From: Cyanobacteriota bacterium
GTDB taxonomy: Bacteria > Cyanobacteriota > Vampirovibrionia > LMEP-6097
Length of the DNA stretch: 41,269 nucleotides
Direction: 5' to 3'
Assembly (NCBI GenBank): GCA_027618255.1
Contig: JAQCFG010000012.1
Span: 1-41,269 of the forward strand
Under the pieces are notes generated by a model. That model saw only the letters and a list, made by a program, of their open reading frames with translations. It was not told the origin of the DNA and did no database searches. Of this stretch, positions 1 through 41,269 are shown piece by piece. Within the stretch, counting starts at the first letter, position 1; every line of letters starts with the position of its first letter. The position numbers and the translations under genes were made by a program.

Positions 1-73
1 TTCATAGTTGGCCAGACCTACATCCGTAAGAGTCCGCTAGTTGAGAATATTCTCATTAAGAATTGCTGTTTAA

Positions 74-3000
74 CTACCTATTACATGCAAGCCTAAAAAT
101 ACAATCTAAACATTTAGCGTGATCATCAGTCATGGGGAATTCTAGATTTTGTATTTTTTGGTAGCTATCAGCGGCTCTCTTCTTGAGTTCTAATAATTCT
201 TCAGTACTGGGTTTGACGGACTTATCATGAAAATTATTTCTAGAGTCAGCTTCCATAAAATGAACTTGATAATTATGTGGCACAAAGTCTATCTTGCCAG
301 CTGCTTGTTCTACTTCTAGTTGCAAATTGTACAAGCCCATTTGGGTATGGATTTTGCCGCCAGGATTAGTTTTATCATCTTGATCTGGCGCAAAGGTTTT
401 AAAGTCAATAACTACTTTTTGTTTGATACCATCTTGGTCTTCAATCTCGACTATTAGATCAATACGTCCATTGCTAGGAATTGATAGACCTTCATGTTCA
501 AAACGATTGCGCAGTGAAGTTTCAACATCTATTATTCTTAGATCTCTAAATATCTTGAGGCTCTTGGAGTCGTCAGCACGGCTATGTTTATTAAAGTAGT
601 TAGTTAGCATGGTGTGACCTCGTTCCAGGTAGCTCTCTTCTTCGCTTGCTGGCCAGTTTTGTAATTTGATTATTTCAGTATAATAATCGCGTAATTTTTG
701 GCCAAGATCTTTATAAATAGGCGCTTTGCCAGATTTCCACTTACCATCAGCCTTCAAATTCGCTTCTTGTAAGCTCTTGAGCTCAGTGAAATATCGCTCC
801 AATGCACCATGAATAGCCTTACCAAATGCAAAGGATTTGATTTGAAGTACACCCGCTAGTAATTCTTGTAATGCAAACTTTCTAGCACAATTTTCAAATA
901 AGTTTAGGTTGGTTGGATTGAGTCTAACTGTCTCAACTCTAGCTTTAAGATAGTCAAGATCAATAGCCATTGCTTGCTCAGACCATGGTCTATCGTCTCG
1001 CTTGCCTGTTAATTCAGCTAATAGTTCAGTACGGTAATCTGCTTGATGATAAGTAGATTGAATTGAATCTTCTTTTGGATTGGTCATCAGTTCATTCACA
1101 AAGCTTGATGGCTGGCAGCTTTCACCAAGTTTGGTCTCAGCGTTGCTATGAATGCTTAAGGTCTTGCGCGCTCTAGTCATAGCGACATAAAAGAGACGGC
1201 GCTCTTCCTCTTCATCACTAATAGCTTGCTCGATACTAGTTGGATCCCGCCCTAGAGTAGGTGGCATCTTGATCATATTACTGTTGTTCTTATTACCCCA
1301 ATGTCCTCTATTGGCTTTGTAGATCATGACATGATCCCATTCCTTGCCTTTGGATTTGTGTGCGGTAAGGATTTTGACACCTGATTTATTGCCAGGGTTC
1401 TTTAGCCTGATACCAAGTTCTTTAGCCTGCAGGTAATTCAACAGATGGAGAAATTTATCAATTCCTCTAGCCTGCTCTTCATTATTGACTCTGGTTATTG
1501 TTCTAGCATCAATACTCTGAGCAAACTCCGTTAAGCGCTGAAGCTTTGTTCTTCTTTGCCATATGCTTTCTAGATCAGCACCAGTGGCATCAAGTGATTT
1601 ATTTGCATCACTATAAAGCAGATTGAAATACCCAAAATCTTTAATTGCATGTGCAAAGAGTTGTCCAAAATCTGCATAGTGTACCTTATTGGAATAGTCT
1701 TGAAATAAATCAATTATTGGTTCAAGCTTAGTGCTATTAGCTTGCAAGTATTCAAACAAGGAGCCTTGAAATTGATGATCTAATATGGCTTGTTTATAGC
1801 TGGCACTAGCTTCCAGTATATCTTTGGTCTTGATTTCATGTTCTAGGTAGACCTGGGATTTTAATAGAGCTGGTGACAGTAGTAAGCTAACAAAGTTAGT
1901 GTTAGCTTTATCACTATTGGCATCTGGACTTGCAATGACTTGAAATAATTTATGTAGTAGATTTATATCCTTGTCACTGAGTAGGTTTGTTTTGGCTTCT
2001 ACGCTGTGAGGGATTTTTCTTGCAGCTAGAGTTCTTGCGATTTCTGCTAAGTCCCTATTTTCTCTGCATAATATTGCAATACTACTTGGATCAATAGCTT
2101 GTCCATTAGGGTCAATCATGGTTTCAATTTGATTGGCGATATGAACTAGGCTTGTATCAATATCTTGATGATGATCTATAGTTACTGCCTTATAGGGATA
2201 TTCTAGTGAGTTAGCCTCTGCCACTAGACCGGTTTTTGTTGATCCTTGCTCTAAATCGTGTTGTAAATAATTATGTCCTCGAAGATGATCAGCTGACTCT
2301 AATATTGCTGCTTGGCTTCGGTAATTTTGATTAGACCTTACTATCAGTGGGTTAAAGTCTTGAATGAACTTATAACTGTTCTCAGAAGCGGCTCCTTGAA
2401 AACCAAATATTGATTGGTCTGGATCACCAACTACACAAACATTACTTGATTTCATGGAAGCTTCATCTTGAGCAGCAATCTCTCTCATTAATTGATATTG
2501 AGCTGAGTTGGTATCTTGAAATTCATCTCCAAAAATATATTGATATTTGTTAGAGTAGAGTTCTTTGAGTTCAGGGTTATGAGCCAATTCGGCTACTACT
2601 TTTGGTACTAGGTCATCAAAATCATGGGCTTGGTGTTGCTTTAATTCTTTAATGTATTCTCTATAGACCAATGCAAGGTCTTCAAGTTTGAATTTATGCT
2701 CTATCCAATTAGATTTTAGATATTTTTCTCCTCTCGCTTTGCTTTTGTTTCTTCTGGTTTTGATTTCTAGTCCACAAAAACTCAAGAGTAAGTCTCGAAA
2801 ATGTCTTCGCAGGCTGCCACCTTCTTGAGCTTGGTCTAGCATGGCTTTATCCTTAAGTGCTCTAATCATCTTACGGTAAGGGGCTTCTAGATATTGACTA
2901 TCTTTTTGGTAGCGCTGGCGATATGAGATAGCATCTAGTAAAGAAAGGAAGATCTCGATTTCTTTTTCGTCTTCTAGTCTTTGTTTGGCTTTACGCCAAT

Positions 3001-3844
3001 CAGAATTGTCAGTCTTGGTTAATGGCTGAAGTGCAAAGTTCTTAATTAATTCATTGCGAGCTGCATTGCGCAGGAATCTTGGGTAATCATTGGCTGGAAG
3101 ATCAGCCCCACCATCAGCAAATGAAGCTGAGTAGAACTGATCTGGATCGATGTTAAGTTTTTTAAGCTCGGTGATATGTTTGCAAGCTTCTTTAACAAGT
3201 TCTTTGTTATTGCTATATAACCTAGGACTGCGTTCAAGGTTTTGATATTTCCCTACTCTATCAGTCTCATTGATCTCAATAAGGCTCGGTAAATCATCAA
3301 TGATTGATTCTATAAGCTCAAACTTCTCATTTTCGTCTATCAATCTGCCCATGGCAGCAAAGCGTTTGATTTGAGGATTGTCAGCAATAATTTTTCTTGC
3401 AAATGAATGATAGGTCTTCACTTCTATTTGTTCAGCAGTTTTAATATCAAGCTTAGATTTGAGTCTTTCTTGCATATTCTGACGAGCATCATCAGAGAAA
3501 CTAAGTATTAGGACTTCATCTGGGTTTGGTTTGTCATTGGGATCAATTTCATTACTAGTTAATAAGTACGCAATTTTAGTTGCAATTGTTTCAGTCTTAC
3601 CAGCACCAGGAATTGCTTGAATAAACATTGGTCCTTGATAGTTCTTGATTGCCCTGAGTTGATTCGGGTTAGCTCGATCAAGGTCTGCTTGCAGGGCTGG
3701 TGGATTAAGAGAGGCTTCTTTTATTGGTTGAACTGAAGGAGCAGGCTTTGGGCTCACAGGAGTACTTGCTGCTACTGGGCTTGACGCATCACTGCTAATC
3801 CTTTCTGGGTGATCTTTTGCCCAGTCAAACAAATTTGCTCTCAT
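74..3844 (-). CDS. UvrD/Rep-family helicase with C-terminal AddB-type Fe-S nuclease domain
   Basis: This 1256-aa protein is a superfamily 1A DNA helicase fused to a RecB/AddB-like nuclease, probably acting on broken DNA ends. Helicase motifs visible in order are Walker A AIPGAGKT (77-84), the DEFQD box in IFGDEFQDTN, GDPDQSIFGFQGA, QNYRS, TAHKSKGKEWD and FYVAMTRARK. The C-terminal PD-(D/E)XK nuclease has His1012, GRID (Asp1129) and VIDFK (Asp1147, Lys1149). Cys986 plus CLDCIFRLAC (Cys1245, 1248, 1254) match the CX2CX5C iron-sulphur staple of AddB. The start ATG overlaps the recJ stop (ATGA), so the two genes are translationally coupled. The first 55 residues are Pro/Ser-rich and look disordered. 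Helicase and nuclease assignments are strong. Equivalence to AddA, AddB or a Cas4-like fusion is inference. Confidence 0.9.
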   Translation of the reverse strand: MRANLFDWAKDHPERISSDASSPVAASTPVSPKPAPSVQPIKEASLNPPALQADLDRANPNQLRAIKNYQGPMFIQAIPGAGKTETIATKIAYLLTSNEIDPNDKPNPDEVLILSFSDDARQNMQERLKSKLDIKTAEQIEVKTYHSFARKIIADNPQIKRFAAMGRLIDENEKFELIESIIDDLPSLIEINETDRVGKYQNLERSPRLYSNNKELVKEACKHITELKKLNIDPDQFYSASFADGGADLPANDYPRFLRNAARNELIKNFALQPLTKTDNSDWRKAKQRLEDEKEIEIFLSLLDAISYRQRYQKDSQYLEAPYRKMIRALKDKAMLDQAQEGGSLRRHFRDLLLSFCGLEIKTRRNKSKARGEKYLKSNWIEHKFKLEDLALVYREYIKELKQHQAHDFDDLVPKVVAELAHNPELKELYSNKYQYIFGDEFQDTNSAQYQLMREIAAQDEASMKSSNVCVVGDPDQSIFGFQGAASENSYKFIQDFNPLIVRSNQNYRSQAAILESADHLRGHNYLQHDLEQGSTKTGLVAEANSLEYPYKAVTIDHHQDIDTSLVHIANQIETMIDPNGQAIDPSSIAILCRENRDLAEIARTLAARKIPHSVEAKTNLLSDKDINLLHKLFQVIASPDANSDKANTNFVSLLLSPALLKSQVYLEHEIKTKDILEASASYKQAILDHQFQGSLFEYLQANSTKLEPIIDLFQDYSNKVHYADFGQLFAHAIKDFGYFNLLYSDANKSLDATGADLESIWQRRTKLQRLTEFAQSIDARTITRVNNEEQARGIDKFLHLLNYLQAKELGIRLKNPGNKSGVKILTAHKSKGKEWDHVMIYKANRGHWGNKNNSNMIKMPPTLGRDPTSIEQAISDEEEERRLFYVAMTRARKTLSIHSNAETKLGESCQPSSFVNELMTNPKEDSIQSTYHQADYRTELLAELTGKRDDRPWSEQAMAIDLDYLKARVETVRLNPTNLNLFENCARKFALQELLAGVLQIKSFAFGKAIHGALERYFTELKSLQEANLKADGKWKSGKAPIYKDLGQKLRDYYTEIIKLQNWPASEEESYLERGHTMLTNYFNKHSRADDSKSLKIFRDLRIIDVETSLRNRFEHEGLSIPSNGRIDLIVEIEDQDGIKQKVVIDFKTFAPDQDDKTNPGGKIHTQMGLYNLQLEVEQAAGKIDFVPHNYQVHFMEADSRNNFHDKSVKPSTEELLELKKRAADSYQKIQNLEFPMTDDHAKCLDCIFRLACNR

Positions 3845-6327
3845 GATCTAGGCTCCAGTCTACTGTATAGAGCAGGGTCTAAATTCTCAGGATCATAAAC
3901 TTTCCAGTCTTCAACTTGAAAGCGAAAGCTTTGATCATATGAACTAAAGCTTGGTCTTAATACAAACATGAATGGTTTATTTTGCTGCCAAAGAAAGTCT
4001 TCTAGGAATTCTTTACCGCGACGAAACATGACTGCTGATTCAGAGTAATCACCATGAGTGCTTATTATGGATGAATTACCAAGCTCTGGACTTCTATTGA
4101 TCTGTTCTAAGAAGGGCTTGATGATAGATCCTTCCTCATAGAGTTCTAGTTGCACAGCATCAGGTCTCTGGCCATTTTCAAGAACGGCTTTTGCGCTTCT
4201 GCCACTAAGCTTTGCCGTGACCGGCATTGTAAGGTAGTAGGGCTTATTAAAACCATTGCCGAATGGTAGAACTTTAGCTTCTTGATTGAACAGGGGTACT
4301 AGTTCTTTAAGTCCGATACAATGCTCAATATTAATTTGCTGGATAGGTTCGTAATCATCTGGAATTGCTTGAGCAAAATGTTTATGTACTAAGTTTTTGA
4401 ATGATTCAAGATCTTTATTATCACAGCTACAACCTGCTGCTGCTTTGTGCCCGCCGTATTTAAGCTCCTTACCAGTCAATTCTTCAAATTCTTGAGCTAC
4501 TTGAGCTAATACATCGGTGATATCAATTCCAAGATAGTCATAAGGATTACGGGCGGAGAAAGTAGTTTGATCTTCGCCAATGAATCCAACAAACACTGGT
4601 AGAGGTAGATATTCCATGATGCGCCCAGCTGCTAGTCCAATGACGCCCTTATTCCAAGCTTCATTGGCAAGGACTATAACTTTGTCAGAGCCTGGCTTAT
4701 AAGTCCAAGCAAGCTCGTCAAAACCTTGACTGACGACTTTCTTCTCTAGTTTTTTTCTTTTATCATTATTGGACTTAGCTTCTTTAGCTAGTTTCAATAC
4801 TCGTTCTTCATCATCAGAGCTAAACATCTCAACTATGTCTTTGGCATGATCGAGCCTGCCAGCAGCATTAATGATAGGACCAAGCCGAAAGGCAACATCA
4901 TCAGGATGATAGCCACTAAGTATTGGATTACTATGCACACCAGCCTCTTCTATTAATGCTTTGAGTCCAGGTATTGCCTGCATGCCCTTGTTAACAGCTT
5001 GGCTTGAAAGTCCTTCTTGTACTATGCTTCTGTTCTCACCAACACAATTGACCTGGTCAGCGACTGTACTTAAGGCTGCAAGTGTTTTGAGATTGATTAA
5101 GTAGTCATCTTGCCTAAATTTTTTGAGTAATAATTCTGCAAGTTTGAGTGCTTGCCCTGCAGCAGACAGCTCATAGAGAGGGTGTTTGTCATCGTCTAAG
5201 GCTTTGGGGTTTACCAGTAAAGCGCCCTTTGGAGCCTCAAGCCGAATATTATGATGGTCAGTAACTATCACTTCTAGTCCTTGCTCTTGTGCGTGTTGAA
5301 TTAGTTTATTGCTATTAGTTCCAAGATCAACACTGAGAAGTAAATCATAGTCCTGAGCAAGTTTGTCAATTGCTTTTTGATTGAAGCCATAACCTTCTTT
5401 GTGTCTTTGCGGGACATAGAAGCTAACTTTGTCGCTGTAAGCAAGCTGCTTAAAAGTTCTTAGTAAGATAGAGACAGCAGTAGTTCCGTCTACATCATAG
5501 TCACCATAGACAGCGATTTTTTTACCTGCTTGCATTGCAGTAAGGATTTTGTTTAGAGCTTTATCCATGTATGGAATCTCAGTGCCTGGCACTGATTCAG
5601 GCTTATCAACCATGAAATAATCGAGCTTCTCTTCTGGCTTATAGCCTCTATTTGCTAGTAGTGTTCGAGCAAAACTACTTAATTCATCAGGGTAGGCGCT
5701 TGTATCCGGTTTGCCATAAGCATTCCATTGAGTTCGTTTATGCGGTTCTGAGTAGGCGCCGCTGAATATTTCTTTATCACTATGAACAATAAGTTTGATT
5801 TGGTTTTTGTTCTTGATTTGTTGGTAGCAATCATTGCTTAGGCTGAGCTCTATTTCATATGGTTTATTGGTTTTATCGCCAATAAGAATGATGTCTTGAG
5901 GGCTGATACTAATAAATATTGGTCCAGGATTATCCTCGGATCCTGCTGAACGAAAATCATGTTCGATTGTTTCATTGCTATTGTAACCAGCTTGACCTGC
6001 TTTCTGGCTGATGATGTAGCTATTAGGATCCTTGATTCTGATTTTGAGCGCGAGTCTTAAGTCTTTGATTTGTCCTTGCTGGTCTTTAACAATGTCCTTC
6101 AGTCCAAGCACTTGGACTGTAATATCGTCACCAATTTGGTAGCTATTGGTGAATTGATTGAGCTGAAAATATATGGCTTGGTTGCCATTTTCATTTTCTT
6201 CTTGAGCAGCAAACAAGGAAGCTGGTGTTTGTTGAGACGTGGCAAGGTTTGGTTTAGTGCTTGCTGGCACTGAACGACTGGAATCCTTGTGGGATCTCAT
6301 AAATTTTGCTCCGATATTGAGTAACAT
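3841..6327 (-). CDS. recJ: Single-stranded-DNA-specific exonuclease RecJ with ~200-residue N-terminal extension
   Basis: RecJ is the 5'-3' ssDNA exonuclease of the DHH family used in recombination and mismatch repair. Visible motifs are motif I VYGDYDVDGTT (DYDVDG at 276-281), the SVDLGTNS block, VTDHHN (DHH at 357-359) and the DHHA1 signature GGHKAAAG. The RecJ core starts only around residue 205 (AYPDELSSFARTLLANRGY). The first ~200 residues, including a probable beta-rich segment at 50-185, are not part of ordinary RecJ and make the protein longer (828 aa) than usual. The start at 6327 is preceded by AGGA six bases upstream. A second ATG at 6300, preceded by CGGAG, is an equally plausible start. 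A TATAAT box lies at 6345-6350. The gene is coupled to the helicase-nuclease downstream, suggesting one recombination module. Confidence 0.92.
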   Translation of the reverse strand: MLLNIGAKFMRSHKDSSRSVPASTKPNLATSQQTPASLFAAQEENENGNQAIYFQLNQFTNSYQIGDDITVQVLGLKDIVKDQQGQIKDLRLALKIRIKDPNSYIISQKAGQAGYNSNETIEHDFRSAGSEDNPGPIFISISPQDIILIGDKTNKPYEIELSLSNDCYQQIKNKNQIKLIVHSDKEIFSGAYSEPHKRTQWNAYGKPDTSAYPDELSSFARTLLANRGYKPEEKLDYFMVDKPESVPGTEIPYMDKALNKILTAMQAGKKIAVYGDYDVDGTTAVSILLRTFKQLAYSDKVSFYVPQRHKEGYGFNQKAIDKLAQDYDLLLSVDLGTNSNKLIQHAQEQGLEVIVTDHHNIRLEAPKGALLVNPKALDDDKHPLYELSAAGQALKLAELLLKKFRQDDYLINLKTLAALSTVADQVNCVGENRSIVQEGLSSQAVNKGMQAIPGLKALIEEAGVHSNPILSGYHPDDVAFRLGPIINAAGRLDHAKDIVEMFSSDDEERVLKLAKEAKSNNDKRKKLEKKVVSQGFDELAWTYKPGSDKVIVLANEAWNKGVIGLAAGRIMEYLPLPVFVGFIGEDQTTFSARNPYDYLGIDITDVLAQVAQEFEELTGKELKYGGHKAAAGCSCDNKDLESFKNLVHKHFAQAIPDDYEPIQQINIEHCIGLKELVPLFNQEAKVLPFGNGFNKPYYLTMPVTAKLSGRSAKAVLENGQRPDAVQLELYEEGSIIKPFLEQINRSPELGNSSIISTHGDYSESAVMFRRGKEFLEDFLWQQNKPFMFVLRPSFSSYDQSFRFQVEDWKVYDPENLDPALYSRLEPRS

Positions 6328-6463
6328 AAGGAGTCCTGTGGTTTATTATAGCTGTCTTATATTGATTGGATATTTAATTTAATATTCATGGTTTTTGGGT
6401 GTTAATACCTAGATATGCTAGAATTCCATGTAAATCTTAGCTAATAAGATAAGTTGTATTACT

Positions 6464-6877
6464 ATGTCTAAGCCATTATCCTTATTTTCAGATCAAGTCT
6501 TGGCAGCAGCCAGAGCTCCGGCACTGGTTAAAGCAGCAGAGTCTGGTGAATTTGCCCATTTGAATCCAGATGGAACTCCGAGATATGCTGCATTACAAAA
6601 ACGAAGAGATGAAGTTCGTGCAAAAAATGCTCCGGATGAAGAAATTGGTACTGATGAAGACCTCATCACGGCAAAAGATATTTGCAAAGCGCTCTTTGTT
6701 GCGAATCAAGCTTTGATTCAAGCTAAGCCTGTCGCTAAAAATCAAAAGCCTACTCAAGATGCCCCTGCTGTTGAAGCTAAAAAGAAATCAAAGCAACCAA
6801 AACCTAGAAATTTCGGTTACGACCCTGATACTGAAGACCGTAACGCAGCAAGCAAGAATGGCGGCATTCATCTTTGA
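6464..6877 (+). CDS. Small hypothetical protein, charged and Ala/Lys-rich
   Basis: I do not recognise this 137-aa protein. It begins MSKPLSLFSDQVLAAARAPA and has an N-terminal helical part (1-85) followed by a Lys/Pro/Ala-rich, probably disordered tail (86-137). There is no signal peptide, membrane segment or cysteine. It stands alone, divergent from recJ and convergent with rplW, and ends in TGA. Codon use resembles the neighbours, so it is probably a real gene. No function can be assigned. Confidence 0.6.
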   Translation: MSKPLSLFSDQVLAAARAPALVKAAESGEFAHLNPDGTPRYAALQKRRDEVRAKNAPDEEIGTDEDLITAKDICKALFVANQALIQAKPVAKNQKPTQDAPAVEAKKKSKQPKPRNFGYDPDTEDRNAASKNGGIHL

Positions 6878-6904
6878 TAATTTCTATAACAAACTAACTA
6901 AAAG

Positions 6905-7198
6905 CTAAACCTCAGGAAAATAATCGATATGCTCACCTTCAACGGTGATGATAGCTTTTTTGCGGTCAACAGGATTGCTGTATCCTTTGCGACTACGTTT
7001 AGCTTTACCAAAAATAGATCCAGTGTTCACTTTAAGTATTTTGTGATTTGGGAAGTACTTAGTAAAAGCTTCTTTAACGTGGTTTTTTGTTGCCCATTTT
7101 GGGATTTCAAAAGTGTACTTATCAAGAGTACTAGCAGCGATACTAGATTTCTCTGTGATTAGTGGTTTCTTTAATACTTCTTCAAGCGCGTGTGACAT
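6905..7198 (-). CDS. rplW: 50S ribosomal protein L23
   Basis: L23 binds 23S rRNA domain III at the exit tunnel and is the docking site for trigger factor and SRP. The 97-aa product has the family signature LKKPLITEKSS near the N-terminus, the YTFEIPKWATKNHVKEAF block and the basic loop FGKAKRSRKG. I chose the ATG at 7198 because GAGGAGA lies 9-10 bases upstream inside the end of rplD. An upstream in-frame TTG at 7216 would add six residues and has no ribosome-binding site. The gene overlaps rplD by 17 bases, so the two are coupled. The usual next gene, rplB, is absent: downstream lies a convergent unrelated gene. Confidence 0.96.
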   Translation of the reverse strand: MSHALEEVLKKPLITEKSSIAASTLDKYTFEIPKWATKNHVKEAFTKYFPNHKILKVNTGSIFGKAKRSRKGYSNPVDRKKAIITVEGEHIDYFPEV

Positions 7199-7838
7199 CT
7201 GCAAATCTCTCCTCAATTTGGCTAATAGCTTTGCTACTAACGATAACTTGGTCAGCCTTAAGTAGGTCTATCACGTTGAGTTCGTTAACGTGAAGTACTT
7301 TGGTTTTGATTAAATTCTTAGCTGCTCTCTTAAGAAGCGTAGTGTTGTCGTTTGCTGTTTCAACAACAAAAACAACTTCTTGTCCTGCAAAGCCGCTTGC
7401 TTCAACTAGGCTTGCGATTTCTTTGGTTTTGCCATTAGCAATTGCAAGATCTTCAATAGCAGTTAATCTGCTCTTCTTTTGTAAAAGTAATAAAGCTGAA
7501 ACGATAGCTCTGGCAGATTCTTTTTTGTTCATGCCTTTAGTCCAGTTGACAGTGTTGCGAGGACCAAAGATCACTCCACCACCACGCCAAATTGGAGAGG
7601 TTTTACTACCAGCACGAGCTCTACCCGTACCTTTTTGTTTCCATGGTTTTGCACCACCACCACGAACTTCCATTCTGGTCTTAGAGTGTGCAGTACCCGC
7701 ACGAGCATTAGACTCTTGTCTAACTTTTGCGAGGTATAAAAGATGTTCGTTAATTTGAAGGCCAAATAATGCATCGCTGATCTCCTGACCCTTTGATGAT
7801 TTTTTGCCTTGTTTGTCTAGTAATGTAATTGTAGCCAT
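7182..7838 (-). CDS. rplD: 50S ribosomal protein L4
   Basis: L4 is an early-assembly 23S rRNA-binding protein whose extended loop lines the exit tunnel. The 218-aa product shows the typical loop HSKTRMEVRGGGAKPWKQKG followed by TGRARAGSKTSPIWRGGG and FGPRN. The C-terminal half carries the expected LLKADQVIVSSKAI segment. A promoter with a consensus -35 lies upstream. The gene normally follows rplC in the S10 operon, but here no rplC is present: upstream is a dyad-rich intergenic region and then atpA. In E. coli L4 autoregulates the S10 operon leader. Whether the unusual upstream structures serve that purpose here is speculation. Confidence 0.97.
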   Translation of the reverse strand: MATITLLDKQGKKSSKGQEISDALFGLQINEHLLYLAKVRQESNARAGTAHSKTRMEVRGGGAKPWKQKGTGRARAGSKTSPIWRGGGVIFGPRNTVNWTKGMNKKESARAIVSALLLLQKKSRLTAIEDLAIANGKTKEIASLVEASGFAGQEVVFVVETANDNTTLLKRAAKNLIKTKVLHVNELNVIDLLKADQVIVSSKAISQIEERFADVTRA

Positions 7839-7850
7839 GGTTTTGTCTCG

Positions 7851-7878
7851 ATTAGAATTGTCTATCCTAGCATGTCAA
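7851..7878 (-). promoter_or_regulatory. Probable sigma-70-type promoter of rplD-rplW
   Basis: Reading the minus strand, a consensus -35 TTGACA (7873-7878) is followed after 16 bases by TCTAAT (7851-7856). The -10 lies 12 bases before the rplD ATG, giving a leader of only a few bases. Confidence 0.55.
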
Positions 7879-7923
7879 ATACGGAATTAATATCTAATTA
7901 GTAATAGCTTAAGTTTTATTGCA

Positions 7924-7990
7924 GAATATACCCCCCTGGGGTATATTCAATGGCGAAGAACGTTAATAACGTAATATACCCCAGGGGTAT
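7924..7990. promoter_or_regulatory. Cluster of GC-tract inverted repeats between atpA and rplD
   Basis: Three nested dyads fill this stretch. Dyad 1 (7924-7948) has perfect 11-bp arms gaatatacccc/ggggtatattc around cct. Dyad 2 (7960-7972) is acgtt/aacgt around aat. Dyad 3 (7976-7990) is atacccc/ggggtat around one base. In addition 7933-7947 and 7973-7987 form a perfect 15-bp inverted repeat enclosing dyad 2. The ATACCCC..GGGGTAT pattern resembles operators of CsoR/CstR-type (DUF156) repressors, but no such regulator is encoded nearby. It could instead end atpA transcripts or fold as an RNA, although no U-tract follows on either strand. Confidence 0.55.
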
Positions 7991-8002
7991 CTGAATCACA
8001 TT

Positions 8003-9529
8003 TTATGCAAACAAATCAGCTTTAAACTTGGTCAGCGCAGCAGTAAGCTCATTAACAATATCGTCGTTAAGGCCAGTACCAGCATCAAGAGTTTTCTTCA
8101 ACTCTGCATGATTAGACTCAAAATATTGGAACCATTCTTCTTTAAATCTAGAGATCTTGTCTGTCGCGACATCATCAAGCAAGCCTCGATCACCAGCAAA
8201 AATCAAACTAACCATTTGACCAACTGTCAACGGTGCGTATTGAGCTTGCTTAAGAAGTTCAACTAGTTTTTGTCCACGATTGATTTGTGCTTGAGTAGCT
8301 TCATCAAGATCAGAAGCAAACTGTACAAATGCTTCAAGCTCACGGAACTGTGCAAGACCAAGACGAAGTGGCCCAGCAACCTTCTTCATACACTTGGTTT
8401 GAGCTGCCCCGCCAACACGTGAAACAGAAAGTCCAACGTTGATTGCAGGACGAATTCCAGCGTTAAATAAATTAGTCTCCAAAAAGATTTGACCATCCGT
8501 AATTGAAATTACGTTAGTAGGGATATAAGCAGAAACGTCACCAGCTTGAGTTTCAATAATAGGAAGCGCGGTAATTGAACCAGCACCCATTTCGTCATTG
8601 ACCTTGCAAGCGCGCTCAAGAAGACGCGAGTGTAGATAGAACACATCACCAGGATAAGCCTCGCGACCAGGAGGTCTTCTAAGTAGAAGTGACATCGCAC
8701 GGTAAGCCCATGCATGTTTGGTTAAATCATCATAGATACAAAGTACGTGTCTGCCTTTTTCTAGGAAGTACTCAGCGATTGAAACACCAGCGAATGGAGC
8801 TAAGAACTGTTGAGCAGCTGTATCAGTTGAACCTGCGTGAACTACCACTGAGTATTCCATCGCGCCTTCTTCTTCAAGTCTTTTGACGATTTGCGCTACA
8901 GAACTACTCTTTTGTCCGATTGAAACATAGATACAGATTGGTCTATCAGCTTCAGGTACATTTTTTTGATTCAAAATAGTATCAATTGCAATTGCAGTTT
9001 TACCAGTTTGTCTATCACCAATAATCAACTCTCGTTGCCCGCGACCAATAGGAATCATTGAATCGATTGCCGTAATTCCAGTTTGAAGTGGCTCGTGCAC
9101 CGACTTACGTTTGATAATCCCAGGTGCTACTTTTTCAAGTGGCATAAATTTGTCAACGGTGATGGCTGGCTTAGAGTCAAGCGCTGCGCCTGTTGGGTCA
9201 ACCACTCTACCAAGTATCTCATCACTTACTCCAATAGAAGCAATACGGCCAGTGGATTTCACGGCTGTACCTTCCTGGATGTTAAGACCCTTACTAAGTA
9301 AAACCACCCCGACGTTGTCTTCCTCAAGGTTAATAACCATGGCTTGAGTTTTTTCGTTATCATCAAACTCAATCAACTCACCGTTGATCGCTGACTGCAA
9401 ACCATAGATACGAGCGATACCATCACCCACACTAAGTACAGAACCCTCTTCAGTAATCTGAGTTGAGTCTTTGTATTCCGCGATTTGTTCTTTAAGAATT
9501 CTAGTTATTTCGTCAGGTCTAATTGCCAT
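8003..9529 (-). CDS. atpA: F1F0 ATP synthase subunit alpha
   Basis: This is the non-catalytic alpha subunit of the F1 head at the cytoplasmic membrane. The 508-aa length is typical. Motifs seen are Walker [14 protein letters not shown], the [13 protein letters not shown] block, [34 protein letters not shown] and the alpha/beta family signature [17 protein letters not shown]. The gene is solitary: neither atpH (delta) upstream nor atpG (gamma) downstream is present, and atpD lies about 18 kb away on the same strand. A TAAAAT box sits 9 bases before the ATG with no clear Shine-Dalgarno sequence, compatible with a leaderless message. Confidence 0.98.
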
Positions 9530-9601
9530 AGTCCCTAGATTTTAACAGATTAATTCTGCAGAAAATCTGAAGAGATCATTAGCCTCACCATCCTGTATTA
9601 A

Positions 9602-10096
9602 CTAGAAGGCTTCAAGCTGTTTGGATGCGTGATTACGTTCAAGTTTGGCATAGTGCTTCAAGTATTCTGGAAAAAAGGTCGAGCTTGCAAATGTCGCAAA
9701 AATTGAATTGAAGATAGTGCCGACATGTTCTACTGCTTTGATTTCTTTTTCTGTGTTGGCTATAGGTCTTACTGAGGTCCTTGCAAAAGCTGGTTCCTGG
9801 GGAAAATCACTTTGTGCGCTGGTAATTTCTTCACGAACTGCATTGGTGATTCGATGTAAGTTCTTGGCGTTTGCAAAAGATCTATCAGCAATAAAAAGCA
9901 TCACCGCATTGACATAGCCATGTCCAAGTTTTTTGAGATTGGCTAAGTGCTGCTGGGCTGAAGGATTATCTGCCTGGGCTTCACTGAGCCCAAGCTTATC
10001 CAACCTCTCCATATCAGCGTTGAAGCTATCCTTTTTGTGGATATGCTCAACGCCAACATAGCAAACCCCGGCTACACTGGTATTAATAGTTTTCAT
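9602..10096 (-). CDS. Hypothetical protein
   Basis: I do not recognise this 164-aa protein (starts MKTINTSVAGVCYVGVEHIH, ends ASKQLEAF). It looks soluble and mostly helical, with no signal peptide or membrane segment. It lies 72 bases upstream of atpA on the same strand, in the position where atpH would be expected in an ATP synthase operon. The sequence shows no resemblance to the delta subunit (no membrane-sector binding N-domain pattern, and the conserved delta C-terminal block is absent). A TAGAAT box lies 13 bases before the start. No function is proposed. Confidence 0.65.
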   Translation of the reverse strand: MKTINTSVAGVCYVGVEHIHKKDSFNADMERLDKLGLSEAQADNPSAQQHLANLKKLGHGYVNAVMLFIADRSFANAKNLHRITNAVREEITSAQSDFPQEPAFARTSVRPIANTEKEIKAVEHVGTIFNSIFATFASSTFFPEYLKHYAKLERNHASKQLEAF

Positions 10097-10221
10097 AATG
10101 ATGTAGATGATTCTAGCAGATTACCTAAATTATTTCTTTATATTTTTTAGATACCTTAACTAAATTATCTGACTACTGGTCGAGACTGCTCAGGGTGATG
10201 TAGAAATCGTATACTTGAGAA

Positions 10222-11451
10222 ATGCAAAAAATTTCCCTTAGCTTATTAGTTCTTTTACTAAGCACGCAAATAGTTGGAGCAAAATCAATGCAGCGCGAAA
10301 GAGCAGAAGCAATTCTTGCAAAGAAATGCATGGACTGTCATTCTGATCAAACTGTTTACCCATGGTACTCCAAGCTTCCTATCGTGCAGTCTGTAATTCA
10401 GGCTGATATCGACAAAGGTAAAAAATATTTTCATTTAGAGAAAGAACTGTTTGCAATAGAGGATGATAAAGATCTTCCCAAATATATTTTTGCAAGACTC
10501 ACTGACGTAATCAAGAATGATTCAATGCCACCAGTGCAGTATCGTATCGCTCACTGGGACAAGGTTTTGACTCCGCAGGATAAGCAAGCTCTAGGTGAAT
10601 GGTTGGATCAATACAGCGTAACAGCTATTAAGCCATTGCCTGATCCAGCGACTTTGAATTTGGATGAAAGCAAAGTAGCACTCGGCAAGAAATTATTTCA
10701 TGACACACGTTTGTCAGGAGACAACAGTCTCTCTTGCGCCTCTTGTCATGATCTTGCCAAAGGAGGAACTGACCAAGCGCAATATTCTACAGGGATCAAC
10801 GGAGCCAAAGGTCATATTAATTCACCAACAGTATTCAACTCGAGTTTTAATTTGAAACAGTTTTGGGATGGACGTGCTGATGATCTTGAAGCACAAGCTC
10901 ATGGACCGGTGCACAACCCAATGGAGATGGGCTCTAACTGGAATCAAGTGCTTGGCAAATTGAAGCGCGATAGAGAATTGAGAAATCTAAGTGGAGATCA
11001 AATTGCAAATGCAATCGCCGAGTTTGAAAAATCATTAATTACTAATGGCAATACTTTTGACCGATATTTAGCAGGTGACACCAATGCAATTTCTGCACAA
11101 GCGCGTCACGGTTATAACTTATTTAAAAAACACAATTGCAACAAGTGTCACAACGGCGCTGCAGTTGGCGGTGCTAGTTTTGAGAAGATGGGTTTGACTA
11201 AGGATTACTTTGCTGGGCGTGAGCTTTCAGTTGAAGACAATGGTCGCTTTAACGCCACTAAGGATCCAATGGATAAGCACAAATTCAAGGTGCCGATCTT
11301 ACGTAATATCAAAGATACTTATCCGTATTTTCACGATGGCTCTGTCAATAGCTTGAATGATGCGGTTGCAATTATGGGCGAGTATCAAGTAGGTAAAAAA
11401 CTCAATAAGAAAGATATTGAGGCTATAGTTGAGTTTTTGAAGACACTTTAG
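10222..11451 (+). CDS. Di-haem cytochrome c peroxidase (MauG/CcpA family) with fused N-terminal haem-binding domain
   Basis: This is an exported c-type cytochrome of 409 aa. Residues 1-20 form a signal peptide ending QIVGA. Residues 30-135 form a haem-binding domain with CMDCH (36-40) followed by the typical TVYPWYSKLP stretch. Residues 145-409 are a bacterial cytochrome c peroxidase/MauG module with two haem motifs, CASCH (172-176) and CNKCH (306-310), the FWDGRADDLEAQA block and a C-terminal FHDGSVNSLNDAV block. In the family such enzymes reduce H2O2 in the periplasm using electrons from cytochrome c. Three covalent haems in one chain are inferred. TATACT lies 6 bases before the ATG, with no Shine-Dalgarno sequence. 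No cytochrome maturation genes are visible nearby. Confidence 0.9.
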   Translation: MQKISLSLLVLLLSTQIVGAKSMQRERAEAILAKKCMDCHSDQTVYPWYSKLPIVQSVIQADIDKGKKYFHLEKELFAIEDDKDLPKYIFARLTDVIKNDSMPPVQYRIAHWDKVLTPQDKQALGEWLDQYSVTAIKPLPDPATLNLDESKVALGKKLFHDTRLSGDNSLSCASCHDLAKGGTDQAQYSTGINGAKGHINSPTVFNSSFNLKQFWDGRADDLEAQAHGPVHNPMEMGSNWNQVLGKLKRDRELRNLSGDQIANAIAEFEKSLITNGNTFDRYLAGDTNAISAQARHGYNLFKKHNCNKCHNGAAVGGASFEKMGLTKDYFAGRELSVEDNGRFNATKDPMDKHKFKVPILRNIKDTYPYFHDGSVNSLNDAVAIMGEYQVGKKLNKKDIEAIVEFLKTL

Positions 11452-11464
11452 GGGTTTTCAGTCG

Positions 11465-11494
11465 TTGATTTTATCTTGTGTGATGTGTTAATAT
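11465..11494 (+). promoter_or_regulatory. Probable promoter with -35 and start-proximal -10
   Basis: TTGATT (11465-11470), an 18-bp spacer and TAATAT (11489-11494) lie 9 bases upstream of the ATG at 11504. The message would start within a few bases of the start codon. Confidence 0.5.
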
Positions 11495-11503
11495 AGGTTT
11501 ATT

Positions 11504-12100
11504 ATGAAAGTTTTCCGCGAGCCTACAATACCAGCTTCTCAAGTAAAGCGAAGTAATGCTGAGTTTGCTTTGGATGGGCAGCATTTGAGTGCGGATGCGA
11601 TTAGAAAGATTGTAGATTCAGGTAATCAAGCTCTCGGTTTGATTAGCATATTGTCTTATGATCCACAAGCTAAGACAGTTAAAATTCTTGATTCTAAGCA
11701 TCAGCTTTTAGAAGAAGCGACTAGTCACGGAGTTCTAATTAGAAGAGGTGATGGCAAGTTAACTCTTATATCGAAATACCGACAAGACCCAGCGAAAGTC
11801 AAGGCTAGTAGTTTTGGAGCTTCAGAAGTGGACCAAGAAGTTGTTTTAGTAGAAAGTGGTTCAGGGAGAGAGAAGCTTTTGGTTAAAGCTAGAATTGATT
11901 ACGCTGCAAAATATGATGATTATGCGGACTCTCGAAATATTATTCATTTTACGATTGATGATGGTGACACTCATATTGAAGAAGCTAAATCAATTAATGC
12001 TTCTGGAAAGTTGTTAGATTTTAGTGCTGACGTTGCAGATGGACGATCTGTGTTGCCAAAAGCATTACATGTTTATAGACCAGGAAATGAAGCCGCCTAA
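11504..12100 (+). CDS. Hypothetical protein
   Basis: I do not recognise this 198-aa protein. It is soluble-looking, without signal peptide or transmembrane segment, and predicted by eye to be mixed alpha/beta with several short hydrophobic strands (for example GLISILSY, GVLIRRGDGKLTLIS, NIIHFTIDDGDTHI). It follows the peroxidase gene by about 50 bases but has its own promoter-like sequence. Its stop overlaps by four bases the stop of the convergent gene downstream. Confidence 0.65.
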   Translation: MKVFREPTIPASQVKRSNAEFALDGQHLSADAIRKIVDSGNQALGLISILSYDPQAKTVKILDSKHQLLEEATSHGVLIRRGDGKLTLISKYRQDPAKVKASSFGASEVDQEVVLVESGSGREKLLVKARIDYAAKYDDYADSRNIIHFTIDDGDTHIEEAKSINASGKLLDFSADVADGRSVLPKALHVYRPGNEAA

Positions 12101-12801
12101 CTCTTCCTTTCCATTATAGAATCAAAAGCTTTGTGAGCATCAGCAAAGTTCTGGCTTGGAAGCTGCTGTAGTACTGAGTTTAAAGCTTCGCTGAGCCTCT
12201 TGTTGAATGCCTTAAATACAGCAAGTTCTATTTTAAGACCTTCATCTTTTAAATCTTCTCTCATCATTGCTTTGTATTTATTGATAGTCTTAAAATGAAT
12301 ATCAATGAGATCATGAGCAAGTGATCTTAAGTCTTCTTTGCTTTTTTTGGTTAGTAAATCAGTTGGGAGCTTGGCAATATGAAAAACTTGGTTGAGTAAT
12401 CGAGTAAATGGTTGTAGTACATCTTCAAGTGAAGTGTCTTCTGCAACTTTGTTTGTCATCATCGAAATTAAGTCAGTGCTTGTACCATTAGCAAGTCCAT
12501 AACGTCTATCTTTGATTTCACCTATAAGCCCAGCATGGATTAATATATAATTGGACAATCCTTGTTGCGTGTTAGGACTAGGGCTCTGAAAATACTTTTC
12601 TAGTCTTGTTGTAATGAAACCTAGTGGTTGGTCACTGTCTATTGTGACTAAGCGCCTGACTAGATTTTCATTTGGTGGCCTTGTGTTAAAGAGTTCACCA
12701 ATGCTTTTTGGATGGCGAGGGGAGGGTAGCTCTGTTCCACCAATGATTAGAGAATGATCTGAATTGATATAGATTGGGGCTGCATCGCCTATAGCTACCA
12801 T
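12097..12801 (-). CDS. Hypothetical helical protein
   Basis: I do not recognise this 234-aa protein. It is largely alpha-helical and charged, especially residues 120-234. I chose the ATG at 12801 (MVAIGDAAPIY) because TATAAT at 12809-12814 sits 7 bases upstream, the spacing found at many genes here. An ATG nine bases further up (12810) overlaps that box and is less likely. It is convergent with the 198-aa gene, with a four-base overlap of stops. Confidence 0.62.
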   Translation of the reverse strand: MVAIGDAAPIYINSDHSLIIGGTELPSPRHPKSIGELFNTRPPNENLVRRLVTIDSDQPLGFITTRLEKYFQSPSPNTQQGLSNYILIHAGLIGEIKDRRYGLANGTSTDLISMMTNKVAEDTSLEDVLQPFTRLLNQVFHIAKLPTDLLTKKSKEDLRSLAHDLIDIHFKTINKYKAMMREDLKDEGLKIELAVFKAFNKRLSEALNSVLQQLPSQNFADAHKAFDSIMERKS

Positions 12802-12835
12802 AATGATCATTATAGCAAAGAATCTTTAGGTTAGC

Positions 12836-12963
12836 TTAATAATTACCAAAGTTGTTTTGCCATGCTTGTGGATTGTCGGGATCTTGATAGAGTAGTGGTC
12901 CGGTAAATTCTGGTAAATGGCTAGAAAGTATTTTTAGTGCATACTGGATAATATGAGTTTTGA
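12836..12963 (-). pseudogene. Possible remnant of a coding 3' end abutting the repeat
   Basis: On the minus strand this stretch reads as an open frame ending LPEFTGPLLYQDPDNPQAW and a further seven residues before TAA at 12836. The composition looks like real protein, but there is no ATG, GTG or TTG start in frame before the sequence runs into the 103-bp repeat at 12964. It may be the tail of a gene whose front was replaced by the repeat. With only about 40 residues this is tentative. Confidence 0.3.
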
Positions 12964-13066
12964 GCTTGTAGTTTAGCGGTAGCAGCGCCACAGATACTCT
13001 GCAGGCGAAACAGAGACCCGCGAAAAGAATCAAAAAACGATTAATAATCTTTTTTTGACATGGGTT
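12964..13066 (+). ncRNA. Structured repeat unit A, putative small RNA
   Basis: This 103-bp unit is about 98% identical to unit B, 168 bp downstream. It contains a stem CGCC/GGCG enclosing CAGA-UAC-UCUG, and a near-perfect 13-bp hairpin (13030-13058) with arms of tcaaaaaacgatt type. A strong terminator follows at 13096. The start (gcttgtagtttagcggtagc) looks like the 5' half of a tRNA, but no matching 3' half exists. The plus strand is favoured because the C-to-T difference between units leaves a G-U pair in plus-strand RNA but a C-A mismatch in minus-strand RNA. Family unknown. Confidence 0.45.
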
Positions 13067-13095
13067 GTGTATAAAACTCCCCCATAAAAAGAAAA

Positions 13096-13120
13096 GACCC
13101 CTTGTGGGGTCCTTTATTTT
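13096..13120. terminator. Bidirectional rho-independent terminator after repeat unit A
   Basis: Stem GACCCC (13096-13101), loop TTGT, stem GGGGTC (13106-13111), followed by CTTTATTTTT on the plus strand. On the minus strand the same stem is followed by TTTTCTTTTT, so it can end transcription either way. Confidence 0.8.
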
Positions 13121-13131
13121 TATAATGGTGG

Positions 13132-13234
13132 GCTTGTAGTTTAGCGGTAGCAGCGCCACAGATACTTTGCAGGCGAAACAGAGACCCGCGAAAAGAATCA
13201 AAAAACGATTAATAATCGTTTTTTGACATGGGTT
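13132..13234 (+). ncRNA. Structured repeat unit B, putative small RNA
   Basis: This is the second copy of the 103-bp unit, differing from unit A at two positions. Its hairpin is perfect: 13-bp arms tcaaaaaacgatt/aatcgttttttga around aat. It is followed by a strong terminator at 13261. The bases just before and into the unit (taatggtgggcttgtag, 13123-13139) recur at the tRNA-Leu 3' end (13288 onward), suggesting the repeat arose by recombination with the tRNA end. Function unknown. Confidence 0.45.
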
Positions 13235-13260
13235 TCTCCAAAGCTCCCTACAAAAGAAAA

Positions 13261-13287
13261 CCCCCTCAAAGAGGGGGCTTTCTTTTG
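13261..13287. terminator. Bidirectional rho-independent terminator between repeat unit B and tRNA-Leu
   Basis: Stem CCCCCTC (13261-13267), loop AAA, stem GAGGGGG (13271-13277), followed by CTTTCTTTTG on the plus strand and TTTTCTTTTG on the minus strand. It can terminate tRNA-Leu transcription and a plus-strand unit B RNA. Confidence 0.85.
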
Positions 13288-13290
13288 TAA

Positions 13291-13375
13291 TGGTGGGCTT
13301 GTAGAGACTCGAACTCTAAAGCCTTGCGGCACTTGATCCTAAGTCAAGCGCGTCTACCAATTCCGCCACAAGCCC
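13291..13375 (-). tRNA. tRNA-Leu (anticodon UAG), CCA encoded
   Basis: The minus strand gives a full class II tRNA. It has acceptor GGGCTTG pairing with CAAGCCC, D-arm GCG..TTGGTAGA..CGC, anticodon stem CTTGA/TCAAG with loop CTTAGGA (anticodon TAG at 13339-13341), variable arm TGCC-GCAA-GGC and T-arm TAGAG-TTCGAGT-CTCTA. The discriminator A and an encoded CCA (13291-13293) follow. A terminator lies directly downstream. Confidence 0.97.
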
Positions 13376-13534
13376 ATCTGATAGACCAGACTATGTAATC
13401 TGGTTTCACATAAATTTACCATATTTAATGATCGTATATTCGATCCTTGTGAAAATCACTAGAAAAATTTAATCGGGTTAAAATGAGATCCTAACTTGTC
13501 AGTCTTCATTATGCGTTGACCTGACTTCTTGCGC

Positions 13535-14212
13535 ATGATACTCAAAGATCAATTAGCCAAAATAGACCAAGATCTCGACTCTGCTCTTAGTTCAGCCAGG
13601 GTCAAGCTTGTTGCAGTTTCTAAATATGCCCAGGATGAGCAAGTAATTGAGGCATACAATTTGGGTCAAAGACTGTTTGGGGAGAATTATGTATTACCTG
13701 CTTTGCGCAGGCAGCAGCGGCTTGATTTGCCTGAAGTGCAGTGGCATCTTTTGGGACCCTTACAAAAGAACAAAGTCAATAAAGCAGTTGGTGCTTTTGA
13801 AGTGATTCAATCGGTGCATAATCTGGAGCTCGCTCAGTTGATAGATCAGCGGGCTAGGTTTTTGGGAATTAAACAAAAAATATTTTTACAAATTAATAGC
13901 ACCGGTGACAAAAATGGATTTTGCTTTGAGACTGTCCCTGAGGCCATTAGACAGATTTATGAGTTTGAAAATATCGAGCTAAGGGGATTTATGACCATGG
14001 GGCCTTATGAAATTTCAAAAATCTCTGAAACAATTTACAAGCGCATGCGTCTTCTGAAAGAGGAGATGATGCAGAGCTTCCCTCTTGGCGTGTTTGAGTT
14101 ATCCATGGGAATGTCAAATGATTATCTTTTGGCAGTCAACTGTGGTTCAACGATGATCCGAATAGGTAGGAAACTGTTTTCAGGCAACGAGGCTAATAAG
14201 GGAGAAGTGTAA
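13535..14212 (+). CDS. YggS/PLPBP family pyridoxal-5'-phosphate-binding homeostasis protein
   Basis: Members of this family bind PLP without known catalysis and balance vitamin B6 and amino-acid pools. The 225-aa product shows LVAVSK with the PLP lysine (Lys30), GENYV, the WHLLGPLQKNKV block, GFMTMGP and the closing LSMGMSNDY and GSTMIRIGRKLF motifs. I chose the ATG at 13535. An in-frame TTG six bases upstream is an alternative. It lies 6 bases upstream of sepF, the same pairing seen as ylmE-ylmF in Firmicutes division clusters and in cyanobacteria, so it is probably co-transcribed with sepF. Confidence 0.93.
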   Translation: MILKDQLAKIDQDLDSALSSARVKLVAVSKYAQDEQVIEAYNLGQRLFGENYVLPALRRQQRLDLPEVQWHLLGPLQKNKVNKAVGAFEVIQSVHNLELAQLIDQRARFLGIKQKIFLQINSTGDKNGFCFETVPEAIRQIYEFENIELRGFMTMGPYEISKISETIYKRMRLLKEEMMQSFPLGVFELSMGMSNDYLLAVNCGSTMIRIGRKLFSGNEANKGEV

Positions 14213-14218
14213 AATATA

Positions 14219-14863
14219 ATGGCGCAATTTAAAATGGATGATTTCTGGATGGGACCTAATGAAAGAAATTTCAATGAGGGTTTTGACGAATTGTTCAAAG
14301 TCAAACAGGACTATAAAATTCCCGAGCCCGAACTAACTGTTCAAAATCAATTGGACAAAATGCAAGAAGGCGATAGTATAGTAGGTGGAAGGTTTACACA
14401 AGCAAAAGGATTTAAGGAAGCTATGGACTCAGTATTTGGATCGTGGATTAAAGGAAAGAAAGAAGACAAAACTACAGAAGAGATTATCGAATTCGGTATC
14501 TCATCTACTGAAACTAAGCAAGAGACAAATACTTCTTCAGTTGCGAGTCGTTTGCAGTTAGTGCAATCTGGTAATTCAAGCATGAACATTGTTGTTACAG
14601 AACCAAGAGCTTTTGAAGATAGCTTGGAGATTGTAAATCATCTTAAAACTCGCAAGACTGTGATTGTTAATTTACAGTATCTTGAAAGAGATGTGTCACA
14701 GAGAGTAATAGACTTTGTAAGTGGTGCAACTTTGGCACTTGATGGTAGCCAAGAAAGAGTTGGACATGGTGTCTTTATTTTTGCTTCAATGAATACTAAT
14801 TTGGAAACAGAAAGCGAAGGTATGAAGGCATACAAAGATCTTTTTTCTAAGACCTTCGGCTAA
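14219..14863 (+). CDS. sepF: Cell division protein SepF
   Basis: SepF anchors FtsZ to the membrane and shapes the septum in Gram-positive and cyanobacterial lineages. The 214-aa protein has a long, charged N-terminal linker (1-115). The SepF domain follows, with IVVTEPRAFEDSLEIVNHL, KTVIVNLQYLE, RVIDFVSGATLALDGS and GVFIFASMN. The N-terminus (MAQFKMDDFWMG) is not an obvious amphipathic membrane helix, so membrane targeting is uncertain. It sits directly behind the YggS gene, with GGGAG 14 bases upstream of the start. The next gene, dprA, is convergent. Confidence 0.92.
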   Translation: MAQFKMDDFWMGPNERNFNEGFDELFKVKQDYKIPEPELTVQNQLDKMQEGDSIVGGRFTQAKGFKEAMDSVFGSWIKGKKEDKTTEEIIEFGISSTETKQETNTSSVASRLQLVQSGNSSMNIVVTEPRAFEDSLEIVNHLKTRKTVIVNLQYLERDVSQRVIDFVSGATLALDGSQERVGHGVFIFASMNTNLETESEGMKAYKDLFSKTFG

Positions 14864-14941
14864 AATTTACCTGGAAAGCTCAATAGCTTTGTTGTGATCG
14901 TTCCTTGAACCTTTCAAGTGAGGTTGAAATTAAGCGTCTTC

Positions 14942-14969
14942 ATTAGACTTGTTTTGAAACAGGTCTATT
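14942..14969. repeat. Dispersed palindrome, copy 1
   Basis: This 28-base imperfect palindrome has arms attagacttgttt-type and aaacaggtctatt around a two-base centre. It matches 24 of 28 positions of the element at 32734-32761. It lies between the convergent sepF and dprA genes. It has no U-tract and looks like a REP-type repeat rather than a terminator. Confidence 0.5.
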
Positions 14970-14976
14970 CTGTAAT

Positions 14977-15795
14977 TTAGCTTAAGTAATAACTCCCCAA
15001 TTCTTTTTTAATTGTCCCTGCTATTTCTAGCAGGCTCAATTGTACGGATAGATCTCGACCATCTATTTTCAATTGTTCTTGCAATAAATCAAAACTACTT
15101 GGAAGTAAATCTAGTAGCGGGTCTTGTTTCGTATTGTGTTTTTGGATTCCAAAGTCTTGGAGTAGTTGTTGTGGATTTTGTAGTGCCAGTGCTGGATGCT
15201 CTTGGATTAATTTGTTGCTACCTTCGTAGTTCTTGCCTGAGCCAGGAAGCAGCCAGAGATTGCGTTTGAGCAGCAGCGCCCAATCTGCCGTGATTAATGC
15301 GCCGCTTTTGAGAGGGGCTTCAACTACTAGAGTTGTTTGACTGAGTGCTGCAATGATGCGGTTGCGTCTGGCAAAGGTCCAGCCAAGTGCTGGAAATTCT
15401 GGTGGATGTTCTGAAAGGATCAGGCAGTTGGAGCGTTGGCGCATCTCATTAAAAATCAATCTTTGTCTGCCAAAATAATCAAAAGCTTCAAGTCCAGAAC
15501 CAAGTACTGCAATAGTTGGCAAGTTATTGTCGAGCGCTGCTTGATGGGCTGCACTGTCTACTCCGTAGGCTAAGCCGCTTACTATTGTTGTTTGTGCAGG
15601 AGCGAGATCTTTGATTAATTGCGAACAGAAATTGCTTCCGAGTTTGGTTACTTTGCGAGTGCCAACTATACTTAGACTATTGGCTGGATTTATGAGTTCA
15701 AGATTGCCATAATAATATAGCTCTAGAGGCATCTCTTTAGCTAGCTCTCGGAGGACTTGTGGGTATTCATTTTGGTAAATATCGGTATATTTCAT
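14977..15795 (-). CDS. dprA: DNA-processing protein DprA (Smf)
   Basis: DprA loads RecA onto incoming single-stranded DNA during natural transformation. The 272-aa protein has the Rossmann-like core SIVGTRKVTKLG, IVSGLAYGVDSAAHQAAL, IAVLGSGL, RNRIIAALSQTTLVVEA and SGALITADWAL, plus a C-terminal winged-helix tail (about residues 205-272). I chose the ATG at 15795 (MKYTDIYQNEY), because the upstream GTG at 15853-15855 adds a hydrophobic, non-conserved stretch. No other competence genes are in the window. It is divergent from the 650-aa gene. Confidence 0.93.
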   Translation of the reverse strand: MKYTDIYQNEYPQVLRELAKEMPLELYYYGNLELINPANSLSIVGTRKVTKLGSNFCSQLIKDLAPAQTTIVSGLAYGVDSAAHQAALDNNLPTIAVLGSGLEAFDYFGRQRLIFNEMRQRSNCLILSEHPPEFPALGWTFARRNRIIAALSQTTLVVEAPLKSGALITADWALLLKRNLWLLPGSGKNYEGSNKLIQEHPALALQNPQQLLQDFGIQKHNTKQDPLLDLLPSSFDLLQEQLKIDGRDLSVQLSLLEIAGTIKKELGSYYLS

Positions 15796-15891
15796 AAGGC
15801 TTTTGATTTTAGCTTTGAAATATATGGATTTGATGAGATATAGCGAGATAGACACGAAACCAAGATAAGATATTGAGTCTCACTTGAAGAT

Positions 15892-17844
15892 ATGAATAAA
15901 ATCACATTATCAGACCAAGTTAATAGATTTGTTGCTTGGCGCAATGAGCAAGGCACGACTCCTGTCGATATGACTGCTGCTCCTGCGCAGGCAATGGTTG
16001 ATGATATAGATTCTTTAGTGGCTAAATTGTTGGATACTAAGACTACAGACGCTACTCGTGACTTGATGATTGATGTGCTTTGCTCTGCTAATGCTAAGAG
16101 CCTTAAGTTCAAAATCGATAAGATGCTTTTGCACAGAGAGGATTGTTTTGATAATGAAACTAACAGAAAACTACAAGTAGCTAATATACTTGCGCGTTTG
16201 TTTCAATTGCCTTTAGCCAAAAAACTCACACGCGCTGAGTCAAGCTCTGGGCTTGCTTCTATTGTGAAGACATTACTGGTTAAACCTATTAGTGAGGCTT
16301 TTGATACATTGGTAAGAATCGCACCAGAAGATAAGTTGAGCAAGGATCGTTTAGTACAAGCGATGTCTTTAATTGATGCTAATTTAGCTATCTCTGAGTT
16401 GTCGGGATTTAATGTTAATAAGGATTTTGATAAAAGTATTAGAGCTTTGACTTTGCTTAGTCAAGTTGATTTGACTAGCAACTTAACGTTGCTCAGTTCC
16501 AAGCGGCTCAAAACCTTTGTCACGAGTATTTTACAGATGGCTTTGCGTAATAATAATGATGATGAAAGTTCAGAATTGTTGGTTGAAATGAGCCTGCATA
16601 TTTTAGGAAATTTGCCTCAGTTGGAGGAAAGCCCTCGATTGCTATCTTGTTTGGAAACAATAATTTATGCAAGTGGGACAGCAGGCTATGACGCGCCAAC
16701 AGTGAAATTGGCTTTGCGAGCGCTAGCTAATATGCAGTGGAGGAATGTGGCTAGTGAGAGTTTGGCTGAGCAGCTTAAAGCTCGTTTGCAGTTCTATGGT
16801 TCTGCTGACAAAAATGCAATTCGAGATTACACCATACTTGCATTATCAAAAATAATTGATGTTGATGATTATTACGATGGTCCTGGACTTGTTAATTTTG
16901 CGCTTGGTTTATTTAATGATGAGTATTTAATGAGTAGTTCGCCAGAGATTGCTCAGAGCTCTGCAATGGCAATTAGGGTCTTAGCTAATAGTCATCCAGT
17001 TGTTATGGATACAGTTAAAGAGCATTTGATGCAAATGGTCGGTGGGCGTTCAGCTGACGATGTTTGTAGTACTGCGTTGTATTCATTGATTACTAGTCTT
17101 TTGGATCGAGATCAACTAAGGCAAATTGCTTTAGAGACTTGCAATCCGAGACTTCACGATCATGCTTTGTCTGCATATCTAGGGAGGACGGATGTCGATA
17201 ACTTTGAAGATCATTTTGGTCAAGGAAGTTATGGCACTTTTGTTGGTCGTTTAGAAAAATCATTGTCGGGATCTGCAAGGGCGGGTCAGGTAAATGCCCT
17301 TGGTTTATTTGCATTAATGAATGACCATCAGAGATTGCTTGATGCTTTGCAAGATCATCGATTAAGAGCTCATTACCAACAGATTAGAGCTTCACTAATT
17401 GCAATGGGGACTCGAATAGTACCGGATTTATTAACCAAGCTAGATGATTTTAGGCATGATTATGATACTAGTCCTGAAAGAATTAGGTTAGTGACTGAGA
17501 TACTTGCTGCGATTGTTACAAAGCCCGCTTTATTTTTAGACAAGTTGCATTTGCAAAAATCAACGCAACAAATTCAAGAGTTAGCGAATAGCAAGCTCTT
17601 GAATTTACATGAAGATCATAAGTCATTAGACTGGGAAACGATGGTGACGATTCTTGTGGATTTGGATTCTAGCAGGCGGGACCCTGAGCTTCATAAGCAA
17701 GTTTATCGATGTTTGAGTTCAAATAAACAATTTTGTCGCAAGCCTTTGATTGAGCTTTGTGTTAGTGAAAATAGGCGCCATGCTCAAGTGGCTGAAAAAA
17801 TCTTATATCAGATGGGTTATACCAGAACCTATGTTTCGACTTAA
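15892..17844 (+). CDS. Large all-helical protein of unknown function, possibly HEAT-like
   Basis: I do not recognise this 650-aa protein. It is almost entirely short amphipathic helices, with Leu/Ala-rich segments of 30-40 residues such as TVKLALRALANMQWRNVASE and RDYTILALSKIIDV, which suggests a HEAT/armadillo-type solenoid. It has no signal peptide, membrane segment or catalytic motif. It ends 29 bases before the PEP carboxylase homologue on the same strand, so they may be co-transcribed, although a TACAAT box between them could give the second gene its own promoter. Confidence 0.7.
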   Translation: MNKITLSDQVNRFVAWRNEQGTTPVDMTAAPAQAMVDDIDSLVAKLLDTKTTDATRDLMIDVLCSANAKSLKFKIDKMLLHREDCFDNETNRKLQVANILARLFQLPLAKKLTRAESSSGLASIVKTLLVKPISEAFDTLVRIAPEDKLSKDRLVQAMSLIDANLAISELSGFNVNKDFDKSIRALTLLSQVDLTSNLTLLSSKRLKTFVTSILQMALRNNNDDESSELLVEMSLHILGNLPQLEESPRLLSCLETIIYASGTAGYDAPTVKLALRALANMQWRNVASESLAEQLKARLQFYGSADKNAIRDYTILALSKIIDVDDYYDGPGLVNFALGLFNDEYLMSSSPEIAQSSAMAIRVLANSHPVVMDTVKEHLMQMVGGRSADDVCSTALYSLITSLLDRDQLRQIALETCNPRLHDHALSAYLGRTDVDNFEDHFGQGSYGTFVGRLEKSLSGSARAGQVNALGLFALMNDHQRLLDALQDHRLRAHYQQIRASLIAMGTRIVPDLLTKLDDFRHDYDTSPERIRLVTEILAAIVTKPALFLDKLHLQKSTQQIQELANSKLLNLHEDHKSLDWETMVTILVDLDSSRRDPELHKQVYRCLSSNKQFCRKPLIELCVSENRRHAQVAEKILYQMGYTRTYVST

Positions 17845-17873
17845 GAGGCTCTTTACTAAAAGCTTGGTACAAT

Positions 17874-20800
17874 ATGATAGTGGCTATACCTGCATCTATA
17901 CGTGTGCTTTATCGAAGCATTGGAAATATAATCGGCAACAAGATAGCCGATCGTATTAAGCAAGATACTCAGCTTAATCAAGATCAGGAGACGCGTGAGA
18001 CTTGGGCAAAACTTTTTATTAAGACAATTACTGAATTGAGAGGAGAACTTGCTGGCGCACGTGATTTTGATCAGGTCGCTAAGGTCATTAGTAAACTTGA
18101 AGCTAATAAAGACAATGCCAGTTATATCAAGTTGCTCGCTTGGATTATTGAGGCGTATTTATTATTAAACCAGTCTAGTACTGCATGTGCTGAGGTGACT
18201 AAGCCTTATGCCTTGTTGCCAGAGAGGGTTTTTGCTGCTGAATTGATAAAGGGAGCAGATAAAGAATTAGCTTCGATCTTAGCAGATGAATTTTCTGCCA
18301 ACCTTGTGCTTACGGCACATCCAACTGCTGGTATTCAACCTGATTATATTCATCACATTAAAGCCATGGTTGAAACTATTCAGGAGATGAGTTACAGAAT
18401 AGACCCTGAGTCTTGGTCTGATTTTAAGGATGAACAAGTTGAAGATTTACTTGAGGACTTGAGCATTTCAATCTCTCACATGGTTAGAGCCAAGCCTTAT
18501 AATAGTGATCAATTGCGACCAGTTGATGAGAGTCGCAATTTTTTGGATAATCTTGCTGAAGCCTGGGATATTATTCCTGCTAATGTACAAGCCGTTGAGA
18601 GAGAGCTTTGCAAAACACAAGGTAAAGAATTTAAGTTGAGTGCAAAATTCTTTAAGCTGCATAGTTGGGTTGCTAGAGATATTGATGGTAATCCTAGTGT
18701 TAGCGAAGAAGAGCATTTGGGAGCTATTTTCCAAGAACGGATTCATTTCTTGACTAAATACAGGCTTGAACTTGATAAGCTTTGGCAGAATTATGGTGAT
18801 GATTTTACTAATGACAAGTCATACCCGATGAAAACATTTTTTGTTGATGATAGCTTTAAGGCACTTTATGATGAATTAATCAAGAAGTTTGATAATTTGA
18901 TTGTTAATCCCCATCAGGCTTACAGAGTAGTGATCCATTATGGAATTGTACTTAAAATAGAGGTCTTGATAGATAAGTTGCTCAAAATTGATGCCATGAA
19001 TTCTGATTCAGTTAAACTATTTGCGTCTTTTGATGTGCAGAATGATATTATTGCCCCGCTAGAATTGATTCGTGCTAACAAAGTTACCAATGCTAGTAAC
19101 ATTAGTACCAAAGAAATTGATATATTGATTCGCAAAGCTAAGGTCTTTGGGGACTTCGGTTCGCAGGGACACACTAGGCAAGGAGCTGATATTCTTGCCA
19201 AGCTAACCAAGTACCTGACTGCGCTTTGGGATGGTCAAGTAGCTAATAAAACTAATTATGTGATGGATATAGAGACGGTCACCAAGAGTGCTAAGCCAAT
19301 TAGATTATTCTCTGATTACAAGCCAATTGTGAACTATCAAGTTTTGCGTAACAAAATTACAATTCAGTTTATGTCTGAAACGGACAAGGCAAAACATAAA
19401 TTGTTACAGACTTTTGATTTGCTTGTACTCGCTGAGTTAGGTGCAATCAAGCGACAAATAATTAGTATGAATAGCAGTTTTGAGGATATGCTCAATGTGC
19501 TCGTGATTGCTAAGACGATGAAGGCTTTTAGTCCTGCCTTGCGCGAGCAGTTGCCTCTCTCGCGGCTTGAAATAGTGCCGCTTACCGAGCAGATTTGTGA
19601 TTTGCGTAATTCTTATAGGGTGACGATTGATGCTTTAACCAATCCAGCTTGGCATCAGTATTTGATCTCCCAGGATGGACGTTTTATTAAGATGCGTGGT
19701 CCTTCGGATAGTGGCAAACAAAATGGATTTACAGCCTCTCAGTGGGAGATGTTTAGATCTAAGCAATTGGATACCATTGTCGTTAAGATTTTTAATGCTT
19801 ATTTGCGTCATCAATTAGATGGTGATTCTAAACAATTAGATGCTTGGCGCAAGCTTGCTAGCGGCGCTGAATTTACTGATGATGAACAAAAAAGCGAAAT
19901 AGAAGTTATTGCAATTGCTGTAAAAGATTTTGATGAGTTTTTTGATCGCAAACCAAGTGCCAAGCCTAAGGTGGATGTACTAATGGGCGAGAACTGCTTT
20001 GACAAGATTTTGTGGAAGGCGGCTGGACTCAAAGAAGTCAAAATGATCAATTTTGATGGTTGGGGGGAACCTGTGGAACGCGGTGGTGGACTGGAGTTTC
20101 GTGATACTGTTAAGTGCACTCAGCCCACTGGCTCGATTGCTTATTACGAGCGAACTTTGCAAGGAGGTGGCGCGCAGCAACTTGCTTCAGGCTTGAGAAC
20201 GAAGCAGGCGACGCAGGATTTTATTAGTGGTGTTTATGATATTGCAATTAGACAGCGAGATTTTAATCAAGAAGAATTAACGACCAAGAAACTAGAAGAT
20301 TTTTACAAGAAGAGTTTTGTGTTAGATCCTAAATTCACGAAATTGATGAATGGGATGGTGCAGTCCTTGCGTCTGTCATTAAGGTCAGAGGTCTTTGGAT
20401 TGGATCTTGATGATGATCACAAAGTGAGTGATGAAACGATCTTGCGAAATTATTTTAGGCATGTAATTAAGTCACCTTTGGTTTTCCTGGATCTTTTCAA
20501 CATCGCTTCCCGACCAACTTCTAGGTCAGGCTCCCAGCTTAAGGAGTATCTTGATAAACCAGAGTTTCATAATCAGCTTGATTTACTAGCAGAGAAATTA
20601 ACTACTGCAGAGATAGTTTCTATACTTGGAGATGTGCGTGCAATTCCTTATGCTGCGATGTTTAGTTTACTGGGTGGTAATCATGTGAGTTTTTATGGCT
20701 TTGGTAAATTAATGGCAAATGCTGATCTTGTCGAGAGTATTAAATATTTTTATGATCAGGATGATTCTCAAGAATCCCGTTTGATAAAGCATGTAATTGA

Positions 20801-21236
20801 TTCATTAGAGAAAGGGATTATTAGTTCAGATCAGGCTTGTTATAAAAAAGCACATTCGATAATTGAGCAGGCGACTGATGCTAATTATAAGGTGACTGAA
20901 GATCTTTTGATTAACAAGCTTGCCATTGCCGAGCAAGAGACAATGAACTTTGTTGCTTTGATCAAAAACTATCAGATAGAGGATTCCATGCTAGTGAAGA
21001 TTGAAGAGTTGATGCAAGATCAACCAGATTTGCGTGATTTGTTAATTGCCAGACGTAATGATGCTGCAGTACCAAGACTTGCTATTGCTTTGGCGATGTC
21101 AGAAATTTTAAAGAAAACTCAAGCAGAGAATTCAAATCCTCTTGATCGTAAGAATATCCCGGAGAATATGTTGGATCTTTTGAGGAAGGCTTTTGCAGCG
21201 GGGGCGTCTACCTTTGGTAATGGCTGTATAGATTAG
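17874..21236 (+). CDS. Divergent phosphoenolpyruvate carboxylase homologue
   Basis: PEP carboxylase converts PEP and bicarbonate to oxaloacetate. Homology is clear. The chain has LTAHPT (His149), HSWVARDIDGNPSV, HTRQGADILAKLTKYL, SDSGKQNG (Lys615), RGGG (Arg736), the RAIP block and a C-terminal FAAGASTFGNG. At 1120 aa it is much longer than the usual ~880-950. Several conserved residues are changed. TAHPTE reads TAHPTA, the FHGRGG loop reads FDGWGE (Asp728, Trp730), and the TEQGE motif reads TLQGG. Activity is therefore uncertain. TACAAT abuts the ATG at 17874, and a GTG at 17880 would fit the six-base spacing seen elsewhere. An anaplerotic role is inference. Confidence 0.85.
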   Translation: MIVAIPASIRVLYRSIGNIIGNKIADRIKQDTQLNQDQETRETWAKLFIKTITELRGELAGARDFDQVAKVISKLEANKDNASYIKLLAWIIEAYLLLNQSSTACAEVTKPYALLPERVFAAELIKGADKELASILADEFSANLVLTAHPTAGIQPDYIHHIKAMVETIQEMSYRIDPESWSDFKDEQVEDLLEDLSISISHMVRAKPYNSDQLRPVDESRNFLDNLAEAWDIIPANVQAVERELCKTQGKEFKLSAKFFKLHSWVARDIDGNPSVSEEEHLGAIFQERIHFLTKYRLELDKLWQNYGDDFTNDKSYPMKTFFVDDSFKALYDELIKKFDNLIVNPHQAYRVVIHYGIVLKIEVLIDKLLKIDAMNSDSVKLFASFDVQNDIIAPLELIRANKVTNASNISTKEIDILIRKAKVFGDFGSQGHTRQGADILAKLTKYLTALWDGQVANKTNYVMDIETVTKSAKPIRLFSDYKPIVNYQVLRNKITIQFMSETDKAKHKLLQTFDLLVLAELGAIKRQIISMNSSFEDMLNVLVIAKTMKAFSPALREQLPLSRLEIVPLTEQICDLRNSYRVTIDALTNPAWHQYLISQDGRFIKMRGPSDSGKQNGFTASQWEMFRSKQLDTIVVKIFNAYLRHQLDGDSKQLDAWRKLASGAEFTDDEQKSEIEVIAIAVKDFDEFFDRKPSAKPKVDVLMGENCFDKILWKAAGLKEVKMINFDGWGEPVERGGGLEFRDTVKCTQPTGSIAYYERTLQGGGAQQLASGLRTKQATQDFISGVYDIAIRQRDFNQEELTTKKLEDFYKKSFVLDPKFTKLMNGMVQSLRLSLRSEVFGLDLDDDHKVSDETILRNYFRHVIKSPLVFLDLFNIASRPTSRSGSQLKEYLDKPEFHNQLDLLAEKLTTAEIVSILGDVRAIPYAAMFSLLGGNHVSFYGFGKLMANADLVESIKYFYDQDDSQESRLIKHVIDSLEKGIISSDQACYKKAHSIIEQATDANYKVTEDLLINKLAIAEQETMNFVALIKNYQIEDSMLVKIEELMQDQPDLRDLLIARRNDAAVPRLAIALAMSEILKKTQAENSNPLDRKNIPENMLDLLRKAFAAGASTFGNGCID

Positions 21237-21255
21237 AACAAGCTTTGCTTGTTCT
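21235..21255 (+). terminator. Hairpin after the PEP carboxylase homologue
   Basis: A perfect 9-bp stem agaacaagc/gcttgttct around TTT begins inside the stop codon. Only TAATT follows, so it is a weak terminator or an mRNA-stabilising hairpin. Confidence 0.45.
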
Positions 21256-21291
21256 AATTGGTTGTGCTCGCCTTACAGGCTCCCTTGTTTA

Positions 21292-21495
21292 CTAATTCTT
21301 CCTGCCAGCCAAGCCCGCTCCAAATACTCCCAACGCAAGTGTGGTGAATATAGGATGTGCTTTGACAAAATTGCCAAATTTGCTGCATAGATCTAAAACT
21401 TTTTCGGAACCAGCTCTGCGTTTGATTGCGCCTTTGAGCTCATCGAGTTCTTTATTGCGACCCATTTCTTCTTCGAAAATAGGATTGTATACCAT
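21292..21495 (-). CDS. Small protein with C-terminal membrane segment
   Basis: This 67-aa protein has a charged N-terminal half (GRNKELDELKGAIKRRAG) and a C-terminal hydrophobic stretch, IFTTLALGVFGAGLAG, ending in RKN. This pattern fits a small tail-anchored membrane protein. AAAGG lies 9 bases before the ATG. It is unrecognised. It is flanked by the convergent PEP carboxylase homologue and the divergent folP. Confidence 0.55.
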   Translation of the reverse strand: MVYNPIFEEEMGRNKELDELKGAIKRRAGSEKVLDLCSKFGNFVKAHPIFTTLALGVFGAGLAGRKN

Positions 21496-21650
21496 GATTA
21501 TCTGCCTTTATCTTCTATTTATACCCATTTTTTGAGTATCCTAAACATCCCTTGAATATAAAAAGCACTGTAAACAGAGGAATTTACTGTATTTACAAGT
21601 GTAATTTCGTAATAACCCGGAATGGATAAGATTACAATAGTGTGGTGGTT

Positions 21651-22511
21651 ATGCAATTCGCTATCTTGAATATCACACCAGACTCATTCTCGGATGGTAA
21701 TGAGACCAATCTTGATGCGTCTTGCTCGCTTGCTAAGGCAAAAGAGCTTAGGCAGACAGGGGCTGATTTTATAGATATTGGAGCGGAGTCGACACGTCCA
21801 GGAGCAAACACAATAAACCATGAAATAGAATTAGCAAGACTAATACCTTTTCTTGATCTACTCGAGGCTCAGGGCTCGGAACTGAGCGGGCGATTGTCAT
21901 TGGACTCACGTAATCCACACGTAATCCAGAAGGTCTTTCAAGACTACAGCAAGCATTTTGCTTTTGTCAATGACGTAACTGGTTTGCAAAATCGAGAGCT
22001 ACTTAAAGTAGTTGCCCAGCAAGTTGATCCCAAGGTGAAGCTCATTAGCATGCACTCCAAAGGCGGTGTGCCACCTAGTATTAAAGCTGCAGAGATTAGG
22101 GATGATTTTTATGAAATGGGCTTACTGGAAGATCTCAAAAGGTTTTGGGATCAAACAATCATGACTTGCCAAGAGTTTGGTATTGATTCAGATCGTTTGA
22201 TTTTGGATCCGGGTTTGGGTTTTGGTAAAAATTTAAATCATTCCTTAGAGATTCTTGAATTGATACCCAAGCTTAAGCAAGAGTTTGCTTTGCCTATATT
22301 GATTGGAGCTAGTCGTAAGAGTTTTTTGGCTTTGTGGCATGCGTCTTCTCTCCCGTCTTCGCTTCGCTACGACGCGACTCAACCAGGTAAGGAGCAGGAT
22401 CAATTGACACAAGAATATAATGAACTTGCCGTTAAACAAGGAGTAAATTATTTGAGAAACCATGTCATTGCTACGGCTCTGCCAGTCGCTGACGTAGAGT
22501 GTTATAATTGA
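21651..22511 (+). CDS. folP: Dihydropteroate synthase
   Basis: FolP condenses p-aminobenzoate with hydroxymethyl-dihydropterin pyrophosphate in folate synthesis. Signatures are NITPDSFSDG at the N-terminus, DIGAESTRPGA, a VNDVTG block, LDPGLGFGK, IGASRKSF and the closing RNHV. An insertion of about 15 residues (around SSLPSSLRYDATQPGKEQ) lies before the last helix. In-frame GTGs at 21642 and 21645 are alternative starts. TACAAT at 21633-21638 lies 6 bases before the second GTG and 12 before the ATG. Its stop is 4 bases before pheS. The pairing with pheS has no obvious metabolic logic. Confidence 0.94.
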   Translation: MQFAILNITPDSFSDGNETNLDASCSLAKAKELRQTGADFIDIGAESTRPGANTINHEIELARLIPFLDLLEAQGSELSGRLSLDSRNPHVIQKVFQDYSKHFAFVNDVTGLQNRELLKVVAQQVDPKVKLISMHSKGGVPPSIKAAEIRDDFYEMGLLEDLKRFWDQTIMTCQEFGIDSDRLILDPGLGFGKNLNHSLEILELIPKLKQEFALPILIGASRKSFLALWHASSLPSSLRYDATQPGKEQDQLTQEYNELAVKQGVNYLRNHVIATALPVADVECYN

Positions 22512-22515
22512 TCCG

Positions 22516-23562
22516 ATGGAACTGACCCTCAAAGATACACGTGAAGAATTAAGCAAGCTTGAAGCAGAGGCAGCAAGTGAGTTTCCTCGTGCAAATGATT
22601 CTAAAACACTCAATGATATTAGAGTGAAATACCTTGGTGACAAAAGCACTATTGTTAATTTGCGCCGTAATATGAAGCATGTATCCAATGAAGAGAAACC
22701 AGAGTTTGGTAAGTTAATTAACCAAACTCTTAATGTAATTCAAACAAGTTTTGAGACTGCTAAAACTAGAATCGAAACTGCTGAACTTAATGCCAAACTT
22801 GAGAAAGAAAGAATAGATCCGAGTCTACCTGGCTTGGGTACAAAGCTCGGTAATTTACATCCATTGACGATGGTAACGAATGACATCGTCAAGATTTTTG
22901 AAACTATGGGTTTTTCTTTGGTAGATGGTCCTGAGATTGAGAATACTTATTACAACTTCACGGCACTCAACACGCCTGAAGATCATCCGGCAAGAGATGA
23001 GCAAGATACTTTTTATACTAGCCTTGGAGACGATGTTTTACTTAGATCACATACCTCGTCTATTCAAATTCGTGCCATGGAGAGACTCAAGCCACCATTT
23101 AGAATTATTGGGCATGGCAGAGTCTATCGTAATGAAGAAGTCAACGCGCGCAAGATGCCCTTCTTTCATCAACTTGAAGTAATGATGATTGAAGAGAATG
23201 TCAATTTTGGTAATATGAAATGGGTGCTTAATGAATTTCTCAAGCAGTTTTTTGGAGAGGAGCTGCCGACAAGATTCCGTCCGGATTTTTTCCCGTTTAC
23301 TGAGCCGTCTGCTGAGCTTGATGCCCAGTGTGTTTTTTGTAAGGGCAATGGCTGCACTACTTGCGGTAACCGCGGTTGGCTAGAGCTAATGGGTTGCGGT
23401 ATGGTTGATCCTAAGGTTCTTGAGATGGCAGGAATAGATCCAGAGAAGTATTCTGGTTTTGCAGCTGGTCTTGGAATAGATAGATTTGCGATGCTTAAAT
23501 ACAAGATTAATGATATTAGATTTATGTTTAATGGGGATCAAAGATTTTTGAATCAGTTTTAG
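22516..23562 (+). CDS. pheS: Phenylalanine-tRNA ligase alpha subunit
   Basis: PheS is the catalytic class II subunit of the alpha2-beta2 enzyme. The 348-aa product has an N-terminal coiled coil (1-90), LHPLTMV, motif 2 FRIIGHGRVYRNEEVNARK, FPFTEPSAE and the motif 3 region GLGIDRFAMLKY. An internal CVFCKGNGCTTCG cluster could bind zinc, as seen in several bacterial PheS proteins. pheT is not adjacent, so the beta subunit must be encoded elsewhere. TATAAT (22503-22508), inside the folP tail, lies 7 bases before the ATG, suggesting an independent leaderless transcript. Its last 11 sense codons and stop recur at 24801-24836. Confidence 0.97.
   Translation: MELTLKDTREELSKLEAEAASEFPRANDSKTLNDIRVKYLGDKSTIVNLRRNMKHVSNEEKPEFGKLINQTLNVIQTSFETAKTRIETAELNAKLEKERIDPSLPGLGTKLGNLHPLTMVTNDIVKIFETMGFSLVDGPEIENTYYNFTALNTPEDHPARDEQDTFYTSLGDDVLLRSHTSSIQIRAMERLKPPFRIIGHGRVYRNEEVNARKMPFFHQLEVMMIEENVNFGNMKWVLNEFLKQFFGEELPTRFRPDFFPFTEPSAELDAQCVFCKGNGCTTCGNRGWLELMGCGMVDPKVLEMAGIDPEKYSGFAAGLGIDRFAMLKYKINDIRFMFNGDQRFLNQF
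23527..23562 (+). repeat. pheS 3' end, left copy of a 36-bp direct repeat
   Basis: The last 12 codons of pheS, including the stop, match 24801-24836 at 31 of 36 bases. Apart from the first codon (TTT versus GTT), all differences are synonymous: CAA/CAG, AGA/CGG and AAT/AAC. Residues NGDQRFLNQF are identical. Confidence 0.85.
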
Positions 23563-23583
23563 TATTTATGTAATTTATCGGTA

Positions 23584-23648
23584 CTAATATGAAAAATGCA
23601 TGTAATTTCATATTAGCATTGTGGTAAATAGGGTATAATTCATATTAG
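23584..23648 (+). promoter_or_regulatory. Promoter and dyad operator of the DUF4143-type ATPase
   Basis: Perfect 11-bp arms ctaatatgaaa (23584-23594) and tttcatattag (23606-23616) precede a consensus TATAAT (23634-23639). A third tcatattag (23640-23648) directly abuts the ATG. The -10 is 9 bases from the start codon, so the transcript would be leaderless, and the repeats bracket the promoter like an operator. Confidence 0.55.
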
Positions 23649-24794
23649 ATGATAGAAAGATCACTCAAGCTACCATTAGAGGGCTCTCAAAGTATATTTT
23701 TGTTTGGCCCTAGAGGGGTAGGTAAGAGCTACTGGTTATCAAGGCAGCTGCCAGGAGCCTTGTACATTGATCTCCTGGATAGTCAAATACGTTTTGATTT
23801 GGAGGTAGATCTATCAAGATTGAGAAGGTATCTTAGTCAAGATCTTAATCAATGGATTGTAATTGATGAGATACAAAAGCTTCCTGAGCTACTTGATGAG
23901 GTTCATAAATTAATTGAACAAGATTCTCGCAAATTTGTTCTTACTGGCTCTAGTGCTCGTAAGCTCAAACGAGAAGGAGTGAATTTACTTGCTGGACGAG
24001 CTTTAACTTATAAATTATTTCCTCTGACAGCGATTGAACTTGGCTGTCAGTTTGATCTTGCTCATTCATTAGAGTTTGGACATATGCCTAGTATTTATGA
24101 CAAACTGGATTTAAATAAAACAGATTATTTGAATTCCTATATCAAAACCTACCTTAAAGAAGAAGTAATGCAGGAAGGGCTTGCAAGAGATCTTGCTGCG
24201 TTTTCTCGTTTCTTGGAAGCTGCAAGCTTCTCACAAGGTTCTACCCTTAATATCAGTGCGATTGCACGTGATGCTTCTGTCAAAGCTAATACGGTTGCTG
24301 GCTATTTTGATTTAATTGAGGATATGCTAGTTTCATATCGCTTGCCAGTTTTTACTAAGCGCGCCAAGAGGCGTTTAGTAGCTCACCCCAAGTTTTATTT
24401 TTTTGATGCTGGTATTTATTATCATCTTAGACCCAAAAGTATTTTGGATTCTGTTTCTGAGTTGCATGGAGCTGGCTTGGAGACTTTGGTCTTGCAAGAT
24501 CTGCTTGCTGTTAATGAATACAATAAACTTGGTTATCAAATATTTTACTGGCGTACCACTAATGGCACAGAAGTAGATTTTGTTGTGCTTGGAGCAAAGA
24601 AGTTACTAGCGATAGAAGTTAAACACTCAAGTAAATTCCACCCTAAGGATTTTACTGGGCTTAAGGCTTTTAAAAAGGACTATCCAGAAGCGGAGTTGAT
24701 GCTTTTGTATTTAGGTAGTGCTAAGCAAGAGTATCAAGGGATTCAAGTGATTCCGGTTCAGGAGTTTTTGCCTGGTTTGTTGAGGTATCTTTGA
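23649..24794 (+). CDS. AAA_14/DUF4143 family ATPase
   Basis: This 381-aa protein has an N-terminal P-loop ATPase with Walker A FGPRGVGKS, Walker B QWIVIDEIQKLP and sensor-like FVLTGSSARKLK. The C-terminal DUF4143 part has the PD-(D/E)XK-like pattern TEVDFVV...LAIEVK. Such genes are widespread, patchily distributed and often horizontally moved. Their function is largely unknown. Here the gene lies alone between two copies of the pheS 3' end, with its own dyad-bracketed promoter, which strongly suggests insertion as a unit. No integrase or transposase is present. The middle region around residue 140 is shorter than in many family members. Confidence 0.88.
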   Translation: MIERSLKLPLEGSQSIFLFGPRGVGKSYWLSRQLPGALYIDLLDSQIRFDLEVDLSRLRRYLSQDLNQWIVIDEIQKLPELLDEVHKLIEQDSRKFVLTGSSARKLKREGVNLLAGRALTYKLFPLTAIELGCQFDLAHSLEFGHMPSIYDKLDLNKTDYLNSYIKTYLKEEVMQEGLARDLAAFSRFLEAASFSQGSTLNISAIARDASVKANTVAGYFDLIEDMLVSYRLPVFTKRAKRRLVAHPKFYFFDAGIYYHLRPKSILDSVSELHGAGLETLVLQDLLAVNEYNKLGYQIFYWRTTNGTEVDFVVLGAKKLLAIEVKHSSKFHPKDFTGLKAFKKDYPEAELMLLYLGSAKQEYQGIQVIPVQEFLPGLLRYL

Positions 24795-24800
24795 GTTAGG

Positions 24801-24836
24801 GTTAATGGGGATCAGCGGTTTTTGAACCAGTTTTAG
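24801..24836 (+). repeat. Second, orphan copy of the pheS 3' end
   Basis: Twelve codons, GTT then NGDQRFLNQF and TAG, sit seven bases after the ATPase stop with no gene in front. This is a displaced remnant of a pheS 3' end. Together with the copy at 23527 it brackets the ATPase gene. Confidence 0.85.
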
Positions 24837-24840
24837 TGGC

Positions 24841-24861
24841 AATGTGTTAAGATAACACATT
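24841..24861 (+). promoter_or_regulatory. Perfect dyad abutting the start of the 384-aa gene
   Basis: Nine-bp arms aatgtgtta/taacacatt around aga end exactly at the base before the ATG at 24862. TAAGAT within it could be the -10, so the dyad may be an operator overlapping a start-proximal promoter. In RNA it could instead sequester the start codon. Confidence 0.5.
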
Positions 24862-26016
24862 ATGGTAATTGGCTTAACACGTTATTCTTTGGAGAGAAAG
24901 TCGCCTGAGCAAAAAGGTCTCGGTGAATCTAAGATTGCACGTATTCTTAAAAATGGCTCGATGTTAAATTCTTATGGTTCACCACTTATCTTCGCTGGTG
25001 AAAAATACTTCTTTGATATTCATGGGACGCATGATGATACTCGTTTGAGTATGAAAAGACTCAATGCCGATCCAAAGAAGCAAGATGAGACTGTATACCA
25101 AGTTGCGCAAGCAGATACGAAGCAAGGATTTTTTCCTGATATGTGCTCATGGCTTGATCAATGGTTTGAGTCTGATATTCCAACTGAAATGAAATTATTA
25201 GAGCAAGAACCGGTTATAACTAATGGTTTGTTAAAACCGGCATATGCTAATTATTTGATGCAATACCGCAAGCAGATTAATCCTGGTAGTGATGATTTCT
25301 TTTTGAGGTATGGTTGTTTTGGTGCTGATGTTTCTAGTGCTTTATTGATTAGTAATGCAACTAAAATAGAAGCATTCGATTGTAATTCGATTAATTTAGA
25401 GGCATACAAGGATTGTTTTGAGATGTCTTTAGATGATTTGAAAGACAAAATTATTGAACAGTATGACGAGACTTTTGCCTCTACTTTGGAAACTAGGCGA
25501 GCAGAGTGTTTTTGGATTACAGATGAGGCTTTCTTTGATATTCCCAGAGAGCTGCTGATACTATATGAACTCAAAGCACTTGCTGCAACGAATATACAAG
25601 CATGTGCTGATGGCGTGAGTTTTGATTGGGCTTATCCTGGAGAAGAGATTATAGAAGGAAGAACATTGTCTTTTCACCAAGGTTGGATACCGGATGCTTT
25701 GGAAGACTTGGAGCCTTGTGATTGTTATATGCAAAAATGCAGTGAAACAGCGAGTCCTGGTGAGTCAATGTATTTGATCATGGGACAAGTGCAGCCAGGT
25801 GCACCAGTGATCTTAGGTCATTCCTTGGCAGATATTTCTGATGATTTGAATACCGTTGTTGATGCTGCAATTGCAGACTACGAAGATTATAAATTAATAG
25901 ATATACCAGAAATATATCAAATCAAAGTAGCGCAAGATCCAGTGCACGAGCCAGGTATATCTGCTTTTATTAAAAACTATGGCTTTAGGCTTTGCGGCTA
26001 TCAAGAAGCTAACTAA
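24862..26016 (+). CDS. Hypothetical protein with a possible methyltransferase-like Rossmann segment
   Basis: This 384-aa protein is unrecognised overall. The stretch LRYGCFGADVSSALLISN followed by KIEAFDCN resembles motifs I and II of a class I SAM-dependent methyltransferase (glycine-containing loop, then an acidic residue ending the next strand). Motif IV is not evident, so this is weak. The protein is acidic and soluble, without signal peptide. It probably once followed pheS directly, before the ATPase gene came between them. Its stop overlaps the convergent neighbour by four bases. Confidence 0.6.
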   Translation: MVIGLTRYSLERKSPEQKGLGESKIARILKNGSMLNSYGSPLIFAGEKYFFDIHGTHDDTRLSMKRLNADPKKQDETVYQVAQADTKQGFFPDMCSWLDQWFESDIPTEMKLLEQEPVITNGLLKPAYANYLMQYRKQINPGSDDFFLRYGCFGADVSSALLISNATKIEAFDCNSINLEAYKDCFEMSLDDLKDKIIEQYDETFASTLETRRAECFWITDEAFFDIPRELLILYELKALAATNIQACADGVSFDWAYPGEEIIEGRTLSFHQGWIPDALEDLEPCDCYMQKCSETASPGESMYLIMGQVQPGAPVILGHSLADISDDLNTVVDAAIADYEDYKLIDIPEIYQIKVAQDPVHEPGISAFIKNYGFRLCGYQEAN

Positions 26017-26732
26017 TGTTTTGTTTCTGGTGAATCAGCTTGTAGTTGTTCGAGTGACTTATACAAAGATACAACTGCTGACCGTACTAATTCTTTAAGC
26101 CCTATCTTTTTAGATCCTTGCTCGATAGCTTTGAATGTAATTATTTCATTCATGAATTCCAGCAGATCAGTAAATTGCTGGAATTCACATAGTGGTTTAG
26201 CAAGTTTGGCTGCAATCACTGGGTCAATAGCTGCCCATGTGTGATTATCATTCTCTTCTACCATCTTGAGTGATTTAGCTTTGCTTACTACCTTGTCGAC
26301 AAGCTTGGTTACTAGCAGTGTCTTATCTTGATATGCGTAATGAACTAATTTTGCTTGGAGTAATTCCAAGAGCTGGTCTTCAGTGAACTTTGTAGATGTC
26401 TCATGTGATTTGGGTTCTATGCCAGTAGCATCTACAACTTTGATTGTGACTGACCAGTTATTGGAACCGTCATTGGCTTTTTTTGCATCAATGGAAGTTT
26501 TTGAGTATCTTGCATCAATTAATGTTTTTGCAGATTTAGCTTCAAGCCTTAATACCAAGCTCTGATTAGCTTGATAGTGGAAATTAATACGAGCGGCAAA
26601 ACCGTCATTGAAGTTTTGATTTAGGCTTTGTTGATTTCTGATTTTGGTAAATAATTGATCTAGCTCTGTTGTTGAGCTTTGAGCTTGGTTAATAAATCTA
26701 TTTTGTATTTGCTGCCAGGTGATTGTTGCCAT
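26013..26732 (-). CDS. Hypothetical protein
   Basis: I do not recognise this 239-aa protein. An N-terminal helical part (1-45) is followed by a mixed region with strands such as INFHYQANQSLVLRLEAKSA and NNWSVTIKVVDATG, then a helical C-terminus. It has no cysteine, signal peptide or membrane segment. A consensus TATAAT (26749-26754) lies 16 bases before the ATG. It is convergent with the 384-aa gene and 83 bases from the next gene upstream on the same strand. Confidence 0.62.
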   Translation of the reverse strand: MATITWQQIQNRFINQAQSSTTELDQLFTKIRNQQSLNQNFNDGFAARINFHYQANQSLVLRLEAKSAKTLIDARYSKTSIDAKKANDGSNNWSVTIKVVDATGIEPKSHETSTKFTEDQLLELLQAKLVHYAYQDKTLLVTKLVDKVVSKAKSLKMVEENDNHTWAAIDPVIAAKLAKPLCEFQQFTDLLEFMNEIITFKAIEQGSKKIGLKELVRSAVVSLYKSLEQLQADSPETKH

Positions 26733-26815
26733 ATTTCTGTCACTATTGATTATAACGTTTTGTCTTGATTTGACTTAGTCAGGAACAAGTCTTTTAGTTT
26801 TTAACATTTTTTAAA

Positions 26816-27766
26816 TCAAGCAAAATCTACCAAGACATTCTCATTTCTATTTTGAGAAATCTGTCCATAAAAATAGGTACCAATATTGTTTAGTATCATG
26901 TTGAAGTGATTAATTGGATCAATGATTTCTTGTGGTAGGAAGCGTTGCAAGGCGTCTAGCACTGCATTGACGGCGTAGAAGATACCGGCTTTTTTCATGT
27001 CTGGATCTTGATGCTGAATCATTGTAATATCACCAGCAAAGCCACCAATATTGCGAATCAGTCCGCCTAGCTTGTTCATGAAGTTACGTTTGTTGGCGCC
27101 GAAGATCACACCAAGTAAGGAACCAACAAAGATAGTATGTCCAAAGACAGCCATGGTATGTCCTTGGTCTTTATCACTTCCAACAAAAATCTTTCTATTT
27201 TTACCGAGACCACCCTGGATAATCTCTTCAAGTATCTTGGTGCCGGCTTTAATATTTTTAAAGAAGTTATCAGCTTTGCTCATGACCCTGTCACCTACCA
27301 AGTGATTTTGGGTGAAGTCAAGCAAAGTCATTCCAGCACTCATACCCCTGGCTAGATGAATGTCTTCCAATTTCATCCAAGGTACAAAGAGAGGGTCGAG
27401 TGCTCTAGCGATAAAATCAATGACCTTGTTATTCTTGAGGGCTTCAACAGCTAGGTGAGCATAACGAATAGAAGTTACAGCTTTGGAGACTCTGACTGTA
27501 TTGGTGTTGAGAAAATCAGTGAGAGGTTTTGGTAAGAAATTCTTCAGGCAATTTAGTCCGGTGATTGCATGCATTGTTGACGAGATCCAATAGCCGTATT
27601 TGGGGAAATGCTTGGTAAAAAATTGATTTACAGCTCCATCTTCTTTAGGACTAAGAGTAGTTTCTGCTTTTACTACTAAAGGTTCTAATTTAGAACGGCT
27701 TGAAACAGTCTCTCTGGAATAAAGACCATCATGTAAGTTATTAGCTGCTTGGAGAAGCATGCTCAT
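26816..27766 (-). CDS. Hypothetical protein with hydrophobic segments
   Basis: I do not recognise this 316-aa protein. It has hydrophobic, glycine-rich stretches that may be membrane-associated, for example MAVFGHTIFVGSLLGVIFG (about residues 222-240) and a weaker one around YGYWISSTMHAITGL. No catalytic motif is visible. TATAAT (27775-27780) lies 8 bases before the ATG with no Shine-Dalgarno sequence. It lies 27 bases downstream of atpD, where atpC (epsilon) would be expected, but the sequence is not epsilon-like. Confidence 0.65.
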   Translation of the reverse strand: MSMLLQAANNLHDGLYSRETVSSRSKLEPLVVKAETTLSPKEDGAVNQFFTKHFPKYGYWISSTMHAITGLNCLKNFLPKPLTDFLNTNTVRVSKAVTSIRYAHLAVEALKNNKVIDFIARALDPLFVPWMKLEDIHLARGMSAGMTLLDFTQNHLVGDRVMSKADNFFKNIKAGTKILEEIIQGGLGKNRKIFVGSDKDQGHTMAVFGHTIFVGSLLGVIFGANKRNFMNKLGGLIRNIGGFAGDITMIQHQDPDMKKAGIFYAVNAVLDALQRFLPQEIIDPINHFNMILNNIGTYFYGQISQNRNENVLVDFA

Positions 27767-27793
27767 AAGATAAGATTATAGCTTATTCTAGAA

Positions 27794-30088
<2,295 letters not shown>

Positions 30089-30108
30089 ATGCTATCTTGT
30101 ATTGATAG

Positions 30109-30675
30109 ATGAGCTTAGTTTCCACAATTCAAGCTGGTCCTCTGCTTTCCGCTGATAATCAGGCTTTGGAATTAGGGAGAGAGAGGCTAGAAGCAGCAGT
30201 CATGAGTTTTGATCCAAGAGACCTTAATAGGTCTCTTGCCAAAGGTGATTGTGGTTGGTGTGAGAACGTTGATTATATTCTTCGTAAGGGTCTTGTAGAA
30301 GATTTGCCTGATATTACCAAAGCTATAGAACCATTGAACTATGCTAGTTCAGTTTTTTTGCAAGATATGGTTTTAATTCCTATAGCTAAAACACTTGCTC
30401 GTTCGATGACTGGGAGCTCTCTAAGAATTACTAATCAAAATAGTTTAGCAAAATTGTTTGAGCTAGCACCTCTTGCTTATCGTAAATTAACTGATGATTT
30501 ACGAGAAATGACTGACAACTTTTTTAATTGTGAACAAGAAGTATTTGATTTTGGAGAGATTTGTAGTCAAACCAATCTTTTTAGACCATTGTCTGAAATC
30601 ATTGGAAAATATATGGCAATGGTTTTAAAAGAGTATTGGGAGCCTGCTTTAGCAGAATGGACATCAAAAAACTAA
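30109..30675 (+). CDS. Hypothetical helical protein
   Basis: I do not recognise this 188-aa protein. It is helical, with a GDCGWCENVDYIL segment containing a CxxC pair and a Leu/Ile-rich middle. It lies 20 bases after the previous gene and overlaps the next by 19 bases. The hairpin-like ctatc..gatag directly before its ATG and the lack of a Shine-Dalgarno sequence leave the start moderately uncertain. Confidence 0.65.
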   Translation: MSLVSTIQAGPLLSADNQALELGRERLEAAVMSFDPRDLNRSLAKGDCGWCENVDYILRKGLVEDLPDITKAIEPLNYASSVFLQDMVLIPIAKTLARSMTGSSLRITNQNSLAKLFELAPLAYRKLTDDLREMTDNFFNCEQEVFDFGEICSQTNLFRPLSEIIGKYMAMVLKEYWEPALAEWTSKN

Positions 30676-31439
30676 GATTTGGATTATTGACAAAGGCTTT
30701 GCAGGAAGTTTTGCCTTTGGTCAAGATTGATTGTGCTGGTTTTGTTTTGAGTGAACGTGCTGATGAGAGTTTGAACAGATTGGCTCTTGAAATGGTGACT
30801 CAGTATATTAAACAAACTGACGAAAGATTTTGGCAAGTCTATTGGGCTCTATTGGATCAGGCTGAAGAAGAGCATTCTGAGTTTTGTTATAACCCTGGTT
30901 TTGAAAAAGAACATATGGCTTTTGCAATTAGCAATGCGTTTTTTTATTACCTCTCGACAATTGCTTTTATACCGAAGCTCTACAAGCAAAAATACTCGCG
31001 CGAGATTGACCCAGCAGATTACCGCAAAGCTGCCGGCAATATTCTTGTGCTTGGTTATCAATTGAGTAGGTTCCATTTTGATGTTTTTAGGGCTTTTATT
31101 TTTGCAACCAGTAAAACCAATGCTGGACTGAGCCCGAAGTTGCATCTTTTTGATACGGAGTGTTTTGATTTTGAGGATGATTTAGTTTTGTGTTTAAGCA
31201 CCAAGGTCAAGACTTTGATTAAAGTAGAGATTAGTAAACTAGAAGCCAAAGGCAGGCTCAGAGTGGATCAGCCTACTATTGGTTGCCCTGGATTATTTGT
31301 AAAGGATGAACAAGGTCGGGATATGATTAGTATTTTGCATAATCAAGTATTAGACTGTTTGGTGGAACTATCTTTTTTTGAGTCTTGCGCAGGTTTGTTC
31401 ACGGACACGCTAAAACGAAGTTTTAAGTCGGGTCCTTGA
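30657..31439 (+). CDS. Hypothetical helical protein
   Basis: I do not recognise this 260-aa protein. I chose the ATG at 30657 (MDIKKLRFGLLTKALQEV). An in-frame TTG at 30636 is an alternative. It is helical, with an aromatic-rich middle (AFAISNAFFYYLSTIAFIPK) that is only weakly hydrophobic. Overlap with the upstream gene implies coupling. Its last 17 bases overlap the convergent small membrane-protein gene. Confidence 0.65.
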   Translation: MDIKKLRFGLLTKALQEVLPLVKIDCAGFVLSERADESLNRLALEMVTQYIKQTDERFWQVYWALLDQAEEEHSEFCYNPGFEKEHMAFAISNAFFYYLSTIAFIPKLYKQKYSREIDPADYRKAAGNILVLGYQLSRFHFDVFRAFIFATSKTNAGLSPKLHLFDTECFDFEDDLVLCLSTKVKTLIKVEISKLEAKGRLRVDQPTIGCPGLFVKDEQGRDMISILHNQVLDCLVELSFFESCAGLFTDTLKRSFKSGP

Positions 31440-31689
31440 TAAGAGCTTCTGACTCTGTGGAGCAGATGTCAGATTGGGGATTAGATTTTGTCTTTTTTTG
31501 TGAGTTATTCATATGATCAACATAGCGTTTGATTTTGACAATACTCAGTATTAAGCCACAAGCTGCTGCAATAAGAATAGAGTTAACTAAATAATCGCCT
31601 TCACGGTTGTTCTCAAGCCAAGTGCCAACGAAGTAGCCTATTGCTACTGTTGCCGGGATTACATAGGCGATATCGATTAGTGGTCCCAT
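31423..31689 (-). CDS. Small two-TM membrane protein, possibly AtpI/AtpZ-like
   Basis: This 88-aa protein has two hydrophobic helices, IAYVIPATVAIGYFVGTWL and LVNSILIAAACGLILSIVKI, separated by a short charged loop, and a Lys/Asn-rich tail. Size and layout resemble the ATP synthase-associated AtpI/AtpZ family (glycine-rich double hairpin), but the conserved motif is not clear and the gene is not in an ATP synthase operon. TACAAT (31696-31701) lies exactly 6 bases before the ATG. Confidence 0.6.
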   Translation of the reverse strand: MGPLIDIAYVIPATVAIGYFVGTWLENNREGDYLVNSILIAAACGLILSIVKIKRYVDHMNNSQKKTKSNPQSDICSTESEALIKDPT

Positions 31690-31730
31690 GACTCTATTGT
31701 ATCAATAGACTTGTTCTGAAAGTCGAAATT

Positions 31731-31893
31731 CTCTAGGAGCTTGTCATCCAGCCCAAATTACTAAATATAAAGATCTCAGTTAATAAATATGGGCTGGGTT
31801 ACACGCTCCTAGAGGATCAAGACCTGCGTTCCGTATGGTTGCTACCTTTTGAGCGACCTGTATCTTCGAAACAGCGTTGCGAAGATACAGGTC
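31731..31893. ncRNA. Highly structured intergenic element, possible ncRNA
   Basis: Two strong folds lie side by side between lexA and the small membrane protein gene. Fold 1 has outer arms ctctaggagc (31731-31740) / gctcctagag (31805-31814), a symmetric 5-base internal loop and inner arms 31746-31755 / 31790-31799 (atccagccca / tgggctgggt, one wobble pair). Fold 2 is a perfect 14-bp stem gacctgtatcttcg (31855-31868) / cgaagatacaggtc (31880-31893) with an 11-base loop. The layout, with long arms and an internal bubble, is reminiscent of 6S-type RNAs, but I see no family signature and the strand is unclear. Confidence 0.4.
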
Positions 31894-31909
31894 TAGTGTT
31901 TTGTCGGAC

Positions 31910-32617
31910 TTAGGTTTTCCTGACAACACCTTTAACCACTCCTTGAATCTTGATATCGTCTAATTTGGGATCAATGTATATAGGTTCCATTGTTGGATTT
32001 TCTGGTTGCAATCTTATTCTGCCATCTTCTTTGTAATAACGCTTGAGGGTAGCAGCTTCATCATTAATTAGAGCAACTACAATCTCGCCATTGTGAGCAG
32101 AGTCTCTAGGTTCAATAAGTACCAAGTCACCATCAGAGATTAAAGCATCTATCATGCTTTGACCTTTGACTCTGAGCGCGTAGCAACCTTCTGAAAAATA
32201 AGTATCAAGCTCAAGAAAGTCATTTGCTTTTTCCATAACGTCAAGCGGCGCTCCAGCGGCGATCTTGCCAAGTATCGGAATCTGGCTACGTACAACACTA
32301 AACTCAGGAGCGCCAGCTTCAATAGAACGAGAATCAAAGTTGCCGTTGAATTTATCAGCTTTGCTTATTTCTGGGAATTTTGCTCTGCAATGTCCTAATA
32401 CTTCTTGATCTGAGATTTGTACTGAACGTGCTGACCCAGTGTTCCACGTGACAGCTAATTTCTTGCGAAGTGCTGTCATATGGTACTGGAGGGTGCCCTT
32501 GGTGATGCCCATTTGTGCAGCGATCTCGTCGAGGGTTGGAGGATAATGGAATTGATTAGTGAGTTGGTATATAACTTCAGCTGTTTCTTCTTGTTTGGGG
32601 GATAATTGTGTGGCCAT
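31910..32617 (-). CDS. lexA: LexA-type SOS repressor
   Basis: LexA represses DNA-damage genes and self-cleaves when RecA filaments form. The 235-aa protein has an N-terminal winged helix-turn-helix (TLDEIAAQMGITKGTLQYHM, 28-47), a Gln/Asp-containing linker, the cleavage site AAGAP (Ala121-Gly122), catalytic Ser154 in KGQSM and Lys192 in ATLKRYY. It is somewhat longer than E. coli LexA (202 aa). AGGAG lies six bases before the ATG, and a promoter TTGCCA-17-TACTAT lies upstream. No classical LexA box of either the Gram-positive or the proteobacterial kind is obvious, so its operator needs identification. Confidence 0.95.
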   Translation of the reverse strand: MATQLSPKQEETAEVIYQLTNQFHYPPTLDEIAAQMGITKGTLQYHMTALRKKLAVTWNTGSARSVQISDQEVLGHCRAKFPEISKADKFNGNFDSRSIEAGAPEFSVVRSQIPILGKIAAGAPLDVMEKANDFLELDTYFSEGCYALRVKGQSMIDALISDGDLVLIEPRDSAHNGEIVVALINDEAATLKRYYKEDGRIRLQPENPTMEPIYIDPKLDDIKIQGVVKGVVRKT

Positions 32618-32631
32618 TTGTTGCTCCTATT

Positions 32632-32693
32632 TGAGAGAGTCTCACCGAGAAGACCCTTACTTATATAGTAGCATATAGATGTATGGATGGCAA
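32632..32693 (-). promoter_or_regulatory. lexA promoter and leader dyad
   Basis: On the minus strand TTGCCA (32688-32693), a 17-bp spacer and TACTAT (32665-32670). The leader contains a perfect tgaga-gag-tctca dyad (32632-32644). The spacer has CATA..TATG symmetry that could be the autoregulatory LexA site. Confidence 0.5.
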
Positions 32694-32733
32694 GTGGTTC
32701 TTGAATTTATCTTGTATGTGACGCTCGCAAGGC

Positions 32734-32761
32734 AATAGATCTGTTTCGAAACAGGTCTATT
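32734..32761. repeat. Dispersed palindrome, copy 2
   Basis: This 28-base near-perfect palindrome has arms aatagatctgttt/aaacaggtctatt around cg. It matches 24 of 28 positions at 14942-14969. A partial copy (aatagacttgttctgaa) lies at 31704-31720. It sits between lexA and the 3' end of the membrane protein gene. Confidence 0.5.
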
Positions 32762-32764
32762 GAA

Positions 32765-33247
32765 CTATATAAAGTAGGTGAGTAACAAGAGACTAAGCAG
32801 GAAATTAATACGGTGCATAATTTCACTTTGTTTGTGAAGGCTTCTAAATTCATTTGAATCATCTTCAAAAGATTGAATTATTGCTGGTGATAATTTAAAA
32901 GCGATATAGAGACTGATAGCTGTGATCGCAATTACCAAGAGTATTGAATTAATTAAATCTCCATTCATGACTTTGGTCATTGCCTCTCCTGTACCGGTTT
33001 CTATAGTGAAGTTGAAACTGTGTATGAAAATCAATTCAGCGAATTTGGCAAGAGCAAGTGCAAGTGCTGAGAATTTGATCCAGCAATCGAATTTGCCGAA
33101 AGTCGTAATCATGATAGTGCTCGCTTCTTCTCGACAGAGATTAGCAAAGAGAGTTGGTGCAACTAATGCGCCGATAACTAGAGTGCCGCCACTGATTATC
33201 ACCAAAGCTAGTAATTGAACGAGATTAAGAATTTCTTGAATGGACAT
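32765..33247 (-). CDS. DUF4149-like integral membrane protein
   Basis: This 160-aa protein has four hydrophobic helices, starting LVQLLALVIISGGTLVIGAL with the family-like GG..GA..AP.LF pattern (VIGALVAPTLFANL). Function unknown. I chose the ATG at 33247 (MSIQEILNLVQLL), because TAGAAT lies 8 bases upstream. A longer frame reaching 33412 runs through the tsaB promoter and is unlikely. It is divergent from tsaB with only 64 bases between starts. Confidence 0.72.
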   Translation of the reverse strand: MSIQEILNLVQLLALVIISGGTLVIGALVAPTLFANLCREEASTIMITTFGKFDCWIKFSALALALAKFAELIFIHSFNFTIETGTGEAMTKVMNGDLINSILLVIAITAISLYIAFKLSPAIIQSFEDDSNEFRSLHKQSEIMHRINFLLSLLLLTYFI

Positions 33248-33311
33248 AAGTGTATATTCTAGAACATGGCTGAGATATATGCAAATCGTGTAAGTTATAA
33301 TCACAAAGCAG

Positions 33312-33896
33312 ATGTTAGTCCTAGCCCTAGATTCAAGTCGCAAACAGCAATCAATTGCTTTATTTAATACTGAAACTAATAAATTTCTATTTAGTCTTAG
33401 TGCCCAAAACAAATCATCACAATTGATGCCTGCTTTGGTTCAAGCCTTTGAGGGAGCCGGTATCAAGCCCCAAGAACTGGAGCTTCTTGCTTGCTCAGTG
33501 GGACCTGGTTCATTTACTGGGATTCGCACGGCTCTCACTATTGTCAAAACTATGGCTGCACAATTGGATCTGCCAATTATAACTGTCAACAATTTCGATT
33601 TACTGCGTCATAAATTCAAGTTGAGCCCCCAAGATCCAGTCTTGATGCATGCTGGCAAGAATGATTATTTTTTGTCTTTAGATAATGATTATAATAATCC
33701 AGAGACAAATTTGTTTTCATTTGAGACCTTGGGCTATGATTTGCTAGATTTGGCCGAGACTAGCACAGCTGAGTTGATAATTGACTACATACAGACTCAT
33801 CCAGAACTCCAGTCAATTAAATATACAGAACTCCAGCCTTATTATTTGCGTGAGCCTAGTGTTAATCAAAAAACTTCTACTGGATTGCCACGTTAG
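33312..33896 (+). CDS. tsaB: tRNA threonylcarbamoyladenosine biosynthesis protein TsaB
   Basis: TsaB is the ASKHA-fold partner of TsaD in making the t6A modification of ANN-decoding tRNAs. The 194-aa protein has LALDSSRKQQSIALF at the N-terminus, the CSVGPGSFTGIRTAL signature and a typical C-terminal tail with PYYLREPSV. TsaD, TsaE and TsaC are not nearby. TATAAT (33296-33301) lies 10 bases upstream of the ATG and no Shine-Dalgarno sequence is present. Confidence 0.92.
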   Translation: MLVLALDSSRKQQSIALFNTETNKFLFSLSAQNKSSQLMPALVQAFEGAGIKPQELELLACSVGPGSFTGIRTALTIVKTMAAQLDLPIITVNNFDLLRHKFKLSPQDPVLMHAGKNDYFLSLDNDYNNPETNLFSFETLGYDLLDLAETSTAELIIDYIQTHPELQSIKYTELQPYYLREPSVNQKTSTGLPR

Positions 33897-33984
33897 GCTG
33901 CCCTGCGGGGCTTTAGTTCCTGTACTGTTGACCAAGGTTGTCCATTCTTCCTGAATCTTCGTAATGATGGCTTATAATAGGACT

Positions 33985-34680
33985 ATGTCCTTAGAGCAAG
34001 CTCTCAAATATTTTAGAGAGGCAGACTTTGCTGCTGCACTCAATGCTTGTCTCAAATTAGAACAAGATCTACATCAAGCAGATTTGTACAAAATTAAGGA
34101 ACTCAAGGCGCGTTGTTTGCTTGAATTGAAACAAGCGCAAGAAGCTAGTGTGATTTTTGAAGAACTAGAACTCTATAGTCAAGCGGCTTATGCGGCGATA
34201 TTGAATCGGGATCTTGAACGTGCTACTCGCCTATATAAAGAAGCGGAGTATTCACCAGCGCGTAAGTGGGGAGAGTTTTTGATTGCGTTTTTACAAAGTG
34301 ATGACAAGCTGTCGATTGCTAGTCCTGGTTACTTGACTTTTAGATTGTACACAGAAGCTACGATTGGTTATTTTTTGACTTACGATCTTAAGGACTATTT
34401 TGATAAATTTTTGCGACATCGTAATGATCTCATTCAGGTTTATCCAGAAACGCTTAAAGATATTGGTTCAGCGTATTTAGCACGTAAAGAATATCAAACA
34501 GCGCTTGTCCTTTTAGAAGAAGCCAAAAGCAAATTTGTACATGATACTGGGGTTCATTTTAAGTCGGCTATGGCTTATTTTGCTTTGGATATGCCTGAAA
34601 AGGCAAAACCCTTCTTAAATACAGTAGCTAAAATGCTACCAGGTAGTACTTTAATCCAGAGATTGTTGAAAATTCACTGA
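33985..34680 (+). CDS. TPR-repeat protein
   Basis: This 231-aa protein is made of helix-turn-helix repeats of tetratricopeptide type, for example ALKYFREADFAAALNACLKL at the start and ALVLLEEAKSKFVHDTGVHF near the C-terminus. It is probably a scaffold. I chose the ATG at 33985 (MSLEQALKYF), because TATAAT (33973-33978) lies exactly six bases before it. An ATG at 33964 lies upstream of that box. A small GC hairpin (gcccTGCGgggc) after the tsaB stop separates the two genes. Confidence 0.75.
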   Translation: MSLEQALKYFREADFAAALNACLKLEQDLHQADLYKIKELKARCLLELKQAQEASVIFEELELYSQAAYAAILNRDLERATRLYKEAEYSPARKWGEFLIAFLQSDDKLSIASPGYLTFRLYTEATIGYFLTYDLKDYFDKFLRHRNDLIQVYPETLKDIGSAYLARKEYQTALVLLEEAKSKFVHDTGVHFKSAMAYFALDMPEKAKPFLNTVAKMLPGSTLIQRLLKIH

Positions 34681-34768
34681 CAAAAGCAGCATATTAACCC
34701 TTATTTAGCTAATCCGTAATACAAATAGCCTAGCTGAGCTATTAAATAGTCCTTTTGGCCTATCTAGC

Positions 34769-34798
34769 TTGGCCATACATAGCGGGAATATATATATT
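34769..34798 (+). promoter_or_regulatory. Probable promoter of the flagellar three-gene operon
   Basis: TTGGCC (34769-34774), an 18-bp spacer and TATATT (34793-34798), 14 bases before the ATG. The leader has a weak AAGAGA. Confidence 0.4.
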
Positions 34799-34812
34799 AA
34801 GAGACCCAATTT

Positions 34813-35130
34813 ATGGATATCAAAGGTATTAATTCAAATGAATCTACCAATGCAATGGAGCAAATCTTGCTTTATGGTAATAAGTCAAGTTCGAAAGAAG
34901 CAGCTAAGACTCAATCTACTATAGAGCCACCAGGATTAGATCAAGCACAGGCTGATGTTTTTAATGCTGTAAAAGCAGAAGTTAGAGCAGCAGGAAACCA
35001 AGCAAGAGCTAAGATGGTCGCAGAATTACGTCAGCAATTTTTGGCTGGTGAATTAAATGCAGCATATCAAGGAACGGATATTGCGGATTCTTTACTTGCG
35101 GATGGTTATGGAGAGTTTTTAGTTACTTAG
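34813..35130 (+). CDS. FlgM-like anti-sigma-28 factor (tentative)
   Basis: This 105-aa protein starts MDIKGINSNESTNAMEQILL, then has a disordered Ser/Lys segment and a helical C-terminus with FLAGELNAAYQGTDIADSLL. That resembles the FlgM C-terminus (short helix, G-Y, then IA..LL), which holds sigma-28 until hook completion. Identity rests on this pattern, the small size and the flgN-like gene 8 bases downstream, the usual flgM-flgN order. No sigma-28 gene is in the window. Confidence 0.55.
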   Translation: MDIKGINSNESTNAMEQILLYGNKSSSKEAAKTQSTIEPPGLDQAQADVFNAVKAEVRAAGNQARAKMVAELRQQFLAGELNAAYQGTDIADSLLADGYGEFLVT

Positions 35131-35137
35131 GATTGTT

Positions 35138-35611
35138 ATGAAGCATTTATTAGATATTTTAGATAAAGAGACTGAGGTTTATACAAACTACTTGGATCTT
35201 GCTACTCAAAAAAAGACAGCGTTGATTGAAAATGATATCGATGCACTTGAGTTAATTACTGATCAGGAAAAAGGTTTGTCAACAAAGGTACTTGCTCTTG
35301 AAGCAGCTCGTGTTGAATTCTTACGTGAGCAAGGTTTCCCAGCATCTATTCAATTGAGTGAATTAGTTCCTCAATTGGACAAAGCAGACCAAAAAGAGCT
35401 TACTGCCAAAGCTGCTAGTCTTAAAGAAGTTCTTACTCAGTGTAAAAAATTTACTGAGAACAATATGGCGCTTATGAAGCAGTCATCTAATTATATAAAT
35501 CATATGATTAAAATCTTTACATCATCACTCAATGGTTCTAAGCCGGCGACGTATTCAGGAAAGGGGACCAATAAGTTTGAGGCGGGGAAAATTGCAGATA
35601 TTCAAGGATAG
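35138..35611 (+). CDS. FlgN-like flagellar export chaperone
   Basis: This 157-aa coiled-coil protein has the FlgN pattern: LLDILDKETEVYTNYLDLAT, then KTALIENDIDALELITDQEK, and a long helix to about residue 130, followed by a flexible tail. FlgN chaperones hook-associated proteins FlgK and FlgL to the export gate. It lies between the FlgM-like gene and motA, with spacings of 8 and 10 bases, which supports a flagellar role. Confidence 0.68.
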   Translation: MKHLLDILDKETEVYTNYLDLATQKKTALIENDIDALELITDQEKGLSTKVLALEAARVEFLREQGFPASIQLSELVPQLDKADQKELTAKAASLKEVLTQCKKFTENNMALMKQSSNYINHMIKIFTSSLNGSKPATYSGKGTNKFEAGKIADIQG

Positions 35612-35620
35612 AACAACGTT

Positions 35621-36484
35621 ATGATGACCATTGTTTTTTTAGTGCTGGTTTCGGTCTGCGTTTTCGGTGGCTTCATGCTCGAGGGCGGTCCGATTCATGC
35701 TATTTATTCTGTTTGGCAAGAGTATATAATTGTTTTTGGTTCTGGTTCGTTTATCTTTTTGGCTATGATGCCAAGTAAAATTTTGAAGCATATTGGTACT
35801 TATATGAGCGGTCCTTTTGTTGCTTCTAAATACGAAAAAGATACTTATACAGATGCTCTTAAAGTAATGTACGAAAGTTTTGTTAACCTTAAACGTAGTG
35901 GCTTATTGAGTTTAGAGAAAGATGTTTCTAACCCTGAAGCTAGTTCTATTTTTTCGAAATATCCAAGTTTTTTGGGTAATCATCACGCACTTGATTTTTA
36001 CTGTGACTCACTTAAGTTAGTCATTAACTATAATTCAAAACCAGAAGATGTTGAACAAGCAATGAACGTTGAGCTTGATGCGCATCATGCTGAAGCACAT
36101 ATTGCACCGGGCGCTCTTAATAGAGTTGCGGATGCGATGCCAGCGGTTGGTATTGTGGCTGCGGTTCTTGGTGTAATTATTGCGATGGCTCATATTGATG
36201 GTCCTCCTGCAGAGCTAGGACACAAAGTATCAGCTGCATTGACGGGTACACTACTCGGAATTTTTACAGCTTATGGTTATTGCCAACCAATTGCACAACA
36301 TATTGAATATCTTGGTGAAGATGAAGCTCAATATTTTCAATGTCTTAAAGAAGGGCTTATCACTTATTTAGGTGGAGCTGAACCAATGGCAGCTGTTGAG
36401 ATAGCTCGCCGTTCTATTCATAGTTATAATCGTCCAAGTAGTCTGGAACTTGAAGAGGCTATTTCTGGGATTAGGCCTAGATAG
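35621..36484 (+). CDS. motA: Flagellar motor stator protein MotA
   Basis: MotA is a proton-channel stator subunit in the inner membrane. The 287-aa protein has four membrane segments: VFLVLVSVCVFGGFMLEGGP at the N-terminus, YIIVFGSGSFIFLAMM, and the pair around AMPAVGIVAAVLGVIIAMAH and LTGTLLGIFTAYGYCQP. The cytoplasmic loop and the PAVG proline motif match the family. motB, usually the next gene, is missing: the following gene is convergent and unrelated. The operon is flgM-like, flgN-like, motA. Confidence 0.93.
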   Translation: MMTIVFLVLVSVCVFGGFMLEGGPIHAIYSVWQEYIIVFGSGSFIFLAMMPSKILKHIGTYMSGPFVASKYEKDTYTDALKVMYESFVNLKRSGLLSLEKDVSNPEASSIFSKYPSFLGNHHALDFYCDSLKLVINYNSKPEDVEQAMNVELDAHHAEAHIAPGALNRVADAMPAVGIVAAVLGVIIAMAHIDGPPAELGHKVSAALTGTLLGIFTAYGYCQPIAQHIEYLGEDEAQYFQCLKEGLITYLGGAEPMAAVEIARRSIHSYNRPSSLELEEAISGIRPR

Positions 36485-37457
36485 GTCTTTTATGAATAAC
36501 TAAATAAGGAAGTCCTTGAGTAGTCAAGTCTTGGCATAGAGACTCTCTTTGAGACGGATTGATATTGAGTGGGAAATATAGAGCTTGTTTTGGATTGGTC
36601 TTGGCATCGAGCTTGGCTTGGTAGATCTTTGTGATGGCAGCGTTGATAGCATCAACTACTCTGGTGGTTTGTTCTTTATCCTTTTCGTTTGTTTGTTCAA
36701 TATGAACTAGACCGAGATACTGAAATTCATAAGCCTTTGCTATGACTCTGTGGAAGTCTAGAGCGGATTTGAGATTGGGATTTTGTTTTAGTAATAGGTG
36801 GATGAGTCTTCTGTTTGAGTTCCGAATTAATTCCACTCTCTTTTTGTAATTGAGAGCAGAATCCTTTTGGGGATTAATGTAATTTGCAAGTAATCTGGTG
36901 TTCTGATCTAATTTGGATGCTGGTTTTGTATCGTCTTGATCAAGAGGCTTACAGGCTTGTTTGGTTCTTTCTGCAAGTGTGTCGATAATGAGATAGTCGA
37001 TATAATCCAAAAAATTTGCAAGTGGTAAAATTGTTGGTTTACTGAGAGAGTCTATTGATTGGGTTGTTTGAAAATTGGAATCATTCACTACGACACTATT
37101 GAAGATTGATACGTAACAAGCGTCTAGCCAATGACTTAGTTTTCTATGTATAGATTCTGTCCTTGAATTATGAGAATCATATTCACAAATTAAGATTGGG
37201 ATTGGTCCATGATAGTTTTGAGCAGGAGCTTGAGAACTAGTTACTTGGTAGGATGATCCTAAGATATTGTTTGTGGTTCGAATTAGTTTAGTGCAGATGT
37301 CTGTAAAACTATTTGGTCTATCACCGCAGACTGTTGCATGAATTTGTGTCCTATACTGATTTTCTTTTTCACTGAGTTCTCTTGCCTGGACTTCATGTCT
37401 TCTAAGATTAAACACTGATCGTATTGGGACGCTGGTATTAAAGACAACAATTGCCAT
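36477..37457 (-). CDS. Hypothetical protein
   Basis: I do not recognise this 326-aa protein. It is soluble and mixed alpha/beta, with no signal peptide or recognisable motif. The N-terminus MAIVVFNTSVPIRSVFNLRR and a long basic helical middle (LNYKKRVELIRNSNRRLIHL) are notable. It ends inside the last codons of motA on the other strand (8-base overlap). It starts 43 bases after the mscS stop on the same strand. Confidence 0.65.
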   Translation of the reverse strand: MAIVVFNTSVPIRSVFNLRRHEVQARELSEKENQYRTQIHATVCGDRPNSFTDICTKLIRTTNNILGSSYQVTSSQAPAQNYHGPIPILICEYDSHNSRTESIHRKLSHWLDACYVSIFNSVVVNDSNFQTTQSIDSLSKPTILPLANFLDYIDYLIIDTLAERTKQACKPLDQDDTKPASKLDQNTRLLANYINPQKDSALNYKKRVELIRNSNRRLIHLLLKQNPNLKSALDFHRVIAKAYEFQYLGLVHIEQTNEKDKEQTTRVVDAINAAITKIYQAKLDAKTNPKQALYFPLNINPSQRESLCQDLTTQGLPYLVIHKRPI

Positions 37458-37499
37458 TAATTAAACAATCGCATATTATGTAGAGGAGATTTGGGTTTC

Positions 37500-38558
37500 T
37501 TATGTTTTCTCAACAATCACAGTCTGAGTAGGGAAAGCCATATCAATACTAGCTTTTTCAAACTCTTCTTTGATTTTTAGATTGATGATTTCGCGAATAC
37601 GCATATATTCAATATAGTCACCAGAAAGGTGATAGTAGACGATTTCAAAATTGAGACTATAAGCTGCAAACTCTTTGAAGTTGACTCTGTCTAAATCAGC
37701 GTTATCAACTTCTGAGAAAATTGTTTTGATGATTTCAGGAATCTGTTTGCATTTATCTAAGCTAGTCTCGTAAGTGACACCGATGGTAAAGGGAATACGG
37801 CGCTTATTCATTTTTTTGAAATTTTGCACGCGAGCACTTGTTAGTTCTTTGTTGGAAATTACAATCTCTTCTCCCTGAAGTGCTTCCAGGCGTGTGCTTT
37901 TCATACCGATCTTTTTAACTGTACCCATGTGCTCCCCGACTGTTATGAAATCACCAACAGCAAAAGGTTTGTCAAAATAGATAGAGAAAGAACTGAAAAT
38001 ATCACCGAGTATATTTTGTACAGCAAGAGCAATGGCAATACCACCAATACCCATACTTGCAGTTAATGAAGTGACATTCACTCCCATGTTTGAGAGGAAT
38101 AGTAAAATACCAACTGCCCAGAGACCAATCTTGATAAAGAGACTAAGACCACTAAATACCATTTGGTCAGCTTCATTCGTTTGATTGTTTTTGAGTGCCT
38201 TGATTAAGAAATATTCAAGGATTTTTTGCGAAGCATTAATGAGTTGGATCATAAAAAGCCCCAAGAAAATTCCACGAATACCCTTGTTAAGAAACTGAGC
38301 CAAGATCAAAGAATGGCTTGCAAAATAGAGAGCGGTAAGATCATAAAACCGTGGATGTATAGCATCCAAAATCTCAACTAATGTGTCATCGAAGTGGGTT
38401 GGGGTTGCAGCAGCTATTTTGCGTAATCTGCCTAGAATAATTTTGCGAAAGATTCTAAATAGAATCAGTAGCCCAATAAAGATTCCGATCGCATATAAAT
38501 ATTGTTCAATTGTGTTTCCAAAAAATTCTTGATTTAATAGTTCTTGGTAATTGCTCAT
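37500..38558 (-). CDS. Small-conductance mechanosensitive channel, MscS family
   Basis: This 352-aa inner-membrane channel releases solutes on hypo-osmotic shock. It has an extra N-terminal pair of helices, then the pore helix region GIGGIAIALAVQNILGDIFS (TM3) followed by FDKPFAVGDFI, the beta domain (GTVKKIGMKSTRLEALQGEE) and the C-terminal alpha/beta domain. TAAAAT (38565-38570) lies six bases before the ATG with no Shine-Dalgarno sequence. It is divergent from the barrel protein gene, with 49 bases between starts. Confidence 0.93.
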   Translation of the reverse strand: MSNYQELLNQEFFGNTIEQYLYAIGIFIGLLILFRIFRKIILGRLRKIAAATPTHFDDTLVEILDAIHPRFYDLTALYFASHSLILAQFLNKGIRGIFLGLFMIQLINASQKILEYFLIKALKNNQTNEADQMVFSGLSLFIKIGLWAVGILLFLSNMGVNVTSLTASMGIGGIAIALAVQNILGDIFSSFSIYFDKPFAVGDFITVGEHMGTVKKIGMKSTRLEALQGEEIVISNKELTSARVQNFKKMNKRRIPFTIGVTYETSLDKCKQIPEIIKTIFSEVDNADLDRVNFKEFAAYSLNFEIVYYHLSGDYIEYMRIREIINLKIKEEFEKASIDMAFPTQTVIVEKT

Positions 38559-38607
38559 TGAATTATTTTAACAAATTTGACCAATGATGTTAGACTTAGC
38601 CCATTAA

Positions 38608-39333
38608 ATGAACCTTGTTCGGCTATTATTTGTTTTATTTTGTGTAACTAATTCTTTAGCTATTGGCGCTGAGCCAATTAGTTTTGAGCGTGGTGGTATT
38701 TCTGATTCTCCAGGGATTGTTCGACCAAAGTCTTTGCAACTTGAATTTGGTTTACTTGATTATACGAATACAAATCAATCTAGTTATACTCTTGGTACTA
38801 GTCTGTTTCGTTATGGTTTAATTCAAGATAGATTTGAGTTGCGGTTTTTAGGTAGTGGCTTAGAGTTTGTCGATGATGGCTTGAACTTTAATCATATTGC
38901 ACCTGGCTTTAAAGTCAATTTGCTTAAAGAGCAGCGACATCTACCAAGTCTTGATTTGATTTCTCATGTTGCAATTCCGCTTGATGGTAATTTTGCGCAT
39001 TTCTATAAATTCCTGATTAATAAAGAATTGAAAGAGAAGCTCAAATTTTTGACTAACTTGAGTTTAAATTTTGATAACCATCAAGGACATACAGATAGCT
39101 ATCTGCCTTATGTTTTTGATTTGAATTATGAGTTAAACGCAAAACTCAGTGCCTTAGCAGAAGTTTTTGGTACTTGGTCTATGACTGGTGATGCTGGAAA
39201 TCCTCTAGGACTTGCTTATGGTTTTACTTATTTATTATCCGATGATACCGGGATTGATTTTACTAATTTCTACGGATTGAATGAATCTGCTGCTGATATT
39301 GGAATTAGTTTTGGTATGAGCCATCGTTTTTAA
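38608..39333 (+). CDS. Outer-membrane beta-barrel-like exported protein
   Basis: This 241-aa protein has a signal peptide (1-21, VRLLFVLFCVTNSLAIGAEP) and a series of alternating hydrophobic/polar strands ending in the C-terminal phenylalanine of GISFGMSHRF, the typical Bam recognition pattern. The fold resembles the phenol-degradation MetA-like/transporter barrel group, but no substrate can be named. It is good evidence for an outer membrane in this organism. Confidence 0.75.
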   Translation: MNLVRLLFVLFCVTNSLAIGAEPISFERGGISDSPGIVRPKSLQLEFGLLDYTNTNQSSYTLGTSLFRYGLIQDRFELRFLGSGLEFVDDGLNFNHIAPGFKVNLLKEQRHLPSLDLISHVAIPLDGNFAHFYKFLINKELKEKLKFLTNLSLNFDNHQGHTDSYLPYVFDLNYELNAKLSALAEVFGTWSMTGDAGNPLGLAYGFTYLLSDDTGIDFTNFYGLNESAADIGISFGMSHRF

Positions 39334-39378
39334 GACGGGGCTGTGACATGTTATTATGGAGCCAATTAGTGTTAATCG

Positions 39379-40335
39379 ATGTCAAAAACTAAAACACATT
39401 TTGTAGTACTGGGAATGGGGGCCGTTGGTGGCTTTTATGGTTTACGTTTAGCAAAGTATCTGCAGGAGAAGCCAGATGTTTATCGTTTGAGTTTTATTGC
39501 ACGCGGCAAAACACTTGAGGCTTTGCGTGAAGGCGCGACATTGATTGATGGTGATGAAGAAATCAAAATTAGTAATTTAAATTGCTTTGAGGATTTTAGT
39601 GAGATTGGTTTTGAGACTGATGAACAAGTAGTAGTTTTGCTTTGTGTGAAATCTAAGGATACACTTGAGGCTTGCCAGTCTTTGTTGGGTGACCCGAACG
39701 TTGCTTCGCTCCTGAGGATGGCGGTTGTGTCTATCCAAAACGGTGTGGAGAATGAAGAGCGGATTGCTTCAGTGCTTGGTAAGGAGCGAACAATTGGAGC
39801 GTTAACAAATATTGCAGCAGAAGTTCTAGAGCCAGGTCGTTATATTAATAAGGGCAAATATAGTCTAGTTCTTGGTGAGCTTGATGGATCTTCAAGTGAG
39901 AGGCTTGATCGAATAATGGAGCTTTTGCGTGCTGCTGGAATCAATACACGCATTAGCGAGAATATTTACCAAGAGCTTTGGTCTAAATTAGTTTGGAATG
40001 CTGGTTTTAATCCGACTAGTGTTTTGTATCAAATGACAGTCGGGCAGTTATTAGAGAAACCAGAAATAAGAGAAGTGATTGTGGGAGTAATGCAAGAAGT
40101 GAAACAAGTAGCTCATGCACTTGGATATGATTTGGCTGATGATGTAGATCAAAAACATATCGCAAGAACAGATACTCCCGAGTGGTATAGCTTTAGAACT
40201 TCAATGCTGCAAGATCATCAAAATGGCAAGCCAATAGAACTTGATGATTTGCTTGGAGTTGTAGTACGTAAGGGGCAAAAGAAAGGGATTAATACTCCTT
40301 ATGCTACTAAGTTATATAAGGATTTACTGGTATAA
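39379..40335 (+). CDS. 2-dehydropantoate 2-reductase (PanE/ApbA family)
   Basis: PanE reduces ketopantoate with NADPH in pantothenate synthesis. The 318-aa protein has an N-terminal Rossmann motif VVLGMGAVGGFYGLRLA, CVKSKDT, SIQNGVENEE and the C-terminal catalytic region with LWSKLVWNAGFNP (Lys), the SMLQDHQNGKPIELDDL block and GINTP. Family membership is strong. Several paralogues act on other ketoacids, so panE itself is not certain. No other pantothenate gene is nearby. Confidence 0.88.
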   Translation: MSKTKTHFVVLGMGAVGGFYGLRLAKYLQEKPDVYRLSFIARGKTLEALREGATLIDGDEEIKISNLNCFEDFSEIGFETDEQVVVLLCVKSKDTLEACQSLLGDPNVASLLRMAVVSIQNGVENEERIASVLGKERTIGALTNIAAEVLEPGRYINKGKYSLVLGELDGSSSERLDRIMELLRAAGINTRISENIYQELWSKLVWNAGFNPTSVLYQMTVGQLLEKPEIREVIVGVMQEVKQVAHALGYDLADDVDQKHIARTDTPEWYSFRTSMLQDHQNGKPIELDDLLGVVVRKGQKKGINTPYATKLYKDLLV

Positions 40336-40342
40336 TTTTTGT

Positions 40343-40939
40343 ATGGACTTGTATCGAATTGGTTTATTGTTTGTTTGTTTTCTTGCTTTGCCTAGTTTTG
40401 CTATGGAAACCAGATTTGAGAATCGGTTATTAGAATATGATCTTGGTACTGTTACTGATTTTGTGAGTCTTGAGCCTAATAAAAAACAAAATATCGTCAA
40501 ACTACGTGTAAAGGGATTAGATCCAGAGACTATTGGCAGTGTTCAATTGCAGGATTATGGTTTGAGTAACAAATACTTGCGTATTTTAACGGAAGGAAGC
40601 AAGACGGTGCCAGATACAGGCGTCGTGGATTTTAATTTAAGAGTTTCATCTGTTCGTGTGAATCCACAAGCTACCACTATTTACCTGAGACCGTTTAAGC
40701 TCAGTGATGGTCTAGAAACGGAGACCATAGCTCTAAGAATTTTTGTTGCTGATGATACTACGATTGTTGGTTGTGCAGCAGTTTTAGTAAATGATTGTTA
40801 CCAGATAGATTTTGATAGTCTAGATGAGCAAACAATTTTTTATACTTATACTGGTTCTCCTTGTAGTATTTATAGTGAATATGACAAAGTTGACCTGAGT
40901 CTGTGTGGACTTGATGCTAATGGGGCTCCATTGAATTAA
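40343..40939 (+). CDS. Secreted hypothetical protein
   Basis: This 198-aa protein has a signal peptide (MDLYRIGLLFVCFLALPSFA, 1-20) followed by a beta-rich domain with four Cys in the C-terminal part (CAAVLVNDC, SPC, SLC) that may form disulphides. I chose the ATG at 40343, because TATAAT (40331-40336) lies exactly six bases before it and overlaps the upstream stop. An in-frame ATG at 40301 falls inside the reductase gene. It is unrecognised. Confidence 0.68.
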   Translation: MDLYRIGLLFVCFLALPSFAMETRFENRLLEYDLGTVTDFVSLEPNKKQNIVKLRVKGLDPETIGSVQLQDYGLSNKYLRILTEGSKTVPDTGVVDFNLRVSSVRVNPQATTIYLRPFKLSDGLETETIALRIFVADDTTIVGCAAVLVNDCYQIDFDSLDEQTIFYTYTGSPCSIYSEYDKVDLSLCGLDANGAPLN

Positions 40940-41269
40940 TGTGTTTATTAATAGCCCTACTACTTATATATCTCCCAGCTTCAGCCGCGTTGCCTGAAGC
41001 CATTGTCACTGAGTTTAAACAGCATTATAAAGAAGCCAAGGAGAGACCAGATGGTTTGATGCAAGCTGGTAATAAGAACTGGCTTCTCTTTAAAACTAAT
41101 AATGGATACTCAGACTCTGATGTCAAGTTAGTTATTAAGGATGGAGATGATTTTCTGTTTTCAAATGAAGTAAACGATTGGGTTTTTACTCCGTTGAATA
41201 ACAATACAGTCAAAAGTTTTGATTTCTTTGATCCACAAATTCAAGCAAAGATACTTGCAACTAATATCG
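40939..41269 (+). CDS. Secreted hypothetical protein, 3' end outside the window
   Basis: An open frame starts at ATG 40939, overlapping the previous stop by one base (TAATG), and runs 110 codons to the window end without a stop. It begins MCLLIALLLIYLPASA, a signal peptide, followed by LPEAIVTEFKQHYKEAKERP and a mixed region. Coupling to the upstream secreted protein suggests a shared role. The gene is partial and unrecognised. Confidence 0.65.
   Translation, partial: MCLLIALLLIYLPASAALPEAIVTEFKQHYKEAKERPDGLMQAGNKNWLLFKTNNGYSDSDVKLVIKDGDDFLFSNEVNDWVFTPLNNNTVKSFDFFDPQIQAKILATNI

Follow-up and report, generated by a model that had tools for sequence, protein, structure and literature searches.

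Near-consensus extended -10 boxes adjoining start codons suggest widespread leaderless mRNA in a genome of the cyanobacterial phylum

Many genes that stand first in a transcription unit of the genome described here carry a near-consensus -10 box only a few bases before the start codon, and almost all of these lack a Shine-Dalgarno (SD) sequence. Such a box lies 6–10 bases from the first ATG in 112 of 384 transcription-unit-first genes, compared with 11 at a control distance. The arrangement very likely reflects widespread leaderless, or nearly leaderless, mRNA transcribed from extended -10 promoters, beside SD-directed initiation. The starting point was an initial annotation of the window (the whole stretch of 41,269 nucleotides analysed here), in which the genes were proposed to be predominantly leaderless.

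Source genome and definitions

The window is one contig of a 1.99-Mb MAG (104 contigs, GC 39%). Its atpA is 98–83% identical to contigs labelled Candidatus Melainabacteria, Candidatus Caenarcanales and one uncultured bacterium, and 75% identical to one contig labelled Candidatus Caenarcaniphilales. The MAG most likely represents an uncultured member of Candidatus Caenarcaniphilales, inside the Melainabacteria/Vampirovibrionia. Genes were called with our own simple codon-usage caller, which is blind to upstream signals, on 827,540 bases of the MAG itself (G000); the sample thus comprises ~0.83 Mb of G000 and roughly 20 to 180 kb of each other genome. The gap is the number of bases between hexamer and start codon, a near-consensus box is a match of at least 5/6 to TATAAT, and starts are first-ATG starts. 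The family labels f1–f11 serve as search handles, f1 being the family of the window genome.

Boxes before start codons in the window

A TANNNT hexamer is present, at the gap originally given, at all 17 starts for which the initial annotation had listed one (Table 1), and none of the 17 genes has an SD 4-mer at -20 to -5. At least 9 of the 17 boxes also carry the TGn of an extended -10, a feature that had gone unmentioned. With first-ATG starts, TANNNT is found at gap 6–10 in 16 of the 37 window genes, compared with 5.7 ± 2.2 in composition shuffles (highest count among 2000 shuffles, 14), and a match of at least 5/6 to TATAAT in 10 of 37, compared with 1.4 ± 1.1.

Table 1. Promoter boxes next to start codons in the window, with lexA as an example of the SD class
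Feature	Position	Strand	Gene or remark
TATACT, gap 6	10210..10224	+	di-haem cytochrome c peroxidase-like gene, ATG 10222; Pfam CCP_MauG
TGtTAATAT, gap 9	11486..11506	+	ATG 11504
TGcTATAAT, gap 7 from ATG 12801	12799..12817	-	in-frame upstream ATG 12810 overlaps box
TGgTACAAT, gap 6 from GTG 17880, gap 0 from ATG 17874	17865..17882	+	PEP carboxylase-like gene
TACAAT, gap 6 from GTG 21645	21633..21647	+	folP
TGtTATAAT, gap 7	22500..22518	+	pheS
TATAAT, gap 9	23634..23651	+	AAA_14/DUF4143 gene
TGtTAAGAT, gap 8	24845..24864	+	ATG 24862
TATAAT, gap 8	27764..27780	-	ATG 27766
TGcTAAAAT, gap 7	29222..29240	-	ATG 29224; F1 ATPase alpha/beta-type subunit (atpD-like)
TGtTAAAAT, gap 9	9527..9547	-	atpA
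TGaTACAAT, gap 6	31687..31704	-	ATG 31689
TAGAAT, gap 8	33245..33261	-	ATG 33247
TATAAT, gap 10	33296..33314	+	TsaB/TsaD-family gene
TATAAT, gap 6 from ATG 33985	33973..33987	+	TPR protein; two in-frame ATGs upstream
TGtTAAAAT, gap 6	38556..38573	-	MscS-type channel gene
TGgTATAAT, gap 6 from ATG 40343	40328..40345	+	start codon ATG 40343
Shine-Dalgarno AGGAG	32615..32631	-	lexA, ATG 32617; SD-class example

For the PEP carboxylase-like gene, the homologues in G003 and G006 align from residue 1 of the protein that starts at GTG 17880. The product (17880-21236, + strand, 1118 aa) is predicted to be a divergent PEP carboxylase homologue, scoring 145.8 bits against a family cut-off of 815; near full-length homologues occur in its own family, G009 gives a weak partial match, and none was found in G010 and G011. 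Elsewhere in the window, at 37500-39333, the start codons of a divergent gene pair lie 49 bases apart, so that two promoters must fit in those 49 bases.

The motif across the genome

The enrichment extends to the genome. A 441-kb sample contains 133 box matches at gaps 5–10, compared with 56.7 ± 7.1 in dinucleotide shuffles. In the enlarged sample, TANNNT occurs 155 times at gap 5–9, against 71.6 expected from independent column frequencies (ratio 2.17); by the same null, the observed/expected ratio is 0.98 at gap 20–39. TATAAT itself is found 37 times at this distance, compared with 2.4 in a span of equal length. The initial annotation had made its proposal depend on an enrichment over shuffled sequence with the same A+T content, and such an enrichment is seen both in the window and in the genome.

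The upstream motif profile that had been proposed as a check recovers the extended -10 in the window's own genome and in the pooled members of its family. A de novo EM search (at most one motif per sequence, no prior) over 30 bases upstream of the 384 first genes gave tG.TAtAAT as leading motif, with a fraction of 0.45 and a top gap of 6; for the pooled family members the leading motif was tG.TA.AAT. Among operon-internal genes, the search returned the SD motif AAGGAg. When upstream sequences are aligned on the hexamer, the columns at -3 and -2, which were not selected for, hold T in 56% and G in 62% of cases. The boxes have the TGn before TATAAT that marks a sigma-70 extended -10 element. A scan for the -35 hexamer TTGACA some 17 bases before the -10 box shows only a slight rise at spacer 17–18, with TTG in 5 and 8 of 106 cases and 1.9 of 6 positions matching on average; a -35 element is at best weak, or there is none. 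Matches to sigma-70 region 2 occur at eight places in the 2-Mb genome.

Distance between box and start codon

In a test that makes no use of annotation, all 214 TGnTAnAAT sites on both strands were collected, and downstream starts opening at least 60 codons were counted per gap. ATG was found 2, 1, 0, 2, 2 and 1 times at gaps 0–5, and 20, 17, 13, 10 and 4 times at gaps 6–10. GTG occurs 3 and 4 times at gaps 6 and 7, and there is almost no TTG. No step between gaps 5 and 6 was seen by this test in families f2, f3, f5, f7 and f8 or in E. coli. The step at gap 6 is what would be expected if transcription began seven bases downstream of the -10 hexamer, since a start codon nearer than that would be cut off from the message. 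Matches continue as a tail at gaps 11–14, from which leaders of several bases would result.

The density of near-consensus -10 boxes in intergenic sequence is 5.90% at gap 6–10, and 0.56–0.85% per bin from gap 15 outward. Expressed per first gene, the excess of such boxes is 0.284 (0.235–0.342) at gap 6–12 and 0.013 (-0.047 to 0.082, an interval that includes zero) at gap 15–80, the latter being a minimum, since the intergenic sequence that served as baseline, at gap 101–134, may hold promoters of its own. Because of this difference in excess, the detectable first-gene promoters of this genome appear to be nearly all of the leaderless type. The pooled family members show both classes, with an excess of 0.22 at the near gap and 0.25 at leadered distance. 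The term "predominantly" in the initial annotation is thus appropriate for the detectable promoters of first genes, but not for all genes: 29% of first genes are covered by the near-consensus box, and 45% by the de novo motif within 30 bases.

Genes with Shine-Dalgarno sequences

An SD 4-mer is present in 2 of the 112 box-bearing first genes, compared with 69 of the 272 without a box (p = 1.5e-9). At gap 6–10, a near-consensus box is missing from more than half of the first genes, and 203 of the 384 lack both the box and an SD 4-mer. The corresponding figures for operon-internal genes are 34% with SD and 14% with a box. The 16S 3' end retains GGATCACCTCC (anti-SD CCTCC) in the genome itself and in all relatives examined, and this intact tail rules out loss of the anti-SD as the cause of the box pattern. 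Both S21 and an S1-domain protein are encoded in the genome.

The suggestion that two translation classes exist side by side is borne out by the near absence of SD sequences from box genes and their presence at operon-internal genes and lexA. In one of the SD genes then cited, at 29342, codon 5 of the frame reads TGA. At this locus (29342-30088, + strand), a good SD sequence GGAGG and an ATG precede the TGA, and the open frame after it contains a Tat-like RRDFLRK stretch; the frame measures 243 aa, compared with a 255-aa open frame in the G001 homologue (59% identity). The gene may be disrupted, its sequence may contain an error, or it may use another start.

Alternative readings of the boxes

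The unselected TG, the cutoff at gap 6, the exclusion of SD sequences, the preference for first genes and the scarcity of boxes at leadered distance all support leaderless transcription. If the boxes were instead a by-product of a general A+T richness that keeps the mRNA unfolded, initiation could be leadered and SD-independent, for example S1-dependent. The columns directly before the starts are indeed A-rich, an S1-domain protein is available, and the 203 first genes with neither signal would fit. However, composition does not account for the TGn extension or for the abrupt rise from gap 5 to gap 6, and TANNNT reaches 2.2 times its column-composition expectation at gap 5–9 while remaining at 0.98 times at gap 20–39. 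A composition artefact is rejected by both the column-independent and the dinucleotide-shuffle nulls, and we regard this explanation as highly improbable.

The position of the starts themselves deserves equal attention. Seven of the listed items (33985, 40343, 12801, 29224, 33247, 21645 and 17880) have other in-frame starts upstream, and choosing the start that fits the box is mildly circular. The result is not driven by that choice, because the box is kept in first genes with a strict start, for which an alternative start is lacking both upstream and in the 20 codons that follow: 42 of 126 have a box at gap 6–10, and only 3 of 126 at the control gap 51–55. The same subset argues against a general miscalling of start codons, by which the boxes would drive leadered transcripts and the proteins would begin further downstream. 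The use of first-ATG starts and the existence of alternative starts in some genes leave room for such errors, but predicted starts line up with those of orthologues, and miscalls are rejected by the strict-start subset together with the annotation-free test; the idea is, if anything, even less credible than a composition effect. A less remote, but still unlikely, alternative is that the +1 position in box-bearing genes lies away from the first base (A or G) of the start codon. Many boxes at gaps 7–14 would agree with this, whereas the gap mode of 6, with its sharp lower cutoff, does not. The choice of transcription start site varies by a few bases, and gaps 6–9 therefore fit true leaderless starts.

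Comparison with relatives

In the window's own family (f1), a box at gap 6–10 is found in 45 of 187 genes, compared with 6 at control distance (p = 9e-10). A second family, f6, probably shares the pattern, with 17 of 67 against 3 (p = 6e-4; 160 kb from two genomes), and there the box was not recovered by the de novo motif search. No pattern was seen in f3, f8 and f2 (4 of 204, compared with 2 at control), in f5 and f7 (2 of 71, compared with 7), in three genomes of the cyanobacterial phylum (0 of 150 with a box) or in E. coli. The counts for f4 (11/68 vs 6/68, p = 0.15) and f11 (7/67 vs 4/67, p = 0.27) do not differ significantly. SD is the leading de novo motif in f2, f3 and f8, in f4 and in the cyanobacterial-phylum genomes. 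It is also the top motif in the D. deserti control, which consists of plasmid sequence only, yet this control is positive in the TANNNT test. The trait appears patchy, occurring in the window's family and maybe one more, and absent in five sampled Melainabacteria families. From the 16S tree, f1 and f6 may or may not be sisters, and the trait may have had one or two origins.

Among orthologues that share a start, presence of the box is correlated: it is found in both in 8 cases, in one only in 4 and 3, and in neither in 21 (p = 0.002); at control gaps of 20–25 and 25–30, paired boxes are also found in 4 of 36. Two genes illustrate how the distance can vary. In the window and in L009, L010, L011 and L012, atpA has TGtTAAAAT, TGcTAAAAT or TGcTAATAT at gaps 6–10 and no SD, and in L013 (4641-4700) and L015 (9941-10000) a TGcTAACAT lies about 30 or more bases off, followed by an SD-like AAGGAA. 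The pheS box is at gap 7–8 in G000, in the same-genus genomes G001 and G002 (GTG start) and in G004, and at about 21 in G003 and G006, and G011 has an SD-like GAGGAA. Over both genes, the distance of the remote boxes from the start ranges from 21 to 36 bases. This looks like one promoter exchanged between leaderless and leadered forms, in one direction or the other.

Discussion

We propose that the boxes represent true extended -10 elements of the sigma-70 type, TGnTAtAAT, with a weak -35 or none, and that transcription would start on the start codon or up to about four bases before it, as judged from box position. About one-third of the transcription-unit-first genes would then produce leaderless or nearly leaderless mRNA that is read without an SD, and 70S ribosomes presumably recognise the AUG, or occasionally GUG, at its 5' end. 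An SD that pairs with the intact anti-SD would be kept by operon-internal genes and by part of the first genes. A more far-reaching view, that the genome is nearly without leadered sigma-70 transcription and that the trait occurs in this family and possibly one other while the sampled sister families are leadered, is conceivable, but we consider it somewhat doubtful.

The -10-motif-adjacent ORFs of Deinococcus-Thermus, experimentally tested in Deinococcus, are similar, with TANNNT adjoining the ORF, leaderless expression and an RBS class alongside, and make up ~30% of ORFs (PMC12340547, and D. deserti as cited therein). The Caenarcaniphilales box, identified from sequence, differs in being a near-consensus TGnTAtAAT, and the genome that carries it belongs to a different phylum and has a GC content of 39%. 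TA-led leaderless genes have been reported from Actinobacteria, Deinococcus-Thermus and scattered others, likewise with a TA-like signal ~12 bases before the start, and the low-GC genomes among them have TAtAAT, some with TG, as in the present MAG (Zheng et al. 2011, PMC3160421). Cyanobacteria are not among the phyla that the text of this survey of 953 bacterial genomes lists as having leaderless genes (PMC3160421). In GeneMarkS-2, as summarised in PMC9581028, a leaderless class comprises 21.6% of bacterial species, with up to 40% of transcripts, and promoter and RBS patterns are mixed within one genome, as they are here. The same summary cites Cyanobacteria to illustrate a class whose upstream pattern is weak and whose mechanism is obscure (PMC9581028); the non-photosynthetic Caenarcaniphilales MAG differs from that class. 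In Cyanobacteria, the region from -20 to -10 is biased towards A+T, which has been considered possibly leaderless or S1-related (PMC5397173). No paper joining "leaderless" and "Melainabacteria" was found, and the domain-wide survey of PMC12340547 may include the phylum. The mechanism is already known from Deinococcus and actinobacteria; its occurrence in Caenarcaniphilales and its patchy distribution appear unreported.

With these observations, the bacteria that make heavy use of leaderless mRNA would come to include a lineage from the cyanobacterial phylum. Gene finders that assume an SD could misplace starts in Caenarcaniphilales genomes, and several window genes have rival in-frame starts near the box. 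Because the trait differs between sampled families of one class, the gain and loss of leaders may be traced gene by gene, as in atpA and pheS. If leadered transcription has indeed been nearly abandoned, the lineage would offer a natural experiment in which leaders are gained and lost one gene at a time.

Follow-up and report, generated by a model that had tools for sequence, protein, structure and literature searches.

A DUF4143-type ATPase gene bracketed by a duplicated pheS 3' end suggests that a single-gene unit inserted and duplicated its target

In the window, by which we mean the whole 41,269-nt stretch of DNA analysed here, a gene encoding an AAA_14-DUF4143 ATPase is bracketed by two copies of the 3' end of pheS. 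We read this arrangement as the trace of an old insertion of a self-placing single-gene unit at the 3' end of pheS, accompanied by duplication of the target, and give this account as a whole even odds (about 0.5). Its parts differ in strength: it is highly probable that a single-gene unit inserted and that the target was duplicated, and mobilisation of the unit by its own ATPase-nuclease is a tentative proposal whose chances are at best even. As far as sequence comparison can tell, the layout, an empty site in a relative, the relocation of a close copy, a unit that, where copies are best resolved, finishes at the stop codon, and an association of such repeats with the DUF4143 family are all present.

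The last 12 codons of pheS recur beyond the ATPase gene with 31 of 36 bases identical (Table 1), and the core of the second copy begins six bases past the ATPase stop codon. A sequence-only reading of this DNA had reported these coordinates and this identity exactly, and was also right that the differences past the first codon are all synonymous and that the stop codon is kept. The repeat extends by BLAST to 51 nt at 82% identity (E ~8e-12, flank-against-flank), and a search of the window's own genome (G000) placed it in just these two positions. A TATAAT box (23634-23639) lies between the dyad and the ATPase gene. The unit is essentially one gene with a promoter dyad, as had been proposed. 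Its sole gene is that of the ATPase; the unit contains no integrase gene and no attachment core, and no larger, recombinase-bearing element occurs between pheS and the next conserved gene. The earlier statement that there is no recombinase thus stands for known recombinases, and has to be amended in that the ATPase itself carries a nuclease domain. The second tail is in frame behind the ATPase stop in the window and out of frame in G001, another genome of the genus; because the frame differs, we rejected a conserved translational fusion of the tail to the ATPase.

Table 1. Features of the pheS site, in window coordinates.
Feature	Coordinates	Strand	Remarks
pheS, phenylalanyl-tRNA synthetase alpha subunit	22516..23562	+	Intact target gene; Pfam tRNA-synt_2d, E 5.9e-93
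Repeat copy 1 (R1/T1), working pheS 3' end	23513..23563	+	Core 23527-23562
Dyad CTAATATGAAA-N11-TTTCATATTAG	23584..23616	none	Left end of unit, 5' of TATAAT
AAA_14-DUF4143 ATPase with predicted C-terminal PD-(D/E)XK nuclease fold (PDC-S01)	23649..24794	+	Pfam, PADLOC, AlphaFold2, Foldseek
Nuclease-fold coding part of ATPase gene, residues 269-354 (predicted)	24453..24710	+	Invariant residues, model
Repeat copy 2 (R2/T2), duplicated pheS 3' end	24787..24837	+	Attached to no pheS; core 24801-24836
384-aa gene	24862..26016	+	No Pfam match; missing from empty site
239-aa gene	26013..26732	-	No Pfam match; missing from empty site
Convergent gene	26816..27766	-	In the G002 empty site its stop overlaps the pheS stop

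The layout recurs in G001, an independent MAG of the same genus, which carries pheS, the ATPase gene (89% amino acid identity), a second tail and the same two downstream genes, with a repeat of 75-81 nt at 86%. The repeat is therefore neither chance nor a single assembly error, and an assembly artefact at pheS is ruled out by the two independent MAGs; among 300 mismatched flank pairs a single hit was obtained, which was G001 against G000 pheS. In G001 the second tail comprises 26 codons (L033:5166-5240) and starts directly at the ATPase stop codon. pheS orthologs were present in 60 of the 60 relatives searched, and comparison of pheS 3' regions within the family, a check the sequence-only reading had recommended, revealed an uninterrupted junction in G002, a further genome of the genus, in which pheS runs directly into the convergent gene. 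This ATPase was found beside pheS in none of six more family genomes, and with the empty site of G002 this upholds the proposed insertion at the pheS 3' end; G008 carries a remote relative of the ATPase (24%) about 3.5 kb from pheS. The G002 ortholog (82-84%) sits beside a gene near groEL/groESL, and the groESL neighbourhoods of G000 and G001 hold no such ATPase.

The 384-aa and 239-aa genes of the window likewise fall in the stretch that G002 lacks, and the site has therefore gained more than the ATPase. The 384-aa gene has no NCBIfam match either and is full-length, among the 60 relatives, only in G000 and G001. Nucleotide identity between the window and G001 is 84-89% across pheS, the ATPase, the 384-aa, 239-aa and convergent genes, and the insertion therefore predates the split of the two. 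The last 186 bp of the ATPase gene (24609-24794) are 65% identical to G001, versus 88% elsewhere in the gene, and adjoin the point at which the second tail of the window is cut short; it is possible that the 3' end was replaced.

From the synonymous differences it had been concluded that the newcomer supplied a replacement tail taken from a diverged pheS. This part of the sequence-only reading is not supported. The second tail of the window reads CAG CGG .. AAC, close to the outgroup G002 (CAG CGT .. AAC) and to G001 pheS (CAG CGG), and the working tail of the window has changed to CAA AGA .. AAT. Because the second tail keeps the G002 states, it was mostly the working pheS that changed to give the synonymous differences, and their restriction to synonymous positions appears to reflect drift in a functional copy rather than an imported foreign tail. 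Since the youngest repeats of this kind are 96-100% identical to the host gene end, the duplicate probably stems from the host itself and is not a tail that came with the newcomer. There is also a crosswise likeness, which could be homoplasy or an exchange between lineages: the G001 second tail is like window pheS in its 3' half (CAA AG), and the window's second tail is like G001 pheS. The Met-Phe codons of the working tail are apparently missing from both second tails, clearly in G001 and less certainly in the window. With two codons lost and a missense change gained, the second tail of G001 is decaying.

Similar scars occur at other gene ends next to other DUF4143 genes. We collected 144 DUF4143 loci from this family and its relatives (Candidatus Melainabacteria), nearly all of them from the family itself and all from draft MAGs, and compared the flanks of 412 other ORFs of the same loci as controls. 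DUF4143 genes are numerous in these genomes, numbering 17, 23 and 12 in three genomes of the genus and 9-43 in other family members. A direct repeat brackets 18 of the 144 DUF4143 genes versus 6 of the 412 other ORFs (odds ratio 9.7, p=3.6e-7), and 87% of the DUF4143 loci are without a detectable repeat. Against AbiEii and Fic genes alone (2/54) the excess is not significant (p=0.11); comparable gene-end duplications were found at 2 of 27 Fic genes and 0 of 27 AbiEii genes, and the Fic cases make a host process a serious rival. Beyond the lineage the excess is weak (6/80 DUF4143 genes versus 5/281, p=0.018). One clean gene-tail case was seen there, in candidate division WOR-1 (L273, METP01000040.1), with a 56-nt repeat of 79% identity at the DUF4143 stop codon.

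The second copy usually begins at the stop codon of the ATPase gene. With 1-kb flanks, it starts at most 40 bp from that stop in 10 of 18 significant repeats, about 1.5 being expected; the ten cases amount to 8 independent insertions. The duplications are 17-145 bp long and differ at every target. They repeat the tails of pheS, surE, an RlmB/TrmH-type rRNA methyltransferase gene, a PP2C-like gene (17 bp only) and an lptB-like gene, where the ATPase is convergent, as well as the starts of nadK, a queG-like gene and other DUF4143 genes. The surE insertion is found in one genome only, with empty sites in relatives, and those at nadK (100%) and at locus L125 (98%) are young by identity; the repeats of this young group are 96-100% identical. 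The rRNA methyltransferase case is intermediate (34 bp, 88%), and the insertions common to two genomes, at pheS and lptB, have repeats of 69-86%. Such a fall of identity with age is as predicted if host DNA was duplicated at insertion and then decayed. Empty sites were found in G001 and G002 both at surE and at the methyltransferase gene; the filled sites at these two genes and at pheS also hold other genes that are missing from the empty site.

Several individual loci deserve mention. The position after surE is a hot spot, holding the ATPase and an AbiEii-like gene in G000 (L078, contig C74), a different small gene in G001 (L193, C34) and a short spacer in G002. In G001 (C13, L125/L233), 139-bp repeats of 98% identity, not obviously coding, directly flank a DUF4143 gene. 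In G004 (C196, L360; L385:1390-3000) a Fic gene is bracketed, by eye, by a duplicated RsfS-like tail, the aligned core of which is 61 nt at 98% within an apparently longer duplication, and a DUF4143 gene ends against the second RsfS-like tail. Another Fic gene, at a cupin-like 3' end in G001 (C43, L367, ~780-2260), is accompanied by a duplicated tail (DPAWKQEDEVVL versus DPAWKDDDEVVY) and has a dyad before its start, as do DUF4143 genes. Integration at tRNA ends was considered and rejected: a tRNA was present in 1 of 16 loci scanned (L083), where the first repeat precedes it.

Relocation of a single gene was best resolved in one near-identical pair, L153 in G003 and L186 in G007, which are 94.8% identical in nucleotides and whose homology is confined to the gene with 51 bp ahead of its start and 4 bp past its stop. 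This pair bears out the claim that the unit ends at the stop codon. In contig C31 of G003 a deleted remnant (L228:7825-7997) lies where G007 has an intact copy and is flanked on either side as in G007, and the intact 94.8% copy stands about 4 kb away. The two loci have a common neighbourhood, and the remnant records relocation within it. The pair L085/L086 was rejected as a clean jump, as it too lies in one neighbourhood, with the shared right flank 5.5 kb farther in G001. The lineage of the window ATPase itself stands at pheS in G000 and G001 and near groESL in G002. Dozens of relatives of the ATPase gene appear to change genomic position as single genes.

The left end of the unit is a dyad, and dyads are frequent before DUF4143 genes. 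A dyad score of at least 9 was found before 49% of DUF4143 genes versus 4.7% of control ORFs, and a score of at least 13 within 100 bp before the start in 24% versus 0.7%, and in none of the shuffles. Dyad sequences differ between copies with the symmetry kept, and the lptB-site orthologs of G003 and G007 have compensatory changes in their dyads. At L074 and L081, orthologous DUF4143 genes are preceded by perfect dyads of 23-24 bp, with compensatory changes between the two genomes. The dyad seen in other phyla is shorter, resembles an operator and overlaps the start. The dyad may act as an operator or as a cruciform for the nuclease, or may have both roles; because symmetry rather than sequence is shared and an operator-like dyad occurs elsewhere, autoregulation is as likely a role as that of a mobility target.

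The ATPase matches AAA_14 (PF13173; 78.4 bits, E 6.5e-22) and DUF4143 (PF13635; 114.7 bits, E 4.5e-33), both above the gathering cut-offs of 27 and 28.1, and several PADLOC models of PDC-S01 match it (E 2.4e-59). In the confident AlphaFold2 model (pLDDT 92.9) an AAA/STAND-like ATPase is followed by a helical middle region, which probably includes a winged helix, and the C terminus adopts a PD-(D/E)XK fold of the order helix-strand-strand-strand-helix-strand. Foldseek returned Cdc6/RuvB/STAND ATPases and Can2-type nucleases, with Can2 as the top match, at global TM scores that are low, as expected of domain matches. The Walker residues and E278, E308, D310, E323 and K325 are invariant in 50 homologs, and the resulting E/D...ExD...ExK motif, placed in the right fold, predicts a PD-(D/E)XK nuclease. 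Relatives at 50-56% identity occur in dozens of phyla, and more distant ones in 345 plasmid and 10 phage records. PDC-S01 ranked fourth among defence systems across prokaryotes in a 2026 survey, according to which most candidates of this kind still await validation (PMC12988326), and COG1373 is among the genes common to gut genera (PMC10782964). In the literature found, phage defence by PDC-S01 is a candidate function and not a validated one.

We propose that a unit of about 1.2 kb, consisting of the dyad promoter and the ATPase-nuclease gene, would have inserted at the pheS 3' end long ago. Insertion would have duplicated the target DNA of the host, leaving pheS with its full tail and placing a surplus, decaying one past the ATPase stop. 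The ATPase-nuclease may make a staggered break that receives its own gene, a variable stagger with fill-in yielding duplications of 17-145 bp. The predominance of gene ends would follow from selection, under which an insertion persists only if its duplication leaves the target gene unharmed. A bolder idea, which we consider rather unlikely, is that PDC-S01 genes form a new class of self-moving genes: the encoded ATPase-nuclease would break the chromosome at a wide and variable stagger and place its gene there, bounded on the left by a dyad prone to cruciform formation and on the right by the stop codon, and a long duplication would keep the target whole.

The scar may instead come from a host process, since 2 of 27 Fic genes show comparable duplications. 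A defence-type ATPase would then arrive passively on foreign DNA, joined by homology at one end and by illegitimate host joining at the other, with no part played by the ATPase; joints falling inside the target gene end would duplicate that end neutrally, and hence survive. We regard this as a substantial possibility, though not a probable one. The scars at the cupin-like and RsfS-like tails fit it, as do the listing of PDC-S01 as candidate defence and the fact that the target sites are hot spots also occupied by AbiEii-like and other small genes. However, DUF4143 genes exceed the pooled control about eightfold in odds (18/144 versus 8/466), AbiEii genes show none of these scars, the joints cluster at the ATPase stop codon more precisely than random joints would, and the young repeats are near-identical rather than diverged.

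It is improbable that the tail came with an integrative element, that is, that a Campbell-type circle bearing the ATPase and a pheS tail from a diverged strain displaced the host tail, even though direct repeats at a gene 3' end, the purely synonymous differences of the window and the crosswise likeness of the G001 and window tails would all agree with it. The second tail of the window has the outgroup state and young repeats are near-identical, insertions also occur at gene starts (nadK, queG) with the ATPase in either orientation, and each has a new target, with neither integrase nor fixed core site. Least probable of all, to the point of being hardly credible, is a segmental duplication of pheS followed by deletion and unrelated to the ATPase. 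The short window repeat could be the remainder of such a duplication, but the second tail of G001 starts directly at the ATPase stop codon, the site is empty in G002, the same register recurs at unrelated genes beside other DUF4143 genes, and the association statistics contradict this reading.

Under the reading of a self-placing unit, its resemblance to known mobile systems is partial. Like insertion sequences and transposons, these genes are multi-copy, have empty sites and direct target duplications, and comprise one gene per unit; unlike them, the window unit has no known transposase and ends on the right at a stop codon, and the duplications, at 17-145 bp, are not of a short fixed length. 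No terminal inverted repeats were found at the ends of the window unit, where the dyad belongs to the left end only, and none is common to unit ends. Integrative elements at the 3' ends of tRNA or protein genes likewise leave a gene end on both sides of the insertion, whereas here integrase and fixed core are lacking, gene starts are used too and young repeats are host sequence. Free-standing PD-(D/E)XK homing endonucleases are also single nuclease genes beside conserved host genes, but they replace a cognate site without flanking repeats, whereas close copies of DUF4143 genes lie at unrelated sites with repeats. In Tn7-type elements the PD-(D/E)XK protein TnsA and the AAA+ protein TnsC act in target joining together with the DDE transposase TnsB and defined ends; the combination of AAA ATPase and PD-(D/E)XK nuclease is alike, but in the window it is one fused protein with no partner. 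PDC-S01 as defined in PADLOC is the same kind of gene, a very widespread single gene for an AAA_14-DUF4143 ATPase fused to a PD-(D/E)XK nuclease, but it is described as candidate immunity, and our search of the literature on DUF4143, COG1373 and PDC-S01 found nothing on single-gene mobility or target duplications.

Few uncharacterised prokaryote genes are as abundant as those of DUF4143 ATPases, and their defence label rests on genomic neighbourhoods. Relocation of single genes that scars the ends of essential genes would offer another reason for their scattered distribution and suggests a role for the fused nuclease. If the self-moving reading is true, much of what ranks fourth among defence systems would consist of mobile genes that are selfish or serve two purposes. 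In G007 the gene between pheS and atpD (L039:7841-8949), LexA-like by eye, has on its two sides 149-bp repeats of 84% identity that contain AAAACGCAGAAATTGAAGTT units.
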